Of a stretch of DNA of 64,000 bases, positions 1 through 64,000 are shown one piece after another (positions within the stretch are counted from its first letter, which is position 1; the number at the start of each line of letters is the position of its first letter). The notes under the pieces are model-generated. The model worked only from the letters and a program-made list of their open reading frames with translations. It was not told the DNA's origin and ran no database searches. The stretch comes from Microbacterium sp. KUDC0406 (lineage in GTDB: Bacteria > Actinomycetota > Actinomycetes > Actinomycetales > Microbacteriaceae): contig NZ_CP091138.1 in NCBI RefSeq assembly GCF_021582875.1, positions 2,666,001 through 2,730,000 on the forward strand, given 5' to 3'. The position numbers were made by a program, and so were the translations under genes.

Positions 1-946
1 GCCTCGCGATAGGCTTCCTGTTGTTGTCGTCGAGCAGCACCGCGAAGTAGCTCTTGGCATCCCGCTGGGTGATGCGGTGAGGCTTCACTTGGCCGCATGC
101 AATCGCCTTGACGATCTGGTAGCCCTCAAGCTCCTCAAGCGTAGTGACGATCTCTGTGTCACGATCGAGGTCGTCTTCAGCTACTTCTGCGCTGGTATTT
201 GTCGGCCTCTCCGGCATCGGCGCTCCCCCACTGACAACCAGGGCTGTCTTGAGTCGGTCGTTGACGCGCTCATTTAGGAACTGATGCGCAGCCTTGCTCA
301 CGAGTCCGGTGAACTGCTGCCGCACTCGCTGCGTGAAAGCACCGTCGTAGACGCGAGACGTGAAGAACTTGATCCACTCATCAGTCGGTTCGCGGAACTG
401 CGCGGCGATCTCACGCTTCAGGGCACCGACGTACTTCAGCTCCTCCGCGGCGCTGATCACCGAATCGACATCAAAGCTCTCCTTGCTGAGCTTCTGGATC
501 TCCGGGATGAGCGTCTCGTCAAGATCGAGCATGTCGAGCACCAAGAAGGGCTTCGAATCCATACGGTTTGGTGCGTCAAGATCGGTGTAGAAGTGCCACT
601 CGATGCCGTTCGTCAAGATCGCGATGCGCGTATTTGTCACTGCGAAGTAGCGGAAGAGCTGCGAAGCGTGCTCGAACTTCAGCCCGCCGTTCGAGATCTT
701 GCACTCGATCAGGATCTGCGCTTCGCCGTCGCGCATGATCGCGTAATCGATCTTCTCCCCACGCTTGGTCCCCAGGTCAGCCGTAAACTCCGGCACGACC
801 TCGAGGGGATCGAAGACGTCGTAACCCAGGATCGAAGAGATGAACGGCATCACGAAGGCGTTCTTTGTCGCCTCCTCCGTACCGATTGCGGTCGCCTGGT
901 TCCTCACCTTTGTGGCAAGTGCCTCAAGGCGCTCGGCAAACTCCAT
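1..946 (-). CDS. HsdR-N-type restriction nuclease, C-terminus beyond window
   Basis: The frame is open from an ATG at 946 to the left edge, so about 315 residues are visible and the C-terminus is missing. Residues 1-120 resemble the PD-(D/E)XK nuclease domain at the N-terminus of type I restriction R subunits and of stand-alone restriction-like proteins: Asp67 in EKIDYAI is followed by ILIECK with Glu81 and Lys83, the D-x(13)-E-x-K pattern. A GGAG lies just before the start. No helicase motif, hsdM or hsdS is visible. The gene is divergent from the Nudix gene and less GC-rich than the housekeeping genes here, which fits an acquired defence locus. The domain call rests on the motif; the system it belongs to cannot be decided from this part. 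Confidence 0.75.
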   Translation of the reverse strand, partial: MEFAERLEALATKVRNQATAIGTEEATKNAFVMPFISSILGYDVFDPLEVVPEFTADLGTKRGEKIDYAIMRDGEAQILIECKISNGGLKFEHASQLFRYFAVTNTRIAILTNGIEWHFYTDLDAPNRMDSKPFLVLDMLDLDETLIPEIQKLSKESFDVDSVISAAEELKYVGALKREIAAQFREPTDEWIKFFTSRVYDGAFTQRVRQQFTGLVSKAAHQFLNERVNDRLKTALVVSGGAPMPERPTNTSAEVAEDDLDRDTEIVTTLEELEGYQIVKAIACGQVKPHRITQRDAKSYFAVLLDDNNRKPIAR

Positions 947-1026
947 ATCACTCCGATCCCCGTCGAACAGTCAGATAGTTCCGAGGCTATCGGATAGGTC
1001 GCGTCCTCAGCTGTCGTCCGCGCTGT

Positions 1027-1032
1027 TACCTT
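1027..1032 (+). promoter_or_regulatory. -10 box of leaderless promoter for the Nudix gene
   Basis: TACCTT lies exactly 6 bases before the ATG at 1039, which puts the expected transcription start on the start codon. No Shine-Dalgarno sequence is visible upstream of this gene. No convincing -35 box was seen. Confidence 0.5.
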
Positions 1033-1038
1033 CGCCTC

Positions 1039-1452
1039 ATGTCCGAAGCTCAGGGTCTGAGAAAGATCCCCGTCTCCGCAGCTGCGATCATCCGAGATGG
1101 ACTGGTCCTTGCGGCGCAACGCGGGCGTTCCGCTGCGCTTCCAGGGCTCTGGGAGTTCCCGGGCGGCAAGCTCGAAGTCGGTGAAACCGCCGAAGACGCT
1201 GTGCGGCGCGAGATCCACGAGGAGCTTGGCTGCACGGTTTCGGTGGGCCCCCGAGTCGCTGTCACCGTTCACACCTACGACTTTGCTGTCGTTGAACTGT
1301 CCACGTTTTACGCAACGATCGTCGACGGTGTTCCGTCCCCACGCGAGCACTCCAGGTTGCTCTGGTTGCCGCCACATCAACTCATGTCGCTCAAATGGAC
1401 TCTCGCAGACATGCCAGCGGTCGAGCAAGTACTCAGAGACATGGGCGCTTAG
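1039..1452 (+). CDS. Nudix hydrolase, MutT-like (deoxy)nucleoside triphosphate pyrophosphatase
   Basis: A 137-residue protein with a complete Nudix box at residues 43-65: Gly43, Glu49, then REIHEELG with Arg57, Glu58, Glu61 and Glu62. The box is preceded by EFPGGK, typical of MutT-type enzymes that clean the nucleotide pool (8-oxo-dGTP, CTP and relatives). The substrate cannot be fixed from sequence. The stop at 1450-1452 directly abuts the convergent HNH gene ending at 1453. The gene stands between two nuclease-like genes, so a role in nucleotide-based defence is possible but not shown; ordinary sanitation is the default reading. Confidence 0.9.
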   Translation: MSEAQGLRKIPVSAAAIIRDGLVLAAQRGRSAALPGLWEFPGGKLEVGETAEDAVRREIHEELGCTVSVGPRVAVTVHTYDFAVVELSTFYATIVDGVPSPREHSRLLWLPPHQLMSLKWTLADMPAVEQVLRDMGA

Positions 1453-2220
1453 TCAGGCCGCGAAAGCCTCAAACTTCGTCGCAAGCCGCTCTCGTGACGG
1501 CCAGTCCTTCTCCCTCTTAGGCAGGGTCAATACTCGCCCGTGCATGTCCTGCAGGCCATGCCGCAGCATGGGCCCGTCCACCTCATCAAGAAGTTGTCGG
1601 TCAATTCGAACCTCGTAGTCCGGTGTGATTCCGAGCAGATTCCGGTCGTAGGAGGCATGGTGGATCTTGCACAGCGCAAGACCATTAGTCACTTCAGCGA
1701 CACCGTACTGATCGGAGTCTGGAACGATGTGAGCGGCGTCCAAAAGCTCCGCGTGTCTCAACGAACAAATCGCACAAGAGGAGTCGTAGGCTCGCAGCAC
1801 CCGCGCCCTAAAAAGCGGTTGATGGAGTCGTGAGCGGACGAGTCGTTCGGCGTATCGCCGTTCGGACTGCTTGAGGTTGAGCGGGTCGTCGAAGAATCGG
1901 AGCGACTCATCGAGCGCCAGATGCACTTGACGACGGACCGGATCGCGTGACTGGTAGGAGTACTGGACTAGGCCCTCAGGACTAATGCCGTCGGAGTACA
2001 CAGTCCTCTTGGCGCTGGTCATGATCGTGAGCGTCGAGTCAAAATCCGCAGGATTTCTTATCCCGTCGGCTCCGATCGAGCAATGGGATACGCTCGATGC
2101 CATACCTATACCCCAGCAGCTCGTCGCGACTGTACTCATAGCCCCGGCATTGCGGCGGTCATCCAGCCAGCGGAACACGGCCTCGCGGATCGCACGTTGT
2201 TCGGACAAGGGGCGTGCCAT
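1453..2220 (-). CDS. HNH endonuclease, probably decayed
   Basis: A 255-residue product with an intact C-terminal HNH (beta-beta-alpha metal) domain: Cys149-x2-Cys152, DAAHIV with His164, Asn179, and Cys184-x2-His187. This arrangement is common in restriction-like HNH proteins. The N-terminal half looks damaged. Between about residues 26 and 53 the translated sequence is unlike the family, while the neighbouring frame over the same bases reads YSRDELLGYRYGIERIPLLD, which fits such proteins, so two compensating indels are likely. At about residues 94-97 (SRDPVRRQV) some 40 residues normally present appear to be missing; this is judged from memory of the family. Nuclease activity is therefore doubtful. 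TAAGTT at 2227-2232 is 6 bases upstream of the ATG. Confidence 0.75.
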   Translation of the reverse strand: MARPLSEQRAIREAVFRWLDDRRNAGAMSTVATSCWGIGMASSVSHCSIGADGIRNPADFDSTLTIMTSAKRTVYSDGISPEGLVQYSYQSRDPVRRQVHLALDESLRFFDDPLNLKQSERRYAERLVRSRLHQPLFRARVLRAYDSSCAICSLRHAELLDAAHIVPDSDQYGVAEVTNGLALCKIHHASYDRNLLGITPDYEVRIDRQLLDEVDGPMLRHGLQDMHGRVLTLPKREKDWPSRERLATKFEAFAA

Positions 2221-2226
2221 GAGCTC

Positions 2227-2232
2227 AACTTA
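2227..2232 (-). promoter_or_regulatory. -10 box of leaderless promoter for the HNH gene
   Basis: On the minus strand TAAGTT is followed by GAGCTC and then the ATG at 2220, again a 6-base gap. It is back to back with the mazG-like promoter in a 54-base divergent spacer. Confidence 0.5.
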
Positions 2233-2262
2233 GCCTCTCTCTGTGCACAACAGCCCCGCTGG

Positions 2263-2268
2263 TAGGTT
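2263..2268 (+). promoter_or_regulatory. -10 box of leaderless promoter for the MazG/DUF2075 operon
   Basis: TAGGTT is followed by CAGTCC and the ATG at 2275, a 6-base gap. No ribosome-binding site is visible before the ATG. Confidence 0.5.
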
Positions 2269-2274
2269 CAGTCC

Positions 2275-2601
2275 ATGCCGTCACCGAAGACCATCGAAGC
2301 CCTCCGCGCGTTCACGGCCGAACGCGACTGGGCTCAGTTCCACTCCCCCGAGAACCTCGCGAAGAGCATCGTCATCGAGGCAGCTGAGCTGCTCGAGTGC
2401 TTCCAATGGAACGACGCCCCGAACCAGCGCAAGGTCGAGGACGAGCTCGCCGACGTCGTCACCTACTGCATCCATCTCGCCGGCGTCCTCGGCGTCGACC
2501 TCGACGAGATCGTGCTGCGCAAGCTCGCGCAGACCCGCGCCAAGTACCCCGTCGAGAAGGCCCGCGGCCGCGCCACCAAGTACACGGAGCTCGAGCCGTG
2601 A
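2275..2601 (+). CDS. MazG-like nucleotide pyrophosphohydrolase
   Basis: A 108-residue all-alpha NTP-PPase of the MazG/RS21-C6 (dCTPase-like) type. The metal-binding signature is complete: Glu35-x2-Glu38 in IEAAELLECFQW and Glu57-x2-Asp60 in EDELADVV. The family hydrolyses (d)NTPs to monophosphate and pyrophosphate; the nucleotide preference is unknown. The stop overlaps the GTG start of the next gene by GTGA (2598-2601), so the two are almost certainly translationally coupled and act together. The gene belongs to the nuclease-rich accessory region at the left of the window. Confidence 0.88.
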   Translation: MPSPKTIEALRAFTAERDWAQFHSPENLAKSIVIEAAELLECFQWNDAPNQRKVEDELADVVTYCIHLAGVLGVDLDEIVLRKLAQTRAKYPVEKARGRATKYTELEP

Positions 2602-4322
2602 CGAGCATCCGTCACGTCGCGTTCGATCGCGCCGATGTCGACGACTGGGCGAAGACTGATCAGCAGCACACGAACTGGCCCGTCGTCTACCTGCTCGATG
2701 GCAAGCGCAAGCTCTACGTCGGCGAGACCGTCAGCGCCCACAACCGCCTCCGCCAGCACCTCGACGGTCCGAAGAACGATGTCGGGCTCGAGAGCATCCG
2801 CGTCGTCGTCGACGACACCTTCAACAAGTCGGTCTGCCTCGACCTCGAGTCGCACCTGATCCGCTGGTTCCACGGCGACGGTCAGTACGAACTCCTCAAC
2901 GGCAACGACGGGCTCACCGACGCGCAGTATTACGACCGCGAGCTCTACCGGGAGTCGTTCCGCGACGTCTTCGAAGCCCTCCGCTCCGAGGGGCTCTTCT
3001 CACGCAGCATCCCGCAGATCGAGAACTCGGATCTGTTCAAGCTGTCGCCCTTCAAGGCTCTGAACAGCGACCAGGCCATCGCCGTCACCGACATCGTCGA
3101 GGGGCTGCTCGAGGATCTGCAGCATCCAGGCATCCGATCGACGCTCGTCGTGCAGGGCGACCCTGGCACGGGCAAGACGATCATCGCGATCTTCCTGATG
3201 AAGCTGCTCGCCGACATCCGCGATCATCGCGCGCACGACAACGTCGAACCCGACTCGATGTTCACCGAGTTCTTCGTGCCGGAGAACAGCGAACTGCTGC
3301 ATGACCTGCGCATGGCCCTCGTGATTCCGCAGCAGGCGCTGCGGAAGTCGGTCAAGGAGGTCTTCAAGAAGACCCCGAAGCTCGACCCGAAGATGGTCAT
3401 GACGCCGTTCCAGCTCGGCGAATCGGATGTCGAGTACGACCTGGTGCTCGTCGACGAGACTCACCGCATCGGGCAGCGCGCGAACCAGGCATCCGGCATG
3501 CAGAACAAGAAGTTCACCGAGATCAACCACGCACTGTTCGGGGACGACGATCCGAAGCGCACGCAGCTCGACTGGATCAAGGCGCGCAGCCGGCACCAGC
3601 TGCTGCTCGTCGACGGCGCGCAGAGCGTTCGTCCGCACGACTTGTCGCCGGCGACGCTGGATGCCGAATTGCGCGCAGCACGAGACGCGCATCGGCACTA
3701 CCGGCTCAGCACGCAGATGCGGGTGCGCGCCGGGACTGACTACGTCGAGTTCGTGCGAGGGATGCTGCGGGGCGAGGACCCTCGGATGCCGGATCTGGGC
3801 GAGTACGACCTGCGGCTGTTCGACGACGTCGGGGAGATGCGCGCGGCCATTCGAGCTCGGGATACCGAGGTCGGGCTGTCGCGGATGGTCGCGGGGTACG
3901 CGTGGGACTGGGTGTCTCGTCGTGATCCGGCGGCATACGACATCGAGGTCGACGGCGAACGGATGCGGTGGAACACCACCGACAAGGACTGGATCAACTC
4001 GCCCGGGTCGCTCGACGAGGTCGGGTCGATCCACATGGTGCAGGGGTACGACCTCAACTACGCCGGCGTGATCATCGGGCCGGATCTGCGGGTCGTGGAC
4101 GGCACGATTGTCGCGGACTGGGATGCCTATCGCGACAAGAAGGGCAAGGAGAACACCGGGCACCTGAAGGGATCGTTCGGGGAGGACGAGCTGCTCGTGT
4201 TCATCCGGAACATCTACGGCGTGCTGCTGACGCGCGGGATCCGGGGGACGTATGTGTATGTGTGTGATGAACGACTACGGGAGAGGGTGCAGGCTTTGAT
4301 CGGCGGCGTTCAGTCGACGTAG
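2598..4322 (+). CDS. GIY-YIG nuclease fused to DUF2075 (Schlafen-type) helicase
   Basis: A 574-residue protein read from the GTG at 2598 that overlaps the MazG stop. Residues about 29-95 form a GIY-YIG-like nuclease: VVYLLDGKRKLYVGET, Arg50/Arg52, and a possible catalytic Glu84 in LDLESHLIRW. Residues about 150-560 are a DUF2075 superfamily 1 ATPase: Walker A GDPGTGKT at 187-194, Walker B/DETH box LVLVDETHR at 282-290, a sensor-like LLLVDGAQSVRP near 336-346, and a C-terminal helicase segment ending RGIRGTYVYV. DUF2075 is related to the helicase half of Schlafen proteins. Nuclease-helicase fusion plus a MazG partner suggests nucleic-acid surveillance or anti-phage defence; this is inference from domains and coupling. 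Confidence 0.85.
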   Translation: MTSIRHVAFDRADVDDWAKTDQQHTNWPVVYLLDGKRKLYVGETVSAHNRLRQHLDGPKNDVGLESIRVVVDDTFNKSVCLDLESHLIRWFHGDGQYELLNGNDGLTDAQYYDRELYRESFRDVFEALRSEGLFSRSIPQIENSDLFKLSPFKALNSDQAIAVTDIVEGLLEDLQHPGIRSTLVVQGDPGTGKTIIAIFLMKLLADIRDHRAHDNVEPDSMFTEFFVPENSELLHDLRMALVIPQQALRKSVKEVFKKTPKLDPKMVMTPFQLGESDVEYDLVLVDETHRIGQRANQASGMQNKKFTEINHALFGDDDPKRTQLDWIKARSRHQLLLVDGAQSVRPHDLSPATLDAELRAARDAHRHYRLSTQMRVRAGTDYVEFVRGMLRGEDPRMPDLGEYDLRLFDDVGEMRAAIRARDTEVGLSRMVAGYAWDWVSRRDPAAYDIEVDGERMRWNTTDKDWINSPGSLDEVGSIHMVQGYDLNYAGVIIGPDLRVVDGTIVADWDAYRDKKGKENTGHLKGSFGEDELLVFIRNIYGVLLTRGIRGTYVYVCDERLRERVQALIGGVQST

Positions 4323-4347
4323 CGCCGCAGCACCTTCATCGGGACCG

Positions 4348-4812
4348 TCAGGTGCAGGTCATCCGCGGAGACGGGACGAAGTCGCCGAGGTGCAGGTAGA
4401 AGTCCCGGGCGTTCTCGTCACGACAGTGCACGAGGACAGCGGCGGCGCCGATACTGTCGCTCACCACTATTGACCGGAGAAGGGCATCTCGAAGCAGTTC
4501 CGCACCGAGTCCTTGACCGCCGTAGCGCTCATCGACCGCAAGCCGCGCCAGCAGGATGCAAGGGATCTGTGACGGCCGGGACCCCTTGAGCAGCTCCGAC
4601 GGCGCGGCCGACTTCGCAACAGTCGCCATCGCGATCGAATAGAACGCGACGACACGATCGCCATCCGTGATCACGTAAGTGGTCGCGTTATTCGCGGCCT
4701 GGTTCTCCCAGCCGTACTTCACAAGCCATTCATCAAGGTCTGCCGCCCCGCTGCGGAACCCGCTGAGGTCGTCCGACTTTCGCAGCTTTCGGGGAGCGGT
4801 CAGATGGCTCAC
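4348..4812 (-). CDS. GNAT acetyltransferase toxin (TacT-like), C-terminus frameshifted
   Basis: A 154-residue GNAT protein with the acetyl-CoA loop LARLAVDERYGGQGLG and the FYLHLG motif near the end, as in TacT/AtaT toxins that acetylate aminoacyl-tRNA. It starts at 4812 inside the antitoxin stop (ATGA overlap). The last residues, RMTCT, are out of register: one missing base near 4363-4370 (CCGCGG run) separates them from a downstream frame reading ADDLHLTVPMKVLRRYVD, which is the family's usual last strand and would stop at 4310-4312. As written the toxin lacks its terminal beta strand. It is either a sequencing indel or an inactivated toxin kept with its antitoxin. Confidence 0.85.
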   Translation of the reverse strand: MSHLTAPRKLRKSDDLSGFRSGAADLDEWLVKYGWENQAANNATTYVITDGDRVVAFYSIAMATVAKSAAPSELLKGSRPSQIPCILLARLAVDERYGGQGLGAELLRDALLRSIVVSDSIGAAAVLVHCRDENARDFYLHLGDFVPSPRMTCT

Positions 4813-5108
4813 TCGCCCTCCGCGAGGTGCGATGGGCGGGCGAACAGGCGGTCGAACTTCGACGTGGACGGCAGAGGCTCATCAAGCAACCGGACGAACT
4901 CATCGAACTGCGCTTCAGTGGCGCTGAACCAACGACGATCGGCGAGAACCCGGTGCGCCTCATCAACGGCGCTGCTCATGACGAACTCTGTGAGGGATCG
5001 ATCTGTCGCTTCCGCTGCACGACGAAGCACGGCCTCCTGACGCTCGGTCGCCCGGAGATTGATCCGCTGGCTCTTGGCTACGCGCGATTCGATAACTGTC
5101 TCAGACAT
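4809..5108 (-). CDS. DUF1778 (TacA-like) antitoxin
   Basis: A 99-residue DUF1778 protein. Residues 15-50 (RINLRATERQEAVLRRAAEA, then TDRSLTEFV) are the ribbon-helix-helix DNA-binding part, and WFSATEAQFDEFVRLLDEP is the conserved C-terminal segment that wraps the GNAT toxin. The start at 5108 was chosen because GGAGGA lies 6 bases upstream. These antitoxins neutralise the acetyltransferase and repress their own promoter. The gene overlaps the GNAT gene by ATGA, the usual order. It is divergent from the VOC gene across 63 bases that must hold both promoters. Confidence 0.9.
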   Translation of the reverse strand: MSETVIESRVAKSQRINLRATERQEAVLRRAAEATDRSLTEFVMSSAVDEAHRVLADRRWFSATEAQFDEFVRLLDEPLPSTSKFDRLFARPSHLAEGE

Positions 5109-5171
5109 GAGTTCCTCCGTACTCACATTGTACGCACGTGTGAGTATTATTCGGCGGCATTCTCCCGGCGC

Positions 5172-5594
5172 ATGCTCGTCATTTGCACCTCGGCCCCGTA
5201 CTCTGACCTCAAACGCCGCCGAGTCGAGGAGCCCGCCATCACGTCCACCCGCGAAGTCAAGATGATCGTCCTCTCCACCGAAGACCTCGACGAGTCGATC
5301 CGCTTCTACACCGAGACCCTCGGGTTCCCGCTCAAGTTCCGCGACGGCAACCACTTCGCGGCGCTCGACGGCGGCACGATCACCATCGCTCTCGCCACCG
5401 AGATCGACCACCCGATCCCCGGCCAGGTCGTCGTGGGCATCAAGACCGAAGACGTCGACGCAGATGCCGCCGCAGTCGACGAGAACGGCGGCGGCATCGT
5501 CACCGCCGCGTACAACGACGCGCACGAGCGCCGCGCCGTCGCCTACGACAGCCAGGGCAACGGGATGGTGCTCTACTCACCACTGCCGCGCTGA
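5172..5594 (+). CDS. VOC (glyoxalase/bleomycin-resistance) family protein
   Basis: A small VOC-fold protein: VKMIVLSTEDLDESIRFYTE opens the first beta-alpha-beta-beta-beta module and IPGQVVVGIKTEDVDA the second. Most members bind a metal and act on small molecules; the substrate is unknown. The start is uncertain. The first ATG in frame is 5172, but the 22 codons that follow do not look like this family. A good Shine-Dalgarno, GAGGAG at 5226-5231, is 6 bases before ATC ACG TCC ACC at 5238, exactly where relatives begin (M-T-x-T-R-E). The true start may thus be ATC, or an ATG that has mutated or been misread. The next ATG is 5262. It is convergent with TetR, whose repaired end is 5602. Confidence 0.75.
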   Translation: MLVICTSAPYSDLKRRRVEEPAITSTREVKMIVLSTEDLDESIRFYTETLGFPLKFRDGNHFAALDGGTITIALATEIDHPIPGQVVVGIKTEDVDADAAAVDENGGGIVTAAYNDAHERRAVAYDSQGNGMVLYSPLPR

Positions 5595-5601
5595 GTCCGG
5601 C

Positions 5602-6157
5602 TCAGGCCCCGATCCCCCGCAGAATCACATCGACCATCGCGTCCACCCGCCCAGCATCCATCGGCCCGCCGACCAGCGCCGAGTACGAGCCGATCGCAAT
5701 GAGCTGATCGGCCACGACCGGCGGCATCCACGTCCGCGCGCACGTCCCCGGCATCCACCGCCTGCGCCAGCCGCATCAACGTCCACTCCCGCAGCGGCGC
5801 CGCCAGGCGCGCGTTGAGTTTCAGGCCGAGCTCGACATCCGTCGCGGTCACCTCGATCAGAGCGCGCGCCAGCGACACGGCATCCGGGCTCTGGGCCGAG
5901 AGCACCGCTCGCAGATCGGCGCGCAGATCTGAGGTGACCGGCAGGTCGAACGCCAGCATCTCACCTTCGAGCAACGCCTCGCCGAGGATCGCGGCCTTCG
6001 ACGGCCACCAGCGGTAGATGGTCTGCTTCGAGACTCCGGCCTCCAGCGCGAGGCCCTCGATCGTGATGTCCGAGTAGCCCGACTCGGTCAGGGCACGACG
6101 CATCGCCGCCAGCACCGACTGGCGGGCTTTCTCACTGCGAGGACGAGCCACGCTCAC
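5602..6157 (-). CDS. TetR family regulator, frameshifted near the C-terminus
   Basis: The N-terminal HTH is clear: ITIEGLALEAGVSKQTIYRWW at about residues 31-51, then a ligand domain with ADLRAVLSAQSPDAVSLARAL. Frame 0 runs past the expected end into nonsense. Dropping one base at about 5725 restores ADVDPPVVADQLIAIGS through to VDVILRGIGA and a stop at 5602-5604, the usual C-terminus of this subfamily, giving 184 residues. The surplus base turns GGATCC into GGATGCC, the same change seen in purL. It starts from GTG at 6157 and is divergent from the SDR gene at 6320, the likely target. Confidence 0.85.
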
Positions 6158-6226
6158 AGATTAGCGGTACCGACTGGAATAACGAGACGGTGCGTTGCAT
6201 TATTAGTAGTGAGCGGGTTGGACGTC

Positions 6227-6306
6227 CTTCGTCTCGCTTCGCTCGCTCAGGACCCGGGCCCTTCGACAAGCTCAGGGACCCACCCTTCGACAAGCTCAGG
6301 GACCCA
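6227..6306. repeat. Family A copy followed by two tandem family B copies
   Basis: A family A element (6227-6254, TTCGTCTCGCTTCGCTCGCT core) is followed by two directly adjacent, identical 24-base family B units (6259-6282 and 6283-6306), each reading CCCTTCGACAAGCTC then AGGGACCCA. The second ends 5 bases before the GGAG of the SDR gene, so these repeats lie in that gene's 5' untranslated region, between it and TetR. Confidence 0.85.
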
Positions 6307-6319
6307 CAAAGGAGAAGAA

Positions 6320-7314
6320 ATGGCACTCACCGCACACTCCACCATCGGCGACTGGCTGAACGACCCCACGGGCAGCGAGCTCATCAAGGGTCTGCTCGCG
6401 CAGTCGGGCGGCGACCCGTCGCAGCTCACCCCGTACTCGGCCTGCCGCTGCAGCAGCTCGTCGTCATGAGCCAGGGCGCCATGCCGCAGTCCGTCGTCGA
6501 CGACCTGGTGCGCGCCGCCAACGGCGGAGAGATCCCCGCCGACGACGAGACCGCAGGCTGGACCGAGCAGGTCACCGCCGGACGCTTCGCCGGCAAGACC
6601 GTGATCGTCACCGGCGCGGCATCCGGAATCGGCAAGGCCACCGCCTCGCGCATCGCCCGCGAAGGCGGCCGCGTCGTCGCCGCCGACATCTCGGCCGACA
6701 AGCTGGATGCCCTGGCCGCAGAGCTCCCCGGGATCGTCACCGTTGCCGGAGACCTCACCCAGCAGGCATCCATCGACGCCGTCATCGCCGCCGCCGGCGA
6801 CCGCATCGACGGACTCGCCAACGTCGCGGGCATCAACGACGACTTCTCGCCCGCCGGCGAGACCCCCGACGCCGTCTGGGACCGCGTCATCGCGATCAAC
6901 CTCACCGCGCCGTTCAAGCTGATGCGCGCGGTGCTGCCGATCATGGAGGCCGCCGGCAGCGGCGCGATCCTCAACGTCTCGAGCGAGACCGGCCTGCGCG
7001 GCAACGCCTCGGGCAACGCCTACACCGCCAGCAAGCACGGCATCATCGGCGTCACCAAGTCGGCCGCGTTCATGTACGGCCCCAAGGGCATCCGCGTGAA
7101 CTCCGTCGCACCCGGCGGCGTGGCCACCGGCATCCCGATGCCGCCGAACATGTCGGAGGCGGGCTCCGCGCGTCTCGCGCCGTTCCAGCAGGCGATCCCG
7201 ACGGTCGCGACGGCCGAGCACCTCGCCGCGTCGATCACGTTCCTGCTCTCGGACGACGCCGTCAACATCAACGGCGCGATCCTCGCGTCGGACGGCGGAT
7301 GGTCGGTGCAGTAA
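6320..7314 (+). CDS. SDR family dehydrogenase with N-terminal GH3-tail-like module, frameshifted
   Basis: Starts at ATG 6320 with AAAGGAGAAG just upstream. One base is missing at about 6434 (CCGTAC for CCGGTAC); repaired, the protein is 331 residues. Residues about 80-331 are a classical short-chain dehydrogenase: TGAASGIGKA for NAD(P), NVAG, the catalytic Ser in NVSSETG, and YTASK (YxxxK). Residues 1-70 (STIGDWLNDPTGSELIKGLL, then LPLQQLVVMSQGAMPQSVVD) are not part of the SDR fold. They closely resemble the C-terminal tail of the GH3 enzyme at 39.3-41.6 kb, so a link to glycoside metabolism is plausible. TetR lies divergently upstream. The substrate is unknown. Confidence 0.85.
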
Positions 7315-7330
7315 GCACCGGATGCTGGGG

Positions 7331-7542
7331 CGTTTCGTCTCGCTGTCGCTCGCTCAACGACCGGGAGGGGTGACCACCTCGGTCGTTGAGCGAGGGAGCG
7401 CCAGCGAGCGAGCGCCGTACTGAGCGAGCGAAGCGAGTCGAAGTGACGAAGCGTGGTGAAGTTCCTCGCGAACTGAGAGCGTTTCGTCTCGCTCCTCCGT
7501 CGCTCGCTCAACGACCGGAGGTGTGAGCTCGCTCAACGACCG
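7331..7542. repeat. Cluster of family A repeats between convergent SDR genes
   Basis: At least four family A copies in both orientations (about 7331-7370, 7381-7440, 7479-7520, 7531-7542), each with GCGTTTCGTCTCGC and/or GCTCAACGACCGG ends. The last copy supplies the stop codon of the minus-strand SDR gene. Inverted copies could fold into long stems and act as a bidirectional terminator. Confidence 0.85.
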
Positions 7543-8387
7543 ATGTCGGTGGCCAACTCCCACATCCGGCGACCCGCGGCCGGGTCGTGCAGCGACCGGA
7601 ACAAGGGGCGCTCCCGCGGAGCACCGGCCAGCCCGAACCAACCACCGGGTAGGAAGAAGCATCCCGGCGCGGCATCCCGCTCCAGCGCCATCAGCGCGGG
7701 CAGCGCGCCCTGCGCCGGACTGTTGCCTGGCATCCGGCGCAGCCAGCGCTCCTCGCCGCCGGGCAGTCGGCTGCGCAGCGCCGGCGCGATGTGCGTCGCC
7801 GGCGCGACACCCGGATGGCACAGGTTCACCGTGATGCCCTCGCTGCGTCGCGCGAGCTCCAGCGCCCACAGGCCCAGCGCGCGCTTCGATCCGGCATACG
7901 CGCGCCAGGCGCTGTACCGGCGCTCGCCCTCGAGATCGTCGAGCCTCCCGCGCGTCGCCGCGACACTCACCTGCACCGCGACGCGGGCGTGCGCAGCGAC
8001 CAGCAGCGGCATCAGCTCGCGCGTGAGCACCGCGTGCCCGAGGAAGTTCGTCTGCAGATGCAGCTCGTGCCCGTCGGCGGTGACGTGCCGAGTCCGGTCG
8101 CCGAGCAGCACGATCCCGGCGTTCATCACGAACAGGTCGATCGGAGCGTTGCTCTCCCGCAGCTTCGCGCCGACCGCGGTGATCGTGCCGAAATCGGCCA
8201 GGTCGAGATCGCAGATCTCGAGTGCGGCTTCCGGAACCGACTGGCGGATGCTGCGCGCCGCGGCTTCCCCACGATCGCGATCGCGCACGGGGAGGATCAC
8301 ATGCGCGCCGTCTGCGGCGAGTGCCCGCGCGATCTCGAGGCCGATGCCGCCGGTCGCTCCGGTGACGAGCGCGCGGGGAGAGGGCAT
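7533..8387 (-). CDS. SDR family NAD(P)-dependent oxidoreductase
   Basis: A 284-residue short-chain dehydrogenase: TGATGGIG at residues 10-17 binds the cofactor, NAGIVLL marks strand 4, a Ser occurs in VQVSVAATRG, and YAGSK gives the catalytic Tyr and Lys. NLCHPGVAPATHI resembles the WW-domain-oxidoreductase/retinol-dehydrogenase-like branch. The substrate is unknown. The gene ends GGT-CGT-TGA, where CGGTCGTTGA is the edge of a family A repeat, so its last two residues and stop come from the repeat. It is a single gene, convergent with the SDR at 6320. Confidence 0.88.
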   Translation of the reverse strand: MPSPRALVTGATGGIGLEIARALAADGAHVILPVRDRDRGEAAARSIRQSVPEAALEICDLDLADFGTITAVGAKLRESNAPIDLFVMNAGIVLLGDRTRHVTADGHELHLQTNFLGHAVLTRELMPLLVAAHARVAVQVSVAATRGRLDDLEGERRYSAWRAYAGSKRALGLWALELARRSEGITVNLCHPGVAPATHIAPALRSRLPGGEERWLRRMPGNSPAQGALPALMALERDAAPGCFFLPGGWFGLAGAPRERPLFRSLHDPAAGRRMWELATDIGR

Positions 8388-8396
8388 GGAGACAGC

Positions 8397-8768
8397 GTGG
8401 CATCGTCCCGGGTGTCGAGGGAAGCTGAAGCCGTTTCGTCACTTCGACTCGCTTCGCTCGCTCAGCACGGCGCCCGCTCGTTCCTCACTCGCTCAACGAC
8501 CGGAGGTCCTTCATCTATCTTCCTCGCCGCCACGCTGGTCCCCGCCGCGACGCGCAGCCTGTCCAACGGCCTGCGCATCTTCGGCAACGTGCTCGTCACC
8601 CTCGGCGCCGTCGGCGGCGCAGCCGCCGTGATGCTCATGGGCATCCAGACGCTACGCTCCCCCGGCAACGACTTCGGCTGGGGAGGGCCCGTGCTGCTGT
8701 TCGGCATGCTCGCCGTGCTGCCGCTGCTGAGCAGCGCGGCCCGGTCCATCGTCAGCCCGCGGCGCTGA
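8397..8768 (+). CDS. Small membrane protein, start uncertain
   Basis: An open frame ends at 8768 with two probable membrane helices: FGNVLVTLGAVGGAAAVMLM and GGPVLLFGMLAVLPLLSSAA. The frame is open back to GTG 8397, which has GGAG 5 bases upstream, but that version translates a family A repeat (8431-8506) into the N-terminus. A later GTG at 8589 keeps only the hydrophobic part, 59 residues. SNGLRIFGNVLVTLG looks like ordinary coding sequence, so the real start lies before 8556. I do not recognise the family. The gene is divergent from the SDR at 8387. Confidence 0.5.
   Translation: MASSRVSREAEAVSSLRLASLAQHGARSFLTRSTTGGPSSIFLAATLVPAATRSLSNGLRIFGNVLVTLGAVGGAAAVMLMGIQTLRSPGNDFGWGGPVLLFGMLAVLPLLSSAARSIVSPRR
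8431..8506. repeat. Family A repeat pair
   Basis: Two A-type segments in the same orientation, the first with GTTTCGTCACTTCGACTCGC and the second ending CTCGCTCAACGACCGG at 8505. They lie between the divergent SDR and the small membrane protein gene and may be read as its N-terminus. Confidence 0.7.
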
Positions 8769-8963
8769 CGGTCACGCCGCACCGGCATCTTCGTCCGCTC
8801 AACGGCTGCTGCCTTCGCCCTGCGGGTCCGTGGGACCCACATCCTTTCAACAACCTCCGCCTCGGCGAAGTTCTCCACCGGTCCCGGCATCCGATCGTGG
8901 AATGCCCGCAGAATGTAGGCGACTCCTCCGAAGATTCGAAGCACCACGAATCGAGGAGGCACT

Positions 8964-9665
8964 GTGAGCGACACGAAGCTCGACCTGATCACCAAGCTGT
9001 TGGCCAAGGCCGAGAGCACCACGCCGGAAGAGGCCGAGGCGCTCACCGAGCACGCCGAGCGCCTCATGCTGAAGTACGGCATCGAGCAGGCACGCATCGA
9101 CGAGAAACGGGCGCGGCTGGGCCAGACATCCGAAGAGATCGTGCAGGAGCGGATGCTGTTCAGCGGCGCCTACGTCCGCGACATCCGCGAACTCGGTGCC
9201 GGCGTCGCGCTGGCGCTCGGGTCGCTGCATCCGCTCTACGGCAACGGGGAATCTGCGCTGTATTTCGTCGGGTTCGCGTCGGACGTGCGGCAGGCGCAGA
9301 TCCTGACCGCGAGTCTCGAGGTGCAGGCGATGGTCGCGATGCGCTCGTGGTGGACCATCGAACGGCACCGGTACCACTGGGGCTCCGAGGCGGACAGGCG
9401 GCGAGCGCGCAGCGGGTTCATCCGTGGCTTCGGCGTCGGCGCGGCCGAGCGCATCCGCGAGAGCCGGCGCATGCTGCTGGCCGAGGCCGGCACCGGGATG
9501 GATCTCGTACTGGCGTCGCGCAAGGAGCGCGTGGACACCTTCGTCGACGGGATGCGCCTGCGCAAGGCGCGCACCCGGCGGGGAGCGGATGCCGGTGGCT
9601 TCACCCGCGGGCACGCGGCCGGCCGCGAGGCGAACACGGGCGGGACGGCGATCGAGCATGAGTGA
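8964..9665 (+). CDS. DUF2786 domain protein
   Basis: A 233-residue protein from GTG 8964 with GAGGAG just upstream. Residues 1-45 (DLITKLLAKAESTTPEEAEA and AERLMLKYGIEQA) are the DUF2786 domain. The remainder is a helical region with WWTIERHRYHWGSEADRRR and SGFIRGFGVGAAERI, seen in actinobacterial and phage DUF2786 proteins. The function is unknown; members often occur in phage or plasmid regions. The C-terminal 40 residues are Arg/Gly-rich and probably disordered. It is a single gene, followed by the HicAB remnant. The 190 bases between 8769 and 8963 show no gene or recognisable site. Confidence 0.8.
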   Translation: MSDTKLDLITKLLAKAESTTPEEAEALTEHAERLMLKYGIEQARIDEKRARLGQTSEEIVQERMLFSGAYVRDIRELGAGVALALGSLHPLYGNGESALYFVGFASDVRQAQILTASLEVQAMVAMRSWWTIERHRYHWGSEADRRRARSGFIRGFGVGAAERIRESRRMLLAEAGTGMDLVLASRKERVDTFVDGMRLRKARTRRGADAGGFTRGHAAGREANTGGTAIEHE

Positions 9666-9711
9666 GAGCGGGCTCACGGCACCCAACGAAACAGTCTCAG
9701 TGGGCTAGACT

Positions 9712-9845
9712 ATGGGAAGTCACACCACGTGGGAAGGACCGAACGGAACGACCTTCACGCTGCCGGACGCCACAGCACGATCAGCCCAGGCGTGTACCGA
9801 AAACTGCTCAAGGCCATCGAGAAGGACGAGAATGACGCGCTTTGA
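9712..9845 (+). pseudogene. hicA: HicA toxin remnant
   Basis: After the ATG at 9712 the frame reads GSHTTWEGPNGTTFTLPD, the central double-stranded-RNA-binding part of HicA (GSH motif). The frame then breaks: one G is missing at about 9769 (GGACGCC for GGACGGCC). Repaired, it continues HSTISPGVYRKLLKAIEKDE and stops at 9843-9845, a normal HicA end. The N-terminal strand and helix that precede GSH in full HicA are absent, with an in-frame TAG just upstream. A -10-like TAGACT (9706-9711) abuts the ATG, so a transcript from it would begin after that ATG. The toxin is therefore probably inactive even if the frameshift is a sequencing error. Confidence 0.65.
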
Positions 9846-10218
9846 AGCAAGTGTGACCCGCGAGGGCAAGTGGTGGATGGTCAGCATCCCCTCCATCGAC
9901 GGACTGACACAGGCCCGTCGGCTCGGCAAGGCCACCGAGATGGCACGGGAGTACATCGCCGCATCGCAGGACCTTCCCCTCGACGAGATCGCCGTTGACC
10001 TCACGTTCGCCCCCATCGGTGGCGTCGGGGACATCACCGCACGCGTCGCCCGAATCGCCGCAGAGCGGAGGCGGATGGCGGAGCTCGAGCGGGACGTCGT
10101 CACGGAGTCTGGCGTTCTTGCGGAGCAGCTCGCTGCCGCCGACGTCCCACTCCGCGACATCGGAGCAATCCTCGGCGTCTCGCACCAGCGCGCACACCAA
10201 CTGACCACGACCAACTGA
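9832..10218 (+). CDS. hicB: HicB-like antitoxin
   Basis: A 128-residue protein from ATG 9832, overlapping the end of the HicA frame by 14 bases. Residues 1-60 show the HicB partial RNase H fold (FEASVTREGKWWMVSIPSID, then ARRLGKATEMAREYIAAS). The C-terminus (ADVPLRDIGAILGVSHQRAH) is a helix-turn-helix suited to autoregulation. HicB binds and inhibits HicA. Here the antitoxin is intact while the toxin is truncated, so it may survive only as a DNA-binding protein. Confidence 0.8.
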   Translation: MTRFEASVTREGKWWMVSIPSIDGLTQARRLGKATEMAREYIAASQDLPLDEIAVDLTFAPIGGVGDITARVARIAAERRRMAELERDVVTESGVLAEQLAAADVPLRDIGAILGVSHQRAHQLTTTN

Positions 10219-10283
10219 CCCCGAAGCATCCGCGGACACCTCGGAGCGACTCCGGGACCGCGCGGACCGCCCGTCCTGAACTC

Positions 10284-11959
10284 GTGCCCATGCTGTACGC
10301 CGACGTCACGACCCCGAGCGAGGCTGAGGCTCTCGCGACCCGCATCCTCGCGATACGGCCGCGCCCGCTGGTGCTGGTCTCGGCGACTCCGGAGGGCGAG
10401 TTCGCGTTCGACGACGAGCGGCTGCGGCACGAGCTCGGCGACGTCGCCGACGTGGTCACCATCGCGACCGGCAAGGCCACGCACGCCCTCGAACAGCTGC
10501 TGCCGCCCAAGACCCACGCGTTCGGAGGCGCCGCGCGCTCCTACCCGGTCGACTTCGGCAAGGACCCGGACTGGTCCCGCTCGCGACTGCGGTTCCCCGG
10601 CAAGGCCGACACCGACGACCTCATCGCCGACGCGATGGCGCAGTCCGTGCAGCAGGTGCGGCGCACCGTCGAATCGGCGGCCCCCGCCGCCGTGCGCCGG
10701 GTGACGGGAGTGGTGAAGGGCTTCATCGCCGACGACACCCGCGCCCTGGTCGAACTCGCCGACGGCACCACCGTCACCGCGACCGGCGACCTGCTGCCCG
10801 ACACCCTGCCGCTGGCCTTCGCGCTCGTGCCCGGATCACCCGTGACCGGCATCCTCCAGGGCAGGAGCTGCACCCGGAGCCCTTCCCCGCCGACCTCAGC
10901 ACCCTGGCCGACGGTGCGAACACTCTCTCGCTGGTCGTCAAAGTCACCGAGCTGCGCGCCACCGTGCACCTGCATCCCGACCACGCGTTCGTGCTGCGGC
11001 GACGTGACGTCAGCACCGACGAGAGCCCGGTCAGCGACGTGCTCGCCGTGGGCGACGTCATCCGCGTGCGCGTCGGACACGGCCCGGCCGGCGAGGTGCT
11101 GCTCAGCCATGCCGCGCGCGACGACGACGCGCCGCTCACGCCCGCCTTCCCTCTCGTCACCGGCGGGTCGCCCTGGCTGAGCGAGGATCGCAAGGTCGCG
11201 CGATCGGACGCTGCAGAGCCGAACGCCCCGACGCCGGCATCCGCTCCTCTCCCTCCCGACGACTACGCGACCCGAAACGACGTGCGGATGCTGGCGCAGG
11301 CGATCTCCGCCCTGCGCGGCGACCTGCTCGCGGTGACCAGCCTCGTCGGACGCGGCGGCGATGCGGCATCCGGCTCTCCCTCGTCGGCAGAGCTCGAGCA
11401 GTTGCGCGCGGAGAACGCGCGCCTGCGCAGCGAACTCGCCGAGGAGCGCGCGGAGCGCGCGCGGGCAGAGGCGCGACTCAGCGAGAGCTCGCAGGACCAG
11501 CGCGACAACGCGCGGGCGCTGCGCGACGCGCGCCGTGCCGCGGAGCGCGCGCACGTCGACCCGACCGAGGACGGCATCCGGTTCGAGATCGAACGCACCT
11601 GGGGAAACCGCACCGCCCCCGGGGAGCGCAAGCGGTGGCCGCTGCGGGAGTTCCGGTTCGGGCCGGACTTCATCGGCTCGCTGTCGAAGCTCGACGAGAA
11701 CCAGCTGGCCAAGGCGGTGCGTGCCTGCGTCGACGCGATCACCGGCCGCGACCGCGAGATCCCCGCCCGCGACCTGCACCGCCTGCGCACCGGCGAAGGC
11801 GGAGACGATGCCTACGTCGTGCGAGCCGACGGCGCGAAGTGCTGGCGCTCCGCGATCGAGCAGGGCACTCCTGGTGCCCGCCGGCTGCATTACTGGGAGC
11901 TGTCCGGAGACGTCGTCGAGCTCAGCCGCATCGTGCTGCACGACGACACGAAGCCGTGA
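10284..11959 (+). CDS. Unknown multidomain protein with coiled coil, frameshifted
   Basis: Starts at GTG 10284 (a Met codon follows at 10290). One base missing at about 10868 (CTCCAGGG) joins it to a second frame; repaired length is 558 residues. Parts seen: residues 15-85 an alpha/beta segment (RPRPLVLVSATPEGEFAFDD); around 140-190 a small beta-rich segment (RRVTGVVKGFIADDTRALVE) followed by a second (VGDVIRVRVGHGPAGEVLLS) that look like S1/OB folds; residues about 370-435 a charged coiled coil (ELEQLRAENARLRSELAEER); residues 460-558 a compact alpha/beta domain (WPLREFRFGPDFIGSLSKLD to RLHYWELSGDVVELSRIVLH) reminiscent of RelE/ParE-like or DUF-type domains. I do not recognise the whole protein. 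RNA binding is a guess from the OB-like segments. Confidence 0.6.
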
Positions 11960-11965
11960 CGCACT

Positions 11966-12112
11966 CCGGTCGTTGAGAGCGCTTCGACTCGCTCCGCTCG
12001 CTCAACGACCCACCCCCGGTCGTTGAGCGAAGCGACGAAGGAGCGAAGACGAAACGCCCCAGCCGACCGGAGAGCGTTTCGACTCGCTCCGCTCGCTCAA
12101 CGACCGGAGGCC
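11966..12112. repeat. Three family A copies between convergent genes
   Basis: Copies at about 11969-12010, 12017-12057 and 12072-12108 in alternating orientation (GGTCGTTGAG..., then GCTCAACGACC...). Adjacent inverted copies can pair over about 30 bases. The rightmost copy overlaps and provides the stop codon of the adhesin gene at 12097-12099. Confidence 0.85.
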
Positions 12113-13946
12113 GTGGCGCCCGTGGCCCGCCGTCGGACAGCGGCACCGGCCGTGACCACCGCGCCGCTCACGAGTAGAGCGGCGGCGATCAGTGCCAGGC
12201 CGCCTCCGTCGCCGCCGCCGGTGAGAGCGAGCGATGCTGGCGGCGCCGCAGTCGGTGCCGGCGATGCCGGCGGCACGACCGACGCCGGGGTCTTCTCATT
12301 GACGATCTGCCCGAAGCTCGCGGCCGTGTGCTCCGCGTCGATCGTCACCGTGAACGTCTTGTCCGTGCGCTCGTACCCCGCCGGCGCCTTGGTCTCGGTG
12401 AGCGTGTAGGTGCCCGCAGGTAGCCCGCCGACGCCGAGCACGCCGTCTGCGTCAGCCTCATCGCCCTGGCCGCCGTCGACCACCGCGATGTCCCCGTCCG
12501 GCCCCAGACGAGCCACTCCGAACCCGCGAGCGCGGCACCGTCGCGATCGACCTTCTGCCAGGACAGGCTGCCGACGACGGGCGTCGTGTTCGCCTGGTTC
12601 GTGAGGGTGAACTGCACACCGGCCGTCGTCGACGGGGTGACCTCGTAGCGGCCGTCACCGGTCGCTGTGACACCCTCCCCGGTGATGCTCCAGTCGCCCC
12701 AGGTCACGCCGTCGATCGTCGGGAGGTCGATCTCCTCGACGATGAACGTCGAGCCGAGAGGTGCGCGGTCGCTGCGCACGGCCTGCCCGACCGGAACCGA
12801 CAGCGTCTTCGCCGGAGCATCCGATCCCTTGATGGAATAGCGCACCGTGAAGGTCGCACCGCGCGCAGCATCCGCCTGCTCGCCGGACAGCGCCTTCGTG
12901 ATCTCGAACCTCGTGAACCGCGCGCCGGTTCCGCTGCCACCGCCGGCTTCCGTCACGACGACCCGCGCCGACGTGTCGGAGGAGTTGACGGTCGCGCTGT
13001 TGCCGAACACGTCACCGGCCTGCACGATTCCGTCCGCCTGCGTGAAGTACTGCAGGCGGTAGGACATCCCGGAGGACGGCAGACCCGACGCCGTGAACTC
13101 GAAAGAGAGGTCATCGGGGGCGAACGTCATCTGATAGCGGGACGTGTCGACTTCGGTCCAGTTGCCGACGAGCACGCCGTCCTGGACAGGCCGCTGCAGC
13201 AGCCGGGCCTCACCGGTGTAGTGGTGGTACTCGAGGTCGCGATCGAGAGAGTCGCGCACCACGAAACCGCCGTCGCGGACCGCGCTGCTCGGAATTCCGA
13301 CCACCCAGCTCAGCAGCCCATCGGTCGCCGTCGGCCCGCCGTACTTGTACGGCTGCCCGGCCTCGGTCAGGTCCTCGGGAGTGATCCCGCCACCGCCGGG
13401 AAGAGTCACGATCTCGACCGTGCTGCCCAGGTCGAACTCCACCGTGCCGCTCGTGTTCGACTGCGAGGCCGTCACCTCGACCCAGAACGAACCACCGGGA
13501 TTCTCCATGTCCTCGACGGCCGCTGTCAGCGTGCAGACGAGCTCAGGACCGTTGCCGCCGGCGATCTGGCACTGCGCGAGCACCACGCCGCTGTCAGGAT
13601 CGGCGATATCGAACGATCCGCCGCCGCTGCGGCTGAACTCGTCGGGCAGCGTCATCCCGAAGGTGTCTCCGGCCTGGGAGCCGGTGGGCACGGACCAGTC
13701 GCCCGTGATGCGGACCTTCTCCCATTGCGCCACCGGCCCGCTGCCGTTGGTCTTCTCGATCGCAAGGTTCGAGATCGCGTCGGCATGGGTCACCGTCGGC
13801 GCTGCCGCGGCAATCTGCGCGGTGCCGAGCAGCGCTGCAGCGACGAGAGTCACCCCCGTCAGCGCTGATGTGAGGCCGCGCCACCAGCGCCCGCCCCGTG
13901 GTCGTGTCGACTTCTGCGCACGCCGAACGTGCTGTCCCCGAGCCAT
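12097..13946 (-). CDS. Wall-anchored SpaA/DUF5979-type surface protein, frameshifted
   Basis: Starts at 13946 (GGGGAG 8 bases upstream). Signal peptide: WWRGLTSALTGVTLVAAALL ending near AAAA-PTV. The middle has repeated Ig-like adhesin modules, including a DUF5979-like one (FEITKALSGEQADAARGATF), then a SpaA/prealbumin-like domain (SLSWQKVDRDG, PAGTYTLTETKAPAGYE). It ends with the sorting signal LALTG, a hydrophobic helix and RRRATG, as recognised by class E sortases of actinobacteria. One missing C near 12510 breaks the frame between SEWLV and LGPDGD; repaired length is 616 residues. The stop lies in a family A repeat (GGT-CGT-TGA). A surface adhesin or matrix protein; no sortase gene is in the window. 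Confidence 0.85.
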
Positions 13947-14082
13947 CAATGCATCTCCCCAGAATTCGTGCGCTCGGCACACGCCGAGCTCTTCCCCAGT
14001 ACTTGAGAGACGGCGTGACACGCCGATCATTACGCGACTCCGCGAAACGAGGGATGTCCGACCCCGGTGCGAGACTGATGGG

Positions 14083-15606
14083 ATGAAGCTCGAAGAGCTC
14101 ACCGACACCGCCGACGAGGTCGCGGCGACGTCGTCGCGGCTCGCGAAGATCGACGCACTCGCCCGGCTGCTCTCGCGCGCAGACCCGGCCGAACTTCCGG
14201 TGCTCGTGGGCCTGCTGCTCGCCTCACCGCGGCAGGGCCGGCTGGGCGTCGGATGGCGCGGACTCTCGGCCCTGCAGGTCGACCATGCGGATGCCGCGAC
14301 TCTGAGCATCATCGACGTCGACGACGCCCTCGACGCGCTCGCGCACGCCTCCGGCACCGGATCGGCCGCCCAGCGCACCGGGCTGCTCGAAGACCTCGCC
14401 TCGCGTTCGACGCCCGACGAATGGGACTTCCTCGCCCGCGCCATGCTCGGCGAACTGCGCACCGGCGCGCTCGGCGGCGTGCTGCTCGACGCGATCGCCC
14501 GCGCCGCCGATCGACCGGTGGCATCGGTCCGCCGCGCAGCCATGCTGTCGGGCGACCTCGGCGAGACGGCCGTGATCGCCCTCACCGGCACGGAAGCCGA
14601 CCTCGACGCAGTCGGGCTGCAGGTCGGCCGGCCCGTGCTGCCCATGCTCGCCGCCACCGCCGCCACCCCGACCGCCGCGCTCGAGATCACCGGCCGCGCC
14701 TCGGTCGAGTACAAGCTCGACGGCGCCCGCATCCAGGTGCACCGGCACGGCGACGAGGTCGGCGTCTACACGCGCAGCCTCGCCGACATCACGCACCGCG
14801 TGCCCGAGATCGTCGACATCGTGCGCGCTCTGCCCGCGCACGACCTGATCCTCGACGGCGAGACCCTCTCGCTCGACGAGGACGGCGGGCCGCGGCCGTT
14901 CCAGCAGACCATGTCGCGCTTCGGTGCAGATGTCTCACGTGAACTCGTGCTGCGGCCCTGGTTCTTCGACCTGCTGCACGTCGACGGCCGCGATCTCATC
15001 GACGAACCGCTCTCCACCCGGCTTGAAGAACTCGAGCGTGTCGCCGGCGACTGGCGGATGCCCGGCACCGTCACCGACGACGCGGATGCTGCGGAGCAGC
15101 TCTCCCGCGAGGCCCTCACCGCCGGTCACGAAGGCGTGCTGGTCAAGGCCATCGACGCGCCCTACGCCGCCGGACGGCGGGGAAAGTCGTGGGTCAAGGT
15201 CAAGCCCGTGCTCACCTACGACCTCGTGGTGCTCGCTGCGGAGTGGGGTTCGGGGCGCCGGCGCGGCTGGCTGTCGAATCTGCACCTCGGCGCGCTCGAC
15301 CCCGTGGGTGAGTTCGGAGAGCCCGGCGGCTTCGTGATGGTCGGCAAGACCTTCAAGGGACTCACCGACGAGCTGCTGAAATGGCAGACCGAGACGTTCC
15401 CCGAGTACGAAACCGAGCGCACGCCGTACGCCGTGCACCTGCGGCCGGCGCTGGTCGTCGAGATCGCGATCGACGGCGTGCAGAACTCGCCCCGCTACCC
15501 CGGCGGCATCGCCCTGCGCTTCGCCCGGGTGAAGGGCTACCGACCCGACAAGACCCCGGCCGAGGCCGACACCATCCAGACGCTGCGGGGGCTGCTGCGC
15601 GGGTGA
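14083..15606 (+). CDS. ligB: ATP-dependent DNA ligase (LigB type)
   Basis: A 507-residue ligase. Residues 1-170 are the N-terminal DNA-binding domain (VLVGLLLASPRQGRLGVGWR). The adenylation motif is EYKLDGARIQ with Lys211 as the AMP acceptor, followed by IYTRS-like VYTRSLAD, DGE (LILDGETLSL), WFFDLLHVDG, EGVLVKAID and WVKVKP, then an OB-fold domain ending VKGYRPDKTPAEADTI. Length and order match mycobacterial LigB. It seals nicks in repair; the NAD-dependent LigA normally does replication. It is divergent from the adhesin, spacer 136 bases. GAGACT-GATGGG before the ATG may be a weak leaderless -10. Confidence 0.93.
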   Translation: MKLEELTDTADEVAATSSRLAKIDALARLLSRADPAELPVLVGLLLASPRQGRLGVGWRGLSALQVDHADAATLSIIDVDDALDALAHASGTGSAAQRTGLLEDLASRSTPDEWDFLARAMLGELRTGALGGVLLDAIARAADRPVASVRRAAMLSGDLGETAVIALTGTEADLDAVGLQVGRPVLPMLAATAATPTAALEITGRASVEYKLDGARIQVHRHGDEVGVYTRSLADITHRVPEIVDIVRALPAHDLILDGETLSLDEDGGPRPFQQTMSRFGADVSRELVLRPWFFDLLHVDGRDLIDEPLSTRLEELERVAGDWRMPGTVTDDADAAEQLSREALTAGHEGVLVKAIDAPYAAGRRGKSWVKVKPVLTYDLVVLAAEWGSGRRRGWLSNLHLGALDPVGEFGEPGGFVMVGKTFKGLTDELLKWQTETFPEYETERTPYAVHLRPALVVEIAIDGVQNSPRYPGGIALRFARVKGYRPDKTPAEADTIQTLRGLLRG

Positions 15607-15644
15607 CCTACTGAGAACTACTAGAACAGTGGCAGAATCGAGGC

Positions 15645-15908
15645 ATGGCCACCGTGACGAAGACAGAGCTCAACCAGCAGACCGCGCGCGTGCTGGCGCG
15701 GGTGGCTGCCGGTGAGCGACTGACTGTCACCGATCGCGGCCGCCCGATCGCGCAGCTCACTCCGCCGGAAGAGGATGTCTGGAGCGACCTCATCGCCGCC
15801 GGGCGCGTGACCCTGCCCACGAGGTCCGGGGCTCTGCAGCATCCACCGGCGAAGAGCGGGAAGACGAGTGCCGAGATCCTCGACGACCTGCGGGCCGACC
15901 GCCTGTGA
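15645..15908 (+). CDS. vapB: Phd/YefM-type antitoxin of a VapBC pair
   Basis: An 87-residue protein with the Phd/YefM N-terminal DNA-binding fold (VTKTELNQQTARVLARVAAG, TVTDRGRPIAQL) and a variable C-terminal tail (SAEILDDLRADRL) that would occupy the toxin's active site. It overlaps the PIN toxin by GTGA at 15905-15908. It is expected to repress the operon with the toxin. GAGGC precedes the start. Confidence 0.9.
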   Translation: MATVTKTELNQQTARVLARVAAGERLTVTDRGRPIAQLTPPEEDVWSDLIAAGRVTLPTRSGALQHPPAKSGKTSAEILDDLRADRL

Positions 15909-16279
15909 TCTACCTCGACACCTCGGCCGCTGCCAAGGCCCTGCTCGACGAGGACGGAAGCGCGGACGTCCGCGCGCTGATCGCCTCCGGAGCCGAATTC
16001 GTCTCCTCGCGGTTGCTGGCCGTCGAACTCCACGCCGTCGCCGACCGACGGCTGCTCGACGCAGCCGCCGTCCAGGAGCTGCTCGACAGGGTCGCCCTCG
16101 TCTCGCTCGACGACGAGACTGCGGCCACGGCGATCACCATGCACTCCCGCCTGCGCACCCTCGATGCCCTGCATCTGGCGACCGCTGTCCGCATTCGCGG
16201 AGTGGTCGACAGCATCCTCACCTTCGATGCGGAGATGCGGGCAGCCGCCGTGGCCGCAGGGATCCCTTCCCGCGACTGA
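15905..16279 (+). CDS. vapC: VapC PIN-domain ribonuclease toxin
   Basis: A 124-residue PIN protein from GTG 15905. The acidic residues are in place: Asp5 in IYLDTS, Glu in LLAVELHAV near 41, Asp in TLDALHLATA near 93, and Asp in ILTFDAEM near 111. VapC toxins cleave tRNA or rRNA. The length is normal and no damage is seen. It is coupled to the antitoxin. Immediately downstream (16284) is a family C repeat. Confidence 0.92.
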   Translation: MIYLDTSAAAKALLDEDGSADVRALIASGAEFVSSRLLAVELHAVADRRLLDAAAVQELLDRVALVSLDDETAATAITMHSRLRTLDALHLATAVRIRGVVDSILTFDAEMRAAAVAAGIPSRD

Positions 16280-16283
16280 CGCG

Positions 16284-16371
16284 GCATCCCGTCGGAGATC
16301 TGCATCATTCCGGAGACTTCTGCCCGGTCGGCATCCGAGATGCTGCAGATCTCCGAGATCGTGCAACTCAG
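16284..16371. repeat. Family C dyad repeat, copy 1
   Basis: About 85 bases bounded by a perfect 13-base inverted repeat: TCGGAGATCTGCA at 16292-16304 and TGCAGATCTCCGA at 16344-16356, loop 39 bases. The copy at 17150-17228 is in the same orientation, and the two flank the methyltransferase gene. It lies between vapC and that gene's promoter. Confidence 0.8.
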
Positions 16372-16390
16372 CGCTGGTGCACCGGCCGAC

Positions 16391-16396
16391 TACGCT
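16391..16396 (+). promoter_or_regulatory. -10 box of leaderless promoter for the methyltransferase
   Basis: TACGCT is followed by GGCGCG and ATG at 16403, a 6-base gap. No Shine-Dalgarno is visible. Confidence 0.5.
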
Positions 16397-16402
16397 GGCG
16401 CG

Positions 16403-17143
16403 ATGACCGATCCGATGCATTTCGACGGCATCGCCGGCGGATACGGCGCGGCGCGTCCGCCGTATCCCGCGGCGCTGTGGTGGACCGTCGAGGAGACGGG
16501 GCTGGTCACGCCAGGGCGCGTCGCCCTCGACCTCGGTGCCGGCAGTGGCGAGGCGACCGGCGAACTCCTCGCACGCGGCATGGACGTCATCGCCGTCGAG
16601 CCCGGGGAGCACCTGGCGGCGATCCTCGCGCAGCGCCTTCCCCGAGCCACGACGATCCGCGCCCGCGCCGAAGACCTCGACCTCGCCCCGGCATCCGTCG
16701 ACCTCGCCGTCGCGGCGACCTCGATCCACTGGATGGACCTCGGCCTCGTGCTGCCGATCGTCCACCGCACCCTGGCTCCCGCAGGGCGCCTGCTGATCTG
16801 GCGCAACGTGTTCGGTGACGCCGACGCCGAGATCACTCCGTTCCGACGCGAGGTGCAGCGCATCGTCGACCGCCGCAGCACCGTCCGAGCCGGCGACCCG
16901 GAGAGCGCCGATCTCGCTGCGGAGCGGGTCGCCGCATCCGGCCTGTTCACGATCGCCGGCATCCACCGCTACCGCTGGAGCATCGATCTGACCACCGATC
17001 AGGTGCGGGCGCTCTTCACCACCTTCAGCGACTGGTCACTGGCCGAGGTCGAGGCCGCCTCCGCCGCGGTCGCCGCCCTCGGCGGCACCGTGACCGAGTA
17101 CTACACGTCGTGGCTGATCGACGCGCGGCCGATCCCGCTCTGA
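16403..17143 (+). CDS. Class I SAM-dependent methyltransferase
   Basis: A 246-residue protein. Motif I is ALDLGAGSGEATG at residues 41-53, the acidic end of strand 2 is VIAVEPG, and motif IV is DLAVAATSIHWMD, typical of Methyltransf_11/UbiE-like small-molecule enzymes. The HWMD segment occurs in trans-aconitate-type and related proteins. The substrate is unknown. The start at 16403 was preferred over an ATG at 16340, which lies inside the family C repeat. Family C copies in direct orientation flank the gene on both sides. Confidence 0.88.
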   Translation: MTDPMHFDGIAGGYGAARPPYPAALWWTVEETGLVTPGRVALDLGAGSGEATGELLARGMDVIAVEPGEHLAAILAQRLPRATTIRARAEDLDLAPASVDLAVAATSIHWMDLGLVLPIVHRTLAPAGRLLIWRNVFGDADAEITPFRREVQRIVDRRSTVRAGDPESADLAAERVAASGLFTIAGIHRYRWSIDLTTDQVRALFTTFSDWSLAEVEAASAAVAALGGTVTEYYTSWLIDARPIPL

Positions 17144-17149
17144 TCTCGA

Positions 17150-17228
17150 CATCCCGTCGGAGATCTGCAGAATCGCGGATACCTCGGCCCCCGGCATCCG
17201 GAACTCTGCGGAAGTCCGAGATCGTGCC
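17150..17228. repeat. Family C dyad repeat, copy 2
   Basis: Shares its first 21 bases with copy 1 apart from one position (ATCCCGTCGGAGATCTGCA) and its end (GTCCGAGATCGTGC), with a more degenerate right arm (GGAACTCTGCGGAAGTCCGA). It lies between the convergent methyltransferase and FGE-like genes. Confidence 0.75.
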
Positions 17229-17238
17229 TCCGCCTCGC

Positions 17239-17973
17239 TCAGCCGGAGTCCGCCGCGAGGCGAAAGCCGACGCCGATCGCCCGCAGGTCCTCCTCGTACG
17301 CGCCATGCCGACGCGCACAGCGCGCGAGGTCGCGATCGTGGCGGAAGGCACCACCGCGGGTGATGTGCGGGTCGAATGCCCAGCTCTCGAGAGCAGAGAC
17401 CTCCGCGGGCGCGCCCGGGTACGGGGCGTAGAGCGTCGAGGTCCACTCGTCGACGTTGCCGGCCATGTCGAGCACGCCGAACGGACTCGCGCCCGCGGGA
17501 AACGAGCCGACCGGCGTGGTCGTGCCGACGCCGAGGTCCCAGAGGTTCGCGAGGCCGGTGCGGTACTGGTCGCCCCACGGGAACTCGCGGACGTCGTCGC
17601 CACGCGCCGCGCGCTCCCATTCCGTCTCGGTCGGCAGGCGCACCTCGTACCCGACGCGCTCGGTCATCCAGGAGCAGAACGCCTGTGCATCCGCCCAGGT
17701 GATCCCGAAGACCGGATGGTCGTCCGGCTCCGCTGGCACGGCACGGTCCGTCTCGGCGGAGAACGCCCGCCACTGCGCGACAGTGACCGGCGTGCGGGCG
17801 ATACGGAACGCGGCGACCGGAACGGATGCCCGCGGCGCCTCCTTCAGGAACCAGGCAGCGGAAACCCCCGTGTCGGCGTACCGCGTCACGACGGTGTCGA
17901 GCTGATCGACGGGCGTGCCGCGCTGCAGCACCCCCGCCGGGATGTGCACCCAGTCGATCGGCGGCACGGTCAT
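17239..17973 (-). CDS. FGE-sulfatase-fold (SUMF1-like) protein
   Basis: A 244-residue protein from ATG 17973 with GGAGG upstream. The fold is recognised by FRIARTPVTVAQWRAFSAET, DHPVFGITWADAQAFCSWM, VRLPTETEWERAARG and FGVLDMAGNVDEWTSTLYAP. True formylglycine-generating enzymes have two catalytic Cys in the R-G-G-S-F-x-C segment. Here that segment is RGGAFRHDRDLARC with only one Cys, and no sulfatase is nearby, so sulfatase activation is unlikely. Other members act in ergothioneine synthesis or as binding domains. The role is unknown. Confidence 0.82.
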   Translation of the reverse strand: MTVPPIDWVHIPAGVLQRGTPVDQLDTVVTRYADTGVSAAWFLKEAPRASVPVAAFRIARTPVTVAQWRAFSAETDRAVPAEPDDHPVFGITWADAQAFCSWMTERVGYEVRLPTETEWERAARGDDVREFPWGDQYRTGLANLWDLGVGTTTPVGSFPAGASPFGVLDMAGNVDEWTSTLYAPYPGAPAEVSALESWAFDPHITRGGAFRHDRDLARCARRHGAYEEDLRAIGVGFRLAADSG

Positions 17974-18127
17974 AGGTCCTCCACACTCTGCTGGTCCTCG
18001 AGGTCCTCCACAACCTCGAGGTTCTCGCAGGCATTCCCCCATGGATGTCCGCGAGTCGCACGAGAGTAGCGACATGACGATCCATAAGGCATACCCTGCA
18101 AATGAGGGCATTGATGTTCGCATGGAC

Positions 18128-18214
18128 GCACCTCTCGCCACGAGGAACGCGAAGGACTTCGACGGCACCGGGGCGCGGGTCGTGAACCCGTGGCTCCTGG
18201 AGGAGGAACGATGA
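18128..18214 (+). pseudogene. vapC 3' remnant
   Basis: APLATRNAKDFDGTGARVVN followed by PW is the conserved C-terminal end of FitB/VapC-type PIN toxins (A-T-R-N-x-x-D-F then VxNPW). Nothing upstream resembles the rest of a PIN domain, so only the last 25-30 codons survive. The stop TGA (18212-18214) overlaps the ATG of the next gene, and the remnant's LEEER codons contain that gene's ribosome-binding site. The remaining bases between 17974 and 18127 show no gene. Confidence 0.6.
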
Positions 18215-19593
18215 CCCGGTTCCGCCTGCGTGCGTCGCTCGTGGGCAGCGACCCCGAGATCCGGCGCGAGTTCGACGCCGACGGATCGCTGCACCTCGCC
18301 GACCTGCACGACGCCCTTCAAGTGATGTTCGGCTGGCGTGATTCGCACCTGCATCAGTTCACCGACGCCGATCCGTACACGCACGGCGCCGCGGGCCGGC
18401 GATGGGAGTCACCTTTCGCGCCGGATGCCGGGGACGACACGCTCTCGGAGTACGAGTTCCGCATGCAAGACGTGCTCGGAACGACGGACACCCTCTGGTA
18501 CGAGTACGACTTCGGCGACGGCTGGGCGGTCCGCATCGACGTCCTCGACCGGTTCGACGGCGACCCGCTGTTCGCGCCCGTCGTGCTGCAGGACGGCGCC
18601 CGCCGTGGTCCGTTCGAGGACTCCGGCGGCCTTCACGGCTACGCCGAGAAGCTCACGATCGCCGCCGATCCGCAGCATCCGGAGCACGACGAGATCGTCG
18701 CATGGATCCGCGCGACCGTCGGCCCGTGGGCCACGCCGACCCCTGACGCCTTCGACCTGATCGGTCTCCAGTCCGAGTTGAACCTGCGCTTCAAGCCGGA
18801 GGAGTCGGGTTACGACCCGGACGAGATGTCGGGGATCGTCAAGGCCGACGCGCACCGCCGGGCCGGCGACGTGGGTGCGGCTTCACCCCTCACCGTGTTC
18901 GCCGGGCAGCTGCCACCGCCGATCCGCTCTGAGCTGCGCCGGCACCTGCACGCCGCCGGCATCCTGGATCCGGTCGAGATCTCACCGGACGACGCAGCCC
19001 GCATCATCCGCCCGTTCGGCTGGCTGATGGAGGCCGTCGGCACAGACGGGCTGAAGCTGACCGCGGCTGGATGGATGCCTGGGGCGACCGTGCTCGAAGG
19101 CATGACGCGGCTCGGCTGGATGCAGGAGTGGTCGACGATCGGCAAGGGCAACCGTGAAGACGTCACGCCCCCGATCTCCGTGCTGCGCGAGACCGCCGAG
19201 CGCATGGGTCTGGTGCGTGTCGTGAAAGGCCGACTCGTGCTCAGCGCTGCTGCGAAGAAGGCGCTCGGTGATCCGGTGCTGCAGCTGCGCCTCGTCGTCG
19301 GCGGGCTGTATCGCAGACTCAGTGAGGCCGAGACGGATGCCGCGGTGCTGCAGCTGCTCGCGATCGCGGACGGCACCCCGCGGGCGCAGCGCTGGGAGGC
19401 TGTGGCGTACGGCATGGAGATGTGCGGTTGGGCGTCGTCGACGGGATACGCATTCACCGAGCAGGACATCCCGCACGCGACGTTCCAGGCCGATCAGGTG
19501 CTGATGTACATCGGGGACGAGTACTGGAAGCGGCGCTCCGAGCGCGGCGTGAGCGCGGACGTGAGAATGTTCGCGCGGGAGGCGCTGCGGTAG
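18211..19593 (+). CDS. Plasmid pRiA4b ORF-3 family protein
   Basis: A 460-residue protein from ATG 18211 with an exceptionally strong GGAGGAGGA upstream. Residues 1-190 are the PRiA4_ORF3 domain: FRLRASLVGSDPEIRREFDA, LHDALQVMFGWRDSHLHQF, DTLWYEYDFGDGWAVRIDVL and GARRGPFEDSGGLHGYAEKL. Residues 200-460 are a helical region also seen in actinobacterial members (WLMEAVGTDGLKLTAAGWMP). The biochemical role is unknown; the family is common on plasmids and in accessory regions. The vapC remnant directly upstream supports an acquired locus. Confidence 0.88.
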   Translation: MTRFRLRASLVGSDPEIRREFDADGSLHLADLHDALQVMFGWRDSHLHQFTDADPYTHGAAGRRWESPFAPDAGDDTLSEYEFRMQDVLGTTDTLWYEYDFGDGWAVRIDVLDRFDGDPLFAPVVLQDGARRGPFEDSGGLHGYAEKLTIAADPQHPEHDEIVAWIRATVGPWATPTPDAFDLIGLQSELNLRFKPEESGYDPDEMSGIVKADAHRRAGDVGAASPLTVFAGQLPPPIRSELRRHLHAAGILDPVEISPDDAARIIRPFGWLMEAVGTDGLKLTAAGWMPGATVLEGMTRLGWMQEWSTIGKGNREDVTPPISVLRETAERMGLVRVVKGRLVLSAAAKKALGDPVLQLRLVVGGLYRRLSEAETDAAVLQLLAIADGTPRAQRWEAVAYGMEMCGWASSTGYAFTEQDIPHATFQADQVLMYIGDEYWKRRSERGVSADVRMFAREALR

Positions 19594-19676
19594 GGCTGAA
19601 CGCGTCTCGTCTCGCTTCGCTCGCGAGGCGGCCGGGGTATCAACGTGATACGCGAATAGGCGCTTATCGGCCCCGG

Positions 19677-19682
19677 TAGACT
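19677..19682 (+). promoter_or_regulatory. Putative -10 box of purL promoter
   Basis: TAGACT lies 38 bases before the purL GTG, with CAGGAG as ribosome-binding site at about 19710. A 13-base dyad, TATCAACGTGATA (19639-19651), lies upstream and could be an operator. The space 19594-19640 also holds a degenerate family A copy. Confidence 0.35.
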
Positions 19683-19720
19683 GGAGCCGCCCCGCTTCTC
19701 CCTTCTCTTCAGGAGCCCGC

Positions 19721-22040
19721 GTGACCACCACACACATCCCCGACTCCGTCGAGAACGCCCTCGCGACCCCTGAGAAGGAGCAGCCCTACGCGGCGCTCGG
19801 CCTCAAGGACGACGAGTACGCCCGCATCCGCGAGATCCTGGGCCGCCGCCCCACCTCGGGCGAGCTGGCCATGTACTCGGTGATGTGGTCGGAGCACTGC
19901 TCCTACAAGAGCAGCAAGAACTACCTGCGCCGCTTCGGCCAGAAGGTCTCCGACGAGATGAAGCAGCGCCTCATGGTCGGCATGGGCCAGAACGCCGGCG
20001 TGGTCGACGTGGGCGAGGGCTGGGCCGTCACCTTCAAGGCCGAGTCGCACAACCACCCCAGCTACATCGAGCCGTTCCAGGGCGCGGCGACCGGTGTCGG
20101 CGGCATCGTGCGCGACATCATCTCGATGGGCGCCCGCCCCGTGGCCGTCATGGACGCGCTGCGCTTCGGCGCCATCGACCACCCCGACACCGCCCGCGTG
20201 GTGCACGGCGTCACCGCCGGAATCAGCTTCTACGGCAACTGCCTCGGCCTGCCCAACATCGGCGGCGAGACCGTGTTCGACTCGGTCTACCAGGCCAACC
20301 CGCTGGTCAACGCCCTCGCGGTCGGCGTGCTCCGCCACGAGGACCTCAAGCTCGCCAACGCCACCGGCACGGGCAACAAGGTCGTCCTGTTCGGCGCCCG
20401 CACGGGCGGCGACGGCATCGGCGGCGCCAGCATCCTGGCATCCGACTCCTTCGACGACGGCGGCCCCACCAAGCGGCCCGCCGTGCAGGTCGGCGACCCG
20501 TTCGCCGAGAAGGTGCTCATCGAGTGCTGCCTCGAGCTGTACCGCGACGAGCTGGTCGAGGCCATCCAGGACCTCGGTGCCGCCGGCATCTCGTGCGCGA
20601 CCAGCGAGCTGGCCGCCAACGGCGACTCCGGCATGCACGTCTCGCTCGACAACGTGCTGCTGCGCGACCCCACCCTGACCGCTGAGGAGATCCTCATGTC
20701 GGAGTCGCAGGAGCGCATGATGGCGATCGTCGCCCCCGAGAAGCTCGACGCCTTCATGGCCGTCGTGAACAAGTGGGAGGTCGAGACCAGCGTGCTCGGC
20801 GAGGTCACCGGAGACGGCCGCCTCATCATCGACTGGCAGGGCGAGCGCATCGTCGACGTCGACCCGTCGACCGTCGCCGTCGACGGCCCGGTCTACGACC
20901 GTCCCGTCGCCTACCCGACCTGGATCGACGCACTGCAGGCGGATGCCGCCGGAGGAGCTGCCCCGCTCGTCCGACCCGGCCGTGCTGCGCGAGCAGTTCC
21001 TGCAGCTGATCGCGAGCCCGAACCTGGCCGACGTCAGCTGGATCACGAACCAGTACGACTACTACGTCGGCGGCAACACCGCCCTGGCCTTCCCCGACGA
21101 CTCCGGCATGATCCGCGTCGACGAGGAGTCCGGCCTCGGCTTCGCGATCTCCACCGACGCGAACGGCCGCTACAGCCAGCTCGACCCGTACCGCGGCGCG
21201 CAGATCGCGCTGGCCGAGGCGTACCGCAACGTCGCCGTCACCGGCGCGACGCCCACCGCGATCACCGACTGCCTGAACTTCGGCTCCCCGGAGAACCCCG
21301 AGGTCATGTGGCAGTTCGGCCAGACGGTCGACGCCCTCGCCGACGGCTGCTACGCCCTGGGCACCCCGGTCACCGGCGGCAACGTCTCGTTCTACAACCA
21401 GACCGGCGACGTGCCGATCCACCCCACCCCGCTGGTGGGCGTGATGGGCATCATCGACGACGTCTCGCGCCGCATCCCTTCGGGCTGGCAGGACGAGGGG
21501 CAGAACATCTACCTGCTCGGCGTCACCTCGACCGAGCTGTCCGGCTCGGCCTGGGCCGACGTCGTGCACGACCACCTCGGAGGCCTGCCGCCGCAGGTCG
21601 ACCTCGAGGCCGAGCGCCGGCTCGCCGGGCTCCTCGCCGCCGCGCGCGACGAGTGGCTGATCTCGTCGGCGCACGACCTGTCCGAGGGCGGCCTGGCCCT
21701 CTCGCTCGCCGAGGCCGTCTCGCGCTTCGGCGTCGGCGCGCGCGTCTGGCTCACCGAGCTGATGGAGCGCGACGGAGTGGATGCCGCATCCGCCCTTTTC
21801 TCGGAGTCGACCGGACGCGTCATCGTGACCGTGCCCCGCGAGGACGACGTGAAGTTCCGCGGCCTGTGCGAGGGCCGCGACTACCCGGTGCTGCGCATCG
21901 GCGTCACCGACAGCGAGCCCGCCCTCGAGGTGCAGGACGTGTTCACCGCCACCGTGGCAGAGCTGCGGGAGACGTCGCGTGCGACGCTGCCGGCCGCCTT
22001 CGGCCCCACCGTCACCGAGCCCGCTTCGTCCGGTCGTTGA
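19721..22040 (+). CDS. purL: Phosphoribosylformylglycinamidine synthase subunit II (PurL), frameshifted
   Basis: Catalyses the ATP-dependent conversion of FGAR to FGAM in purine synthesis, with PurQ and PurS. Small-type PurL, 772 residues after repair. Landmarks: [36 protein letters not shown] and GVGGIVRDI (first AIRS-like half); [14 protein letters not shown] and [16 protein letters not shown] (second half). The frame breaks at 20945: GCG-GAT-GCC-GCC-GGA should read GCG-GAT-CCG-CCG-GAG, giving [12 protein letters not shown], so one surplus G has turned GGATCC into GGATGCC. PurL is normally required without purines, so an error or recent mutation is likely. The stop comes from a family A repeat (SSGR, CGT-TGA). 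No other pur gene is nearby. Confidence 0.93.
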
Positions 22041-22072
22041 GCGAGGCCGCCAGGCCGAGACGAAACGCCCCG
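22031..22072. repeat. Family A copy overlapping the purL stop
   Basis: CCGGTCGTTGAGCGAGGC at the left edge, GAGACGAAACG at the right. The internal TGA at 22038-22040 ends purL, and the right edge is 20 bases before the next start codon. Confidence 0.85.
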
Positions 22073-22092
22073 AACCACCGCAAGGACTACTC

Positions 22093-22236
22093 ATGAACCA
22101 GCACGAAGACGCCGAAGACCTCTCCGTCTACAGCGAGCGCCGCCAGAAGCGCATCCGCGTCACCGCCTGGGTGACCATCGTCGCCCTCATCCTGGTCGGC
22201 GGCGGCGCCACGGTGCTCGGCCTCATCCTGAACTGA
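22093..22236 (+). CDS. Small single-pass membrane protein
   Basis: 47 residues: a charged N-terminus ([20 protein letters not shown]) and one membrane helix ([20 protein letters not shown]). The start at 22093 has AAGGA upstream. It lies 52 bases after purL in the same direction and may be cotranscribed with it. Similar short proteins follow pur genes in related actinobacteria as far as I recall, but I know no function. The 130 bases to 22369 show no gene. Confidence 0.7.
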
Positions 22237-22369
22237 GTCGGTCTGCGGACCCGCGCACTGCCGCGCCCCGCGCACTCTCGCGGAGTTGTGCACCTCCCGC
22301 GGACGAAGGCCCGGCATCCTCCCGCGCGAAGCGCACATTCCCGAACGAACGCGCGGGGCGGATGCCGGA

Positions 22370-22749
22370 TCAGGGCGCGGGCTCCGCGACCCAGAACCGG
22401 GGGTCGCCCCAGCCCAGTTCGCCGTGACCGGCCGCGTTCAGCGCGAGGAGCACGAGCACGCGGCGAAGGCCTCGTGCGACGCGTGACCGGCATCGACGGC
22501 GATGTCGAGCAGCGGCATCCGCGTCGTCAGCATCCGGAACGCGGCGCGCTCCAGCAGGATGCGGCGGCGGAACGCCCCGGGTTCTCGCCCGCCGCCGATC
22601 GGATGATCCGGTCTAGGTGGAAGCGTGAGAACCCGACCCGCGCGGCCAGCTCCGCGCCGTCGATCGTGCCGGCCTCGTCGTCGCGCAGGGCGTCGGCGAG
22701 CCGGTCGACGAAGGTCGCGAAGGTGTCCGCGGGGTGCTCATGCCCCCAT
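22370..22749 (-). pseudogene. AraC-DinB fusion regulator, internally deleted
   Basis: GGAGGA precedes ATG 22749. After a G run one base too long (22743-22747), the sequence reads HEHPADTFATFVDRLADALR and ELAARVGFSRFHLDRIIRSA, the first AraC helix-turn-helix. A missing base near 22580 shifts to RRRILLERAAFRMLTTRMPL and IAVDAGHASHEAFA, the second helix-turn-helix. The text then jumps to VLVLLALNAAGHGELGWGDP ending RFWVAEPAP, which is the extreme C-terminus of AraC-DinB proteins. About 200 residues in between, including nearly all of the DinB domain, are gone. Two frameshifts plus the deletion make this a pseudogene whatever the sequencing quality. Confidence 0.75.
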
Positions 22750-22858
22750 CGTGCTCCTCCGCGGCGGCACGCTTGATCATCCTTGCGCAGTCGCGCACCC
22801 CTCGCGCCCGGCCGGATCTCAGCGTACCCTCGGCCGGAAGTGCACCGGGAGGCACACC

Positions 22859-23179
22859 ATGACGATCCAGCTGTTCGACGTCGCACGTGACGCAAACATC
22901 GAGGGTTACCTCATTGGGTCGCCCGTGAGCATCATCCGCGAGTACGCCTCGCCGGGCGCCGGCCCGCGCCTGCACCGCCATCCTTACGCCGAGACCTTCG
23001 TCATCCATCACGGCAGAGCGCTGTTCACCGTCGGCGAGGATCAGCTGGTGGGCGTCGGCGGGCAGATCCTCGTCGTGCCCGCTCTGGTCGCGCACCGCTT
23101 CGAGGTTCTCGACGGCGACATCTACGAGGCGACGCACATCCACGCGAACGACCGCTTCATCACCGAGTGGCTCGAGTGA
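22859..23179 (+). CDS. Cupin domain protein
   Basis: A 106-residue single cupin: PGAGPRLHRHPYAETFVIHH carries the first metal motif (His38, His40, Glu44 by position in HxHx3-4E) and VGGQILVVPALVAHRFEVLD the second. GGGAGG lies upstream of the ATG. Such mono-cupins bind metal and act as sensors or small dioxygenases/isomerases; the substrate is unknown. It is divergent from the decayed AraC-DinB gene, which may once have regulated it. Confidence 0.85.
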   Translation: MTIQLFDVARDANIEGYLIGSPVSIIREYASPGAGPRLHRHPYAETFVIHHGRALFTVGEDQLVGVGGQILVVPALVAHRFEVLDGDIYEATHIHANDRFITEWLE

Positions 23180-23204
23180 GCGGGCCGCCCGCGCCGGGGC
23201 GTGC

Positions 23205-23290
23205 GTGCGGAATCCCGGAGATCTGCGACTTTCCGGACGGTCTCGTGCGGCGGACTCCGGGATGCTGCAGAACTCCGATGTTACGAGCGG
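23205..23290. repeat. Family C dyad repeat, copy 3
   Basis: A more diverged copy: ATCCCGGAGATCTGC on the left, GGATGCTGCAGAACTCCGA on the right, similar spacing to copies 1 and 2. It lies between the cupin and the zinc-finger gene and ends just upstream of the latter's -10 box. Confidence 0.65.
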
Positions 23291-23293
23291 GAC

Positions 23294-23299
23294 TATGCT
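23294..23299 (+). promoter_or_regulatory. -10 box of leaderless promoter for the DksA-like gene
   Basis: TATGCT, then GACCGG, then ATG at 23306: a 6-base gap and no ribosome-binding site. Confidence 0.5.
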
Positions 23300-23305
23300 G
23301 ACCGG

Positions 23306-23650
23306 ATGCCTGATCAGCGGGAGAATCTGCAGCGCCTGCGCGCCGAGGCGGCGGCGCGCGCCGCGTCCGCGGCATCCGCTCTGCGGGCGCTCGTGCACGA
23401 TCGCGAGGGATCGAACGACGACGACGAGCACGACCCCGAGGGCGTCACGCTGTCGTCGGAATGGTCGCGGCTGTCGGGTCTGACCGACGCCGCAGCAGAC
23501 GAGCTGCGGCAGGTCGACGACGCGCTGGCGAGGATGGATGCCGGCACCTACGGCATCTGCGCCGGATGCGGAAAGCCGATCCCGTCGGCGCGGCTGGAGG
23601 TGCGGCCGTTCGCCGACCGGTGCGTGGCGTGCGCCGAGGCCGGACGCTGA
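23306..23650 (+). CDS. TraR/DksA-type zinc-finger protein
   Basis: A 114-residue protein: an N-terminal helical hairpin (RLRAEAAARAASAASALRAL, then a DDDEHD acidic turn) and a C4 zinc finger with Cys85, Cys88, Cys106 and Cys109 in YGICAGCGK and RCVACA. The IC-x-x-CG-x-PI-x-x-AR-L pattern is typical of DksA/TraR C-termini, which modulate RNA polymerase through the secondary channel. Actinobacterial members are often called RNA polymerase-binding proteins by similarity. Its role here is unproven. It is followed after 29 bases by an unrelated gene. Confidence 0.88.
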   Translation: MPDQRENLQRLRAEAAARAASAASALRALVHDREGSNDDDEHDPEGVTLSSEWSRLSGLTDAAADELRQVDDALARMDAGTYGICAGCGKPIPSARLEVRPFADRCVACAEAGR

Positions 23651-23679
23651 CCCCGCGACCGGATTAGGCTGAACCCATC

Positions 23680-24501
23680 ATGCAGGAGTTCTTCGAGGGG
23701 TTCTGGCAGTTCGCCGGCGACTACTGGTGGCTGATCTTCCCGATCATGGGGGCCGCCGGCGGCATCGGCAAGGCCTGGGAGCGCGGCGCGAAGCGCCGTC
23801 ATGAGCGGCGCCTCGAGACCATCCGTCTGAAGGGCGAGATCAAGGCCGCCCAGATCGCCGCGCGCGGCGGGCAGACCGGCCCGATCCCGACCCGGAAGCA
23901 GCAGCAGAAGAAGCAGGACGAGAGCCATGCCGAACTGCTCGCCCGCCTGTTCGCCGAGCACGACGAGATCACCGCCCGCTGGCTGGACTACGAACTCGAC
24001 GTCGCCAAGCTCATCGCCTTCCCCGCCATGAGCGACGGACGGCAGCCGCTGACCGCCGCATTCCTGAGGGCCAAGAAGGTCGCGGACGCCCTGCGCCCGG
24101 CATCCGCCGAGGCGAAGGTCACCGAGCAGCAGGTCACCGAGTACCTCGACGCGGTCGGCAACTACTCCGTCGCCTTCGAGGTCGCCGAGCGCGAGGCCCG
24201 CCGACTGCGGAACTCGACCTTCACCGAGGACGAGCGCAAGCGCCTCGACCGCGCGCAGCAGCTGCTGAAGGTCGCCGTCGACGAATCGGCCACACAGGCC
24301 GAGCGCAACGTCGCCTACAAGCGCGTGCGTGAGGAGCTCGACGGGCTGATCGTGCTCTCGGATCAGGCCGTGACGGTGCTCGAGAAGCAGGTCGCCCGAG
24401 AGCTCCCCGCCCGGCCGGATGCCGCGCCTGCGGCGCCGCCCGCGCCCGCGGCGCCGCCCGCTCCGGAGCGGATGCCGCTGAAGCGTCCGGAGACGTCATG
24501 A
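23680..24501 (+). CDS. Membrane-anchored coiled-coil protein, unknown
   Basis: 273 residues. One hydrophobic segment near the N-terminus (WWLIFPIMGAAGGIGKAWER), a basic juxtamembrane stretch (RGAKRRHERRLETIRLKGEI), a long helical region (NSTFTEDERKRLDRAQQLLK) and a Pro/Ala tail (AAPAAPPAPAAPPAPERMPL). It resembles hypothetical proteins of Microbacteriaceae without assigned function. TAGGCT at 23665-23670 lies 9 bases before the ATG, implying a very short leader. The 258 bases that follow hold only the dyad at 24648. Confidence 0.7.
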   Translation: MQEFFEGFWQFAGDYWWLIFPIMGAAGGIGKAWERGAKRRHERRLETIRLKGEIKAAQIAARGGQTGPIPTRKQQQKKQDESHAELLARLFAEHDEITARWLDYELDVAKLIAFPAMSDGRQPLTAAFLRAKKVADALRPASAEAKVTEQQVTEYLDAVGNYSVAFEVAEREARRLRNSTFTEDERKRLDRAQQLLKVAVDESATQAERNVAYKRVREELDGLIVLSDQAVTVLEKQVARELPARPDAAPAAPPAPAAPPAPERMPLKRPETS

Positions 24502-24647
24502 CGCGACGCTCCGCGACGTGAGACGCGCTTCGGCTCCGCCCCCTCGGCGATCGACGGCGAGTCGCGGCCGGAACCCGTGACGCTCCCCGGAAACCGTGGT
24601 GCGGTTCGACTCGTCCCGCCCGCGGGCCGACCCGCAGCACAGACCCT

Positions 24648-24680
24648 CACGCATTGATGCTCCCAGCGCATCAAAACGTG
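24648..24680. promoter_or_regulatory. Dyad, possible operator
   Basis: TTGATGC (24654-24660) and GCATCAA (24668-24674) are separated by 7 bases, with flanking CACG and CGTG completing an imperfect 33-base inverted repeat. It lies 80 bases upstream of the winged-helix gene, in an otherwise featureless spacer. An operator is plausible; no partner is identified. Confidence 0.35.
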
Positions 24681-24747
24681 AGTCCCCGGGCCCAGCCCGC
24701 TCGCGGGACAAGCGTCGCTCGCAGAACCCGATTCCGGGACGACGCGG

Positions 24748-24753
24748 TAGCGT
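24748..24753 (+). promoter_or_regulatory. -10 box of leaderless promoter for the winged-helix gene
   Basis: TAGCGT, then GAGGTC, then GTG at 24760: the same 6-base gap. Confidence 0.45.
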
Positions 24754-24759
24754 GAGGTC

Positions 24760-25938
24760 GTGAGAGTCGCCCGTGACCGGATCGTCGCGTTCCGGCTGGG
24801 TGCGCATCATCTGTCGGAGCGGATCGACGAGCACGGCCTGCTCGAGGCCGCCGCCGCGTGCGGCGTGCAGAACAGCCCGCCGGGTTCCGCCCTGCTCGCC
24901 CTGAGCGCCCGCGTGCGGTCGATGACGTCGCAGATCCTGGATGCCGCGATCGACGATCGCTCGATGCTGCAGACCTGGGCCATGCGCGGGGCTCCGTTCC
25001 TCTTCCCCACCGCGGATGCGGGGGCCTTCACCACCGGAGTGCTCGCGACGACCGATCCGGCGCTGCGCCGGTTCATCCTCGGGGTCGGGCCGTCGGTCGA
25101 CGATCTCGGGATCACCGTCACCGAGGCCGTCGACCTGATCGATGCGCATCTCGACGATGCGCTGGCCGGACGCCGCCTGGCGATCGACGACCTCGGCGCG
25201 GAACTCGCTCGTCTGACCATGCCCGACCTGACGCCGCCGCAGCGCAAGGTCTGGCGGCGCGAGGGTCCGCATGCGCCGGGACAGCCGACCGGCGAGGCCG
25301 TCGCGCACTTCTGCCTTCGCATCCTCATGCTGCGCGGGCGCGTCTGCTTCGCCCCGCGAGAGGGCGATCGGGCGCCGTTCGTGCTGGTCGAGGAGTGGCT
25401 CGGGCATCCTCTTCCCGAGGCGGACGCGCAGCAGACGCGCGCTGAGCTGCTGCGCAGGTATCTGCACTGCTACGGGCCGTCGACCCGCGCCGACTTCGCC
25501 GCCTGGCTGGGCCTGCGCGCGGGCGATGTCGCGCCGTGGTGGACGCCCCTCGACGAGGAGCTGGTCGAGGTGGACGCCGGACGCCGCGCCTGGATGCTCG
25601 CCGACGACGTCGACGCGCTGCACGCGGCGTCCATGCCCGAGGGCGTCCGCCTGCTGCCGCCACGGGATCCGTACATGCAGGCACGCGAGCGGGGTCTGCT
25701 CGTCGAGAAGAAGCACCAGCACGAGGTCTGGAAGACGGTCGGCGATCCGGGCGCGCTGCTCGTGGACGGCGAGGTGGCGGGCATCTGGCGCCCGCGGAAG
25801 AAGGGCCGAGTGCTCACGCTCGCGGTCACACCGTTCGCCGCGCTGACGGAACGGACACGACGCCAGCTGCAGTCCGAGGCAGAGCAAGTGGCCGCGCTCC
25901 GTGGCGCGACGACCGTGGACGTGACGCTTCCCGGGTGA
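24760..25938 (+). CDS. Winged-helix DNA-binding (HTH_42, AlkX/YcaQ-like) protein
   Basis: A 392-residue protein of the HTH_42 (DUF1006) superfamily: RIVAFRLGAHHLSERIDEHG, then VQNSPPGSALLALSARVRSM, RGAPFLFPTADAGAFTTGVL, and the family's LLPPRDPYMQARERGLLVEK followed by GEVAGIWRPRKKGRVLTLAV. Relatives include YcaQ/AlkX DNA glycosylases that release interstrand crosslinks and alkylated bases, marked by a QxQ motif. Here the equivalent place reads VQNSP, so glycosylase function is uncertain. It is a single gene, convergent with the regulator at 25978. Confidence 0.85.
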   Translation: MRVARDRIVAFRLGAHHLSERIDEHGLLEAAAACGVQNSPPGSALLALSARVRSMTSQILDAAIDDRSMLQTWAMRGAPFLFPTADAGAFTTGVLATTDPALRRFILGVGPSVDDLGITVTEAVDLIDAHLDDALAGRRLAIDDLGAELARLTMPDLTPPQRKVWRREGPHAPGQPTGEAVAHFCLRILMLRGRVCFAPREGDRAPFVLVEEWLGHPLPEADAQQTRAELLRRYLHCYGPSTRADFAAWLGLRAGDVAPWWTPLDEELVEVDAGRRAWMLADDVDALHAASMPEGVRLLPPRDPYMQARERGLLVEKKHQHEVWKTVGDPGALLVDGEVAGIWRPRKKGRVLTLAVTPFAALTERTRRQLQSEAEQVAALRGATTVDVTLPG

Positions 25939-25977
25939 TCGAGCTCCAGGGCCGTCGGGCGAGGGAGCGACGAGCGG

Positions 25978-26955
25978 TCAGACCCAGCCGCGCCTCGCGG
26001 CCTGCGCGCCGGCCTGGAAGCGGCTCGACGCGCCGAGCCGGTCGATGAGCTCCGCCACGTGCCGGCGCACCGTGCGCTCGGAGAGCCCCAGGTGCCTCGC
26101 GACCGTCTCGTCCTTCAGCCCGGCGCTCAGCAGTCGCAGCAGCTCGGAGTCCAGCCCCGAGAGGTCACCCACCGGGGCGGCATCGGCGAAGACCGGGCTC
26201 GCCATCTCCCAGGTGGCCTCGAACAGTTCCACGAGCGCATCGCACAGCCGGGACTGCCACACCAGCACCGCGGTCGTGCGGGTGCTCTCCTCGCGGGCGG
26301 TGAGCGGCACGACGGCCACGCGCCGATCGATGAGCATCATCTTCAGCGGCACGTGCGCGGCGACCCGCGCCTCCTCACCCAGCCCGGACAGCCGCCGGAT
26401 CGCGTCGACACGCTCAGGCACATCGAGCACGCCCGCCCCGTACACGGCGCGCACGCTCACACCCCGTGCGAGCAGCACCTCCTCGGTCTCGCTCTCCGAC
26501 CGCGGCACGTCGGTGACATAGGGCGGCTCCTCGAAGGCGATCACCTCGCGCTCGGCGTTTCTCAGCAGGGCGTCCAGCCGCTCCGAGATGATCGAGGGCC
26601 CGTCCAGCACCTCCACCAGCTGCTGCGGCTCGCTGCGCAGCATCCGTTCCATGTACTCGGCCGCATAGGTGTCGATCGCGGCGGTCGCGCGCTCGAGTTC
26701 GGCCTGCCTGGCGCGCACCAGGATCGGGATGCCGATGCGCGGGTCGACGGGTGCGTACTGCGGCGGGGAGGCGTCGTCGACCGTCACGAGACCGGCCATC
26801 GTCAGCGCCTCCGCCGCGCGCCGTGCCGTGGCCGTCGGCACACCCAGCGCCGCCCCGAGCTCCCGCACCAGCAGACGCGGATGCCGCAGCAGCGCGCGAT
26901 AGGCGCGCTCCTCGACCTCGCCCAGGCCGACACCGTCCAACACGCGTGTCCTCAT
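25978..26955 (-). CDS. TrmB-N/LuxR-C type transcriptional regulator
   Basis: A 325-residue regulator with two DNA-binding parts. N-terminus: winged helix (YRALLRHPRLLVRELGAALG, ATARRAAEALTMAGLV). Centre: a PLD-like or sensor region (DGPSIISERLDALLRNAERE, PLKMMLIDRRVAVVPL). C-terminus: LuxR helix-turn-helix (LSAGLKDETVARHLGLSERT, VRRHVAELIDRLGASSRFQA). Such regulators are common in Streptomyces-like genomes beside secreted proteins. It is divergent from the large peptidase gene at 27119, its most likely target. The start shows no clear ribosome-binding site. Confidence 0.85.
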   Translation of the reverse strand: MRTRVLDGVGLGEVEERAYRALLRHPRLLVRELGAALGVPTATARRAAEALTMAGLVTVDDASPPQYAPVDPRIGIPILVRARQAELERATAAIDTYAAEYMERMLRSEPQQLVEVLDGPSIISERLDALLRNAEREVIAFEEPPYVTDVPRSESETEEVLLARGVSVRAVYGAGVLDVPERVDAIRRLSGLGEEARVAAHVPLKMMLIDRRVAVVPLTAREESTRTTAVLVWQSRLCDALVELFEATWEMASPVFADAAPVGDLSGLDSELLRLLSAGLKDETVARHLGLSERTVRRHVAELIDRLGASSRFQAGAQAARRGWV

Positions 26956-27118
26956 CTCTGTCGACTATGCGTGAGTCTAGTGACCTAAACCGGTCACTGA
27001 CCGGAAGCTGTCCGCATCCGGCATCCGGAATCTGCGAACCTTCATAGGAACCCGCTTTCCCCCGCGGGCCGTCCGTCGCCCCCGAACGGGCATCCTCCCC
27101 ATAGAGAGACACCTCCCC

Positions 27119-30100
27119 ATGAACAGGTCTCATCGCCGTCTGCGTGCCGCAGGCGTCGCCGTGGCCGCGACGACAGTCATCGGACTGCTCGCCGTGCCCG
27201 CGGCGTACGCCACGGACGCGGCCCCCGATGCCCCGCGCCTCACACCCGAGGCGCTCGCGTCGCTCAGCGACCGGTACACCCCGCAGTCCGACGGCACGCC
27301 CGGCCTCGTCGCCGAGGCGTCAGGTCAGGCGGATGCCCCGTCGCAGACGCTCAAGGCGACGCAGAAGAGCAAGAGCGACGAAGACGTCTCCGGCTTCGAG
27401 TCGAAGGGCAGCATCGAGACGATGCGCGGCGCCGTGTCGCCGATGACGCTCGACGGCACGAAGGACTGGGTCGGCGTCTCGAACGCCGGAGGCCTGGCAC
27501 GTTATGACGCCCACGGCGACCTGAAGTGGCAGATCGGCGCGCATGACCTGTCCGCGGCGTGGCAGGTCGACTACGAGTCGCCGTTCACGACCGAAGACCT
27601 CACACCGGTGATGTTCCAGGGCTTCAACCCCTACCAGCCCGGCTCCACCGGCCGGCACCCGTTCGCCCAGCTGGATGTCACCGGCGACCACGTCGCCGAC
27701 GTCGCCGTCGCCTATCAGCTCGGCGTCGCCCCCATGGAGCCCTTCCGGGTGCCGGGCTCCGACCTCACCAGCGGGACGTTCGTCAGCGTCGTCGACGGCG
27801 CCACCGGCGACATGGTCTGGCACACGTTGATCCCCGGCACCGTCGGCTCGATGCACGCGCAGGACGGCAAGCTGATCGTCGCGCAGAACACCGGACCGAA
27901 CTGGGATCTGAACCCCGTCGCCGAACAGGGCGACAGCCGCAGCTCGCTGATCGCCTACCAGTTCTCGGGCCGGGGTCGCCACGTCTCCGGCAAGGCCGCC
28001 TGGACCTACAGCACGAACGCGCCGTTCGCGAAGTGGTCGGACATCGAGACTCTCGGTGACGGACGCATCACCGCCGCCTGGACCGACACCCCGATGGCGC
28101 TGGGCAATCCTCGCCCCGCCGCCGGGCACGTCCTGGTGCTCGACACGAAGAAGGGCCGCGTCGTCACCGATGTGAAGACCCCCGGCTACCCGCGGATCGT
28201 GCAGAAGGACGCCGTGAAGGGTCGTGTGCTCGTGGCCGAGCAGAACGACCCGTACGACGCCGTGCGCCTCGACCTGACCGCGATCGACATCGCGTCGGGC
28301 AAGCGCACGGTGATCGCCTCGCACAACGGCGCGATCCCCGCCGGCGTCGTCATCAACCCCCACGGCAACGGGCCGCGCTACCTCGTCGCCGAGGTCAGGA
28401 TCAACGCCGACCTCTCCGACGGGCCCTCGTCGGTGGTCGGTGTCGACGCGAACGGCAGCACCCGCTGGAGCTACACCACCAAGTCGACTGTCGGCGCGCC
28501 GATCGCCCCGATCACCGGCCTGGACGTGGCATCCAACGGCGTCGTCGCGGTTTCGGTGGGAGACGGCATCATGCAGTCCCTCGACAACCCGGAGGGACCG
28601 CTGCACACTCAGCTCGTCGGTCTCGACAACCGGTCCGGAAAGGTCGCGTGGACGCGTGACGGCGCGGTCACCGGCAACGAGGCCGTCGCCTATCAGGGCG
28701 GGTTCCTGACCGTCGGCTACGACTCCACCGCCTGGCGCACCGACAAGCGCGGCAAGACCGAAGCTCTGCCCCTGCTCGCCGACCTCTACGCCGCAGCCGC
28801 GTATGACGTGAACCACGACGGCGTGAAGGACGTCATCGCCGGTGGCCAGAGCCACGGTGTGTTCGCACTGGACGGCAAGGCCCTGTCGCACGGCGAGACC
28901 AAGGTGCTGTGGACGCAGGCCGTGAGCCAGGCCGTGCACGGTCTGAAGGTGGGCGCTGTCTCCGACGGCAAGGGCAAGCACGGCAAGGGCAAGACCTCCG
29001 AACGCGTCGTCGTCGCCACCTCGCACGGCTTCGCCGTGATCGATCCCCGCAACGGTAGGCTCACCTCGGATGTGAAGACCGGCGCGTTCCAGTGGAACGC
29101 GACGATCGCCGACGGCCTGATCCTGGCCGGTGGCGAGAAGACGTTCGGAGCCTATGACGCCGAGGGCCGCCCCGTCTGGTCGTACCGCCCCAAGGGCACC
29201 GGGAACAAGGCCGTCGCCTACTCGACTCCCGCGGTCGAGGACGGGCGCGTGTTCCTGGAGTACGGCGGCTTCCGCGACAGCATCGGCACCGGGACATCCG
29301 ATCCCGCGCCGACCGCCGTCGCACTCGACCTCGCGAAGGGTACCGAGAAGTGGGCCGTTGCGGCCTCCGGCGTCAAGGCGACCTGGATCGAGGCGCAGGA
29401 CGGCGTGCGCGCCGCCGACGTGCCCGGCGCCGACGGCAACGCCGTGGCGTTCGCGTTCGGCGGCGACACCGTCAGCACCCGCGGCCACACCCTGATGCTG
29501 CTCGACGGACGCACCGGTGCGCCGGTGAAGACCTATGAGGGCCCGGGTTCGGCGACCTTCCAGGGGTTCACGTCCTCCGCTGATCAAGGTCTGCTCTGGC
29601 TGCACCAGAACGCGATCCACCAGGTCCCCGCCGACGGTTCGGAGGCGTACTTCGCCCGGACGATGGCGAACGTCTGGCAGGGCACCATGGCCACCGCCCA
29701 GGACGGCAGCGAGATGTTCATCGGTGCGGTCGGCGGTGTCTACTCATGGTCGATGCCGTTCGCGAACGCTCCGGACGACTACCAGCGGGGCGACGGATCC
29801 GCCTTCGCCTACTTCGCCGGCTCGGTCACGGCCGCCGACCTCAGCAAGGGCAAGGTGACCGACCTGATCGCGCTGCCCCGGGACTACGCCGCGTACAACC
29901 TCAACCAGGAGGTCGGCGGCTACGGCAACAACCCGTACGCCATCGACAGCTTCCCGCACGGAGTGACGATCCTGCAGGCATCCGGTTCGACGCCGGCCAC
30001 GGGAGCGGATGCTGCCGCACCCGCCCTTCCGCAGGCGGCTGCCGAAGCGGCCAGTTCCGAGCAGATCGATGCGTCCCCGCTCCCGCGGGCATCACCTCGG

Positions 30101-31188
30101 CGCCTCACCAGATCGTGAAGCAGCAGGCGGTGACCCCGCACGCCGAGGTCACGGTCCCGGGCTACACGGCACAGCAGATCCAGAAGCGTCTGGGCCTCTC
30201 CGGCGACGGCGAGGGCACGACGGTCGCCATCGTGATCGCGTACCACTACCCGACCGCGAAGGAGGATGCGAACGCCGCGGCCGCGCAGTTCGGTCTGCCC
30301 CAGACGTGCGACGTTGTCGCCGAGGGCGCGGACTGCTTCGACTTCGAGGTGGTCTACGCCGACGGCGCCCAGCCCGCCGTGAACGCACAATGGAACCAGG
30401 AGGCCGCGCTCGACATCCAGTCGATCCATGCAGTCGCTCCGAAGGCGAAGATCGTGCTCGTCGAATCGAAGGACGCTACGGCCGCGGCGATGTACCGCGC
30501 CGTCGACAAGGCGGCTTCGCTGAAGCCGACGGCCATCAGCAACAGCTGGGGCATGTCCGAGTTCTCGGAAGAGGCGTTCTACAACAAGCACTGCGCGCTG
30601 ACCACCTCGGCCTGCCTGCAGTCGACCGGCGACTTCGGCTGGCCGTCGAGCTACGGCAGCACCAACCCGCACATCCTGTCGGTCGGCGGCACCAACCTGA
30701 AGCTCGACGAGGACGGCGATACCGTGAGCGAGTCGGCCTGGGCGAAGACCGGAGGCGGCGTGAGCTTCTTCCAGAAGCGCCCCGCCTACCAGGACGGTGT
30801 CGTGAAGGGCGCGCTGCGTTCGACCCCGGACGTCAGCTTCGTGGCCGATCCGGCGACCGGCTTCTCGGTGTACTACACCGCGGGCACCCAGCACTACTGG
30901 GCGGCCGTCGGCGGCACCAGCCTCTCGGCTCCGCTCTGGGCGGGCATCCTCGCGGTGACCGACCAGCTGCGCTTGGCCGACGGCAAGGACCGTCTGGTCG
31001 CTGTCGGGCCGAAGGACTCGGCGCCGCTGCATGAGGCGATCTACAGCCTCGACAAAGGGCTGTCGGATGTCGCGTCCGGCGCCAACGGCCTGTGCGGCAC
31101 CGAGTGCACCGCTGGGGCGGGATACGACTCGGTGACCGGCCTCGGGTCCCCCATCGCGGGGATCGACAAGGCCCTCGCCGAGAAGTAG
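27119..31188 (+). CDS. Secreted beta-propeller/S53 (sedolisin) peptidase fusion, frameshifted
   Basis: A signal peptide (RLRAAGVAVAATTVIGLLAV, ending AYA-TDA) leads into a PQQ-like/VCBS propeller of about 900 residues (VGVSNAGGLARYDAHGDLKW, AYDVNHDGVKDVIAGGQSHG, GTEKWAVAASGVKA). After an Ala-rich linker, one missing C near 30089 (CTCCCGCGGG) shifts to the frame carrying a complete S53 domain: NQEAALDIQSIHAVAP (catalytic Glu and Asp four apart), STGDFGWPSS, and the serine motif VGGTSLSAPLWAG. Repaired, it is 1356 residues. S53 enzymes are acid serine-carboxyl peptidases, usually made with a pro-kumamolisin propeptide; here a propeller takes that place. No stop or new signal peptide separates the parts, so one gene is most likely. 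Confidence 0.82.
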
Positions 31189-31200
31189 CCCGGCAAGAAG

Positions 31201-31238
31201 CGAATCCCCGCCGGCACCCCCTCGCCGGCGGGGATTCG
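31201..31238 (+). terminator. Rho-independent-type hairpin after the peptidase gene
   Basis: A perfect 15-base stem (CGAATCCCCGCCGGC and GCCGGCGGGGATTCG) with an 8-base loop, starting 12 bases after the stop. It lacks a long T run but is followed by TGCGTCTT, typical of actinobacterial terminators. Confidence 0.85.
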
Positions 31239-31254
31239 TGCGTCTTGCCACCAG

Positions 31255-31408
31255 TCGGTGAGCGAGCGAGACCCCTCCGCGATCGTTGAGCGCGCGACGA
31301 AGGTGGTCGTTGAGCGGAGCGACGAAGGAGCGAAGACGAAACGCAGAGACGGAGCGCCCTCAGGTCACCTGACGCGTTTCGTCTCGCTTCGCTCGCTCAA
31401 CGACCGGA
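31255..31408. repeat. Family A repeat cluster
   Basis: Partial and full copies in both orientations between the peptidase terminator and arsR: about 31256-31275, 31283-31300, 31305-31343 and 31373-31408. The last copy overlaps the arsR stop (31397-31399). Confidence 0.85.
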
Positions 31409-31765
31409 GGGTACTGCGCTCACAGCGGCTGGGCGAAGCGCCTCCGCGGCGGCGGCGAGGGCGCCGTCGGCGAGCGAGAAGTAGGCCCACTTCCCGCGCT
31501 GCTCGCGGGTGACCAGACCTGCATCAGCGAGGATCTTCATGTGGTGCGAGACCGTGCCCTGCGACAGACCCACCGGATCGGTGAGGTCGCAGATGCAGGC
31601 CTCGCCGCCCTCACTGCCCGAGATGAGCGACAGCAGCATGACGCGGGTGGGGTCTCCGATCGCCTTGAACACCCGGGCGATGCGCTCGGCCTCGTCGAGG
31701 GAGATCGCCGCAGTGACACGGGGCGAGCAGCACGCGCGCTGCTCGACGGTGACGGGAAGGGTCAT
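31397..31765 (-). CDS. arsR: ArsR-type arsenite-sensing repressor
   Basis: A 122-residue ArsR/SmtB protein. Cys12-Cys13 near the N-terminus (RACCSP) and Cys57/Cys59 in EACICDL match the As(III)-binding arrangement of Corynebacterium glutamicum ArsR (adjacent N-terminal Cys pair plus one Cys at the helix-turn-helix edge). Recognition helix: GLSQGTVSHHMKILADAGLV. The start at 31765 is followed by TLPVTVEQ. It is divergent from the flavoprotein/arsC operon and expected to repress both. Its last residues SGR and stop are CCGGTCGTTGA of a family A repeat. Confidence 0.92.
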   Translation of the reverse strand: MTLPVTVEQRACCSPRVTAAISLDEAERIARVFKAIGDPTRVMLLSLISGSEGGEACICDLTDPVGLSQGTVSHHMKILADAGLVTREQRGKWAYFSLADGALAAAAEALRPAAVSAVPSGR

Positions 31766-31782
31766 ACCGACATCTTCCCACG

Positions 31783-31837
31783 TATTGACAAACTTCGATA
31801 GGTACGTGAGGGTTTCATATTGAAGTCCTTCAATTCG
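31783..31837. promoter_or_regulatory. Candidate ArsR operators in the divergent ars promoter
   Basis: The 82-base spacer is unusually AT-rich. It holds two dyads: TATTGA-CAAACT-TCGATA near 31784-31801 and TTGAAG-TC-CTTCAA near 31824-31837. Either could bind ArsR. CGAGGAG before the ATG at 31848 is the flavoprotein's ribosome-binding site. Confidence 0.5.
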
Positions 31838-31847
31838 AGGAGATGTC

Positions 31848-33158
31848 ATGTCCGAGCTTCCCGTCGTCGTCATCGGAGCGGGCCCGCAGGGCCTCGCCGC
31901 TGCTGCGCACCTGACCGAGCGCGGTCTTGACGCGATCGTCGTCGAGCGCGGCGAGAGCGCCGCCGCGGCAGTCACCGAGTGGGGTCACGTCCGCCTGTTC
32001 TCCGCCTGGCCCGAACTGACGGATGCCGCAGCGCGGCGCCTTCTCGAACCATCCGGCTGGAGGGCGCCCACGAGCGGCTACCCGACCGGTGCGGACTGGG
32101 TGCGGGACTACCTCGCGCCCCTCGCCGAGGCCCTCGGCGACCGGGTCCGCTACGGAACGACGGTGACCGGAATCGCACGCCGAGGCCGCGACAAGGTCGT
32201 GGACAGCGGACGAAGGAGCCAGCCGTTCGTGGTGCACACGGTCGACCAGGGCGGTCAGGAGGGACGCATCCTCGCCAGCTCGGTGATCGACGCGACCGGC
32301 ACCTGGTCGCTGCCGAACCCCGCCGGTGCGGACGGATTCCCGGCGGTGGGCGAAGCCTCCGCGGCGGATCACATCTCGTACCGCATCCCCGACGACGTCT
32401 CCGACCTCGCCGGCTCCCACGTCGTCGTGGTCGGCGCCGGCCATTCCGCCACGCACACCGTGCTGCGGCTGAGCGAACTCGCCCGGCGCGAGCCCGGCAC
32501 GCGGGTCACCTGGCTGCTGCGCCGGGGCAGCGCCACGAACGTGTTCGGCGGCGGTGCGGGCGATGAGCTTCCCGAGCGGGCTGCGCTGGGTTCCCGCGCC
32601 CGCAAGGTGATCGATGCGGGAGTCGTCGACCTCGTCACCGGCTTCCGGGTCGCGCAGTTCACGCAGGATGGCGTCGCCCTGACGGTCCGCTCCGAGGACG
32701 ATCGCGAGATCAACGACGTCGCCCACGTCTTCGCCCTCACCGGGTTCCGCCCCGACACCGGCATCCTCCGCGAGCTGCGCATCGACCTGGACACGTCGCT
32801 GGAGGCGGTGGCCGGCATCGCGGCCGAGATCGACCCGAACATCCACTCCTGCGGATCGGTCGGAGCGACCGGCGCGCGCCAGCTCGCGCAGCCCGAGCAG
32901 GGGCTGTTCATCGTCGGTACGAAGTCGTACGGACGGGCGCCGACGTTCCTCGCTCTGACGGGTTACGAGCAGGTGCGCAGCGTGGTCGCGCACCTCGCCG
33001 GCGACCACGAGGCCGCGGATCGCAGCGATCTCGTGCTCCCCGACACCGGGGTCTGCGGCGGCGCCGGCGGGTTCGACGTCGAGGAAGCCGGATGCTGCGC
33101 GGCTCCCGCCCCCGCCGTCGCATCTGGCGATCGCCCCCTGCTCGGAGTGCTCCCATGA
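31848..33158 (+). CDS. ArsO-like FAD/NAD(P)-dependent oxidoreductase
   Basis: A 436-residue flavoprotein: FAD motif VVIGAGPQGLAAAAHL near residues 7-22, a second dinucleotide motif VVVVGAGHSATHTV near 195-208, and ATGTWSLPNPAG between them. Proteins of this type recur in actinobacterial arsenic operons as putative monooxygenases acting on arsenic compounds. The Cys-rich tail (GVCGGAGGFDVEEAGCCAAP) could bind metalloid. It overlaps arsC by ATGA, so the two are coupled, and is divergent from arsR. No Acr3, ArsB or ArsP pump is present. Confidence 0.85.
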   Translation: MSELPVVVIGAGPQGLAAAAHLTERGLDAIVVERGESAAAAVTEWGHVRLFSAWPELTDAAARRLLEPSGWRAPTSGYPTGADWVRDYLAPLAEALGDRVRYGTTVTGIARRGRDKVVDSGRRSQPFVVHTVDQGGQEGRILASSVIDATGTWSLPNPAGADGFPAVGEASAADHISYRIPDDVSDLAGSHVVVVGAGHSATHTVLRLSELARREPGTRVTWLLRRGSATNVFGGGAGDELPERAALGSRARKVIDAGVVDLVTGFRVAQFTQDGVALTVRSEDDREINDVAHVFALTGFRPDTGILRELRIDLDTSLEAVAGIAAEIDPNIHSCGSVGATGARQLAQPEQGLFIVGTKSYGRAPTFLALTGYEQVRSVVAHLAGDHEAADRSDLVLPDTGVCGGAGGFDVEEAGCCAAPAPAVASGDRPLLGVLP

Positions 33159-33556
33159 CCAAGCCCTCCGTCCTCTTCGTCTGCGTTCACAACGCCGGGC
33201 GCTCGCAGATGGCCGCCGGGTTCCTGCGCGAACTCGCCGGCGATCGCATCGAGGTCCGCTCAGCGGGGTCGCTGCCCGCCGAGCGGATCAACCCGGTCGC
33301 TGTCGAGGCGATGGCAGAGCTCGGCATCGACATCACCACCGAGCAGCCGAAGGTGCTGACGACCGAAGCCGTGCAGGCATCCGATGTGGTCATCACGATG
33401 GGATGCGGCGACTCCTGCCCGGTCTTCCCCGGCAAGCGCTACGAGGACTGGAAGCTCGACGACCCGGCCGGCCAGGGCATCGATGCCGTGCGCCCGACCC
33501 GCGACGAGATCCGTCGCCGCATCGAGGGGCTGGTCGGCTCCTTCCCCGTCCGTTGA
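33155..33556 (+). CDS. arsC: Arsenate reductase, low-molecular-weight phosphatase type
   Basis: A 133-residue protein with the phosphatase-type loop FVCVHNAGRSQMA (C-x5-R) near residue 10, ITMGCGDSCPVFPGKRYEDW with the resolving-type cysteines near residues 87-91, and the general acid Asp in LDDPAGQG. This is the thioredoxin- or mycothiol/mycoredoxin-linked ArsC class of Gram-positives, reducing arsenate to arsenite. Arsenite would then need an exporter that is not in the window. It ends PVR-stop, with CGT-TGA belonging to an adjoining family A repeat. Confidence 0.93.
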   Translation: MTKPSVLFVCVHNAGRSQMAAGFLRELAGDRIEVRSAGSLPAERINPVAVEAMAELGIDITTEQPKVLTTEAVQASDVVITMGCGDSCPVFPGKRYEDWKLDDPAGQGIDAVRPTRDEIRRRIEGLVGSFPVR

Positions 33557-33790
33557 GTGAGGGAGGCCGGTCGTTGAGCGAGGAGCGCCAGCGACGAGCG
33601 AGCGAGCGAGGGAAGTCGAAGTGACGAAACGGTCTCACGTCAGCTGAATGCGTTTCGTCTCGCTCCGCTCGCTCAACGACCCGAGAGGTGATGCGTTTCG
33701 TCTCGCTCCGCTCGCTCAACGACCGGAGAGGTGATGCGTTTTGTCTCGCTGCGCTCGCTCAACGACCGGGCGGCTCGCTCAACGAGCGGG
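33550..33790. repeat. Dense cluster of family A repeats between arsC and gnd
   Basis: Five or more copies: two minus-oriented (33550-33570, 33571-33630) and three plus-oriented of about 57-58 bases in tandem (about 33650-33680, 33693-33725, 33737-33770), then a short one to 33788. The plus copies recur with a spacer such as GAGAGGTGATG, so this is a local tandem array. It supplies the stop codons of arsC on the left and gnd on the right. Confidence 0.88.
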
Positions 33791-34843
33791 CGGGGAATCC
33801 GACTTGCGTCCGCCGGCCTCGAGCACGTCGCCGGCGGGCAGCTCCTGGTGGCCCCCAAACTGCAGCCGCATCGCGGACAGCACCTGGTTGGCGAAGTGGT
33901 CCTCGTCGCGCGAGGCGAACCGCTCGAACAGCGATGCGGCGAGCACCGGCACCGGCACGCCCACGTCGACCGCGGCCTTCACCGTCCACCGTCCCTCGCC
34001 CGAGTCCGACACGCGTCCGGCCAGCCCGGACAGCGTCGGGTTCTCGTTCAGCGCGGCCGCGGTCAGGTCGAGCAGCCACGACGACACCACCGACCCGCGG
34101 CGCCACAGCTCGGTGACCTTCGCGGTGTCGATCGGGAACTGGTAGAACTCCGGCTCTTCCAGCGGCGCGATCTCGGCGGAGTGCGCGGCCTCGCGCACTC
34201 CGGCATCCGCGTTCTCGAGCAGATTGAGGCCCTCGGCGAGCGCGGCCATGATGCCGTACTCGATGCCGTTGTGCACCATCTTCACGAAGTGTCCCGCACC
34301 CGACGGTCCGCAGTGCAGGTAGCCCTGCTCCTCGGGCGCGAGCGCTCCGGTGCGTCCGGGTGTGCGTTCGATCTCGCCGGGCCCCGGCGCGATCGTCTTC
34401 AGCAGCGGCTCGATGTGGTTCACCGCGACATCCGTGCCGCCGACCATCAGGCAGTAGCCGCGCTCCAGCCCGAACACGCCGCCGCTGGTGCCGGCATCCA
34501 CGTACTCGATGCCGCGCTCGCGCAGCGCGGCGGCCCGGCGCACGTCGTCACGATAGTTCGAGTTGCCGCCGTCGATGATGATGTCGCCGGGCTCGAGCAC
34601 CGCCGAGACCTCGTCGACGACCTTGCCGGTCAGCGAGGCGGGCACCATCAGCCAGACCACGCGCGGCGTCTGCAGCTTCGCGGCGAAGTCCGCGAGATCG
34701 GATGCTCCGGTCGCGCCCTCCGCGGCGAGCGCCGCGACCGCGTCGGAACTGACGTCGTAGACCACGCAGTCGTGTCCGTCGCGCATCAGCCGGCGCACGA
34801 TGTTGGCGCCCATCCGGCCCAGTCCGATCATTCCCAGTTGCAT
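33779..34843 (-). CDS. gnd: 6-phosphogluconate dehydrogenase, decarboxylating (short form)
   Basis: A 354-residue enzyme; the 470-residue family has a longer C-terminal domain, so this is the short, often NAD-dependent form. Landmarks: GMIGLGRMGANIVRRL, IIIDGGNSNYRDD, DAGTSGGVFGLERG, and the catalytic GAGHFVKMVHNGIEYG with Lys. It converts 6-phosphogluconate to ribulose 5-phosphate and CO2. It stands alone, with no zwf or pgl beside it. The last codons CCC-GCT-CGT-TGA run into the repeat cluster, so the extreme C-terminus SPPAR is partly repeat-derived. Confidence 0.93.
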   Translation of the reverse strand: MQLGMIGLGRMGANIVRRLMRDGHDCVVYDVSSDAVAALAAEGATGASDLADFAAKLQTPRVVWLMVPASLTGKVVDEVSAVLEPGDIIIDGGNSNYRDDVRRAAALRERGIEYVDAGTSGGVFGLERGYCLMVGGTDVAVNHIEPLLKTIAPGPGEIERTPGRTGALAPEEQGYLHCGPSGAGHFVKMVHNGIEYGIMAALAEGLNLLENADAGVREAAHSAEIAPLEEPEFYQFPIDTAKVTELWRRGSVVSSWLLDLTAAALNENPTLSGLAGRVSDSGEGRWTVKAAVDVGVPVPVLAASLFERFASRDEDHFANQVLSAMRLQFGGHQELPAGDVLEAGGRKSDSPPAR

Positions 34844-34919
34844 GGTGTCTCCTCAAGGCTCAGGTCCGTCTCCATCGTCCTGCACACCCGCCCGCAGGGC
34901 AACGACCGGTGGATGCCGA

Positions 34920-35858
34920 TCAGTCCGAGGTCCCATCCAGAGCGGCATCCGCGCGACCGTAGCCGCCGAGCTTCTCCACCGCGAAGTCGAGAACGGCCGA
35001 GGCGCGCGGAGTGAGCTTCATGTCGGCCGGCCACAGGCCCACCACATGCGAGAGCGTGACCGGCGGATCGAGGGGGCGAATGACGATCGGCCGCCCCTCT
35101 GTGCTCATCGGGAGCGTGTGCGGCCGGGACATCAGCAGTCCATAGCCCAGGCCGCGTCCCACGAGCGCCTCGACGAGGCTGAGCTGAGTGACCTTGGCGA
35201 CGATCCGGGGCTCGAGTCCGCGGGCCGCGAAGGCGTCCGTCACGTTGCGGGTGCCCGGCGCCACGTCGTACAGGATGTAGGGCTCGTCGGCGAGGTCGGC
35301 GAGATCCACCGTCTCGGCGACCGCCAGCGGGTGATCGGGATGCAGGTGCACCTGAAGCTCGGTCGCGTAGATCCGGCGTCGCCGGTACCCGATCGGCAGC
35401 GACACGTCGAACACCAGAGCGACGTCGAGACGCCCTCCTTCGAGCGCGGCGAGCAGCTCCTCGTTGGTGCCCACCATGATCTCGAGCTCGACTCCCGGAT
35501 GCCGCTTCGGGAAGCCCTCCAGAAGCTCGGGGACCACGTTGGTGGCGAAACTCGAGTAGCAGCCCAGCTTCGCGGGTCCGCGCAGCCCCTGGTCGCGCCC
35601 GACACCGAGGACCAACTCTTGCGTGTCGGCGATGATCCTGCGTGCCTGATCGGCGAACTGCTGACCGGTTGGCGTGAGCGTGAGGCCGCGCGCCTTGCGC
35701 CGTACGCACAGCTGCTCGCCCACCGCTTTCTCGAGGCTCGTCACGGCCTGCGACAGCGCGGATTCCGAGATGTGCAGGTGGGCCGCTGCCGCACTGAGCG
35801 TGGAGAAGTTCGGCAGGGCGGCGAACAGTTCGAGCTGCCTCAGGCTGACATCGACCAC
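34920..35858 (-). CDS. LysR family regulator
   Basis: A 312-residue LysR protein: N-terminal HTH LRQLELFAALPNFSTLSAAA and HISESALSQAVTSLEKAVGE, then a periplasmic-binding-like effector domain (AKLGCYSSFATNVVPELLEG, VGTNEELLAALEGGRLDVAL). It is divergent from the transporter/monooxygenase/reductase genes at 35989-39263, so it probably controls them in response to an aromatic or related acid. The effector is unknown. Confidence 0.92.
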   Translation of the reverse strand: MVDVSLRQLELFAALPNFSTLSAAAAHLHISESALSQAVTSLEKAVGEQLCVRRKARGLTLTPTGQQFADQARRIIADTQELVLGVGRDQGLRGPAKLGCYSSFATNVVPELLEGFPKRHPGVELEIMVGTNEELLAALEGGRLDVALVFDVSLPIGYRRRRIYATELQVHLHPDHPLAVAETVDLADLADEPYILYDVAPGTRNVTDAFAARGLEPRIVAKVTQLSLVEALVGRGLGYGLLMSRPHTLPMSTEGRPIVIRPLDPPVTLSHVVGLWPADMKLTPRASAVLDFAVEKLGGYGRADAALDGTSD

Positions 35859-35923
35859 GGCTTCCTCTCCCTCTTCTTCTTCAGTTGCCTCGAACTATAT
35901 CCACGAATAACCGTGATTTACAC

Positions 35924-35937
35924 ACAGACATGTCTGT
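35924..35937. promoter_or_regulatory. Perfect 14-base palindrome, candidate LysR operator
   Basis: ACAGACATGTCTGT is a perfect palindrome in the 130-base AT-rich spacer between lysR and the transporter gene. A weaker dyad lies just left of it (ATCCACGAATAACCGTGAT, 35899-35917). Both sit where a LysR regulator would bind. Confidence 0.5.
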
Positions 35938-35988
35938 CGCACGATGAGAGCAACCCGATTCCCCGCTCCTCCTCCGGAGGGCTGAACA

Positions 35989-37386
35989 ATGACGTTAGGG
36001 ACGACGATGACCACCTCAGTTGCCGCCGGCAACGCCACCTCACAGCGCAGGATCGCCTTCGCGACGATCATCGGCACCACTATCGAGTGGTACGACTTCT
36101 TCATCTACGCCACGTGCGCAGGACTCGTGTTCGCCCAGCTGTTCTTCCAGCCGGCGGGCAAGGACATCGCGCTCCTGCTCTCATTCGCCACTGTCGGCAT
36201 CTCGTTCCTGTTCCGGCCGCTCGGGGCCTTCCTCGCCGGGCACTTCGGCGACATCATCGGGCGACGCGCGATGCTGGTCGCCACCCTGGTGCTGATGGGA
36301 ACGGCGACGACGCTCATCGGCGTGCTGCCGACCTTCGCCCAGATCGGCATCTCCGCGCCGATCCTGCTGCTCCTGCTCCGCATCCTGCAGGGCCTGTCGG
36401 CCGGAGGCGAATGGGGCGGCGCCGTACTGATGGCCGTCGAGCACGCGCCTGCCGGTCGCCGGGGCCGCGCCGGCGCCTGGCCTCAGCTCGGTGTCCCGCT
36501 CGGCTTCCTGCTGGCGTCGGGCATGACCGCACTGATGACCGGCGTCGTCTCCCCCGGTGAGGCCTTCCTGCAGTGGGGGTGGCGCGTGCCGTTCCTGGTG
36601 AGCATCGTGCTGATCGTCGTCGGCTTCGTCATCCGCCGCTCCGTCGAGGAGAGCCCGGTGTTCGCCGAGATCGCCCAGCGCGGAAAGCAGGCGAGCCTGC
36701 CGATCGTCACGCTCTTCAAGCGCCACTGGTACCTCGTAGTGCTCGCCGCCCTGGTATTCGTGGGCAACGGGACCCTCGGCTACATGACCACCGGCGGATT
36801 CCTCAACAACTACGCGATCAGCGTGCAGCAGCTGGACACCACCTCTGTCCTTGTCGCCGCGGTCTTCGCCGCTGCGGTGTGGTTCTTCTCGACCCTGCTC
36901 GCGGGACACCTCGCAGACGTGATCGGCCGGCGGAACACCTTCCTCATCGGCTTCGCGCTGCAGGCGATCATCGTCTTCCCGGTGTTCTGGCTCGTCGACG
37001 CCGGTGGCCTGCCGGGGCTCTACATCGCGCTGCTGCTGATCTCCACCGGCCTCGGTCTCACGTACGGACCGCTGGCGGCGTGGTACGCGGAGATCTTCCC
37101 GGCATCCATCCGCTTCTCGGGCGTCTCGATCACCTACGCGATCGGCGCCGTGCTGGGCGGCGCGTTCGCTCCGATGATCGCGCAGATGCTGCTGGATGCC
37201 ACCGGCACCACTGCGGCGGTCTCGTCGTACCTGCTGGTCGCCACCCTGCTGGGTGCGGGCGCGACGCTGTGCCTGCGCGATCGCTCCGGCATCCCGCTCG
37301 GGCCGGACGCCGAGGCCGAGCAGGCCGCCGGGGCGACGATCTTCGGTCCGGGTGCTCCCGCAGATGCGCTCACCGGAGCACGGTAA
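35989..37386 (+). CDS. MFS transporter, metabolite:H+ symporter type
   Basis: A 465-residue, 12-helix transporter of the MHS type. ATIIGTTIEWYDFFIYATCA opens helix 1, GHFGDIIGRRAML is the loop 2-3 motif, LQGLSAGGEWGGAVLMAVEH and RRSVEESPVFAEI are characteristic of the dicarboxylate/aromatic-acid branch. GGAGG precedes the ATG at 35989; a second ATG at 36007 is possible. It is the first gene of a co-directional cluster with a flavin monooxygenase and a reductase, so it probably imports that pathway's substrate. Confidence 0.9.
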   Translation: MTLGTTMTTSVAAGNATSQRRIAFATIIGTTIEWYDFFIYATCAGLVFAQLFFQPAGKDIALLLSFATVGISFLFRPLGAFLAGHFGDIIGRRAMLVATLVLMGTATTLIGVLPTFAQIGISAPILLLLLRILQGLSAGGEWGGAVLMAVEHAPAGRRGRAGAWPQLGVPLGFLLASGMTALMTGVVSPGEAFLQWGWRVPFLVSIVLIVVGFVIRRSVEESPVFAEIAQRGKQASLPIVTLFKRHWYLVVLAALVFVGNGTLGYMTTGGFLNNYAISVQQLDTTSVLVAAVFAAAVWFFSTLLAGHLADVIGRRNTFLIGFALQAIIVFPVFWLVDAGGLPGLYIALLLISTGLGLTYGPLAAWYAEIFPASIRFSGVSITYAIGAVLGGAFAPMIAQMLLDATGTTAAVSSYLLVATLLGAGATLCLRDRSGIPLGPDAEAEQAAGATIFGPGAPADALTGAR

Positions 37387-37425
37387 GGAAGGGCACGTGG
37401 TGCGCAGGACAGTCAGGGAGAAGCG

Positions 37426-38646
37426 ATGGTAGGTCGAAACACCAGGATCGCGATCATCGGCGGAGGGATGGGCGGACTCACCGCCGCCATCGCGCTGACC
37501 AGGATCGCCGGAGTCCAGGTCACCGTGTTCGAACAGGCGAGTCGGCTGGGCGAGGTGGGCGCCGGCGTCACGATCGCACCGAATGCCGCACGCGTCCTCG
37601 ACAGCCTCGGCGTGCTCGATCGGGTCCGCAGCGCGGGAGCGGTCCCCGACGGACACGGCGTCTACCTGGACGCCATGGGCGGCATGGTCACCGACGCCGC
37701 CTGGGAGGACACGGCAGGGCAGTACCAGAACATCGGGATGTACCGCCCCGACCTCATCGACGCCCTCGCCGAGCAGGTCGACCCCGCGAAGGTTCGCCTC
37801 GGCCATCGGCTGAGGTCGGTCGAGAGAGACGGCGCCGGCGTGCGTACGACGTTCGAGAACGGCGTGGAGGAGGTCTTCGACGCGGTCATCGGCGCCGATG
37901 GCATCCACTCGGTCGTCCGCGGAGCGGTCGACCAGCATCCTGAACCGGTCTACTCGGGGTACATCGTCTATCGCGGAGTCATGGACGCCTCGCGCCTGCC
38001 CGCGGACTGGCCCATGATCAGCCAGGTGTGGATGGGCGACAGCCGGCACTTCATGGCCTATCCGCTGCAGCAGCGCAGACTCTTCAACTTCGTCGCCGGC
38101 ATTCCGAGCGATCGGCCGCTGGACGGGCCGTGGTCCGGCCCGGCGGAGGTGAGTGAGCTCGCTGCCGAGTTCTCAGGCGAAGGCTGGGACCCGCGGCTCC
38201 AGCACTTCATCAGCCTCATCGACAAGACGTTCTGGTGGGGCCTGTTCGACCACGAGCCCCTCACGAACTGGTCACGGGGACCCATCACGCTGCTCGGCGA
38301 CGCCGCGCACACGATGCTGCCGCATCAGGGTCAGGGCGTGAGCCAGGCGATCGAGGACAGTATGGCGCTGGCCACGTTCCTCGCCGCCGCGGACGACGTC
38401 TCCGACATCCCGGAGGCATTCCGTCGCTACACCGCGATCCGCATGCAGCGCACCGCGATCCTGCAGCACGGCTCGCGTCGTGCCGGTGCGATGTTCGACG
38501 CGCAGCACGAGTTCCAGGATCTGATGAAGCGCGACGCCGACATCCGTGTCGGCCGCGACTTCCGTCGAGGCGCGGTGTTCGACTACGACGCACGGAAGGT
38601 GGCTGAGCAGGCGCTCAGCCGTTTCAGGAAGGTCCAGTTCGCATGA
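37426..38646 (+). CDS. FAD-dependent aromatic monooxygenase (salicylate/3-hydroxybenzoate hydroxylase-like)
   Basis: A 406-residue class A flavoprotein monooxygenase: AIIGGGMGGLTAAIAL for FAD near residues 9-24, the DG motif IGADGIHSVVRG near 157-168, and GPITLLGDAAHTMLPHQGQG near 285-304. It resembles salicylate 1-, 3-hydroxybenzoate 6- or 6-hydroxynicotinate 3-hydroxylases; which one cannot be told. It overlaps the next gene by ATGA. With the upstream transporter and LysR it forms a small aromatic-acid module, although no ring-cleavage dioxygenase is present. Confidence 0.9.
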   Translation: MVGRNTRIAIIGGGMGGLTAAIALTRIAGVQVTVFEQASRLGEVGAGVTIAPNAARVLDSLGVLDRVRSAGAVPDGHGVYLDAMGGMVTDAAWEDTAGQYQNIGMYRPDLIDALAEQVDPAKVRLGHRLRSVERDGAGVRTTFENGVEEVFDAVIGADGIHSVVRGAVDQHPEPVYSGYIVYRGVMDASRLPADWPMISQVWMGDSRHFMAYPLQQRRLFNFVAGIPSDRPLDGPWSGPAEVSELAAEFSGEGWDPRLQHFISLIDKTFWWGLFDHEPLTNWSRGPITLLGDAAHTMLPHQGQGVSQAIEDSMALATFLAAADDVSDIPEAFRRYTAIRMQRTAILQHGSRRAGAMFDAQHEFQDLMKRDADIRVGRDFRRGAVFDYDARKVAEQALSRFRKVQFA

Positions 38647-39263
38647 CTTCGATCAGCATCATCGGCAGCGGCAAGATGAGCGGCGCGATCTCCGAGGTCG
38701 CTATGCGCGCCGGCGCCGGCATCCAGATCATCAAGCGCAGTGCGGCAAGCATGTCCGCGGCACGCCCAGGTCTCGAGTACGGCGTCATGGGCGACGAGCT
38801 CACCGGCGACCTCGTCGTGCTCGCCGTGCCGTACAGCGCGTACTCGGGCATCCTCGAGCACTACCGGGATCAGCTCAGCGAGAAGGTCGTCATCGACATC
38901 AGCAACCCCATCGACTTCTCCACCTACGATCAGCTGAAGTCGCCCGCCGATTCGTCGACGGCCGCCGAGCTGGCGAAGATGCTCCCGGAGGGAGCGGCCG
39001 TCGTGAAGGCGTTCAACGTCAATCTCGGTGACACGCTGACCAGCGGCACGAACGGCACGACGCCGACGACGGTGCTGTACGCCGGGGACTACGCGGACGC
39101 GAAGATGCGGGTCGCCGCGCTCATCGAGGCGTCCGGCATGCGGGCCGTCGACGCCGGGCCGCTGACGCGCGCGCGGGAGCTCGAGGCGGTGGGGTTCCTG
39201 CAGATCGTCATGGCCGCGCTCGGGAAGACCCGCTACGAGTCGGGGTTCGCGCTGCTGCCATAG
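38643..39263 (+). CDS. NADPH-dependent F420 reductase-like (Fno-type) oxidoreductase
   Basis: A 206-residue protein with an N-terminal Rossmann motif (ISIIGSGKMSGAISEVAMRA) and DLVVLAVPYSAYSGILEHYR, VVKAFNVNLGDTLTSG, typical of the NADP_oxidoreductase, coenzyme F420-dependent family. Many bacterial members do not use F420 and remain uncharacterised. It is coupled by ATGA to the monooxygenase, so it may supply reduced cofactor or act on the hydroxylated product. The cluster ends at a strong palindromic terminator. Confidence 0.82.
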   Translation: MTSISIIGSGKMSGAISEVAMRAGAGIQIIKRSAASMSAARPGLEYGVMGDELTGDLVVLAVPYSAYSGILEHYRDQLSEKVVIDISNPIDFSTYDQLKSPADSSTAAELAKMLPEGAAVVKAFNVNLGDTLTSGTNGTTPTTVLYAGDYADAKMRVAALIEASGMRAVDAGPLTRARELEAVGFLQIVMAALGKTRYESGFALLP

Positions 39264-39277
39264 GGCCGGCGGATGCC

Positions 39278-39313
39278 GGATGCCCCGCCCCTCGATCGAG
39301 GGGCGGGGCATCC
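39278..39313. terminator. Bidirectional terminator
   Basis: A perfect 36-base palindrome: GGATGCCCCGCCCCTCGA followed by its reverse complement. It lies between the convergent reductase and GH3 genes. Confidence 0.88.
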
Positions 39314-39319
39314 GTGCGT

Positions 39320-41606
39320 TCAGGCCTGCCCGGCCGCAGCGTTCGCGCCGGCGATCAACTGCTCGATCTGCTCGTGGGTCACCGGTACCCCCGGGAAGCC
39401 GACGACGCGACCGATGGGGAACGACGCCATCATCTTCTGCATCGCGTTCTCGTTCTGCATCATCGACGCCCCTGCGGCATCCGTCGCTCCGAGCCCGTCG
39501 GCGAGGCCTGCGAGCGCCTCCTGCACGATCGGACCGGCGAACGGGTCGGTCAGCAGGTCGCCGATCGACGAGTTCAGCGTCAGCGGCAGGCGCACGTCGT
39601 CGCCCGCCACGGTGACAGAGGTCGACGAGCGGATGTCGCGGCTCGATGCCGCAACCTCGACCACGTACTCGCCGCCCTCGACCACGAACCGGTCGACCCG
39701 GATGTCCCAGTACGCGAGGTCCTCACGGCGCACCACCAGCTCGACCGCGCGGGTCTCGCCGGCCGGGATCTCGATCGAGGCGAACGCCTTCAGCTCGCGC
39801 GGCGCGCGCTGCACGATCGACTCCGGCAGCGACGTGTACACCTGCACGACCTCGCGGCCGTCACGCTGACCGGTGTTGCTCACCTCGACACGGACGACGA
39901 CGTCACCGGCATCCGTCACGGACGCCGAGACCTGGCCGTACTCGAACGTCGTGTACGACAGGCCGTGGCCGAACGGGTACACGACGTCGAGGCCCTTCGC
40001 GTCATACCAGCGATAGCCGACCAGGATGCCCTCGCCGTAGCGGACGTGGCCGAACTCGCCGGGGAAGCTGCCGAACGACGGGTTGTCCTCGAGCCGGACG
40101 GGGACGGTCTCGGTGAGCCGGCCGGAGGGGTTCACCGCGCCGTACAGCACGTCGGCGATCGCACCGCCGCCGGCCTGGCCGAGCAGCCATGACTCCACGA
40201 TCGCCGGCACGCGGTCTGCGAACGGCAGCGCCACGACTCCGCCGTTCGAGAGCACGACGGCCGTGTTCGGGTTGACGGCGAGCACGGCGTCGAGCACGGC
40301 GAGCTGTTCGGCGGGCAGGTCGATGTGCTCGCGGTCGAAGCCCTCGGACTCGTCCTGCGCGGGCAGGCCGAGGAAGACCACCGCGACCTCTGCGGCGGAT
40401 GCCGGCGGCGACCGCCTCGTCACGCAGTTCGCCGACGGAGCGGCCGGATGCCGCGACCGTCCCGCCGGGAACCGCGAAGCCCGGTGCGTATGAGACGGCG
40501 TCGCCGCCGACCTCGCGCAGCGCGTCGAGCGCGGCATCCAGCCGGGTGGGGTTGATCAGCGACGAACCGGCGCCCTGGAAGCGCGGCTCGGCGGCGAACG
40601 CCCCGATCACCGCGACCTTCTGCGCGGGCGCGAACGGCAAGAGGGCGCCGTCGTTCTTCAGCAGCACGATCGACCGGCCGGCAGCCTCACGGGCCAGGGC
40701 GTGGTGCGCGTCGATGTCGAGCGGGCCCGCGGCAGCCGAGCGCTCTCCCGCCTTGCGCACCAGGTCGAGGGCGCGGGACGCCGCGGTGTCGAGCACGCTC
40801 TCCGCGAGCTCCCCGGACTGCACGGCGGCCACGAGCTGAGCATCCGTCCGTCCTCCGGACGCGGGCATCTCGAGATCGAGCCCTGCGGCGACGCCTGCGA
40901 CGCGGTCGTTCACCGCGCCCCAGTCCGACACCACCAGCCCGTCGAAGCCCCAGTCGTCACGCAGCACGCGGGTGAGCAGCCAGGGGTCCTCCGAGGCGTA
41001 CACGCCGTTGATCCGGTTGTACGAGCACATCACCGTCCATGGTGCGGCGTCCTTGACGACCCGCTCGAAGCCGCGCAGGTAGATCTCATGCAGCGGACGC
41101 GGGTCGATGTCGGAGCTCGCTCGCATGCGATCGAACTCCTGGTTGTTCGCGGCGAAATGCTTGAGCGAGCTGCCCACGCCCTGCGACTGGATGCCGCGGA
41201 CGGAGGCCGCGCCGAGCACGCCCGAGACGATCGGGTCCTCGGAGAAGTACTCGAAGTTGCGGCCGCACAGCGGCGAGCGCTTGATGTTGATGCCGGGTCC
41301 CAGCACCACGGCGACGTCCTCGATCGCCGCCTCCACACCGATCGCGGCGCCGACGCGCTCGACGAGCTCGGGATCGAACGACGAGCCGAGGCCGACCGCC
41401 GGCGGGAAGCAGGTCGCGGGCACGCTGTCGGCGATGCCCAGATGATCACTGCCGCCGGCCTGCTTGCGCAGTCCGTGCGGGCCGTCGGTCATCATGATCG
41501 ACGCGACGCCGGCTCTTTCGACGGCCTTCGTGGTCCAGAAGTCCGCCCCACTGGTGAGCGACGCCTTCTCCTCGAGGGTGAGGTCGGATGCCTGGATCTC
41601 GGTCAT
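39320..41606 (-). CDS. Glycoside hydrolase family 3 beta-glucosidase, frameshifted
   Basis: Starts at ATG 41606 with AAAGGGAG upstream; 761 residues after repair. N-terminal GH3 barrel: MMTDGPHGLRKQ, GRNFEYFSEDP, SSLKHFAANNQEFDR and the nucleophile motif LVVSDWGAVND. C-terminal GH3 domain and fibronectin-III-like domain (YPFGHGLSYTTFEYG, VEVSNTGQRDGREVVQVYTS). The frame breaks near 40402, where one surplus base has made GGATGCC from GGATGCG; removing it joins DEAVAA to SAAEVAVVFLGLP. A cytoplasmic enzyme (no signal peptide). The last 90 residues form a separate helical tail (SSIGDLLTDPFAGPIVQEAL) shared with the SDR at 6320. TetR lies divergently. Confidence 0.92.
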
Positions 41607-41657
41607 TGCGCTCCCTTTCGGACCTGCGGACGGCGGTGTCATGCGAAAACTATATGG

Positions 41658-41679
41658 GGTTCAATTTCCAAAATCAAAC
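41658..41679. promoter_or_regulatory. Candidate TetR operator between GH3 and tetR
   Basis: GGTTCAATTT and AAAATCAAAC, separated by CC, form an imperfect inverted repeat (7 of 10 positions) in a short AT-rich island, rare in this GC-rich DNA. It lies 13 bases upstream of the tetR -10 box and 52 bases from the GH3 start. Confidence 0.5.
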
Positions 41680-41691
41680 ACCGTTCAGGAT

Positions 41692-41697
41692 TAGGCT
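41692..41697 (+). promoter_or_regulatory. -10 box of leaderless promoter for tetR
   Basis: TAGGCT, then CGGGGG, then ATG at 41704: a 6-base gap. Confidence 0.5.
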
Positions 41698-41703
41698 CGG
41701 GGG

Positions 41704-42279
41704 ATGGCACGAAGAGGTTCGTACGCGAAAGGGATCGCCCGGCGCGAGGAGATCCTGGACAGCGCGCTCGACGTGATCGGGCGTCGCGGCTATCAGAACG
41801 CCTCGCTCAAGGACATCGCCGAGGTCGTCGGGGTGACCCCCGCCGCGCTCCTGCACTACTTCGGAAGCAAGGAGGACCTGTTCACCGCCGTGCTGCGCCG
41901 GCGCGACGAGCGCGATGCGATCGACGCCGGCACCGACTTCGACACCGCCCGGGCCGCGTTCATCGCGACGATCCGGCACAACACCGAGGTCCCGGGGCTC
42001 ATCGAACTGTTCTCACGCCTGTCCGTCGACGCCGTCGATCCCGAGCATCCGGCGCACCAGTACTTCCTCGACCGCAACCGGGGCCTGCGAACCGCCGTGG
42101 CGGACAGCCTTTCCCGCGATCCGGCCCACGAGGGAGCGCTCGACCCCGACACGATGGCGCGCATCGTGCAGGCGGTGGCCGACGGGCTGCAGCTGCAGTG
42201 GATGATCGACCCGTCGGTCGACATGGCCGGCATCGTGGACAAGCTCATCGACGCGCTGTCGGCGCGGGCGGCAGGATGA
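41704..42279 (+). CDS. TetR family regulator
   Basis: A 191-residue TetR protein: GYQNASLKDIAEVVGVTPAA and LLHYFGSKEDLFTAVL form the DNA-binding domain, followed by a helical ligand domain (EVPGLIELFSRLSVDAVDPE). This subfamily often sits beside glycosidase genes in Micrococcales. It is divergent from GH3 across 97 bases with an AT-rich dyad and is followed after 4 bases by a Gfo/Idh/MocA gene, so it likely controls sugar or glycoside use. Confidence 0.92.
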   Translation: MARRGSYAKGIARREEILDSALDVIGRRGYQNASLKDIAEVVGVTPAALLHYFGSKEDLFTAVLRRRDERDAIDAGTDFDTARAAFIATIRHNTEVPGLIELFSRLSVDAVDPEHPAHQYFLDRNRGLRTAVADSLSRDPAHEGALDPDTMARIVQAVADGLQLQWMIDPSVDMAGIVDKLIDALSARAAG

Positions 42280-42283
42280 ACCC

Positions 42284-43234
42284 ATGACCAGGACACTGCG
42301 AGTCGGGCTGATCGGTTCCGGCGGGATCGCCCCACCGCACATCGAAGGCCTGCTCGCCCTCGGCGCACAGGTCTCGATCCTGCGACGCACCGGAGCCGCC
42401 GAGCTGGCGGCACGATACGACGTCGAGATCGTCGACGACCTCGAGGCGCTGATCGAGAGCTCCGACCTCGTCGACATCATCAGCCCGACGCACACGCACC
42501 GAGACATCGCGCTGCGCGCGATCCGCCGAGGCCGACACGTGATCTGCGAGAAGCCGCTCGCGACGACGCCGGAGGACGCCGCGACGATCGTGCGTGCTGC
42601 GACGGATGCCGGTGTTCGGCTGTTCCCCGCGCACGTGGTGCGGTACTTCCCGGAGTACTGGCGGATCAAGCAGGCGGTCGATGCGGGAGACATCGGCGCC
42701 GTCTCCGAGATCCGGCTGAGCCGCGTCGGTGCCGGGCCAGAAGCTCCGTGGTTCTTCGATGAGAACGCCGGCGGCGGTCTCATCCGCGACCTGATGATCC
42801 ACGACATCGACCAGGCCCTGTGGCTGGCCGGCCCCGTGGCATCCGTCTCGGCCGTGCAAGATCAGCCGTCGGCGGCGGGCGTCCTGCCCCGCTCCGTCAC
42901 GGCCGACGTCGTGCTCGCCCATCGCGGCGGCGCTGTCAGCCGCATCCACGGCGGCTGGCTCGGCGCGGGCACGCCGTTCCGCACCGCGATCGAGGTGGTC
43001 GGCACGACCGGCCGACTGCGGCACGACAGTGCCGAGGCGCCGGCCGACGGTTATCTGCCGACCGCGGACGCGGGCGAGAGCCCGTACGTCATCCAGCTCA
43101 CCGACTTCGTCACTGCACTCGGGAACGGCACAGATGCCCGCATCTCACCCGCCGAGGGTGTCAGCGCCGTGACCGTCGTCGACGCCGCCTACAGGTCACT
43201 CGCCTCGCACGTCCCCGTCCGCATCCGCCGATGA
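42284..43234 (+). CDS. Gfo/Idh/MocA family oxidoreductase
   Basis: A 316-residue NAD(P)-dependent sugar-type dehydrogenase: VGLIGSGGIAPPHIEGLLAL for the cofactor, THTHRDIALRAIRRGRHVIC, the signature EKPLATT with Lys, and GGGLIRDLMIHDIDQALWLA with the catalytic His in the second domain. Members oxidise inositols, sugars or glycosides. It is cotranscribed with tetR and beside GH3, fitting glycoside breakdown by oxidation. The exact substrate is unknown. Confidence 0.9.
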   Translation: MTRTLRVGLIGSGGIAPPHIEGLLALGAQVSILRRTGAAELAARYDVEIVDDLEALIESSDLVDIISPTHTHRDIALRAIRRGRHVICEKPLATTPEDAATIVRAATDAGVRLFPAHVVRYFPEYWRIKQAVDAGDIGAVSEIRLSRVGAGPEAPWFFDENAGGGLIRDLMIHDIDQALWLAGPVASVSAVQDQPSAAGVLPRSVTADVVLAHRGGAVSRIHGGWLGAGTPFRTAIEVVGTTGRLRHDSAEAPADGYLPTADAGESPYVIQLTDFVTALGNGTDARISPAEGVSAVTVVDAAYRSLASHVPVRIRR

Positions 43235-43318
43235 GAACGCCGCAGCGTGCAAGAAGCAGCGTGACGCACCATTTCTCGTGACGCCGGACGTTTCTCACAG
43301 ACCCGGAAGAATGACCTC

Positions 43319-44014
43319 ATGACCACCGCCGAGAACGCTCGACTGCAGGCCGCCCTCACTGCCGAAGAACCCTTGACCTGGGTGATCACCGGCGACTCGA
43401 TCACCCACGGGCTCGTGCACACGCACGGCGGACGCAGCTATCCCGAGCACCTGCACGAGCTGGTCCGCGGCGAGTTGGCCCGCACGCGGGACATCCTGAT
43501 CAACTCGGCGATCAGCGGGAACAAGATCGTGCAGATCCTCGCCGACTTCGACCGTCGCGTTGCGTCGTGGAACCCCGACGTCGTCACCCTGATGATCGGC
43601 ACGAACGACTGCTCGACGGCGGTGGCGACGCTTCCGCCGGAGAAGTTCGCCGCATCCATCGCCGAGTTCGTCACGCGCGTGCGCGCTCTGTCCGCCGTGC
43701 CGGTGCTGCTGACCCCGCCATCCGTCGACGTCGCGGCTGCACCCGAACGCGCGCGCATCGGCGAGTTCGCGCAGGCCATCCGCGACGTCGCCGCGCACGA
43801 CGACGTGCTGCTGGTCGACCAGCACGCCCGCTTCGGCGAGATCGGCCATGGCGGGGTGCCGTGGGGCCTCATGAACGACCCGTTCCACCCGAATGCTGCC
43901 GGTCATGCCGCGCTCGCCCTCGAGCTCGCGAAGGTGCTCGGCATCCGGCCGGAGCCGTCACGCACGCTGACACTGCTGCAGGCGCAGGTCGCGGCCGGAG
44001 CGCTCAATCCCTGA
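43319..44014 (+). CDS. SGNH/GDSL-type esterase
   Basis: A 231-residue hydrolase with all SGNH blocks: VITGDSITHG (Ser in GDS, near residue 26), Gly/Asn in SAISGNK, MIGTNDC (Asn), and DPFHPNAAGHAAL with the Asp-x-x-His pair near residues 190-196. It has no signal peptide, so it probably deacylates an intracellular sugar ester or similar. It is the last gene of the GH3/TetR/Gfo region. AAGAAT at 43307-43312 is 6 bases before the ATG and may be a weak leaderless -10. Confidence 0.88.
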   Translation: MTTAENARLQAALTAEEPLTWVITGDSITHGLVHTHGGRSYPEHLHELVRGELARTRDILINSAISGNKIVQILADFDRRVASWNPDVVTLMIGTNDCSTAVATLPPEKFAASIAEFVTRVRALSAVPVLLTPPSVDVAAAPERARIGEFAQAIRDVAAHDDVLLVDQHARFGEIGHGGVPWGLMNDPFHPNAAGHAALALELAKVLGIRPEPSRTLTLLQAQVAAGALNP

Positions 44015-44037
44015 GGATATCTGGACGCCCGCGCACG

Positions 44038-45496
44038 TCACCGCCCGATCGGGCGCACCAGTACGTGACGCCGGTCGCGCACCCAGACGTCGCCGGTCTC
44101 GCGATGCTGCTCCCTGGTCGTGAAGCGGTACCGGTACGAGACCACGCGCACCCATCGCGGCCTCCGACCGTCGAACGGATCCCGGGCGAGCAGGCGCAGC
44201 GTCGGAGCATCCGCCTCGAGCAGCCGCACCAGAAACACCGTGAACCAGTCGTCCAGCGAATGGCCCAGGGCAGGAACCACATCAGCCAGTCCAGCCGCAG
44301 ATGGTACGGCGCGAACTGAGGCGGGATGCGGCCCGGTGCTCCTGGCTTGCCCTTGAAGGCGTACTCGACCCATTCCGCGGCATCCGGATCATCGTCCTCG
44401 CTGCCCTCCACCACGTACTCGATGCGCTGCTTCGTCACCGAGCCGAAGGCGCCGTACGCGTTCGCGAGCTGCCACGGATTGAAGCTCGCGTTCATCATCT
44501 GCCTCCGCGAGAACAGGTTGCGCAGCGCCGGCCAGCTGATGACGACGTAGAGGACACCGACGGCCGAGGTGATGACGACCCAGTAGATGTCAGGCGTTTC
44601 GTCTCGCTTCGCTCGCTCAACGACCGGGATGCCGATGGCCGAGAACGCGAGCACGATCGTCGCCCAGTTCAGCCAGGCGAAGTTGCCGGTGATCACCAGC
44701 CAGCACTGCGTGGCGATCACGATCGCTGCCGCGACGGCTCCGACGATGAGCGGTCCTTCGACGAACTCAGGGACCCACGGGGCGACCAGCGACAGGATCG
44801 GCACGAACAGGAAGAACGGCACCACCAGCTGGGCGAAGTGGTTGCCGAGCACCTCGCCCTTGTGGAACCAGCGCGGCAGCAGGTGCGCCTGCCGACTGAG
44901 CGGTCCGGGCATCGGCTGCGTCTCGTGGTGGTAGGTGAGCGCAGTGAGGTCGCGCCACTCCCGCCCGCCGCGGATCTTGATCATCCCGGCGCCGAACTCG
45001 AGCCGGAACACGAGCCACCAGAACAGCACGATCACCACCGTCGGCGCAGACTGGTCACGCGAACCGAGGAAGGCCGCGAGGAACCCGGCCTCGAGCAGCA
45101 GCATCTCCCAGCCGAAGGAGTAGAACGTCTGCCCGATCGTCACGACCGACATGTATCCCAGCCACAGCACGAGGAACACGATCATCGGCACCCACGGCGG
45201 CGCCAGCTGCGGAACGCCCACGACCAGCAGCGCGGCGAGCACGATGCCGGTCCAGCACAGGGCGACCAGCCGCCGGTCGGTGTACCGGACGAAGCGGAAC
45301 AGGGTGGGACGCCGCATCCGGTTCTTCCCGCGGCGACCCAGGCGAGCAGGTCTGGCGCCGGCAGCAGCCCGTGCTCGCCGAGCAGCGGACGGAACTGGTT
45401 CAGCGTCGAGACGAACGCGACCAGGTACAGCGCCGCGATGCCTCGCTGCAGCACCTCGCGCGCAAGCCAGAAGTCGGGAGCCGCGAACCCGTCCAT
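44038..45496 (-). CDS. Lipase maturation factor-family membrane protein, two frameshifts and two in-frame repeats
   Basis: Starts at 45496 (MDGFAAPDFWLAREVLQRGI). After repair of one missing base near 45327 and one near 44266 (GGG for GGGG), it is 486 residues. It has about eight membrane helices (LVALCWTGIVLAALLVVGV, VVIVLFWWLVFRLEFGAGMI) and the family's signature IKIRGGREWRDLTALTYHHE. Human LMF1 helps lipases fold; the bacterial role is unknown. Two repeats are translated inside it: family B as WVPEFVEGP (44753-44777) and family A as VVERAKRDETP (44594-44627), each in a loop between hydrophobic segments. It ends at 44038, just after the convergent SGNH gene. Confidence 0.85.
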
Positions 45497-45549
45497 CCGT
45501 CCAGGCTACGTCGCCGCCGTCCGGTCCGGAATCGGGGTTGACACGCGAC

Positions 45550-45584
45550 GGCGCCCCGGCCCGCACGCAGCGGACCGGGGCGCC
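45550..45584 (-). terminator. Terminator of the betaine transporter operon
   Basis: GGCGCCCCGG (45550-45559) pairs with CCGGGGCGCC (45575-45584) across a 15-base loop. It lies 19 bases beyond the proX stop on the minus strand. Confidence 0.7.
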
Positions 45585-45602
45585 GGGAGCGTTCTGAGAA
45601 GG

Positions 45603-46529
45603 TCAGTCGACCTCGGTCTCGAACGCGTCGGGGTTGTTCTTCACCCACTCGGTCACGGCCTCGGACTCCTTGCCCTCGCCGTACTCGTTGACCACCAGGT
45701 CCTCGAGCTCGCCGTACTGCGCGTCGTCCAGCTTGATGCCGGCGATCAGCTCAGCGGCCTCGGGGTACTTCTCCGAGAAGCCCTTCGTCCCGAGGAAGTG
45801 CAGGCCCTCCGGCTCGCCCATGGCGCCCTTCGGGTCCTTCAGGTCCTTCACGTTGTAGGCGTCGTTGGCCCAGAACGGACGCCACAGGGTGACGACGATG
45901 TCCTTCTGCGCCTTGATCGCCTTGTCCAGCTCGGTGAGCATGGCCGGCGTCGAGGAGGTGACCAGCTCGTACTCGCCCTCGAGGCCGTACGCGGGGATCA
46001 TGCTCTCCTGAGTCTGCTTGGTCAGGCCCGCACCCGGCTCGATGCCGATGATCTTGCCGTCGTAGTCGGCGCCCTTGCCCTTGAGGTCCTCGATCGAGTT
46101 CAGCTTCGAGTACTCGGGAACGGCGATCGTGAGCTTGGCGTTCGCGTAGTACGAGCCCAGGTCCTCGATCTTGTCGCCGTACTCGTCCATGTAGGACTTG
46201 TGCGTGAGCTCGGGCCACGCCGACGGGTAGATGTCGACATCGCCGCGGGCGAGGCCGGTGTAGAGCGGGCCCGCCTCGGTGAGGGTCTTCATCTCGACGT
46301 CGTAGCCGATCTTCTCCAGCTGGTTCTGCAGCAGGTAGGCGGTGCTCAGGCCGTCGGTCCAGGACGGCAGGAAGCCGAGCGTGATGGTGCCCTTGTCGCC
46401 GGACGCGGTGTCGTCGCCGCCGTCGCTTCCGCTGCCGGTGCCGCCGTCGCCGCCGCTCGCGCAGCCCGCCAGGGCGAGCGCCGCGGTCGCCGCAAGAGCG
46501 ATGGATGCTGTGAGGTGCCTCTTCTTCAT
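45603..46529 (-). CDS. proX: Glycine betaine/proline-type ABC transporter, substrate-binding lipoprotein
   Basis: A 308-residue lipoprotein: signal peptide with lipobox LAGC (Cys23) in ATAALALAGCAS, a Gly/Ser/Asp linker, then an OpuAC/ProX domain (GTITLGFLPSWTDGLSTAYL, DVDIYPSAWPELTHKSYMDE, DIVVTLWRPFWANDAY). Aromatic residues such as Trp67, Trp in SAWPE and WRPFW would form the quaternary-ammonium cage. It captures glycine betaine or a similar osmolyte for ProW/ProV. The start at 46529 was chosen for AAGGAAG upstream. It is the last gene of the operon, 48 bases after proW. Confidence 0.93.
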   Translation of the reverse strand: MKKRHLTASIALAATAALALAGCASGGDGGTGSGSDGGDDTASGDKGTITLGFLPSWTDGLSTAYLLQNQLEKIGYDVEMKTLTEAGPLYTGLARGDVDIYPSAWPELTHKSYMDEYGDKIEDLGSYYANAKLTIAVPEYSKLNSIEDLKGKGADYDGKIIGIEPGAGLTKQTQESMIPAYGLEGEYELVTSSTPAMLTELDKAIKAQKDIVVTLWRPFWANDAYNVKDLKDPKGAMGEPEGLHFLGTKGFSEKYPEAAELIAGIKLDDAQYGELEDLVVNEYGEGKESEAVTEWVKNNPDAFETEVD

Positions 46530-46577
46530 GTTTCTTCCTTTTCGTATGTCATTCATCTCGGGTGCAGGTTCTTCGGG

Positions 46578-47543
46578 TCAGACGGTCGACTTGCGACGGA
46601 CCTTCTCGCGCTCGGTGTCCTCATGGATCCGGGCCGCCTCGGCCGCAGCATCCGCCGCCTCGCGCCGCTGCTGCGTGCGCCGCTTCGAGAGCACGCCCAG
46701 CAGGGATGCCGTGTTGTCGGCCGGATTGCCGAGCGCGGCGGTGACGCGGTCGAGGAACACGGCGATCAGCACGACGCCCAGGCCCGCCTCGACGCCCTTG
46801 GGGATGTTGATCGTCGAGATCGCCTCGACGACGAGCTTGCCCAGGCCGTCGGCGCCGGCCATGCCGGCGATGACCGCCATCGACAGGGCGAGCATGATCA
46901 CCTGGTTGACACCGGCCATGATCGTGGGCATCGCCAGGGGCAGCTGGATGCCGCCCAGGATCTGCCCGCTCTTCGCGCCGAACGCCTGACCGGCCTCGAC
47001 GGTCTCGCTGTCGACGCCGCGGATGCCGAGCTCGGTGAGCCGCACCCCCGGGGGCAGCGCGAAGATGACGGTCGCGACCAGGCCCGGCACCACGCCGATG
47101 CCGAAGAACACGATCGCCGGGATCAGGTACACGAACGCCGGCATGGTCTGCATGAAGTCGAGGATCGGCTTCAGCACGGCGCCGACCGTGGCGCTGCGCG
47201 CCGACCAGATACCGAGCGGGATCGCGATGATCAGCGCGACGATGGTCGCCATCAGCACGAGCGCCAGCGTCTGCATCGCCGGCACCCAGAGGTTCATGCC
47301 GACGATCAGCAGGAACGACACGGCGGTGCCGATCGCGAGCTTCCAGGAGCGCACCAGCCAGGCCAGCAGCGCGGCGATGATGATGATCACCGGGAACTGC
47401 ACAGACAGCAGCATGGCGGTCAGGCCGTCGACCAGGAAGGTGACGACGACGGAGATCGCGTCGAGCACACCGCCGAGATTGGCCTGGATCCAGTCCACGG
47501 CCGCGTCGACCCAGTCGCCGATCGGAATGCGGAAACCGTCCAT
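46578..47543 (-). CDS. proW: Glycine betaine/proline-type ABC transporter permease
   Basis: A 321-residue permease with about six membrane helices (VIIIIAALLAWLVRSWKLAI, LALVLMATIVALIIAIPLGI) and the EAA-type cytoplasmic loop ETVEAGQAFGAKSGQILGGI that contacts the ATPase. The C-terminus is Arg/Glu-rich (KRRTQQRREAADAAAEAARI). The start codon overlaps the ATPase stop (TGATG at 47541-47545), so the genes are coupled. Confidence 0.93.
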   Translation of the reverse strand: MDGFRIPIGDWVDAAVDWIQANLGGVLDAISVVVTFLVDGLTAMLLSVQFPVIIIIAALLAWLVRSWKLAIGTAVSFLLIVGMNLWVPAMQTLALVLMATIVALIIAIPLGIWSARSATVGAVLKPILDFMQTMPAFVYLIPAIVFFGIGVVPGLVATVIFALPPGVRLTELGIRGVDSETVEAGQAFGAKSGQILGGIQLPLAMPTIMAGVNQVIMLALSMAVIAGMAGADGLGKLVVEAISTINIPKGVEAGLGVVLIAVFLDRVTAALGNPADNTASLLGVLSKRRTQQRREAADAAAEAARIHEDTEREKVRRKSTV

Positions 47544-48886
47544 CAGAGCACCTCCCCCTCGTGGGTCGCTGAGCTTGTCGAAGCGTCCGAGAAGGCGACG
47601 CCGCCGCCCACCGGCGTGCCGACGGTGTCGGCCGGCTCGCCGAGCACCTCGTTGATGATCGCCTGCGGCATCGGCTGCAGCGGCAGCGTGAGCTCCTCAG
47701 TCGCGGTCGTCCCCGGGCCGAGCGCGGCGAGCAGGGTGATGCGCGGGATCACGCCGACCAGGCGGTCCTCGTCGTCGGTGACGGCCAGCGGCAGCACCGA
47801 CTCGACGGACGGCACGAACAGGTCCATCAGCACCGAGTCCTCGTTCACGCTCTGCGGAACGGGCTTCAGCACCGAGGTGAGCGAGTTCTCGCCCTTGCGC
47901 ACCAGCTTCACGGCATCCCGGTCTGTGACGATGCCGAGCAGCTTGCGGTCGCGGCCGACGACGTAGGTCGCCGACATGTAGGCGTCGCGCATCTCCCGGA
48001 GCGCGGAGCGCGGTCCCGAGGATTCCAGGATCACCGGGCGGGGACGTTCCATGACGTTCGCGGCGGTGAGCACGCGGGCGCGGTCGACATCTTGCACGAA
48101 CTGCTCGACGTAGTCGTTCGCCGGGTCGGTGAGAATGTCCTCGGGGGTGCCGATCTGCACGATGCGGCCGTCGCGCATGACCGCGATCCGGTCGCCGAGG
48201 AACATCGCCTCGTTCAGATCGTGCGTGATGAACACGATGGTCTTCTGCAGCTTCGCCTGCAGTTCGACCAGCTGCTCCTGCATCTCACGGCGGATCAGCG
48301 GGTCGAGGGCCGAGAAGGCCTCGTCCATGAGCAGGATGTCGGTGTCGGCGGCGAGAGCGCGGGCGATGCCGACGCGCTGCTGCATTCCGCCGGACAGCTC
48401 CTCGGGCAGCTTGTCGCCCCAGCCGCCGAGACCCACCAGGGCGAGGATCTCTTCGGCCTTCTGCAGGCGGTCTGTCTTGCCGACGCCGCGCAGCTCGAGC
48501 GGGTAGGCGACGTTCGCGGCGACCGTGCGGTGCGGCAGCAGTGCGAAGTGCTGGAACACCATCGAGATGCTGTCCCGGCGGATCTCGCGCACGCGCCCGG
48601 CGGACGCCTGCGTGAGCTCCTCGTCTCCGATGAGGATCTCACCGGAGGTGGTGTCGTGCAGGCCGTTGAGCATGCGGATGAGTGTGGACTTGCCCGATCC
48701 GGACAGTCCCATGATGACGAAGATCTCGCCTCTGTTCACCGTGAAGCTCGCGTCGATGACGGCTGCCGTTCCGGCATCCTTCACGTCGTCGCGGGTCTCC
48801 CCGGCCTTCAGCCGTTTGACGGCCTGGTTCGGATTCCTGCCGAACACCTTGTACAGATGGCGCGCTTCAAGAGCGGTTTCAGACAC
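47543..48886 (-). CDS. proV: Glycine betaine/proline-type ABC transporter ATPase with CBS domains
   Basis: A 447-residue ATPase from GTG 48886 (GGGGGA upstream). Walker A GLSGSGKST at residues 60-68, Q-loop FQHFALLPHRTV, signature LSGGMQQRVGIARA, Walker B DILLMDEAFSALDP, and a C-terminal pair of CBS domains (MSATYVVGRDRKLLGIVTDR) that sense ionic strength in OpuA-type systems. It energises betaine uptake under osmotic stress. The extreme C-terminus, SDASTSSATHEGEVL, translates a family B repeat (47562-47585). The 275 bases upstream (48887-49161) show no gene and presumably hold the promoter. Confidence 0.94.
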   Translation of the reverse strand: MSETALEARHLYKVFGRNPNQAVKRLKAGETRDDVKDAGTAAVIDASFTVNRGEIFVIMGLSGSGKSTLIRMLNGLHDTTSGEILIGDEELTQASAGRVREIRRDSISMVFQHFALLPHRTVAANVAYPLELRGVGKTDRLQKAEEILALVGLGGWGDKLPEELSGGMQQRVGIARALAADTDILLMDEAFSALDPLIRREMQEQLVELQAKLQKTIVFITHDLNEAMFLGDRIAVMRDGRIVQIGTPEDILTDPANDYVEQFVQDVDRARVLTAANVMERPRPVILESSGPRSALREMRDAYMSATYVVGRDRKLLGIVTDRDAVKLVRKGENSLTSVLKPVPQSVNEDSVLMDLFVPSVESVLPLAVTDDEDRLVGVIPRITLLAALGPGTTATEELTLPLQPMPQAIINEVLGEPADTVGTPVGGGVAFSDASTSSATHEGEVL

Positions 48887-49161
48887 ACTTCCCCCGGGGC
48901 CCACCTCGGGTGCGATGAGCCCGCTTCGGTTACGCCCGGGTGATGATCACAAGGCCGTTCGACTGCGTCGTGCTGGCGGCACAGGCACCGGATTTCGGAT
49001 CCGGGCAGAGATCACCGACCATACGTCCGCATCTCACACCAGTAAGCACAAAAATCGAAGAAAGACACGGTCGCGGACTGGTCTTGGGCCGTCAGGCCCG
49101 CATTCCAACGTAACGAGTGGCTGATCGGGTGGCAAATTCTGTCACCCGATCGTGACCCACG

Positions 49162-50493
49162 TCAACGCTTGATCGACTGTGTGACGGTGAATTTCGACGT
49201 GCGCACGATCTGCTCGGTGATGCCGACCTCGCGGGCAAGGGTGCGGCGGTGATCGAGGTGCGAATTGAACACCGTCCACACCTCTCCGCCCGGCCTCGTC
49301 AGCCGCGCGGCGGCCTCGATCAGCCGGCGGCCTGCGGCCTCGTCGACGGCATTCCCCAGGTGGAAAGGCGGATTCAGCAGCACCAGGTCGGCTGTTCCGT
49401 CGGCGATCGCGGAACCGGCGTCGTCGAGGGTGACCTCGACGTTCCCGAGGCCGTTCGCGGCCATGGTCGCGCGCGCCGAGCGGACGGCGGCGGCCGAGCG
49501 GTCGGTCGCGATCACGCGGGATGCCGGATGGGCGAGCGCGTACGCTGCGGCGAGCGCCCCCGTGCCGCAGCCGAGGTCGATGACCGTCCTCCCCGGGTCG
49601 TTGAGCGAGCGAGCCTGCGAGCGAGACGAAACGCTCTCAGCCGCCCACGAGCTCATGACGCCGAGCAGCACCCGCGTCCCGATGTCGATCCGATCCCCCG
49701 CGAACGCCCCGCCGTACGCGCACAGCGTGAGCCCGTCCGCCGACCTCCCGACCTCTGCGCGAGATTCTGACGAGGCCTCGACTTCTGCGCGAGACACCTG
49801 TTCAGCACGTGGGACTCGCGCAGAAGTCGATGTCTCACTGGGGAAGGAGTGGCGCGAGGAGACGGGGAACGGCGGCGGCCCGTCGGGACGACGCAGGTGT
49901 CGTGCGACGACAAGCCGCGATTTCCGCTCGGCGCGCTGCGGCTGCACCTCGCCGAAGTACCGCCTGAGCACCTCGTTCTGCGCGAGTGTCATGTGCTTCA
50001 CCCGCCCGCCCGCGATGAGCACGGCGTCGGAGTCGGCCCAGCGGGCGATCGCGTCGGCGATCTCGTCCAGCTCGGCGAGCGACTTCGGCAGCTGCAGCAG
50101 CACGAGCCGGATGCCGGTGAGCAGACTCTCGTCCAGTTCGCCCTGCGTGTACGTCGGAACCCGCAGACCATCTGGTTCGTCGGCGGCGCGTTCCGACGCG
50201 GCACGCCGCGCAGCATCCGCTCCGTCCGTGATCCCCAGCGCGGCGGCGTTGCGCGCCAGCGCTCGCCGCCCCGTCACGAGGTCCTGATGCACCCGGATGC
50301 CCGGCATCCCGGCATCCGTGAGGGCCAGCGTGATCGCGCCGTACTCGTCGCCGATGACGGCGATCTCGGCGCCGTGGATGCCGGCGGTGAGCGCCTCCCC
50401 GACGAGCAGCTCGTCTGTGGCGTCCCAGGCCTGCAGGTTCGGCGCCTCGACGTCGGGCGTGCGGCGCAGCCGTGTGAAGTCGAACTCGGGCAC
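49162..50493 (-). CDS. RsmC/RlmG-like class I methyltransferase with in-frame repeats
   Basis: A 443-residue protein from GTG 50493. The N-terminal half is the degenerate methyltransferase-like domain of RsmC/RlmG (DELLVGEALTAGIHGAEIAV), the C-terminal half the catalytic one: TVIDLGCGTGALAAAYAL and DLVLLNPPFHLGNAVDEA with the NPPF motif for N2-guanine methylation of rRNA. A 16S or 23S rRNA target is likely. Two repeats are translated in frame: a family D inverted repeat between the halves (about 49751-49840, SSRHSFPSETSTSARVPRAE) and a family A copy at 49595-49633 (SVSSRSQARSLNDPG) just before the SAM motif. Both lie in expected linkers. Confidence 0.88.
   Translation of the reverse strand: MPEFDFTRLRRTPDVEAPNLQAWDATDELLVGEALTAGIHGAEIAVIGDEYGAITLALTDAGMPGIRVHQDLVTGRRALARNAAALGITDGADAARRAASERAADEPDGLRVPTYTQGELDESLLTGIRLVLLQLPKSLAELDEIADAIARWADSDAVLIAGGRVKHMTLAQNEVLRRYFGEVQPQRAERKSRLVVARHLRRPDGPPPFPVSSRHSFPSETSTSARVPRAEQVSRAEVEASSESRAEVGRSADGLTLCAYGGAFAGDRIDIGTRVLLGVMSSWAAESVSSRSQARSLNDPGRTVIDLGCGTGALAAAYALAHPASRVIATDRSAAAVRSARATMAANGLGNVEVTLDDAGSAIADGTADLVLLNPPFHLGNAVDEAAGRRLIEAAARLTRPGGEVWTVFNSHLDHRRTLAREVGITEQIVRTSKFTVTQSIKR
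49778..49830. repeat. Family D inverted repeat inside the rRNA methyltransferase gene
   Basis: TCGACTTCTGCGCGAG (49778-49793) and CTCGCGCAGAAGTCGA (49815-49830) are perfect 16-base inverted arms around a 21-base loop. A degenerate extra arm, ACCTCTGCGCGAGATTCTG, lies at 49751-49769. The element is in frame with the gene. Confidence 0.85.
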
Positions 50494-50499
50494 CCGCTC

Positions 50500-50505
50500 A
50501 GCGTA
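50500..50505 (-). promoter_or_regulatory. -10 box of leaderless promoter for the RsmC-like gene
   Basis: On the minus strand TACGCT, then GAGCGG, then GTG at 50493: a 6-base gap. Confidence 0.5.
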
Positions 50506-50582
50506 TCCGGCGTCGACCGCCGACCCTCCGCCGGACGCTCTCGCAGCGTTCCGGATGCCGATGGGCCGGGATACTTGATCGC

Positions 50583-52556
50583 ATGGCCGCCTCACTGACG
50601 ATCGCCTCGCACTCCCTGCCCACCGCACCGGTCGGGGCGGTGAATCCGCTTCCCGCCGTGGCGAGCATGCCGCAGGCTCCGTACGAGGCCTCGACGGAGG
50701 GGCTGCCGGAGCGGATCGCATGCGGCATCCGGTACGGGCAGGTGGCCAGCATCCATCCGTACCTGCTGCAGGACTCGTACGGCCGTTCGCGCTCCGAGGA
50801 GCCGATGCGGCTCGCGGTGCTCGAGAACGAGCATCTGCGCGCGGAGTTCGCGCTCGACCTGGGCGGGCGACTGATCGGCCTTGTCGACCGGGCGACCGGA
50901 CGCGACCTGGTCTACCGCAATGAGATGCTGCAGCCGGCGAACCTCGCCCTGCGTGATGCCTGGTTCTCGGGCGGTGCGGAGTGGAACATCGGGATGCGCG
51001 GGCACTGGCCCCTCACCTGCGATCCGCTGTATGCCGCATCGGTGATCGGCCCCGACGGCGAGCCGGTGCTGCGCCTGTGGGAGTACGAGCGGGTGCGCGG
51101 CCTGATCGTGCAGATCGACGCGACTCTTTCGACCGACGCCCCCGCGCTGCACGTGCGCGTGCGGGTGCGCAACCCGAAGGATGCCGAGACGGGCATGTAC
51201 TGGTGGACCAACATCGCCGTCGCGCAGTCGCCTGGGAGCAGGGTGTTCGCGCCCGCGAAGATCGCCTACAAGACCGACTACGACGGGTCGCTCGCATCCG
51301 TCGACTTCACCCGCGACGACGCCAGCCGTCCGGCGTCGGCTCCCGCCGCGGCCGACTACTTCTTCGACATCCCCTCCGTCGAGACACCGTGGATCGCCGC
51401 CCTGGATGCCGGTGGCGCCGGGCTCGCGCACGTCTCGACCGCGCCGCTGACCGGGCGCAAGCTGTTCGTGTGGGGCGACACCACGGGCGGGCGGCGCTGG
51501 TGCGACTGGCTGGGCGGCGACACCGGTGCGTACTTCGAGATCCAGGCCGGGCTGGCGACCACGCAGTACGAGCACCTGCCGCTGCCGGGCGGAGCGACGT
51601 GGGAGTGGACCGAGACGTTCCTGCCGCTGCAGGTCGACTCCGGATTCTCCGGTGAATGGGCCGAGGCGACCGCAGTCGTCGGTGGAGCGGTGCGCGAGGC
51701 GTACGGAGCGGTCGGATCGGCGGGTCTCGAACGGCTGGAGGCGGTGGCCGACGCCGAGCCGGGCGCACTGCTCTCCACGGGGTCGCCGTGGGGCGCCCTG
51801 GAGCAGGAGCTGTCGGCCTGGGCCGGCGAGGCATTCTCCAGCCTGCCCGGGGTGCGCTTCTCGCGCGACGGCGCCGAGGGCGCGTACTGGGCGGGCCTGC
51901 TCGAGGCGGCGGATGGGACAACTGGGTCCCTGAGGACGACTGGGTCCCTGAGCCCGTCGAAGGGTCCGGGGCCGGATGATCCGTCGATTCCGCCGGCCTC
52001 GTACGTCGCCGGCCAGACGTGGGACCGGCTTCTTCAGGCATCCGCTCCGTCCTGGCTGAACTCGTACCATCGCGCGGTCATCGCACATGCTGCCGGCGAC
52101 CTCGATCGGGCGCTCGCGCTGTACGCGGAGTCCGAGGCGCAGCATCCGACGGCGTGGGCTGCGCGCGGAGCGGCGCAGGCGCTGCTCGCGCGAGGCGACG
52201 ACCCGTTCGACGCTTTCGAGCGCGCGCATGCGCTGGCGCCGGACAGCGTCACGCTCGCGCTCGAGTTCGGTGCGGCGCTGCTGGATGCCGGGAGCGGTGA
52301 GCGCCTGCGCGAGCTGCTCGATGAGCTGCCCGAGGAGGTCGCGCAGCTCGGCCGCTTCCGCATGCTCGCGGTGCGGGCGGCGCTGGCGTCCGGTGACCGG
52401 GAGGCGGCCGGCCGCATCCTCGAGGCCGGGTTCGAGGTTCCGGATCTGCGCGAGGGGGAGCTGAGTATGTCGGCCCTGTGGCACCAGGCGTTCCCGGGCC
52501 GTCGGATGCCCGCCCAGTACGACTTCGAGATGGCCCCGGACGCGTCCGGGACCTGA
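50583..52556 (+). CDS. DUF5107 domain protein with TPR-like C-terminus
   Basis: 657 residues. Residues about 75-400 are DUF5107, a galactose-mutarotase-like beta domain (AEFALDLGGRLIGLVDRATG, AEWNIGMRGHWPLTCDPLYA, ETGMYWWTNIAVAQSPGSRV). Residues about 480-640 are helical TPR-like repeats (YHRAVIAHAAGDLDRALALY, GDDPFDAFERAHALAPDSVT). Such proteins accompany glycoside hydrolases and are thought to handle carbohydrates; no activity is established. A family B segment (51921-51970) is translated as TTGSLRTTGSLSPSKGPG exactly between the two domains. It is divergent from the RsmC-like gene. Confidence 0.85.
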   Translation: MAASLTIASHSLPTAPVGAVNPLPAVASMPQAPYEASTEGLPERIACGIRYGQVASIHPYLLQDSYGRSRSEEPMRLAVLENEHLRAEFALDLGGRLIGLVDRATGRDLVYRNEMLQPANLALRDAWFSGGAEWNIGMRGHWPLTCDPLYAASVIGPDGEPVLRLWEYERVRGLIVQIDATLSTDAPALHVRVRVRNPKDAETGMYWWTNIAVAQSPGSRVFAPAKIAYKTDYDGSLASVDFTRDDASRPASAPAAADYFFDIPSVETPWIAALDAGGAGLAHVSTAPLTGRKLFVWGDTTGGRRWCDWLGGDTGAYFEIQAGLATTQYEHLPLPGGATWEWTETFLPLQVDSGFSGEWAEATAVVGGAVREAYGAVGSAGLERLEAVADAEPGALLSTGSPWGALEQELSAWAGEAFSSLPGVRFSRDGAEGAYWAGLLEAADGTTGSLRTTGSLSPSKGPGPDDPSIPPASYVAGQTWDRLLQASAPSWLNSYHRAVIAHAAGDLDRALALYAESEAQHPTAWAARGAAQALLARGDDPFDAFERAHALAPDSVTLALEFGAALLDAGSGERLRELLDELPEEVAQLGRFRMLAVRAALASGDREAAGRILEAGFEVPDLREGELSMSALWHQAFPGRRMPAQYDFEMAPDASGT

Positions 52557-52557
52557 A

Positions 52558-52646
52558 GGCGTTTCGTCTCGCTCCGCTCGCTCAACGACCGGGGCCCCTC
52601 TCACGGGTCGTTGAGCGAAGCGACGAAGGAGCGCAGACGAAACGTC
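52558..52646. repeat. Inverted pair of family A repeats
   Basis: A plus copy (52559-52592) and a minus copy (52605-52646) separated by about 13 bases form a long hairpin between the convergent DUF5107 and winged-helix genes. It starts 2 bases after the DUF5107 stop and probably ends transcription from both sides. Confidence 0.88.
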
Positions 52647-52667
52647 GTGACGCGCCTGCCGGACGGG

Positions 52668-53282
52668 TCAGATCGAGTCGTCAGCCGCCACGATGTCGAT
52701 CTGCCAGTAGTGCGAGTCCGGATCCGCGGGATCGTGGGCCGCCTTGGCGTCCTCCAGCGCCCTGTTGATCTTCTCCATGACGGCGATGAACTCGGCGCGC
52801 GTCAACTTCATGTTCAGCTGATTGAGTGTGCCCCGAGCGACGTCATCGCGCCCACGCGTGTACTCCGGCACCCAACTGATGAATCTCCGCACGAGGTCGT
52901 TGTGCTCGTCGACGAGCAGACGCGTGAACGCGGCACCGGCGATCTCGTCCTCATCCTGAATCGGATGCTCAGGGCTGCCCAGCTCCAGCCCGATCTTCCG
53001 CGGCCGCCACACCCGATCGCGCCTGTCGCGAGCGAACTCCGGAGCCTCTTCGATGAGCCCGGCATCGGCCAGCACCCGCAGATGGAAGCTGATCGTGTTC
53101 GCTGCGACATCCAGCTGCTCGGCCAGATCGGCCGCGCGGGCGTGCTCAAGGCGATTGAGCATGTTCGTGATGCTCCGGCGCAGGGGGTTCGCGAGGGCCT
53201 TCAGCATCGCCGAGGTCATCGGAGTAGGGCGCTCATAGGCGCTCTGGGATCCGCGTGGTTCGTCAGCAGCATCCGCCGTCAT
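52668..53282 (-). CDS. ArsR-type winged-helix regulator (first of two paralogues)
   Basis: A 204-residue HTH_20/ArsR-like repressor: SAMLKALANPLRRSITNMLN, AADLAEQLDVAANTISFHLR, VLADAGLIEEAPEFARDRRD, then a longer C-terminal effector region (FTRLLVDEHNDLVRRFISWV). It is divergent from an MFS exporter across 76 bases carrying TTGCGCG and TTGCGCAA boxes, and closely related to the regulator at 54723, which is paired with a paralogous exporter. It is probably a drug- or metabolite-responsive repressor. Confidence 0.9.
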   Translation of the reverse strand: MTADAADEPRGSQSAYERPTPMTSAMLKALANPLRRSITNMLNRLEHARAADLAEQLDVAANTISFHLRVLADAGLIEEAPEFARDRRDRVWRPRKIGLELGSPEHPIQDEDEIAGAAFTRLLVDEHNDLVRRFISWVPEYTRGRDDVARGTLNQLNMKLTRAEFIAVMEKINRALEDAKAAHDPADPDSHYWQIDIVAADDSI

Positions 53283-53308
53283 GCAACCGAGTGTACTCGC
53301 AGATAAAT

Positions 53309-53330
53309 TTGCGCGACTTTACTTGCGCAA
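53309..53330. promoter_or_regulatory. Candidate operator, TTGCGC repeats (pair 1)
   Basis: TTGCGCG (53309-53315) and TTGCGCAA (53323-53330) lie between the divergent regulator and MFS gene. The same TTGCGCA word occurs twice upstream of the paralogous regulator and again before the second MFS gene. Confidence 0.55.
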
Positions 53331-53358
53331 CTTTCCTCGCGGGATTATCGTCGTCACC

Positions 53359-54699
53359 ATGACCTCGTTATGGCGCAATCTGCAGTACGTCTCGTGGCTC
53401 GTCAGCGACACGAGTAAGGGTCTCGCCGGTGCGCTGTTCCGGTTTGCCGTGCCGCTGATCGCCCTCTTCGTCACGAACGATCCGGCGCAGGCCGGCATCA
53501 TCGCCGGCGTCGGCATGGCCGTGAGCGTCTCGCTCACGCTGTTCGGCGGAGTCCTGGCCGACCGTCACCGTCGCCTGACCCTCATGGTCCTGGGCGCGTC
53601 GATCGGTGTCGCACTGTCGATCGCGTTCACCCTGTTCGCCCTCGGCGACGCGCTCACGTTCTCGACACTGCTCGCGCTCGAGGTGCTGCTCGCCGCGCGC
53701 AGCGGCATCTTCGACCCCTCCGGCGAGGCCGCCCTCAAGGACCTGGTCGCCGCCGACACGATGGGGCGGGCGCAGGCCGCGAACCAGGCTCGGGATGCCG
53801 CGCTGCAGCTGGCCGGTGGCCCGATCGGCGGCGCACTGCTGGTCGTCGGCGGCTGGCTGATCGGCGCCGTCATGGCCGCATGCCAGCTGATCTCCGCCAT
53901 CGCGGCGGCGCTGATCCCCCTGCTGCGCGGGGCGGAGAAGGCGGATGCCGCAAAGGATGCCGACGGGCTCCTGAGCCTGTCGACGGGTCATGACGACGCG
54001 TCGACAGGCTCAGCGACCCACGCCGTCGCCAAGCCCAATGCGCTGCGCGAGATCCGGGAGGGATTCGCCTGGCTGTTCTCGCGCCGGGATCTGCGCGGCG
54101 TGCTGCTGATCTCGACCGTCATCAACCTCGGCATCAACACCGTCATGACGACGATCGTCTACTCGCTGCAGCAGGACGGCGAGTCACCTGCGGTGATCGG
54201 CTGGATCAGCGCCGGGATGGGTGTGATGATGCTCGCCGGCGCACTGATGGCGTCCCCGCTGGTCGGCCGTATCGGTGCCGGCAGGCTGATGATCGTCGGG
54301 CTCATCGCACTGTCGATCGGCGCCGCGGCGACGATCTTCACCCGGGATCCTCTGGGGATCGTGCTGGTGATGGCCGTGCCCGGCCTGCTGCTCGCGCCGC
54401 TGAACGCGGGCCTCGGCGGCTACTTCATGGTTGCGACGCCGTCGGAGCTGATGGGCCGGGCGAGCAGCGCCTCCGCGGTGTTCGCCATGGGTGCGATGCC
54501 GCTGGCTCCGCTGATCGCGGGGTTCGGGCTGTCGCTGGTGGGACGCACCGGCACGATCATGATCGGCGTCGTGCTGTCGCTGGTCGCAACCGCGATGGCG
54601 ATCACGAACCGTCCGCTGCGCTCGCTCCCCGCCGAGGCGGGGTGGGAGGCGCACGCCGCACAGTTCGCGGATGCCGGCTCCGGGGTGCCCGTCCGCTGA
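53359..54699 (+). CDS. MFS exporter with in-frame repeat hairpin (paralogue 1)
   Basis: A 446-residue, 12-helix MFS protein of the multidrug-efflux type: LQYVSWLVSDTSKGLAGALF, FGGVLADRHRRLTLMVLGAS (loop 2-3 motif), AAGTMGRAQAANQARDAALQ-type helix 4 region (DTMGRAQAANQARDAALQLA). The central cytoplasmic loop between helices 6 and 7 holds a translated repeat: CTGAGCCTGTCGACG (53971-53985) and its perfect complement (53999-54013), read as LSLSTGHDDASTGSATH. The start at 53359 is 7 bases after TATCGT, a possible leaderless -10. Controlled by the divergent winged-helix regulator. Confidence 0.9.
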   Translation: MTSLWRNLQYVSWLVSDTSKGLAGALFRFAVPLIALFVTNDPAQAGIIAGVGMAVSVSLTLFGGVLADRHRRLTLMVLGASIGVALSIAFTLFALGDALTFSTLLALEVLLAARSGIFDPSGEAALKDLVAADTMGRAQAANQARDAALQLAGGPIGGALLVVGGWLIGAVMAACQLISAIAAALIPLLRGAEKADAAKDADGLLSLSTGHDDASTGSATHAVAKPNALREIREGFAWLFSRRDLRGVLLISTVINLGINTVMTTIVYSLQQDGESPAVIGWISAGMGVMMLAGALMASPLVGRIGAGRLMIVGLIALSIGAAATIFTRDPLGIVLVMAVPGLLLAPLNAGLGGYFMVATPSELMGRASSASAVFAMGAMPLAPLIAGFGLSLVGRTGTIMIGVVLSLVATAMAITNRPLRSLPAEAGWEAHAAQFADAGSGVPVR

Positions 54700-54722
54700 C
54701 CGGCCGCGCAGCGCGTCCCGGC

Positions 54723-55286
54723 TCAGAGGGTCTCGTCGCCGGCCAGCAGGTGCACCTGCCAGAGCGGAGCATCCTGGTTCGCGCGGTTCGCGATCGTGAG
54801 CTCCTCGATGCGGGTGCGGAAGTCGTGCACCAGCTCGCGGAACTCCGCCTCTGTGAGGCGCGCGTTCAGGAACATGAACGTGCTGTGCCCGTCACTGTCG
54901 CCGGGGTTCGCCGTGTGGTGCTCGTTGACCCGTCGCATCAGGTCGAGGTGGTCCTCGTCGAAACCCTGTGAGATGGCGGCGTCGAGCTCGGCGTCACCGG
55001 TCGCGCCGACCGTCATGGTGCCCGGGATCGCCTGCCACACCCGATCGCGACGATCACGGGCGTGCTCGGGTGTCTCGCGGATCAGCCCGGCCTCGCCGAG
55101 CACGCGAAGGTGGAAGCTGACCTGATTCGCGGGCAGTCCGAGGTCTGCGGCGAGGTCAGCGGCCCGCGCGAAGTCCCGCGCCGCGAGCCGGCGCAGGATG
55201 CTGCGCCGAGTGGGGTGCGCCACCGCGCGCAGCATTCCCAGCGACATGGCGGATGCGGGATCCCCGGGCTGCGGATCGTCGACCAT
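54723..55286 (-). CDS. ArsR-type winged-helix regulator (second paralogue)
   Basis: A 187-residue repressor: SLGMLRAVAHPTRRSILRRL, AADLAADLGLPANQVSFHLR, VLGEAGLIRETPEHARDRRD, and C-terminal LDAAISQGFDEDHLDLMRRV. It shares layout and many residues with the protein at 52668. It is not directly divergent from its presumed exporter, since a 73-residue gene lies between. Two TTGCGCA boxes sit 24-44 bases upstream of its start. Confidence 0.9.
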   Translation of the reverse strand: MVDDPQPGDPASAMSLGMLRAVAHPTRRSILRRLAARDFARAADLAADLGLPANQVSFHLRVLGEAGLIRETPEHARDRRDRVWQAIPGTMTVGATGDAELDAAISQGFDEDHLDLMRRVNEHHTANPGDSDGHSTFMFLNARLTEAEFRELVHDFRTRIEELTIANRANQDAPLWQVHLLAGDETL

Positions 55287-55309
55287 GCCCCCATGTTAGT
55301 CAGCACTCC

Positions 55310-55330
55310 TTGCGCACCAACTGTTGCGCA
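55310..55330. promoter_or_regulatory. Candidate operator, TTGCGCA repeats (pair 2, regulator side)
   Basis: TTGCGCA at 55310-55316 and again at 55324-55330, 14 bases apart start to start as in pair 1. They lie directly upstream of the regulator gene and suggest autoregulation. Confidence 0.55.
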
Positions 55331-55345
55331 GTCGGCTGCCGCGCG

Positions 55346-55567
55346 TCAGGGACGCGGACGCGAGCCGATGGCGAGAAGTGCGATGTCCAGAGCTCGCGGG
55401 TCCTTCGCGCGGGTGCGCGACTGCTGAAGCAGCTCGAGCTCGTGGCGGCGCGATTCGGCACGCAGTTCGCGCCTGTGTCGGATGGCGGCGATGAGGGCGG
55501 TCGCCAGTCTCAGCAGTGCACGCTCTGCGGCGGTCGGCGATGCGAGGTGCGATGTCACGGCAGTCAT
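55346..55567 (-). CDS. Small unknown protein (73 aa)
   Basis: A 73-residue, Arg/Ala-rich helical protein: TAAERALLRLATALIAAIRH, RRELRAESRRHELELLQQSR. AGGAG lies 8 bases before the ATG at 55567, supporting expression. Similar short helical proteins occur between regulator and exporter genes in Micrococcales as far as I recall. No domain is recognised. It is probably cotranscribed with the downstream winged-helix regulator and shares the promoter region of the second MFS gene. Confidence 0.65.
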   Translation of the reverse strand: MTAVTSHLASPTAAERALLRLATALIAAIRHRRELRAESRRHELELLQQSRTRAKDPRALDIALLAIGSRPRP

Positions 55568-55639
55568 GTCACCGTTCTCCTGTCTTCCGCGGTGTGAGAG
55601 GCAAGCATCCCGCGCCCTTCGTCGTTACACAAGAGCTCT

Positions 55640-55672
55640 TGTGCACTAGTCATTGCGCAATAACTGGTGCAT
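55640..55672. promoter_or_regulatory. Candidate operator before the second MFS gene
   Basis: TTGTGCA (55640-55646), TTGCGCAAT (55654-55662) and a degenerate GGTGCATAA (55667-55675) are spaced about 14 bases apart, repeating the pattern of the other two sites. They lie 15-50 bases upstream of the ATG. Confidence 0.55.
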
Positions 55673-55688
55673 AACTACCGTGAGTGCC

Positions 55689-57062
55689 ATGAGCACTCCG
55701 TCGCGCCTCTGGGCGAACTCCCGATACGTCACCTGGCTGGTCAGCGACACGGCGAAGGGACTCGGCAGCGGGCTGGCGACCTTCGCCCTCCCGCTGCTGG
55801 CGCTGCAGGTCACCGGCGAACCCGTCCAGGCCGGAGCCATCGGTGCGATCGGCATGGTGGTGATACTGGTGACCTCGCTCTACGGCGGGGTGCTCGCCGA
55901 CCGGCACGACCGGGCGCGGCTCATGGTCATGGGCGCGGTGATCGGCATCGCTCTCTCCGCGGTGATCACGGCTCTGATCCTCACCGATGCCCTGAACTTC
56001 GCGGTGCTGCTCGGGATCGAGATCGTCCTGGCGGCGCAGTACGGGCTCTTCGGCATCGCCGGGGAGTCGATCCTGAAAGACATCGTCCCCGCCGATGCCC
56101 TCGGCCGGGCGCAGGCTGCGAATCAGGCGCGCGACGCGATCCTGCGGCTCGGGGCGACGCCGCTGGGTGGGCTGCTGCTCGCCACCGGCGCCTGGCTGAT
56201 CGGAGCCGCGATGCTCGTCAGCTCCGTGATCGAGGCGGTCGCCGCGGCCCTGCTGGGGCGAATGCATCCCTCACGGCGCGTCGAGCAAGGAAGCGCCGGC
56301 GACCGAGGGAGCGCCGGCGACCGAGACGAAACGCGCCGCGAGCGCGGGACACGTCGCGATGACTCTTCTCGCTCCGATCGCTCGACGACCGATCGGCCCG
56401 GTGCGTTCGCCGAGGTGCGCGAGGGCGTCGTCTGGCTGATGCGGCGACGCGACCTGCGGCCGATCCTGTTCACCATGACGTCCGTGAATCTGGGATTCAG
56501 CACGGCGACGACGACGATCATCTACCTGCTGCAGCAGCGCGGGGAGTCGCCGGCGGTCATCGGCCTGCTCGGCTCGGCGATCGGTGCCGCCACGCTGATC
56601 GGCGCGCTGCTGGCGACCCCGCTGGTGTCGCGCGTGCCGGCCGGCGCGATAACGATCGCCGCGCTCGCCCTGCCGACAGCGGCCGTCGGGATCCTGCCGT
56701 TCACCGACGCGGTTCCGGTGCTGATCGCTGCGCCCGCGATCGCGCTGCTGTTCGCGCCCGCGCTCAACGCGGCGCTGCTCGGATACTCCATGGTCGCGAT
56801 CCCGACCGAGCTGGTCGGGCGTGTGCGCAGCGCGATGACGGTGATCGTCAGCGGGGCGATGCCTCTTGCGCCGCTGATCGCCGGAGCGGGCCTGTCCTCG
56901 ATCGGCACCGCGGCGACGCTGGTCATTGCCGCGGCGCTCTGCGCGGCCACGCTCGTGCTGGCCGTGTGCACACCGGCGCTGCGCGGGCTGCCCGCCGAGC
57001 AGGGCTGGGCCGAGCACGCCGAGCTGTTCGCGGATGCCGGAGTCCCGGCATCCGTCCGCTGA
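55689..57062 (+). CDS. MFS exporter with in-frame repeat block (paralogue 2)
   Basis: A 457-residue, 12-helix exporter clearly related to the one at 53359: SRYVTWLVSDTAKGLGSGLA, YGGVLADRHDRARLMVMGAV, PADALGRAQAANQARDAILR, and the end PAEQGWAEHAELFADAGVPA. In the same central loop it carries a different insertion, about 56275-56400: two tandem 18-base units (56289-56324) read as GSAGDRGSAGDRDET, followed by an Arg/Ser-rich family A-derived stretch. Flanking text AFAEVREGVVWLMRRRDLR aligns with EIREGFAWLFSRRDLR of the paralogue, so the loop was invaded twice, independently. Confidence 0.9.
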   Translation: MSTPSRLWANSRYVTWLVSDTAKGLGSGLATFALPLLALQVTGEPVQAGAIGAIGMVVILVTSLYGGVLADRHDRARLMVMGAVIGIALSAVITALILTDALNFAVLLGIEIVLAAQYGLFGIAGESILKDIVPADALGRAQAANQARDAILRLGATPLGGLLLATGAWLIGAAMLVSSVIEAVAAALLGRMHPSRRVEQGSAGDRGSAGDRDETRRERGTRRDDSSRSDRSTTDRPGAFAEVREGVVWLMRRRDLRPILFTMTSVNLGFSTATTTIIYLLQQRGESPAVIGLLGSAIGAATLIGALLATPLVSRVPAGAITIAALALPTAAVGILPFTDAVPVLIAAPAIALLFAPALNAALLGYSMVAIPTELVGRVRSAMTVIVSGAMPLAPLIAGAGLSSIGTAATLVIAAALCAATLVLAVCTPALRGLPAEQGWAEHAELFADAGVPASVR

Positions 57063-57076
57063 GCGGTTTCCGCGAT

Positions 57077-57097
57077 CTCGCGCGCCCACCGCGCGAG
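57077..57097. terminator. Hairpin between convergent genes
   Basis: CTCGCGCG and CGCGCGAG around a 5-base loop, 15 bases after the MFS stop. A likely terminator for the exporter gene. Confidence 0.6.
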
Positions 57098-57188
57098 CAC
57101 ACGAGAACACGCCGGAACAGGACGATGCGCCGGACTCGTCCCGTCCTCGCCGAACATCCTGCCCCGGCATCCGAAACCCGACGCGGAC

Positions 57189-58034
57189 TCAGCCCTTCGG
57201 GTAGGCGACGTACGCGAACGACCGGGAGTCCGGCGCCCAGCTGTTCACGTTGATCGTGCCCTGACCGCCAGGCAGCGCGATGCGAGCGAGCGGTGTGCCC
57301 CAGTCGGCGGTGTCGACCACGACGACCGAGACCGGCAGGTCGGCCGGATGCCCCTCGGTGCCGGCCGGGTACTCGAGGTAGACGGCATGCCTGCCGTCGG
57401 GCGAGAGGTGCGGGAACCAGTCCGCCGTGTCGCTGCGGTGCACGCGCTCGACCTCGCCGCGGGCTATTCGCGCGAGCTGCGCGCGCCCCCAGCGCTCGGT
57501 GTTGAAGTACAGCCAGGCGCCATCGGGCGACCACTCCGGTCCGTCGAGGTGCCCCGGTCCGGTGTCGACCACCGTCACGCGGCCGCCGGATGCCGGGATC
57601 AGTGCGAGCCGTCCCGGCCCGGTGCCATCCACCCGCACGAAGGCGAGCAGCTCGCCGTCGCGCGAGATCCCGTGCAGGTAGTGCCGCACGCCGTCCTCGC
57701 CGCTGATGCGGGTGACCTGCCCGCCGCTCAGCAGACCGCGGTAGATGTGCCCGTCCTCGGCGGAGAGGTACACGGCGGGACCCGCCGGATCGAGCACGTG
57801 GTCGTTGTTGATCGGCGGCAGCCCGGTGAACGCGATCGGATGCGGGTCGCTGCCGGGCCTGAGGCGCCAGAGCAGCCCCTCACCGTTCAGGTACAGCGCT
57901 CCGTCGCGCCCCCAGTTCGGCGCCTCGAACAGGACCCGGTCCGAGGCCGCGACGGTCCGCGACTCGGCAGCGTCCAGGTCGTGGATCTTCACCTCGCAGC
58001 GCTGGCCCTCTGCGAGAACGCGGTAGTCCGGCAT
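57189..58034 (-). CDS. TolB-like/PD40 beta-propeller protein
   Basis: 281 residues with repeated PD40/WD40-like blades: GHLDGPEWSPDGAWLYFNTE, DTADWFPHLSPDGRHAVYLE and INVNSWAPDSRSFAYVAYPK. These are the SPDG blades of TolB-type propellers. No signal peptide or peptidase domain, so it is cytoplasmic and probably a binding or scaffold protein of unknown ligand. A single gene; AGGAGG precedes the ATG at 58034. Confidence 0.88.
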   Translation of the reverse strand: MPDYRVLAEGQRCEVKIHDLDAAESRTVAASDRVLFEAPNWGRDGALYLNGEGLLWRLRPGSDPHPIAFTGLPPINNDHVLDPAGPAVYLSAEDGHIYRGLLSGGQVTRISGEDGVRHYLHGISRDGELLAFVRVDGTGPGRLALIPASGGRVTVVDTGPGHLDGPEWSPDGAWLYFNTERWGRAQLARIARGEVERVHRSDTADWFPHLSPDGRHAVYLEYPAGTEGHPADLPVSVVVVDTADWGTPLARIALPGGQGTINVNSWAPDSRSFAYVAYPKG

Positions 58035-58106
58035 CCGGTGCCTCCTGTTCCGTGGTCAGGATAGACCCCAGACCAGGACACCCGACGGATACTTGACCCT
58101 GACACC

Positions 58107-58193
58107 GTGGAAGATCCGTCACAGCTAAGATCGGAGTCCGCCGATCAGCGCGACTGGGTCACCGAGCTGCAGCAGCCCGTGGCATCCGCCTGA
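58107..58193 (+). CDS. Possible 28-residue small protein
   Basis: GTG 58107 opens a 28-codon frame reading EDPSQLRSESADQRDWVTEL then QQPVASA, with the stop 2 bases before a strong hairpin terminator. Nothing else in the 239-base spacer would need that terminator on the plus strand. There is no clear ribosome-binding site and no family is recognised. It could instead mark a small RNA ending at that hairpin. Confidence 0.3.
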   Translation: MEDPSQLRSESADQRDWVTELQQPVASA

Positions 58194-58195
58194 TC

Positions 58196-58246
58196 CCCCT
58201 CCTGCTCCGGTCTCACTCGTTGCGGGTGCGACCGGAGCAGGAGGGG
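58196..58246 (+). terminator. Strong hairpin after the small ORF
   Basis: A perfect 17-base stem (CCCCTCCTGCTCCGGTC and its complement) with a 17-base loop. It lies upstream of the NERD gene, so it ends a transcript starting in 58040-58190 or shields the NERD gene from readthrough. Confidence 0.75.
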
Positions 58247-58260
58247 ACACCGGCCTCGAG

Positions 58261-58266
58261 TACGCT
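58261..58266 (+). promoter_or_regulatory. -10 box of leaderless promoter for the leader peptide/NERD operon
   Basis: TACGCT, then 7 bases, then ATG at 58274 of a 9-codon leader frame. Confidence 0.45.
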
Positions 58267-58273
58267 CACGACC

Positions 58274-58303
58274 ATGCGAGTTCTGGGGAGATCGGGGGCA
58301 TGA
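58274..58303 (+). CDS. Leader peptide (9 aa) coupled to the NERD gene
   Basis: ATG-CGA-GTT-CTG-GGG-AGA-TCG-GGG-GCA-TGA encodes MRVLGRSGA. Its TGA overlaps the NERD ATG (ATGA at 58300-58303), and the GGGGAG inside it is the NERD gene's ribosome-binding site. A leaderless start with termination exactly at the next start suggests translational coupling. Confidence 0.4.
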   Translation: MRVLGRSGA

Positions 58304-59274
58304 CGACGGATTCTGACGGCAAGCGCATGCGGTTGCGCTATGCCGGACATTGCCGGTTGTGCGGTGCCGCGCTGCCGGCGGGCACCGATGCGGTCTACGA
58401 GCGCAGCACGCGTTCCGTCCGCTGCCTCACCTGTGCTCCGGACGAGGCGGATGCCGCTGAGCCGGGCGACGCGGACGCCGAGACGCCCGCGGATATCCTG
58501 CGTCTGCGCGCACCCGCCTCCGCGGTGATCGCCGAGACCCTGAGGGTGCAGGCCGGGGCGCCGCCGCGGTCGCGAACCGCGCGCCTCTTCGGCGTCAGTC
58601 CGCTGTCCGCGGATGCCGCCCCGTGGTTCCTCGGGACGCTCGGCGAGCTGCACGTCGGACGGCTGCTCGACGAGCTCGGACCGGGCTGGCACGTGATCCA
58701 TGCGATCCCGGTCGGCTCGCGCGGCAGCGACATCGATCATCTCGTGATCGGACCGACCGGAGTGTTCACGATCAACACGAAGCACCATCCCGGGAAGGTC
58801 TGGGTCGCCTCGCGCGCGCTGGTGGTCAACGGTCAGCGTACGAACCACTTGCGCAACGCGGTACATGAAGCGGCGCGCGCGTCGAAGCTTCTGAGCAGCG
58901 CGGCCCAGCGGCGGGTGCCGGTCACGCCCGTGGTCGCGATCGTCGGAGCGAGAGCACTCACGGTGCGTGAGCACCCGGCAGACGTGCTGGTCGTCCGCGA
59001 TACGGCGCTGCGGCGCACGCTGCGAGACCGACCCACCGCACTCAGCCCCGCCGAGGTCGACGCACTCGCCACGATCGCGGCCGCGCCGGCCACCTGGGGC
59101 TCGGCCGAGGCGCCGGCCCCGGATCTCGCCGCGTTCGCTGCTCTGCGCGAGTCCGTGGCATCCGCTCGTCGTCGCCAGCGCACCTGGGCGGTCGGCGGCC
59201 TGCTCGCGATCCCCACCCTGCTGCTGGCCGTCTCGCAGCTTCTGCCCGCAGCCCTGGCGGTACTCGCCGGCTGA
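58300..59274 (+). CDS. NERD-domain protein with zinc ribbon and membrane anchor
   Basis: 324 residues. N-terminal C4 zinc ribbon: Cys18, Cys21, Cys42 and Cys45 (HCRLCG, RCLTCA). Residues about 110-220 form the NERD nuclease-related domain: GELHVGRLLDELGPGWHVIH, GSDIDHLVIGPTGVFTINTK with the Asp and Lys of the PD-(D/E)XK-like core, then GKVWV. One membrane helix ends the protein (TWAVGGLLAIPTLLLAVSQL). NERD proteins are thought to process DNA; their function is open. Convergent with the DadA-like gene at a shared terminator. Confidence 0.88.
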   Translation: MTTDSDGKRMRLRYAGHCRLCGAALPAGTDAVYERSTRSVRCLTCAPDEADAAEPGDADAETPADILRLRAPASAVIAETLRVQAGAPPRSRTARLFGVSPLSADAAPWFLGTLGELHVGRLLDELGPGWHVIHAIPVGSRGSDIDHLVIGPTGVFTINTKHHPGKVWVASRALVVNGQRTNHLRNAVHEAARASKLLSSAAQRRVPVTPVVAIVGARALTVREHPADVLVVRDTALRRTLRDRPTALSPAEVDALATIAAAPATWGSAEAPAPDLAAFAALRESVASARRRQRTWAVGGLLAIPTLLLAVSQLLPAALAVLAG

Positions 59275-59313
59275 ACTGCAGCGCTCCGATCTGCCTCGTC
59301 CCCGGGGACATCG

Positions 59314-59347
59314 CCTGACGGATGCCGGGACCCCGGCATCCGTCAGG
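59314..59347. terminator. Bidirectional terminator
   Basis: CCTGACGGATGCCGGG and its exact complement around 2 bases: a 16-base-pair stem between the convergent NERD and DadA-like genes. Confidence 0.88.
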
Positions 59348-59351
59348 CGGC

Positions 59352-60575
59352 TCAACGGAGCGGGTCGAAGGGCCTGATCGCGGGGTCGATCCGGCCGGTC
59401 ACGATCTGCTCGGCGAGCAGCTTGCCGGTCACGGGGCCGAGCACGATGCCCCACATGCCGTGCCCGCCACCCACGTACACGTTCGGTGCCCGGGTCGCAC
59501 CGACGAGCGGCAGTCCATCGGGCGTGACCGGGCGCGAGCCGACCCACTCGTCCTTGCGGTCATCGAGGTCGACGCCCGTGAACATCTCGCGCGCCTGCTG
59601 GATGATCGCCTGGATGCGGCGGGGCTGGAGGGGCTCGTCGGGTCGGCGGAACTCCATGGTGCCGGCGATGCGGAACCGGCCCTGGTACGGCGTGCAGGCG
59701 ATGCGCTGGAACGGCAGGTACACCGGGTGCTCCTGCGGCTTCTCTGTCTCGACGGTGAACGAGTAACCGCGGCCGGCCTGCACGAGGGTGCGCACACCGA
59801 GCCGGCGCGCGAGCTTCGGCATCCAGGCGCCCGTGGCGATCACGACTGAGTCGGCCTCCACCCGCTCGCCGTTCGACAGCGTGACGACGGGCCGGCCCGC
59901 GGATGCCACGTCCGTGACCTCTGCTCCGGTGACGAGTTCACCGCCGCGGGCGACCACGGCGGCGCCGAGCGCCTCGACGTAGGGCGCCGGCTCCAGGAAG
60001 CGCTGTCCGTCGAGCCGGTAGACCACCTTCACCGCATCCGACAGCACCGGAGCGAGCTCGCCGGGGTGCTCGAGCCGCTCCATCGGCACGTCCTGGCCGT
60101 GCCGCACGACGCCGGCGACCTCGTGCAGGAAGCCCTTCGAGTGCGCCTCGTCCTTGAAGCCGATCACGAAAGGCCCCTCGCGGGTCCACGAATCGACACC
60201 GCCGGCCTGCAGTTCGTCGAAGGCGGCGAGCGCCATCTTGTCGATCGGAGTCAGGTCGGCCATGGTCCTGTCCCACGCTCGGTTGGTTCCGTGCGAGGCG
60301 AACCGGGCGAGGAAGCTCCACAACCCGGCATCCACCCGGAACGGCACGTGCAGTGCGGCATCCGGGTCGAGCAGGGCCCTCGGTCCGTACGTCCACAGGC
60401 CCGGATCCGCGAGCGGAATCGTCTTGCCGGGCGTCAGCCAGCCGGCGTTCCCCCAGGACGAACCGGCGGCGATGCCGACGCGGTCGATGACGGTGACCTC
60501 GACTCCGCGTTCCTGCAGATGCCAGGCGGTGGCGAGACCCACCATGCCGGCGCCGATGACGATAGACCGCGACAT
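59352..60575 (-). CDS. DadA-like FAD-dependent D-amino-acid dehydrogenase
   Basis: A 407-residue DAO-fold flavoprotein: SIVIGAGMVGLATAWHLQER for FAD, GNAGWLTPGKTIPLADPGLW typical of DadA, VVIATGAWMPKLARRLG, and the C-terminal GGGHGMWGIVLGPVTGKLLA. DadA-type enzymes deaminate D-amino acids (or relatives such as glycine or D-proline) to 2-oxo acids. The neighbouring divergent Lrp/AsnC regulator supports an amino-acid role. No racemase is nearby. Confidence 0.9.
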   Translation of the reverse strand: MSRSIVIGAGMVGLATAWHLQERGVEVTVIDRVGIAAGSSWGNAGWLTPGKTIPLADPGLWTYGPRALLDPDAALHVPFRVDAGLWSFLARFASHGTNRAWDRTMADLTPIDKMALAAFDELQAGGVDSWTREGPFVIGFKDEAHSKGFLHEVAGVVRHGQDVPMERLEHPGELAPVLSDAVKVVYRLDGQRFLEPAPYVEALGAAVVARGGELVTGAEVTDVASAGRPVVTLSNGERVEADSVVIATGAWMPKLARRLGVRTLVQAGRGYSFTVETEKPQEHPVYLPFQRIACTPYQGRFRIAGTMEFRRPDEPLQPRRIQAIIQQAREMFTGVDLDDRKDEWVGSRPVTPDGLPLVGATRAPNVYVGGGHGMWGIVLGPVTGKLLAEQIVTGRIDPAIRPFDPLR

Positions 60576-60700
60576 TGCGTGCTCCTTCTCTCACCAGCGA
60601 TTATGAGGATTCCGAGGGTCTCTGTGGACGCTCATCGCAGATTCTTCGTAGGATGCGGGGAACGCTGCTGGAAACTGCGCACTGAAGCGAGGAACCGCCC

Positions 60701-61174
60701 ATGCCGGAGATCGAATCCTCGGGACCGCTGGATGCCGTCGACCGAACCCTGCTCTCAGAGCTGAGCCGCAACGGCCGGATCTCGAACACCGAACTCGCGG
60801 CCCGCGCGGGGATCGCCGAGTCGACGTGCCTGAAGCGGGTGCGGGCGCTGCAGGCCCGCGGCGTGATCGTCGGCTTCCATGCCGAGATCTCGCCGGCGGC
60901 GATGGGGCTGCACCTCGAGGCGCTCATCACCATCCGGCTGCACGCGCACGCACGCGGCGACCTGCGCCGGTTCCAGGCCTACCTGGAGGACCTGCCCGCG
61001 ACGCAGCGGGTGTACTTCCTCGCCGGCGACCGCGACTTCATGGTGCACGTGGCGGTGGCGGACGCCCCGGCGCTGCGCGAGCTCGTCTCGGACACCATCA
61101 GCCTGCAGCCCGAGGTCGCGTCCACGTCGACGAGCCTGATCTTCGCCCAGGCTGCGGGCAAGCGCGGCCTGTAG
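60701..61174 (+). CDS. Lrp/AsnC family regulator
   Basis: A 157-residue protein with N-terminal HTH (VDRTLLSELSRNGRISNTEL, RAGIAESTCLKRVRALQARG) and a RAM ligand domain (LEALITIRLHAHARGDLRRF, YFLAGDRDFMVHVAVADAPA). These proteins sense amino acids. It is divergent from the DadA-like gene across 125 bases and is probably its activator or repressor. GCGAGGAAC precedes the ATG. Confidence 0.93.
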   Translation: MPEIESSGPLDAVDRTLLSELSRNGRISNTELAARAGIAESTCLKRVRALQARGVIVGFHAEISPAAMGLHLEALITIRLHAHARGDLRRFQAYLEDLPATQRVYFLAGDRDFMVHVAVADAPALRELVSDTISLQPEVASTSTSLIFAQAAGKRGL

Positions 61175-61198
61175 CCCGGACGTCCTCATTCAGGACGG

Positions 61199-61975
61199 TC
61201 AGTCGGCGATGCGGATCTCGTAGCCGAGCGCCTCGAGGTCGACGCGGGCGGACTCCGGCACTCCGGCATCCGTGATGATCGTCGAGAACAGCTCGGAATC
61301 GCCCACCGCGGCGAAGGTCTCGACGCCGATCTTCGACGAGTCGGCGACGATCGCCGCCCGCCGGGAGCGCTCCGCCATGATGCGGTTCACGTCGGCCTCG
61401 GCCTCATCGTGCGTGGTCGCGACGCCGGCAGGCGACAGGCCGTTGACGCCGATGAACGAGATGTCGAGCCAGAGCCCTTCGAGCAGCTGCTCGACGAACG
61501 GTCCGACCAGTTCGTAGCTGCGCGAACGGATCACCCCACCGGTCACCACGACCTTGATGTCGGGTCGCATGGCGAGCTGCGCGGCGATGTTCACCGCGTT
61601 CGTGACCACGGTCAGCCCGTGGTCGCCGAGGTCGCCGCGGGCGGCGAGCGCCGCGGCGATCGCCGTGGTCGTCGTCCCGCCCGACAGCCCGACGACCGAT
61701 CCCGGCGTCACGAGAGAGGATGCCACCACCGCGATGCGCTCCTTCTCGTCGGTGCGCAGGTGGCTCTTGTACCGGATCGGCAGCTCATAGGCCACGGACT
61801 GGGCGACCGCGCCGCCGTGGGTGCGGGTGAGCAGCCGGCGCTCAGCGAGGCTGTCCAGGTCACGGCGGGTGGTCGCGGCGGATGCTCCGAAGCGCTCCAC
61901 CAGCTCTTCGACACTGATCTCTCCCTGCTCGCCGAGCAGTTCGAGGATCGCGTTCAGCCGGGATGCGCGGTTCAT
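61199..61975 (-). CDS. DeoR family sugar-phosphate-responsive repressor
   Basis: A 258-residue DeoR protein: HTH ISVEELVERFGASAATTRRD, then the sugar-phosphate-binding domain (VVGLSGGTTTTAIAAALAAR, VVTGGVIRSRSYELVGPFVE, ISFIGVNGLSPAGVATTHDE, AAIVADSSKIG). It overlaps the aldolase stop by ATGA and is the last gene of the kinase/aldolase/deoR operon, which it likely represses until a sugar phosphate accumulates. Confidence 0.93.
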   Translation of the reverse strand: MNRASRLNAILELLGEQGEISVEELVERFGASAATTRRDLDSLAERRLLTRTHGGAVAQSVAYELPIRYKSHLRTDEKERIAVVASSLVTPGSVVGLSGGTTTTAIAAALAARGDLGDHGLTVVTNAVNIAAQLAMRPDIKVVVTGGVIRSRSYELVGPFVEQLLEGLWLDISFIGVNGLSPAGVATTHDEAEADVNRIMAERSRRAAIVADSSKIGVETFAAVGDSELFSTIITDAGVPESARVDLEALGYEIRIAD

Positions 61976-62919
61976 GGGGTGCCTTCGGTGTCGGGTGAGG
62001 CTGCGTCGGACGAGGCCTTGTCCTGTCCCTGATCGGACGCGGGCTCGCGCGATGCGAATGGTTCCAGCGCGAAGAGCCGCAGCATCCGTGCGGCCTCGGC
62101 GGCCACGGCATCCCGCGCCGGCGAGATGTACTTGCGCGAGTCTACGAGCTTCTCGTCGGCGGCGAGGCGTTCGCGCACCGCGCGGGTGAAGAACCCGTTC
62201 AGGTGCGTCGACACGTTGATCTTCGTCATGCCGGCCCGAACCGCCTCGGTGATCACGTCGTCGGGGACGCCGGACGACCCGTGCAGCACGAGCGGCACGT
62301 CGGTGGCATCCTGCCCGCAGCCGCGCAGCGCCTCGCGCAGGCGGGCGATGAGGTCGAGGTCGAGCGACGCCGAGCGGTCGAGCATCGCGTGCGACGATCC
62401 GACCGCGACCGCCAGCGCGTCGACACCGGTCTCCGCGACGAACGCGCGCGCCTCGTCGGGATCGGTGCGCACGCCGGGCGCATGTGCTCCGTCCTTGCCG
62501 CCGACCTCGCCCAACTCGCCCTCGACGTACACCCCGGCGGCGTGTGCGCGGTCGACGACCGCCGCGGTGAGATCGACGTTCTCGGCGTACTCGAGCTTGC
62601 CGCCGTCGAACATCACCGACCCGAAGCCGAGGTCGATGGCCTCGTGCACCAGCTCGGGCCGCTCGGCGTGGTCGAGGTGCACGGCGACCGGCGTCTCGGC
62701 GCGCCGGGCGATCGCGAGCATCGCCAGCGCGATCGGCTCGAGACCGCCGTGGTAGTCGGCGCAGTTCTGCGAGATCTGCAGGATCACCGGCAGATCGGCG
62801 CGTGCGGATGCCTCGACGAGCGCCTCGGCGGTCTCGAGGTGGATCACGTTGAAGGCACCGATGCCGTTGCCGTTCCAGGCGGCATCCGTCACGAGATCGC
62901 GGGCGGAGACGAGGGTCAT
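61972..62919 (-). CDS. Class II fructose/tagatose-bisphosphate aldolase
   Basis: A 315-residue zinc aldolase: IGAFNVIHLETAEALVEASA, VAVHLDHAERPELVHEAIDL with zinc His, SVMFDGGKLEYAENV, YVEGELGEVGGKDG, and VLHGSSGVPDDVITEAVRAG with a second His. It cleaves a ketose 1,6-bisphosphate or 1-phosphate-type substrate to dihydroxyacetone phosphate plus an aldehyde. With the upstream PfkB kinase this resembles tagatose or related hexose pathways. The acidic tail (REPASDQGQDKASSDAASPD) is extra. Coupled by ATGA to genes on both sides. Confidence 0.92.
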   Translation of the reverse strand: MTLVSARDLVTDAAWNGNGIGAFNVIHLETAEALVEASARADLPVILQISQNCADYHGGLEPIALAMLAIARRAETPVAVHLDHAERPELVHEAIDLGFGSVMFDGGKLEYAENVDLTAAVVDRAHAAGVYVEGELGEVGGKDGAHAPGVRTDPDEARAFVAETGVDALAVAVGSSHAMLDRSASLDLDLIARLREALRGCGQDATDVPLVLHGSSGVPDDVITEAVRAGMTKINVSTHLNGFFTRAVRERLAADEKLVDSRKYISPARDAVAAEAARMLRLFALEPFASREPASDQGQDKASSDAASPDTEGTP

Positions 62920-64000
62920 GCGGTGTCCTTCTGGTCGGGTTCGATCGAGACACCCGGTTCAGCATCAGACGCCGCGCCCTGGCGGGGGTCTCGTGCTGCG
63001 AAAGGTGTCTCGCGGGTGATGATGACGGCGGCCTCGAGTTCGGGCCAGGAGGGGTGGATGTCGCCGGCGAGCGGCATGAGGACGGCGGCGGCGGACCAGG
63101 CGGTGGCGCGACGCAGGATCGCCTCGGGGTCGCGGATGCCGGATGCCAGCAGCACGGCGGCCGCGGAGACGGCGGCGTCGCCGGCACCGGTCGGGTTGCC
63201 GGCGAGAGCCTCGGGAAGACGCGCAGAGACGACGTCCGCGTCGGCCGAGACGGCGAGCATGCCCTCGGCGCCCCGGGACAGCAGGATGAGCGAGGCTCCG
63301 CGACGCAGCAGCTCGTGGGCACCCTCGATCGGATCGGTGATGCCGGTGGCTTCGGCGAGCTCAGCCGCATTCGGCTTGAGCACATCGGCACCGGCATCCG
63401 CCGCGCTCAGCAGCGCCGGCCCCGAGGTGTCGGCGATCACGATCGCGCCGGCCTCGCGTCCGAGGGCGATCAGCGACGGAAGGAGGTCGTCAGGGGTGCC
63501 GGGCGGGACGCTGCCGGAGATCACCAGGACGGGGCGCTGGCCCTCCGGTCGCCCCGCGAGCGGAGCGGGACGAAGCGCCTCCGGGGATACTGAGAGCGTT
63601 TCGTCTCGGTCGCGGGCTCCCTCGCTCAACGACCCGGGGGCAGAGGACGAGTCGCGGACTCCCTCGCTCAACGACCGGGAGGCAGAGGACGAGTCGCGGA
63701 CTCCCTCGCTCAACGACCGGGAGGCAGAGGACGAGTCGCAGACTCCCTCGCTCAACGACCGGGATACGGCGGCCCGCAGGGCATCCCACTCGGCATCGGT
63801 CGGGGCGATGCCGCGCTCGTTCACGATCGTGGTGTCTCCGAGCGCCTCGTCGACCAGGGCGATGCTGCGTCGCGTCGCGGCGGTGACCGGGACCAGCACC
63901 GCGGGCACACCCGCGGCGGTCAGCTCTGCCCGGAACTCCTCGCCCGTCGCGCCGCCGACCGTCGTGACGGCGACGACCTCAGCGCTCGCGGCCTGCGCGA
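62916..64000 (-). CDS. PfkB-type sugar (phosphate) kinase with in-frame 42-base repeats, 5' end beyond window
   Basis: Open to the right edge, so the N-terminus is missing; about 361 residues are visible. PfkB features: VVAVTTVGGATGEEFRAELT, the ISGSVPPGTPDDLL motif, KPNAAELAEATG, and the catalytic ANPTGAGDAAVSAAAVLLAS. It resembles 1-phosphofructokinase/tagatose-6-phosphate kinase. Between the early lid region and ISGSVPPG lies a translated array of 42-base units (63611-63764, 3.7 copies) giving repeated 14-residue blocks such as SEGVRDSSSASRSL. It keeps frame, being a multiple of three. It probably phosphorylates the substrate of the coupled aldolase. Confidence 0.88.
   Translation of the reverse strand, partial: AQAASAEVVAVTTVGGATGEEFRAELTAAGVPAVLVPVTAATRRSIALVDEALGDTTIVNERGIAPTDAEWDALRAAVSRSLSEGVCDSSSASRSLSEGVRDSSSASRSLSEGVRDSSSAPGSLSEGARDRDETLSVSPEALRPAPLAGRPEGQRPVLVISGSVPPGTPDDLLPSLIALGREAGAIVIADTSGPALLSAADAGADVLKPNAAELAEATGITDPIEGAHELLRRGASLILLSRGAEGMLAVSADADVVSARLPEALAGNPTGAGDAAVSAAAVLLASGIRDPEAILRRATAWSAAAVLMPLAGDIHPSWPELEAAVIITRETPFAARDPRQGAASDAEPGVSIEPDQKDTA
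63611..63764. repeat. 42-base tandem repeat derived from family A, inside the kinase gene
   Basis: Units at 63611-63652, 63653-63694, 63695-63736 and a partial one at 63737-63764. Each contains CCCTCGCTCAACGACCGGGA followed by GGCAGAGGACGAGT. Units 2 and 3 are identical and unit 1 differs at a few bases. A standard family A end (GCGTTTCGTCTCGG) directly precedes the array at about 63597. Confidence 0.92.

Follow-up and report, generated by a model that had tools for sequence, protein, structure and literature searches.

Short, probably REP-like repeats behind and within genes of Microbacterium

Introduction

A 64,000-nucleotide stretch of Microbacterium sp. KUDC0406 (contig NZ_CP091138.1, positions 2,666,001 to 2,730,000; hereafter the window) carries two families of short repeats, A (about 33 bp) and B (24 bp). 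The initial annotation noticed that each is open in five of its six translations and gives a stop in the sixth, and proposed that an element built in this way can enter a gene and either add a harmless peptide or close the frame at once. This raises the question of whether the repeats were shaped for their reading frames, or whether their structure, their location and their history in related genomes suggest another origin.

Results

We first give the extent of the two families. The A head, GCTCAACGACCGG, was found at 25 sites in the window with at most one mismatch, in agreement with the 20 or more places claimed for the family, although at least two of these sites (26038 and 27262) were judged to be chance matches within coding sequence; the A tail, CGTTTCGTCTCGC, was found at 14 sites in the window under the same threshold. 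Exact 24-bp B copies in the window were confined to a tandem pair at 6259-6306, and five B-like sites had 2-5 mismatches (44754, 47562, 51941, 53964 and 53997). Across the whole genome, there were 166 copies of a 30-bp A pattern (≤3 mismatches) versus none for a reversed-pattern control, and 13 exact B 22-mers versus none in controls. The excess over chance was very large: a 4th-order Markov model predicted 0.31 occurrences of CTCGCTCAACGA, and 122 were counted. A search of the window against Rfam at gathering scores gave no match, and no paper on the A or B sequences was found among the open-licence papers listed. For the analyses that follow, a full A copy was defined as a head and a tail at most 45 nt apart, with overlaps left unmerged. 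This yielded 122 copies in an 864-kb genome sample consisting of the window and 40 spaced stretches, in which genes were called with a simple caller of our own that misses some genes.

The six translations given for A and B were correct as stated, and the full A copies had five open frames in 109 cases, four in 9, six in 3 and three in 1. However, random segments drawn from the window had at least five open frames in 82.5% of cases at 33 nt and in 90% at 24 nt, which contradicts an open-frame design: five-of-six openness is ordinary for GC-rich DNA and follows from base composition. Nor do A and B provide two independent cases of it, because both are built on one common architecture. The stop in the sixth frame arises because the arm of the element (see below) ends in T before GAGC, and elements with GGTC/GACC or GATC/GATC arms have no stop in any frame. 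Coding-frame use by genic copies was indeed non-uniform, with S0, A2, S2 and A0 used and A1 in 0 of 63; the stop frame was found at gene ends only, a restriction that results from the way genes are called. The proposal is therefore right about the two fates of copies in genes, read-through or immediate closure of the frame, but the frame design behind it is not supported.

Both families fit the pattern CNNT-GAGC...TCGA-ANNG, in which the arms pair and covary. Read on one strand, the layout is GGT-CNNT-GAGC-(loop)-TCGA-ANNG: a short tag is followed by an arm of 4 nt, by a loop that has conserved ends and measures between 11 and at least 40 nt, and by the arm complementary to the first. Exact 4-nt complementary arms were present in 211 of 5338 core pairs, whereas 20 arm shuffles averaged 48 (maximum 63) and a reversed-core control had 23 of 3712. 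Among the matches listed, other species carried the compensated arms CACT/AGTG, CCCT/AGGG, TCCT/AGGA and CGCT/AGCG. In one genome from another family of the same order (G039), arms were exactly paired at 20 of 34 sites (GGTT/AACC 11, GGTC/GACC 5, GATT/AATC 3, GATC/GATC 1). Unpaired arms were common among the A-type copies of the closest relatives, with 2 of 20 paired in G083 and 4 of 17 in G260. A phylum-wide search with the core pattern returned mostly coding background among the matches listed; when four of these genomes were re-examined, paired arms were seen in G039 only, and in 0 of 79 sites by eye in the other three. A single A or B copy, as RNA or DNA, folded no better than shuffles (z -0.74 to +0.76), so that the case for a hairpin comes from the covarying arms and from dimers, one of which, the tail-to-tail dimer of the cluster at 11998..12107, folded at -53.6 kcal/mol (z -6.8). 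Downstream of genes, inverted pairs may in addition function as RNA hairpins.

The location of the repeats was strongly uneven. Full copies were rare in genes and divergent regions and concentrated directly behind the 3' ends of genes: the 122 copies comprised 38 in convergent regions (1.90/kb), 42 in codirectional regions (0.68/kb), 7 in divergent regions (0.25/kb) and 35 in genes (0.047/kb). The corresponding densities at 80 loci from other records, calculated from 189 copies less the 27 that lay at the edges of loci, were 3.99, 1.44, 0.59 and 0.052 per kb. Adjacent copy pairs (n = 51) were tail-to-tail in 26 cases, direct in 14 and head-to-head in 11. Orientation relative to the replication strand showed no consistent bias across 450-kb bins, with one bin at 8:21. 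Terminator-like hairpins with a T run were not enriched in positions 1-20000 of the window (5 versus 6.3 in shuffles), where one of them touches an A cluster, and T-run intrinsic terminators were rejected for this segment.

The window illustrates this arrangement (strand refers to the strand reading GGTC..TGAGC; inverted pairs and mixed clusters are given without one). The B tandem pair (6259..6306, minus, arms CCCT/AGGG) lies upstream of a small ORF at 6320-6469 and is preceded by an A-like unit with other arms, CGTCCTTCGTCTCGC...GCTCAGGACCC. An A copy at 7331..7361 (minus) is intergenic, the cluster at 11998..12107 contains its tail-to-tail pair as copies 12019-12056 (plus) and 12075-12104 (minus), and a head-to-head A pair (52560..52644; copies 52560-52589, minus, and 52607-52644, plus) directly follows a gene ending at 52556.

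Several copies coincide with the stop codon itself. An A copy with a further head occupies 7480..7540 (minus), and this head (7529-7540) forms the stop codon of gene 7533-8387 (minus, adh_short), which ends ...TDIGR* while both relatives end ...EATLPAP*. Gene 20943-22040 (AIRS domains) terminates at the TGA of an A copy at 22033..22067 (plus); the element is absent from two relatives, which end ...TEPAA*. A cluster with a tail-to-tail pair (31254..31407) provides the stop of gene 31397-31765 (minus, ArsR-type HTH). In a cluster of one plus and three minus copies (33567..33789), a degenerate head, GCTCGTTGAGCGAG, lies over the stop of gene 33779-34843 (minus); here the TGA may be native, because one relative has the identical GCTCGTTGA stop context with the head absent. 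Overall, 20 of 788 sampled genes terminated at an element-like TGA, about 16-18 of them clear cases; by comparison, four genes had copies that are read through no more than 75 nt from a stop, 5 copies in all. For 16 of the 20 genes, the protein end was compared with that in relatives, and in 35 of 36 such comparisons (duplicates included) the two lay within 7 residues of each other. An element near the stop, mostly with other arm types, was present in 7 of 30 orthologues of stop-supplied genes (not all independent) versus 6 of 181 background genes, and 23 of the 30 had none. The excess of copies supplying TGA is larger than simple tolerance predicts, and it counts against the explanation that we prefer below.

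Other copies lie inside genes, several of them read in frame. Gene 44004-45317 (minus, lipase maturation factor domains) contains an A copy at 44595..44627 (minus), whose frame S0 peptide, PVVERAKRDET, separates the LMF1 domain match from that of LMF1_C, and a degenerate B copy at 44754..44777 (minus) with the peptide WVPEFVEG. Gene 49162-50493 (minus, RlmG-like methyltransferase) reads an A copy at 49597..49633 (plus) in antisense frame A0, immediately ahead of motif I of the methyltransferase domain, and the insert falls in a low-confidence part of the structure model (residues 291-300, pLDDT 59). Gene 62916-63998 (minus, PfkB), which runs off the window, contains at 63597..63762 (minus) a full A copy together with three head units in tandem, read in frame S2 (SLSEG...). 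B-like copies lie towards the 3' end of gene 47543-48847 (minus, ABC/CBS; 47562..47585, plus, arms CGCT/AGCG), within gene 50583-52556 (plus; 51941..51964, plus) and, as an inverted pair at 53964..54020, within gene 53281-54699 (plus, MFS).

In-frame copies also occurred in MenD, HutI, a DEAD-box helicase and other conserved proteins; as for the RlmG-like enzyme, the relatives lack them, which is the presence/absence polymorphism between orthologues that the initial annotation had named as a test, and the situation that defines RPE-like elements (Rickettsia palindromic elements). With 29 relatives' loci retrieved for each, the MenD linker was 125 aa long versus 15-41 aa in 16 relatives, and the helicase segment 68 aa versus 22-45 in 18 relatives; the HutI element peptide was present in one of the best 120 homologues, that of the window's own genome. 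Empty sites were visible in relatives at the DNA level; at about 87% identity, these comparisons gave no clean reading of a target-site duplication. Most gene frames with in-frame copies continued intact. One UvrD-type gene with copies has a called frame that closes prematurely; this gene may be defective or contain a sequencing error.

Finally, we examined species spread and possible mobilisers. Among the matches listed, 77 of 80 records with exact A were named Microbacterium. Copies of A with the arms of the window's own genome ranged from 0 to 166 per species sampled, and the arm-agnostic A pattern had 0 copies in 36 of 59 Microbacterium genomes. Y1_Tnp (PF01797) was absent from the window's own genome, where RAYT was therefore rejected as the mobiliser, and from three high-copy genomes (G008, G028 and G032); it was found in one of the 59 genus genomes, which was not high-copy, and in 5 of 14 control genomes. 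No convincing recurrent neighbour enzyme was seen among the 12 commonest families beside copies at the 80 loci, and a 34-base A query matched no phage or plasmid at E 0.001.

Discussion

The initial annotation named rickettsial elements as the nearest parallel. They are a fair parallel, but GTAG/CGTC-tagged REPs are closer, since they combine stop supply with intragenic copies (PMC3733652). In that study, their termini often give a stop codon, copies lie inside conserved genes (a UvrD-type helicase, rec genes), the CGTC type has no dedicated transposase, and species distribution is uneven (PMC3733652). Tagged REPs and their BIMEs share with the Microbacterium repeats a length of 20-40 bp, an interspersed distribution, dimers and clusters, and a location between convergent or unidirectional genes near 3' ends; the commonest Microbacterium pairs have the GGT end outside, like the predominant tag-outside HH dimers described there (PMC3733652). 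In contrast, the A/B consensus has GGT(C) rather than GTAG or CGTC at that terminus, the units have 4-bp arms and weak single-copy folding rather than the reported stems of 5-13 or 8-9 bp, and the arms vary from species to species in covarying sets. The text of PMC3733652 makes no mention of "actinobacteria", "actinomyc" or "Microbacterium". Under the broad REP/BIME definition (20-40 bp, interspersed, usually >100 copies, mainly intergenic, composites of alternating orientation; PMC2817692), the 166 mainly intergenic copies and the 26 tail-to-tail and 11 head-to-head pairs of 51 belong here. Unlike in REP/RAYT systems, a Y1-type transposase is absent from the own and high-copy genomes.

Like RPE, the repeats are palindromic elements tolerated in frame within conserved protein genes, but RPE are described as 105-146 bp with long stem-loops, whereas the Microbacterium repeats are mostly 24-60 bp, mainly intergenic and found in GC-rich Actinobacteria (PMC2229807). 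Cod-2 of Corynebacterium diphtheriae is likewise a 32-bp actinobacterial repeat in various CDS whose peptide varies by frame; as described, it is classed as genic, whereas the Microbacterium repeats are mainly intergenic (PMC2267715). Open-frame versions of Correia/NEMIS and ERIC/RU-1 MITEs are also reported fused in genes, but these are 107-168 bp and from other bacterial groups (PMC2229807, PMC2759123); the 155-bp Correia version, in which every frame has stops, is with one exception described as not fused in genes (PMC2229807). Stop supply and intragenic copies are thus already published for tagged REPs (PMC3733652), and the actinobacterial host, the arm dialects and the lack of RAYT are new here.

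We consider it probable, taking the explanation as a whole, that A and B belong to a single superfamily of short Microbacterium repeats, which are REP-like, lack the usual transposase and are filtered by selection. The repeats would spread by copying into many sites via an enzyme or a repair route other than RAYT, and selection would then purge the copies that damage genes. The survivors would be copies beside stop codons, some of which provide the TGA themselves, and in-frame copies in protein loops or linkers, where a GC-rich 30-mer adds about 10 mostly polar residues. Open frames, as a product of base composition, would allow survival in genes without the element being shaped for it.

Selection for five open frames and a stop in the sixth, by which an element would enter genes harmlessly or close them, would account for the two fates of genic copies, for the unused A1 frame and for the 20 genes ending on an element-like TGA. 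It is nevertheless very unlikely, given the openness of random window DNA, the dependence of the stop on the arm T before GAGC, and the avoidance rather than targeting of genes (about 0.05/kb versus 0.7-4/kb in convergent and codirectional regions). The strong bias to 3' ends and convergent genes, together with the stable tail-to-tail dimer, would suit functional bidirectional terminators or mRNA 3'-end stabilisers selected behind genes; since single copies fold no better than shuffles, T-run sites are not enriched in positions 1-20000 of the window and 36 of 59 congeners have no copies of the arm-agnostic A pattern, we regard this as unlikely. A similarly low probability attaches to MITE-like non-autonomous copies moved by an enzyme outside the Y1_Tnp family that targets TGA or stop contexts. 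Species-specific copy numbers, the nearly unchanged protein ends and the recurrence of elements near orthologous stops agree with it, but neither a target duplication (at about 87% identity) nor a recurrent neighbour enzyme (among the 12 commonest families) was seen, most orthologues (23 of 30) have no element near the stop, and selection near gene ends could produce the same pattern.

DNA-uptake sequences have species dialects, with which the arm differences between Microbacterium species may be compared, and the repeats are likewise short, numerous and often arranged as inverted pairs behind genes. Their length of about 30 nt with internal covarying arms, the widely variable loop and the many congeners with no copies make an uptake-type recognition sequence very improbable. 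We also offer, as a speculation that we ourselves doubt, that RAYT-less REP-like units home to TGA stops and that the paired arm dialect is a species' own recognition address. The arms would be replaced in step, by a candidate enzyme or by concerted copying, because the same gene end in related species carries different arm types.

Stretches such as "VVERAKRDET", "VSSRFARSTT", "STGSGT" and "ELVEG" in Microbacterium proteins may be repeat-derived and should be treated with caution as conserved motifs. If the repeats are REP-like units filtered by selection, Actinobacteria would also gain a clear counterpart of both REPs and the protein-coding palindromes of Rickettsia. Identified enzymes offer many in-frame insertions for study, and there are many species of the genus both with and without copies. 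Common soil bacteria thereby allow tests of two questions, namely the way in which REP-like repeats spread in the absence of RAYT and the way in which short insertions create protein loops and shift stop codons.

Abundance and location of the repeats

The repeats described in the window (69% G+C) by the initial annotation were confirmed by pattern search. Families A (about 30-33 bp) and B (24 bp), in which a tag is followed by a 4-nt arm, a loop and a complementary arm (written, e.g., CGTT/AACG), are real and abundant: the host genome, a single contig of 3.61 Mb, carries 166 copies of A (30-bp pattern, up to 3 mismatches) and 13 of exact B (22-mer), and a reversed A pattern, used as a control, gave 0 copies genome-wide. 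Among the matches listed, 77 of 80 records with the exact A pattern were named Microbacterium. The A pattern was matched in 18 of 34 other genomes of the genus and in 0 of 23 from the rest of the order.

We located full A copies (head and tail, its two ends, within 45 nt) in an 864-kb sample of the genome, comprising the window and 40 spaced stretches, in which a simple dicodon caller found 822 genes (85.8% coding). Of 122 full copies (108 after overlap merging), 35 were genic versus approximately 105 expected. Full-copy densities were 1.90 per kb in convergent gaps (38 copies), 0.68 in codirectional gaps (42), 0.25 in divergent gaps (7) and 0.047 in genes; these figures exclude 85 head-only and tail-only matches, 48 of them genic, of which many are probably due to chance. 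The corresponding values, in the same order, were 3.99, 1.44, 0.59 and 0.052 in 80 loci of other records, which were picked for holding an exact A copy and from which 27 of 189 copies, at edges, were omitted. Within codirectional gaps, 25 copies were closer to the upstream 3' end and 14 to the downstream start, and neighbouring full copies were arranged tail-to-tail (26), head-to-head (11) or directly (14).

Other sequences were also overrepresented. Words of the CGGATGCC / GGATGCCG type were in strong excess on both strands throughout the 864-kb sample, and CGGATGCCGC occurred 222 times versus 62 expected. Ten TTTCACGTGAAA palindromes, which we take to be parS-like, lie within 3.2 kb (stretch L040:15389-18602; genome about 2865389-2868613) with no others in the sample, and this group looks like a ParB-type cluster.

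Reading frames and arm covariation

The initial annotation proposed that both families are designed to be open in five frames and closed in the sixth. However, 20000 random draws of 33 bases from the window had at least five open frames in 82.5% of cases (exactly five in 43.1%), and draws of 24 bases had five or six in 90%; for intergenic segments, five or six frames were open in 73.8% (33 bases) and 82.5% (24 bases), and shuffled A and B had exactly five in 44% and 43%. Since random segments and shuffles commonly show the same openness, it needs no special explanation and reflects ordinary composition. The sixth-frame stop arises from a T preceding GAGC (TGAGC).

To compare arms, the four bases on each side of the core TCG(A/T)C...GCTC were read over 900 kb of the host genome. 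Exactly complementary arms were found in 211 of 5338 core pairs, versus an average of 48 (maximum 63) after arm shuffling, and in 23 of 3712 pairs for a reversed core. The host arm spectrum consisted of CGTT (120; family A), CCCT (42; family B), CGCT (15) and rare types, and the common architecture indicates that A and B are one superfamily. Among the matches listed in other Microbacterium genomes, the A loop was flanked mostly by CGTT/AACG, with a minority of CACT/AGTG, CCCT/AGGG, TCCT/AGGA and CGCT/AGCG, and unpaired variants such as CATT/AACG. In 120-kb stretches of three relatives, TCCT was the chief type in G260 and CGTT in G204, while G083 was mixed, with CCCT and TCCT commonest; arms were paired in 4/17, 4/12 and 2/20 copies, respectively, and in 83/200 in the host, so that many of the relatives' copies are unpaired. 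In the 80 loci of other records described above, 44 of 2402 cores were paired versus 19.6 in shuffles, a weaker excess that we attribute to coding background. In G039, a genome from another family of the order, exact arms were observed in 20 of 34 B-type cores (L298), of the types GGTT/AACC, GGTC/GACC, GATT/AATC and GATC/GATC; its units with GGTC/GACC or GATC/GATC arms are open in all six frames.

In-frame copies and empty sites

In-frame A copies were found in MenD (four copies; identity presumed from the sequence) and an ABC-F protein. By domain matches, they also occur in a DEAD-box/DUF3516 helicase and in a protein with two ABC_tran domains and CbiQ, while those of the window lie in a lipase-maturation-factor protein and a PfkB kinase. 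Database records of homologues gave the names of HutI, which has an in-frame copy, and of an RlmG-like methyltransferase (window 49162-50493, minus strand) with an in-frame A copy. Part of a UvrD-type helicase (L031:8102-9175, minus strand) holds two A copies; its called frame stops at 357 aa, which may reflect a break in the gene or a sequencing error downstream of them. Loci of three Microbacterium records (L159, L197 and L224) that we take to be Kdp-type (KdpE/KdpD) contain A copies in frame, and this region may be a repeated target of insertion.

Genic full copies used sense frames S0 and S2 and antisense frames A0 and A2 in 13, 4, 7 and 11 cases in the host, and in 5, 12, 2 and 9 cases in the 80 other loci. 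The remaining antisense frame, A1, was used by 0 of 63. As several copies within one gene are not independent, these were recounted by hand once per gene and frame, giving 0 of 46 (probability 3.5e-5 under equal use of five frames); stop-frame copies are by construction invisible inside a called gene. A1 is rare rather than impossible, since a homologue of the RlmG-like protein, P0004, seemingly uses it in part (by eye).

Copies were present in some orthologues and absent from others. MenD residues 151-248, within which the insert lies, were uncovered by any match above 100 bits in 38 other genomes, and the MenD linker spans 125 residues here versus 15-41 in 16 relatives (those whose frame was extracted, among 29 loci fetched). 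The linker of the DEAD-box helicase has 68 residues versus 22-45 in 18 of 29 relatives. For HutI, the VSSRFARST peptide was confined to the protein itself among the best 120 homologues, whereas five of them have B-type peptides, in one case (P0144) in the same loop. The RlmG-like insert lies ahead of the methyltransferase domain's first strand, where confidence in the model is low (pLDDT 59 at residues 291-300; mean 82.1), and P0004 has a related insert in the same place (by eye). Such copies may be neutral in proteins. A second variable linker of the RlmG-like protein (residues ~213-250; pLDDT <50) contains repetitive peptides, SRAEVGRS here and SETTSGVVSRVESGFS-like in relatives P0012, P0023 and P0025, and is possibly another insertion-prone repeat family.

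DNA alignments with G083, G260 and G204 revealed empty intergenic sites as well, including six tandem B copies (genome 2633022-2633156) missing in all three; window copies past ~23 kb mostly lack an alignable counterpart in the stretches used. In several aligned relatives, repeats with different arms occupy the same place. Because the flanks differ by a few bases in these alignments, target duplication is not readable.

Supply of stop codons

For 20 of the 788 genes whose stop was called, that stop is the TGA belonging to an A head (up to 1 mismatch); a looser pattern raises the number to 25. About 16-18 of the 20 are clear, since at least two (in L024 and at window 33779-34843) share their stop context with a relative that has no head at this place, and a 316-aa gene in stretch L045 and a minus-strand gene in L047 are doubtful. 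Read-through within 75 nt of a stop involved only five copies in four genes, one of which, a head-only match, may be due to chance. Orthologues were available for 16 of the 20 genes among loci fetched from G260 and G083. In 35 of 36 comparisons, duplicate loci included, the two proteins ended no more than 7 residues apart, the exception being an alignment that extends beyond a stop. Stop-supplying copies therefore lie at or near the native stop and do not truncate genes. Copies are either read through or close the frame, as initially claimed, and the closures lie at or near native ends.

An element with any arms lay within 100 nt of the stop in 7 of 30 orthologues (L024 omitted; not all independent) versus 6 of 181 background genes in stretches sampled from G260 and G083 (Fisher p 0.0006), and in 23 of 30 no element lay within this distance. 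The arms at the seven stops were CCCT or TCCT (five), TGCT (one) and CGTT (one). The prevalence of other arms points either to hot spots at gene ends or to old copies there whose arms were swapped.

Spread and relation to known repeats

Y1_Tnp (PF01797) is the family of REP-associated transposases (RAYTs). It was not found in the host genome and was matched in 1 of 59 genus genomes, being absent from the high-copy genomes G000, G008, G028 and G032, while 5 of 14 control genomes matched; a RAYT was therefore rejected as the spreading enzyme in the host genome. The sole gene is in G355 (L267), a genome in which an arm-agnostic A pattern is unmatched. None of the phage and plasmid records searched matched, and no mobiliser was suggested by the 12 gene families most often found next to copies. 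Single copies showed no folding advantage over shuffles; the one tail-to-tail dimer tested reached -53.6 kcal/mol (z -6.8), and a role in RNA is conceivable. Based on these results, we favour an account in which the repeats would be mobile, spreading via some copying route other than a RAYT, with selection acting afterwards on the spread copies. The number, placement, polymorphism and arm covariation of the copies are direct observations; mobility, neutrality in proteins and an RNA role are proposals.

According to PMC3733652, GTAG and CGTC REPs adjoin 3' ends where neighbouring genes are convergent or unidirectional, supply stop codons from their termini, occur within genes (repair helicases included) and form dimers with the tag usually outside, and CGTC REPs have no dedicated transposase. 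Nearly all of the behaviours of A and B, tag-outside dimers included, are thus already reported for them in that text, in which 'actinobacteria', 'actinomyc' and 'Microbacterium' do not appear. However, tagged REPs have a defining tag and a stable single-unit stem, and A and B have neither, so we class them as REP-like rather than as GTAG or CGTC REPs. Elsewhere, Cod-2 is a 32-bp repeat of C. diphtheriae (PMC2267715), and PMC2229807 reviews RPE and describes Correia elements, whose open-frame version occurs in genes and whose stop-bearing version does not, with one exception. No published account of the A/B sequences appeared among the open-licence papers listed. Altogether, the repeats are real and abundant and bear out the initial description in part; its central 'design' is plain composition, and what remains novel is an actinobacterial REP-like superfamily that is RAYT-free, has arm dialects that covary and is often placed at stop codons.
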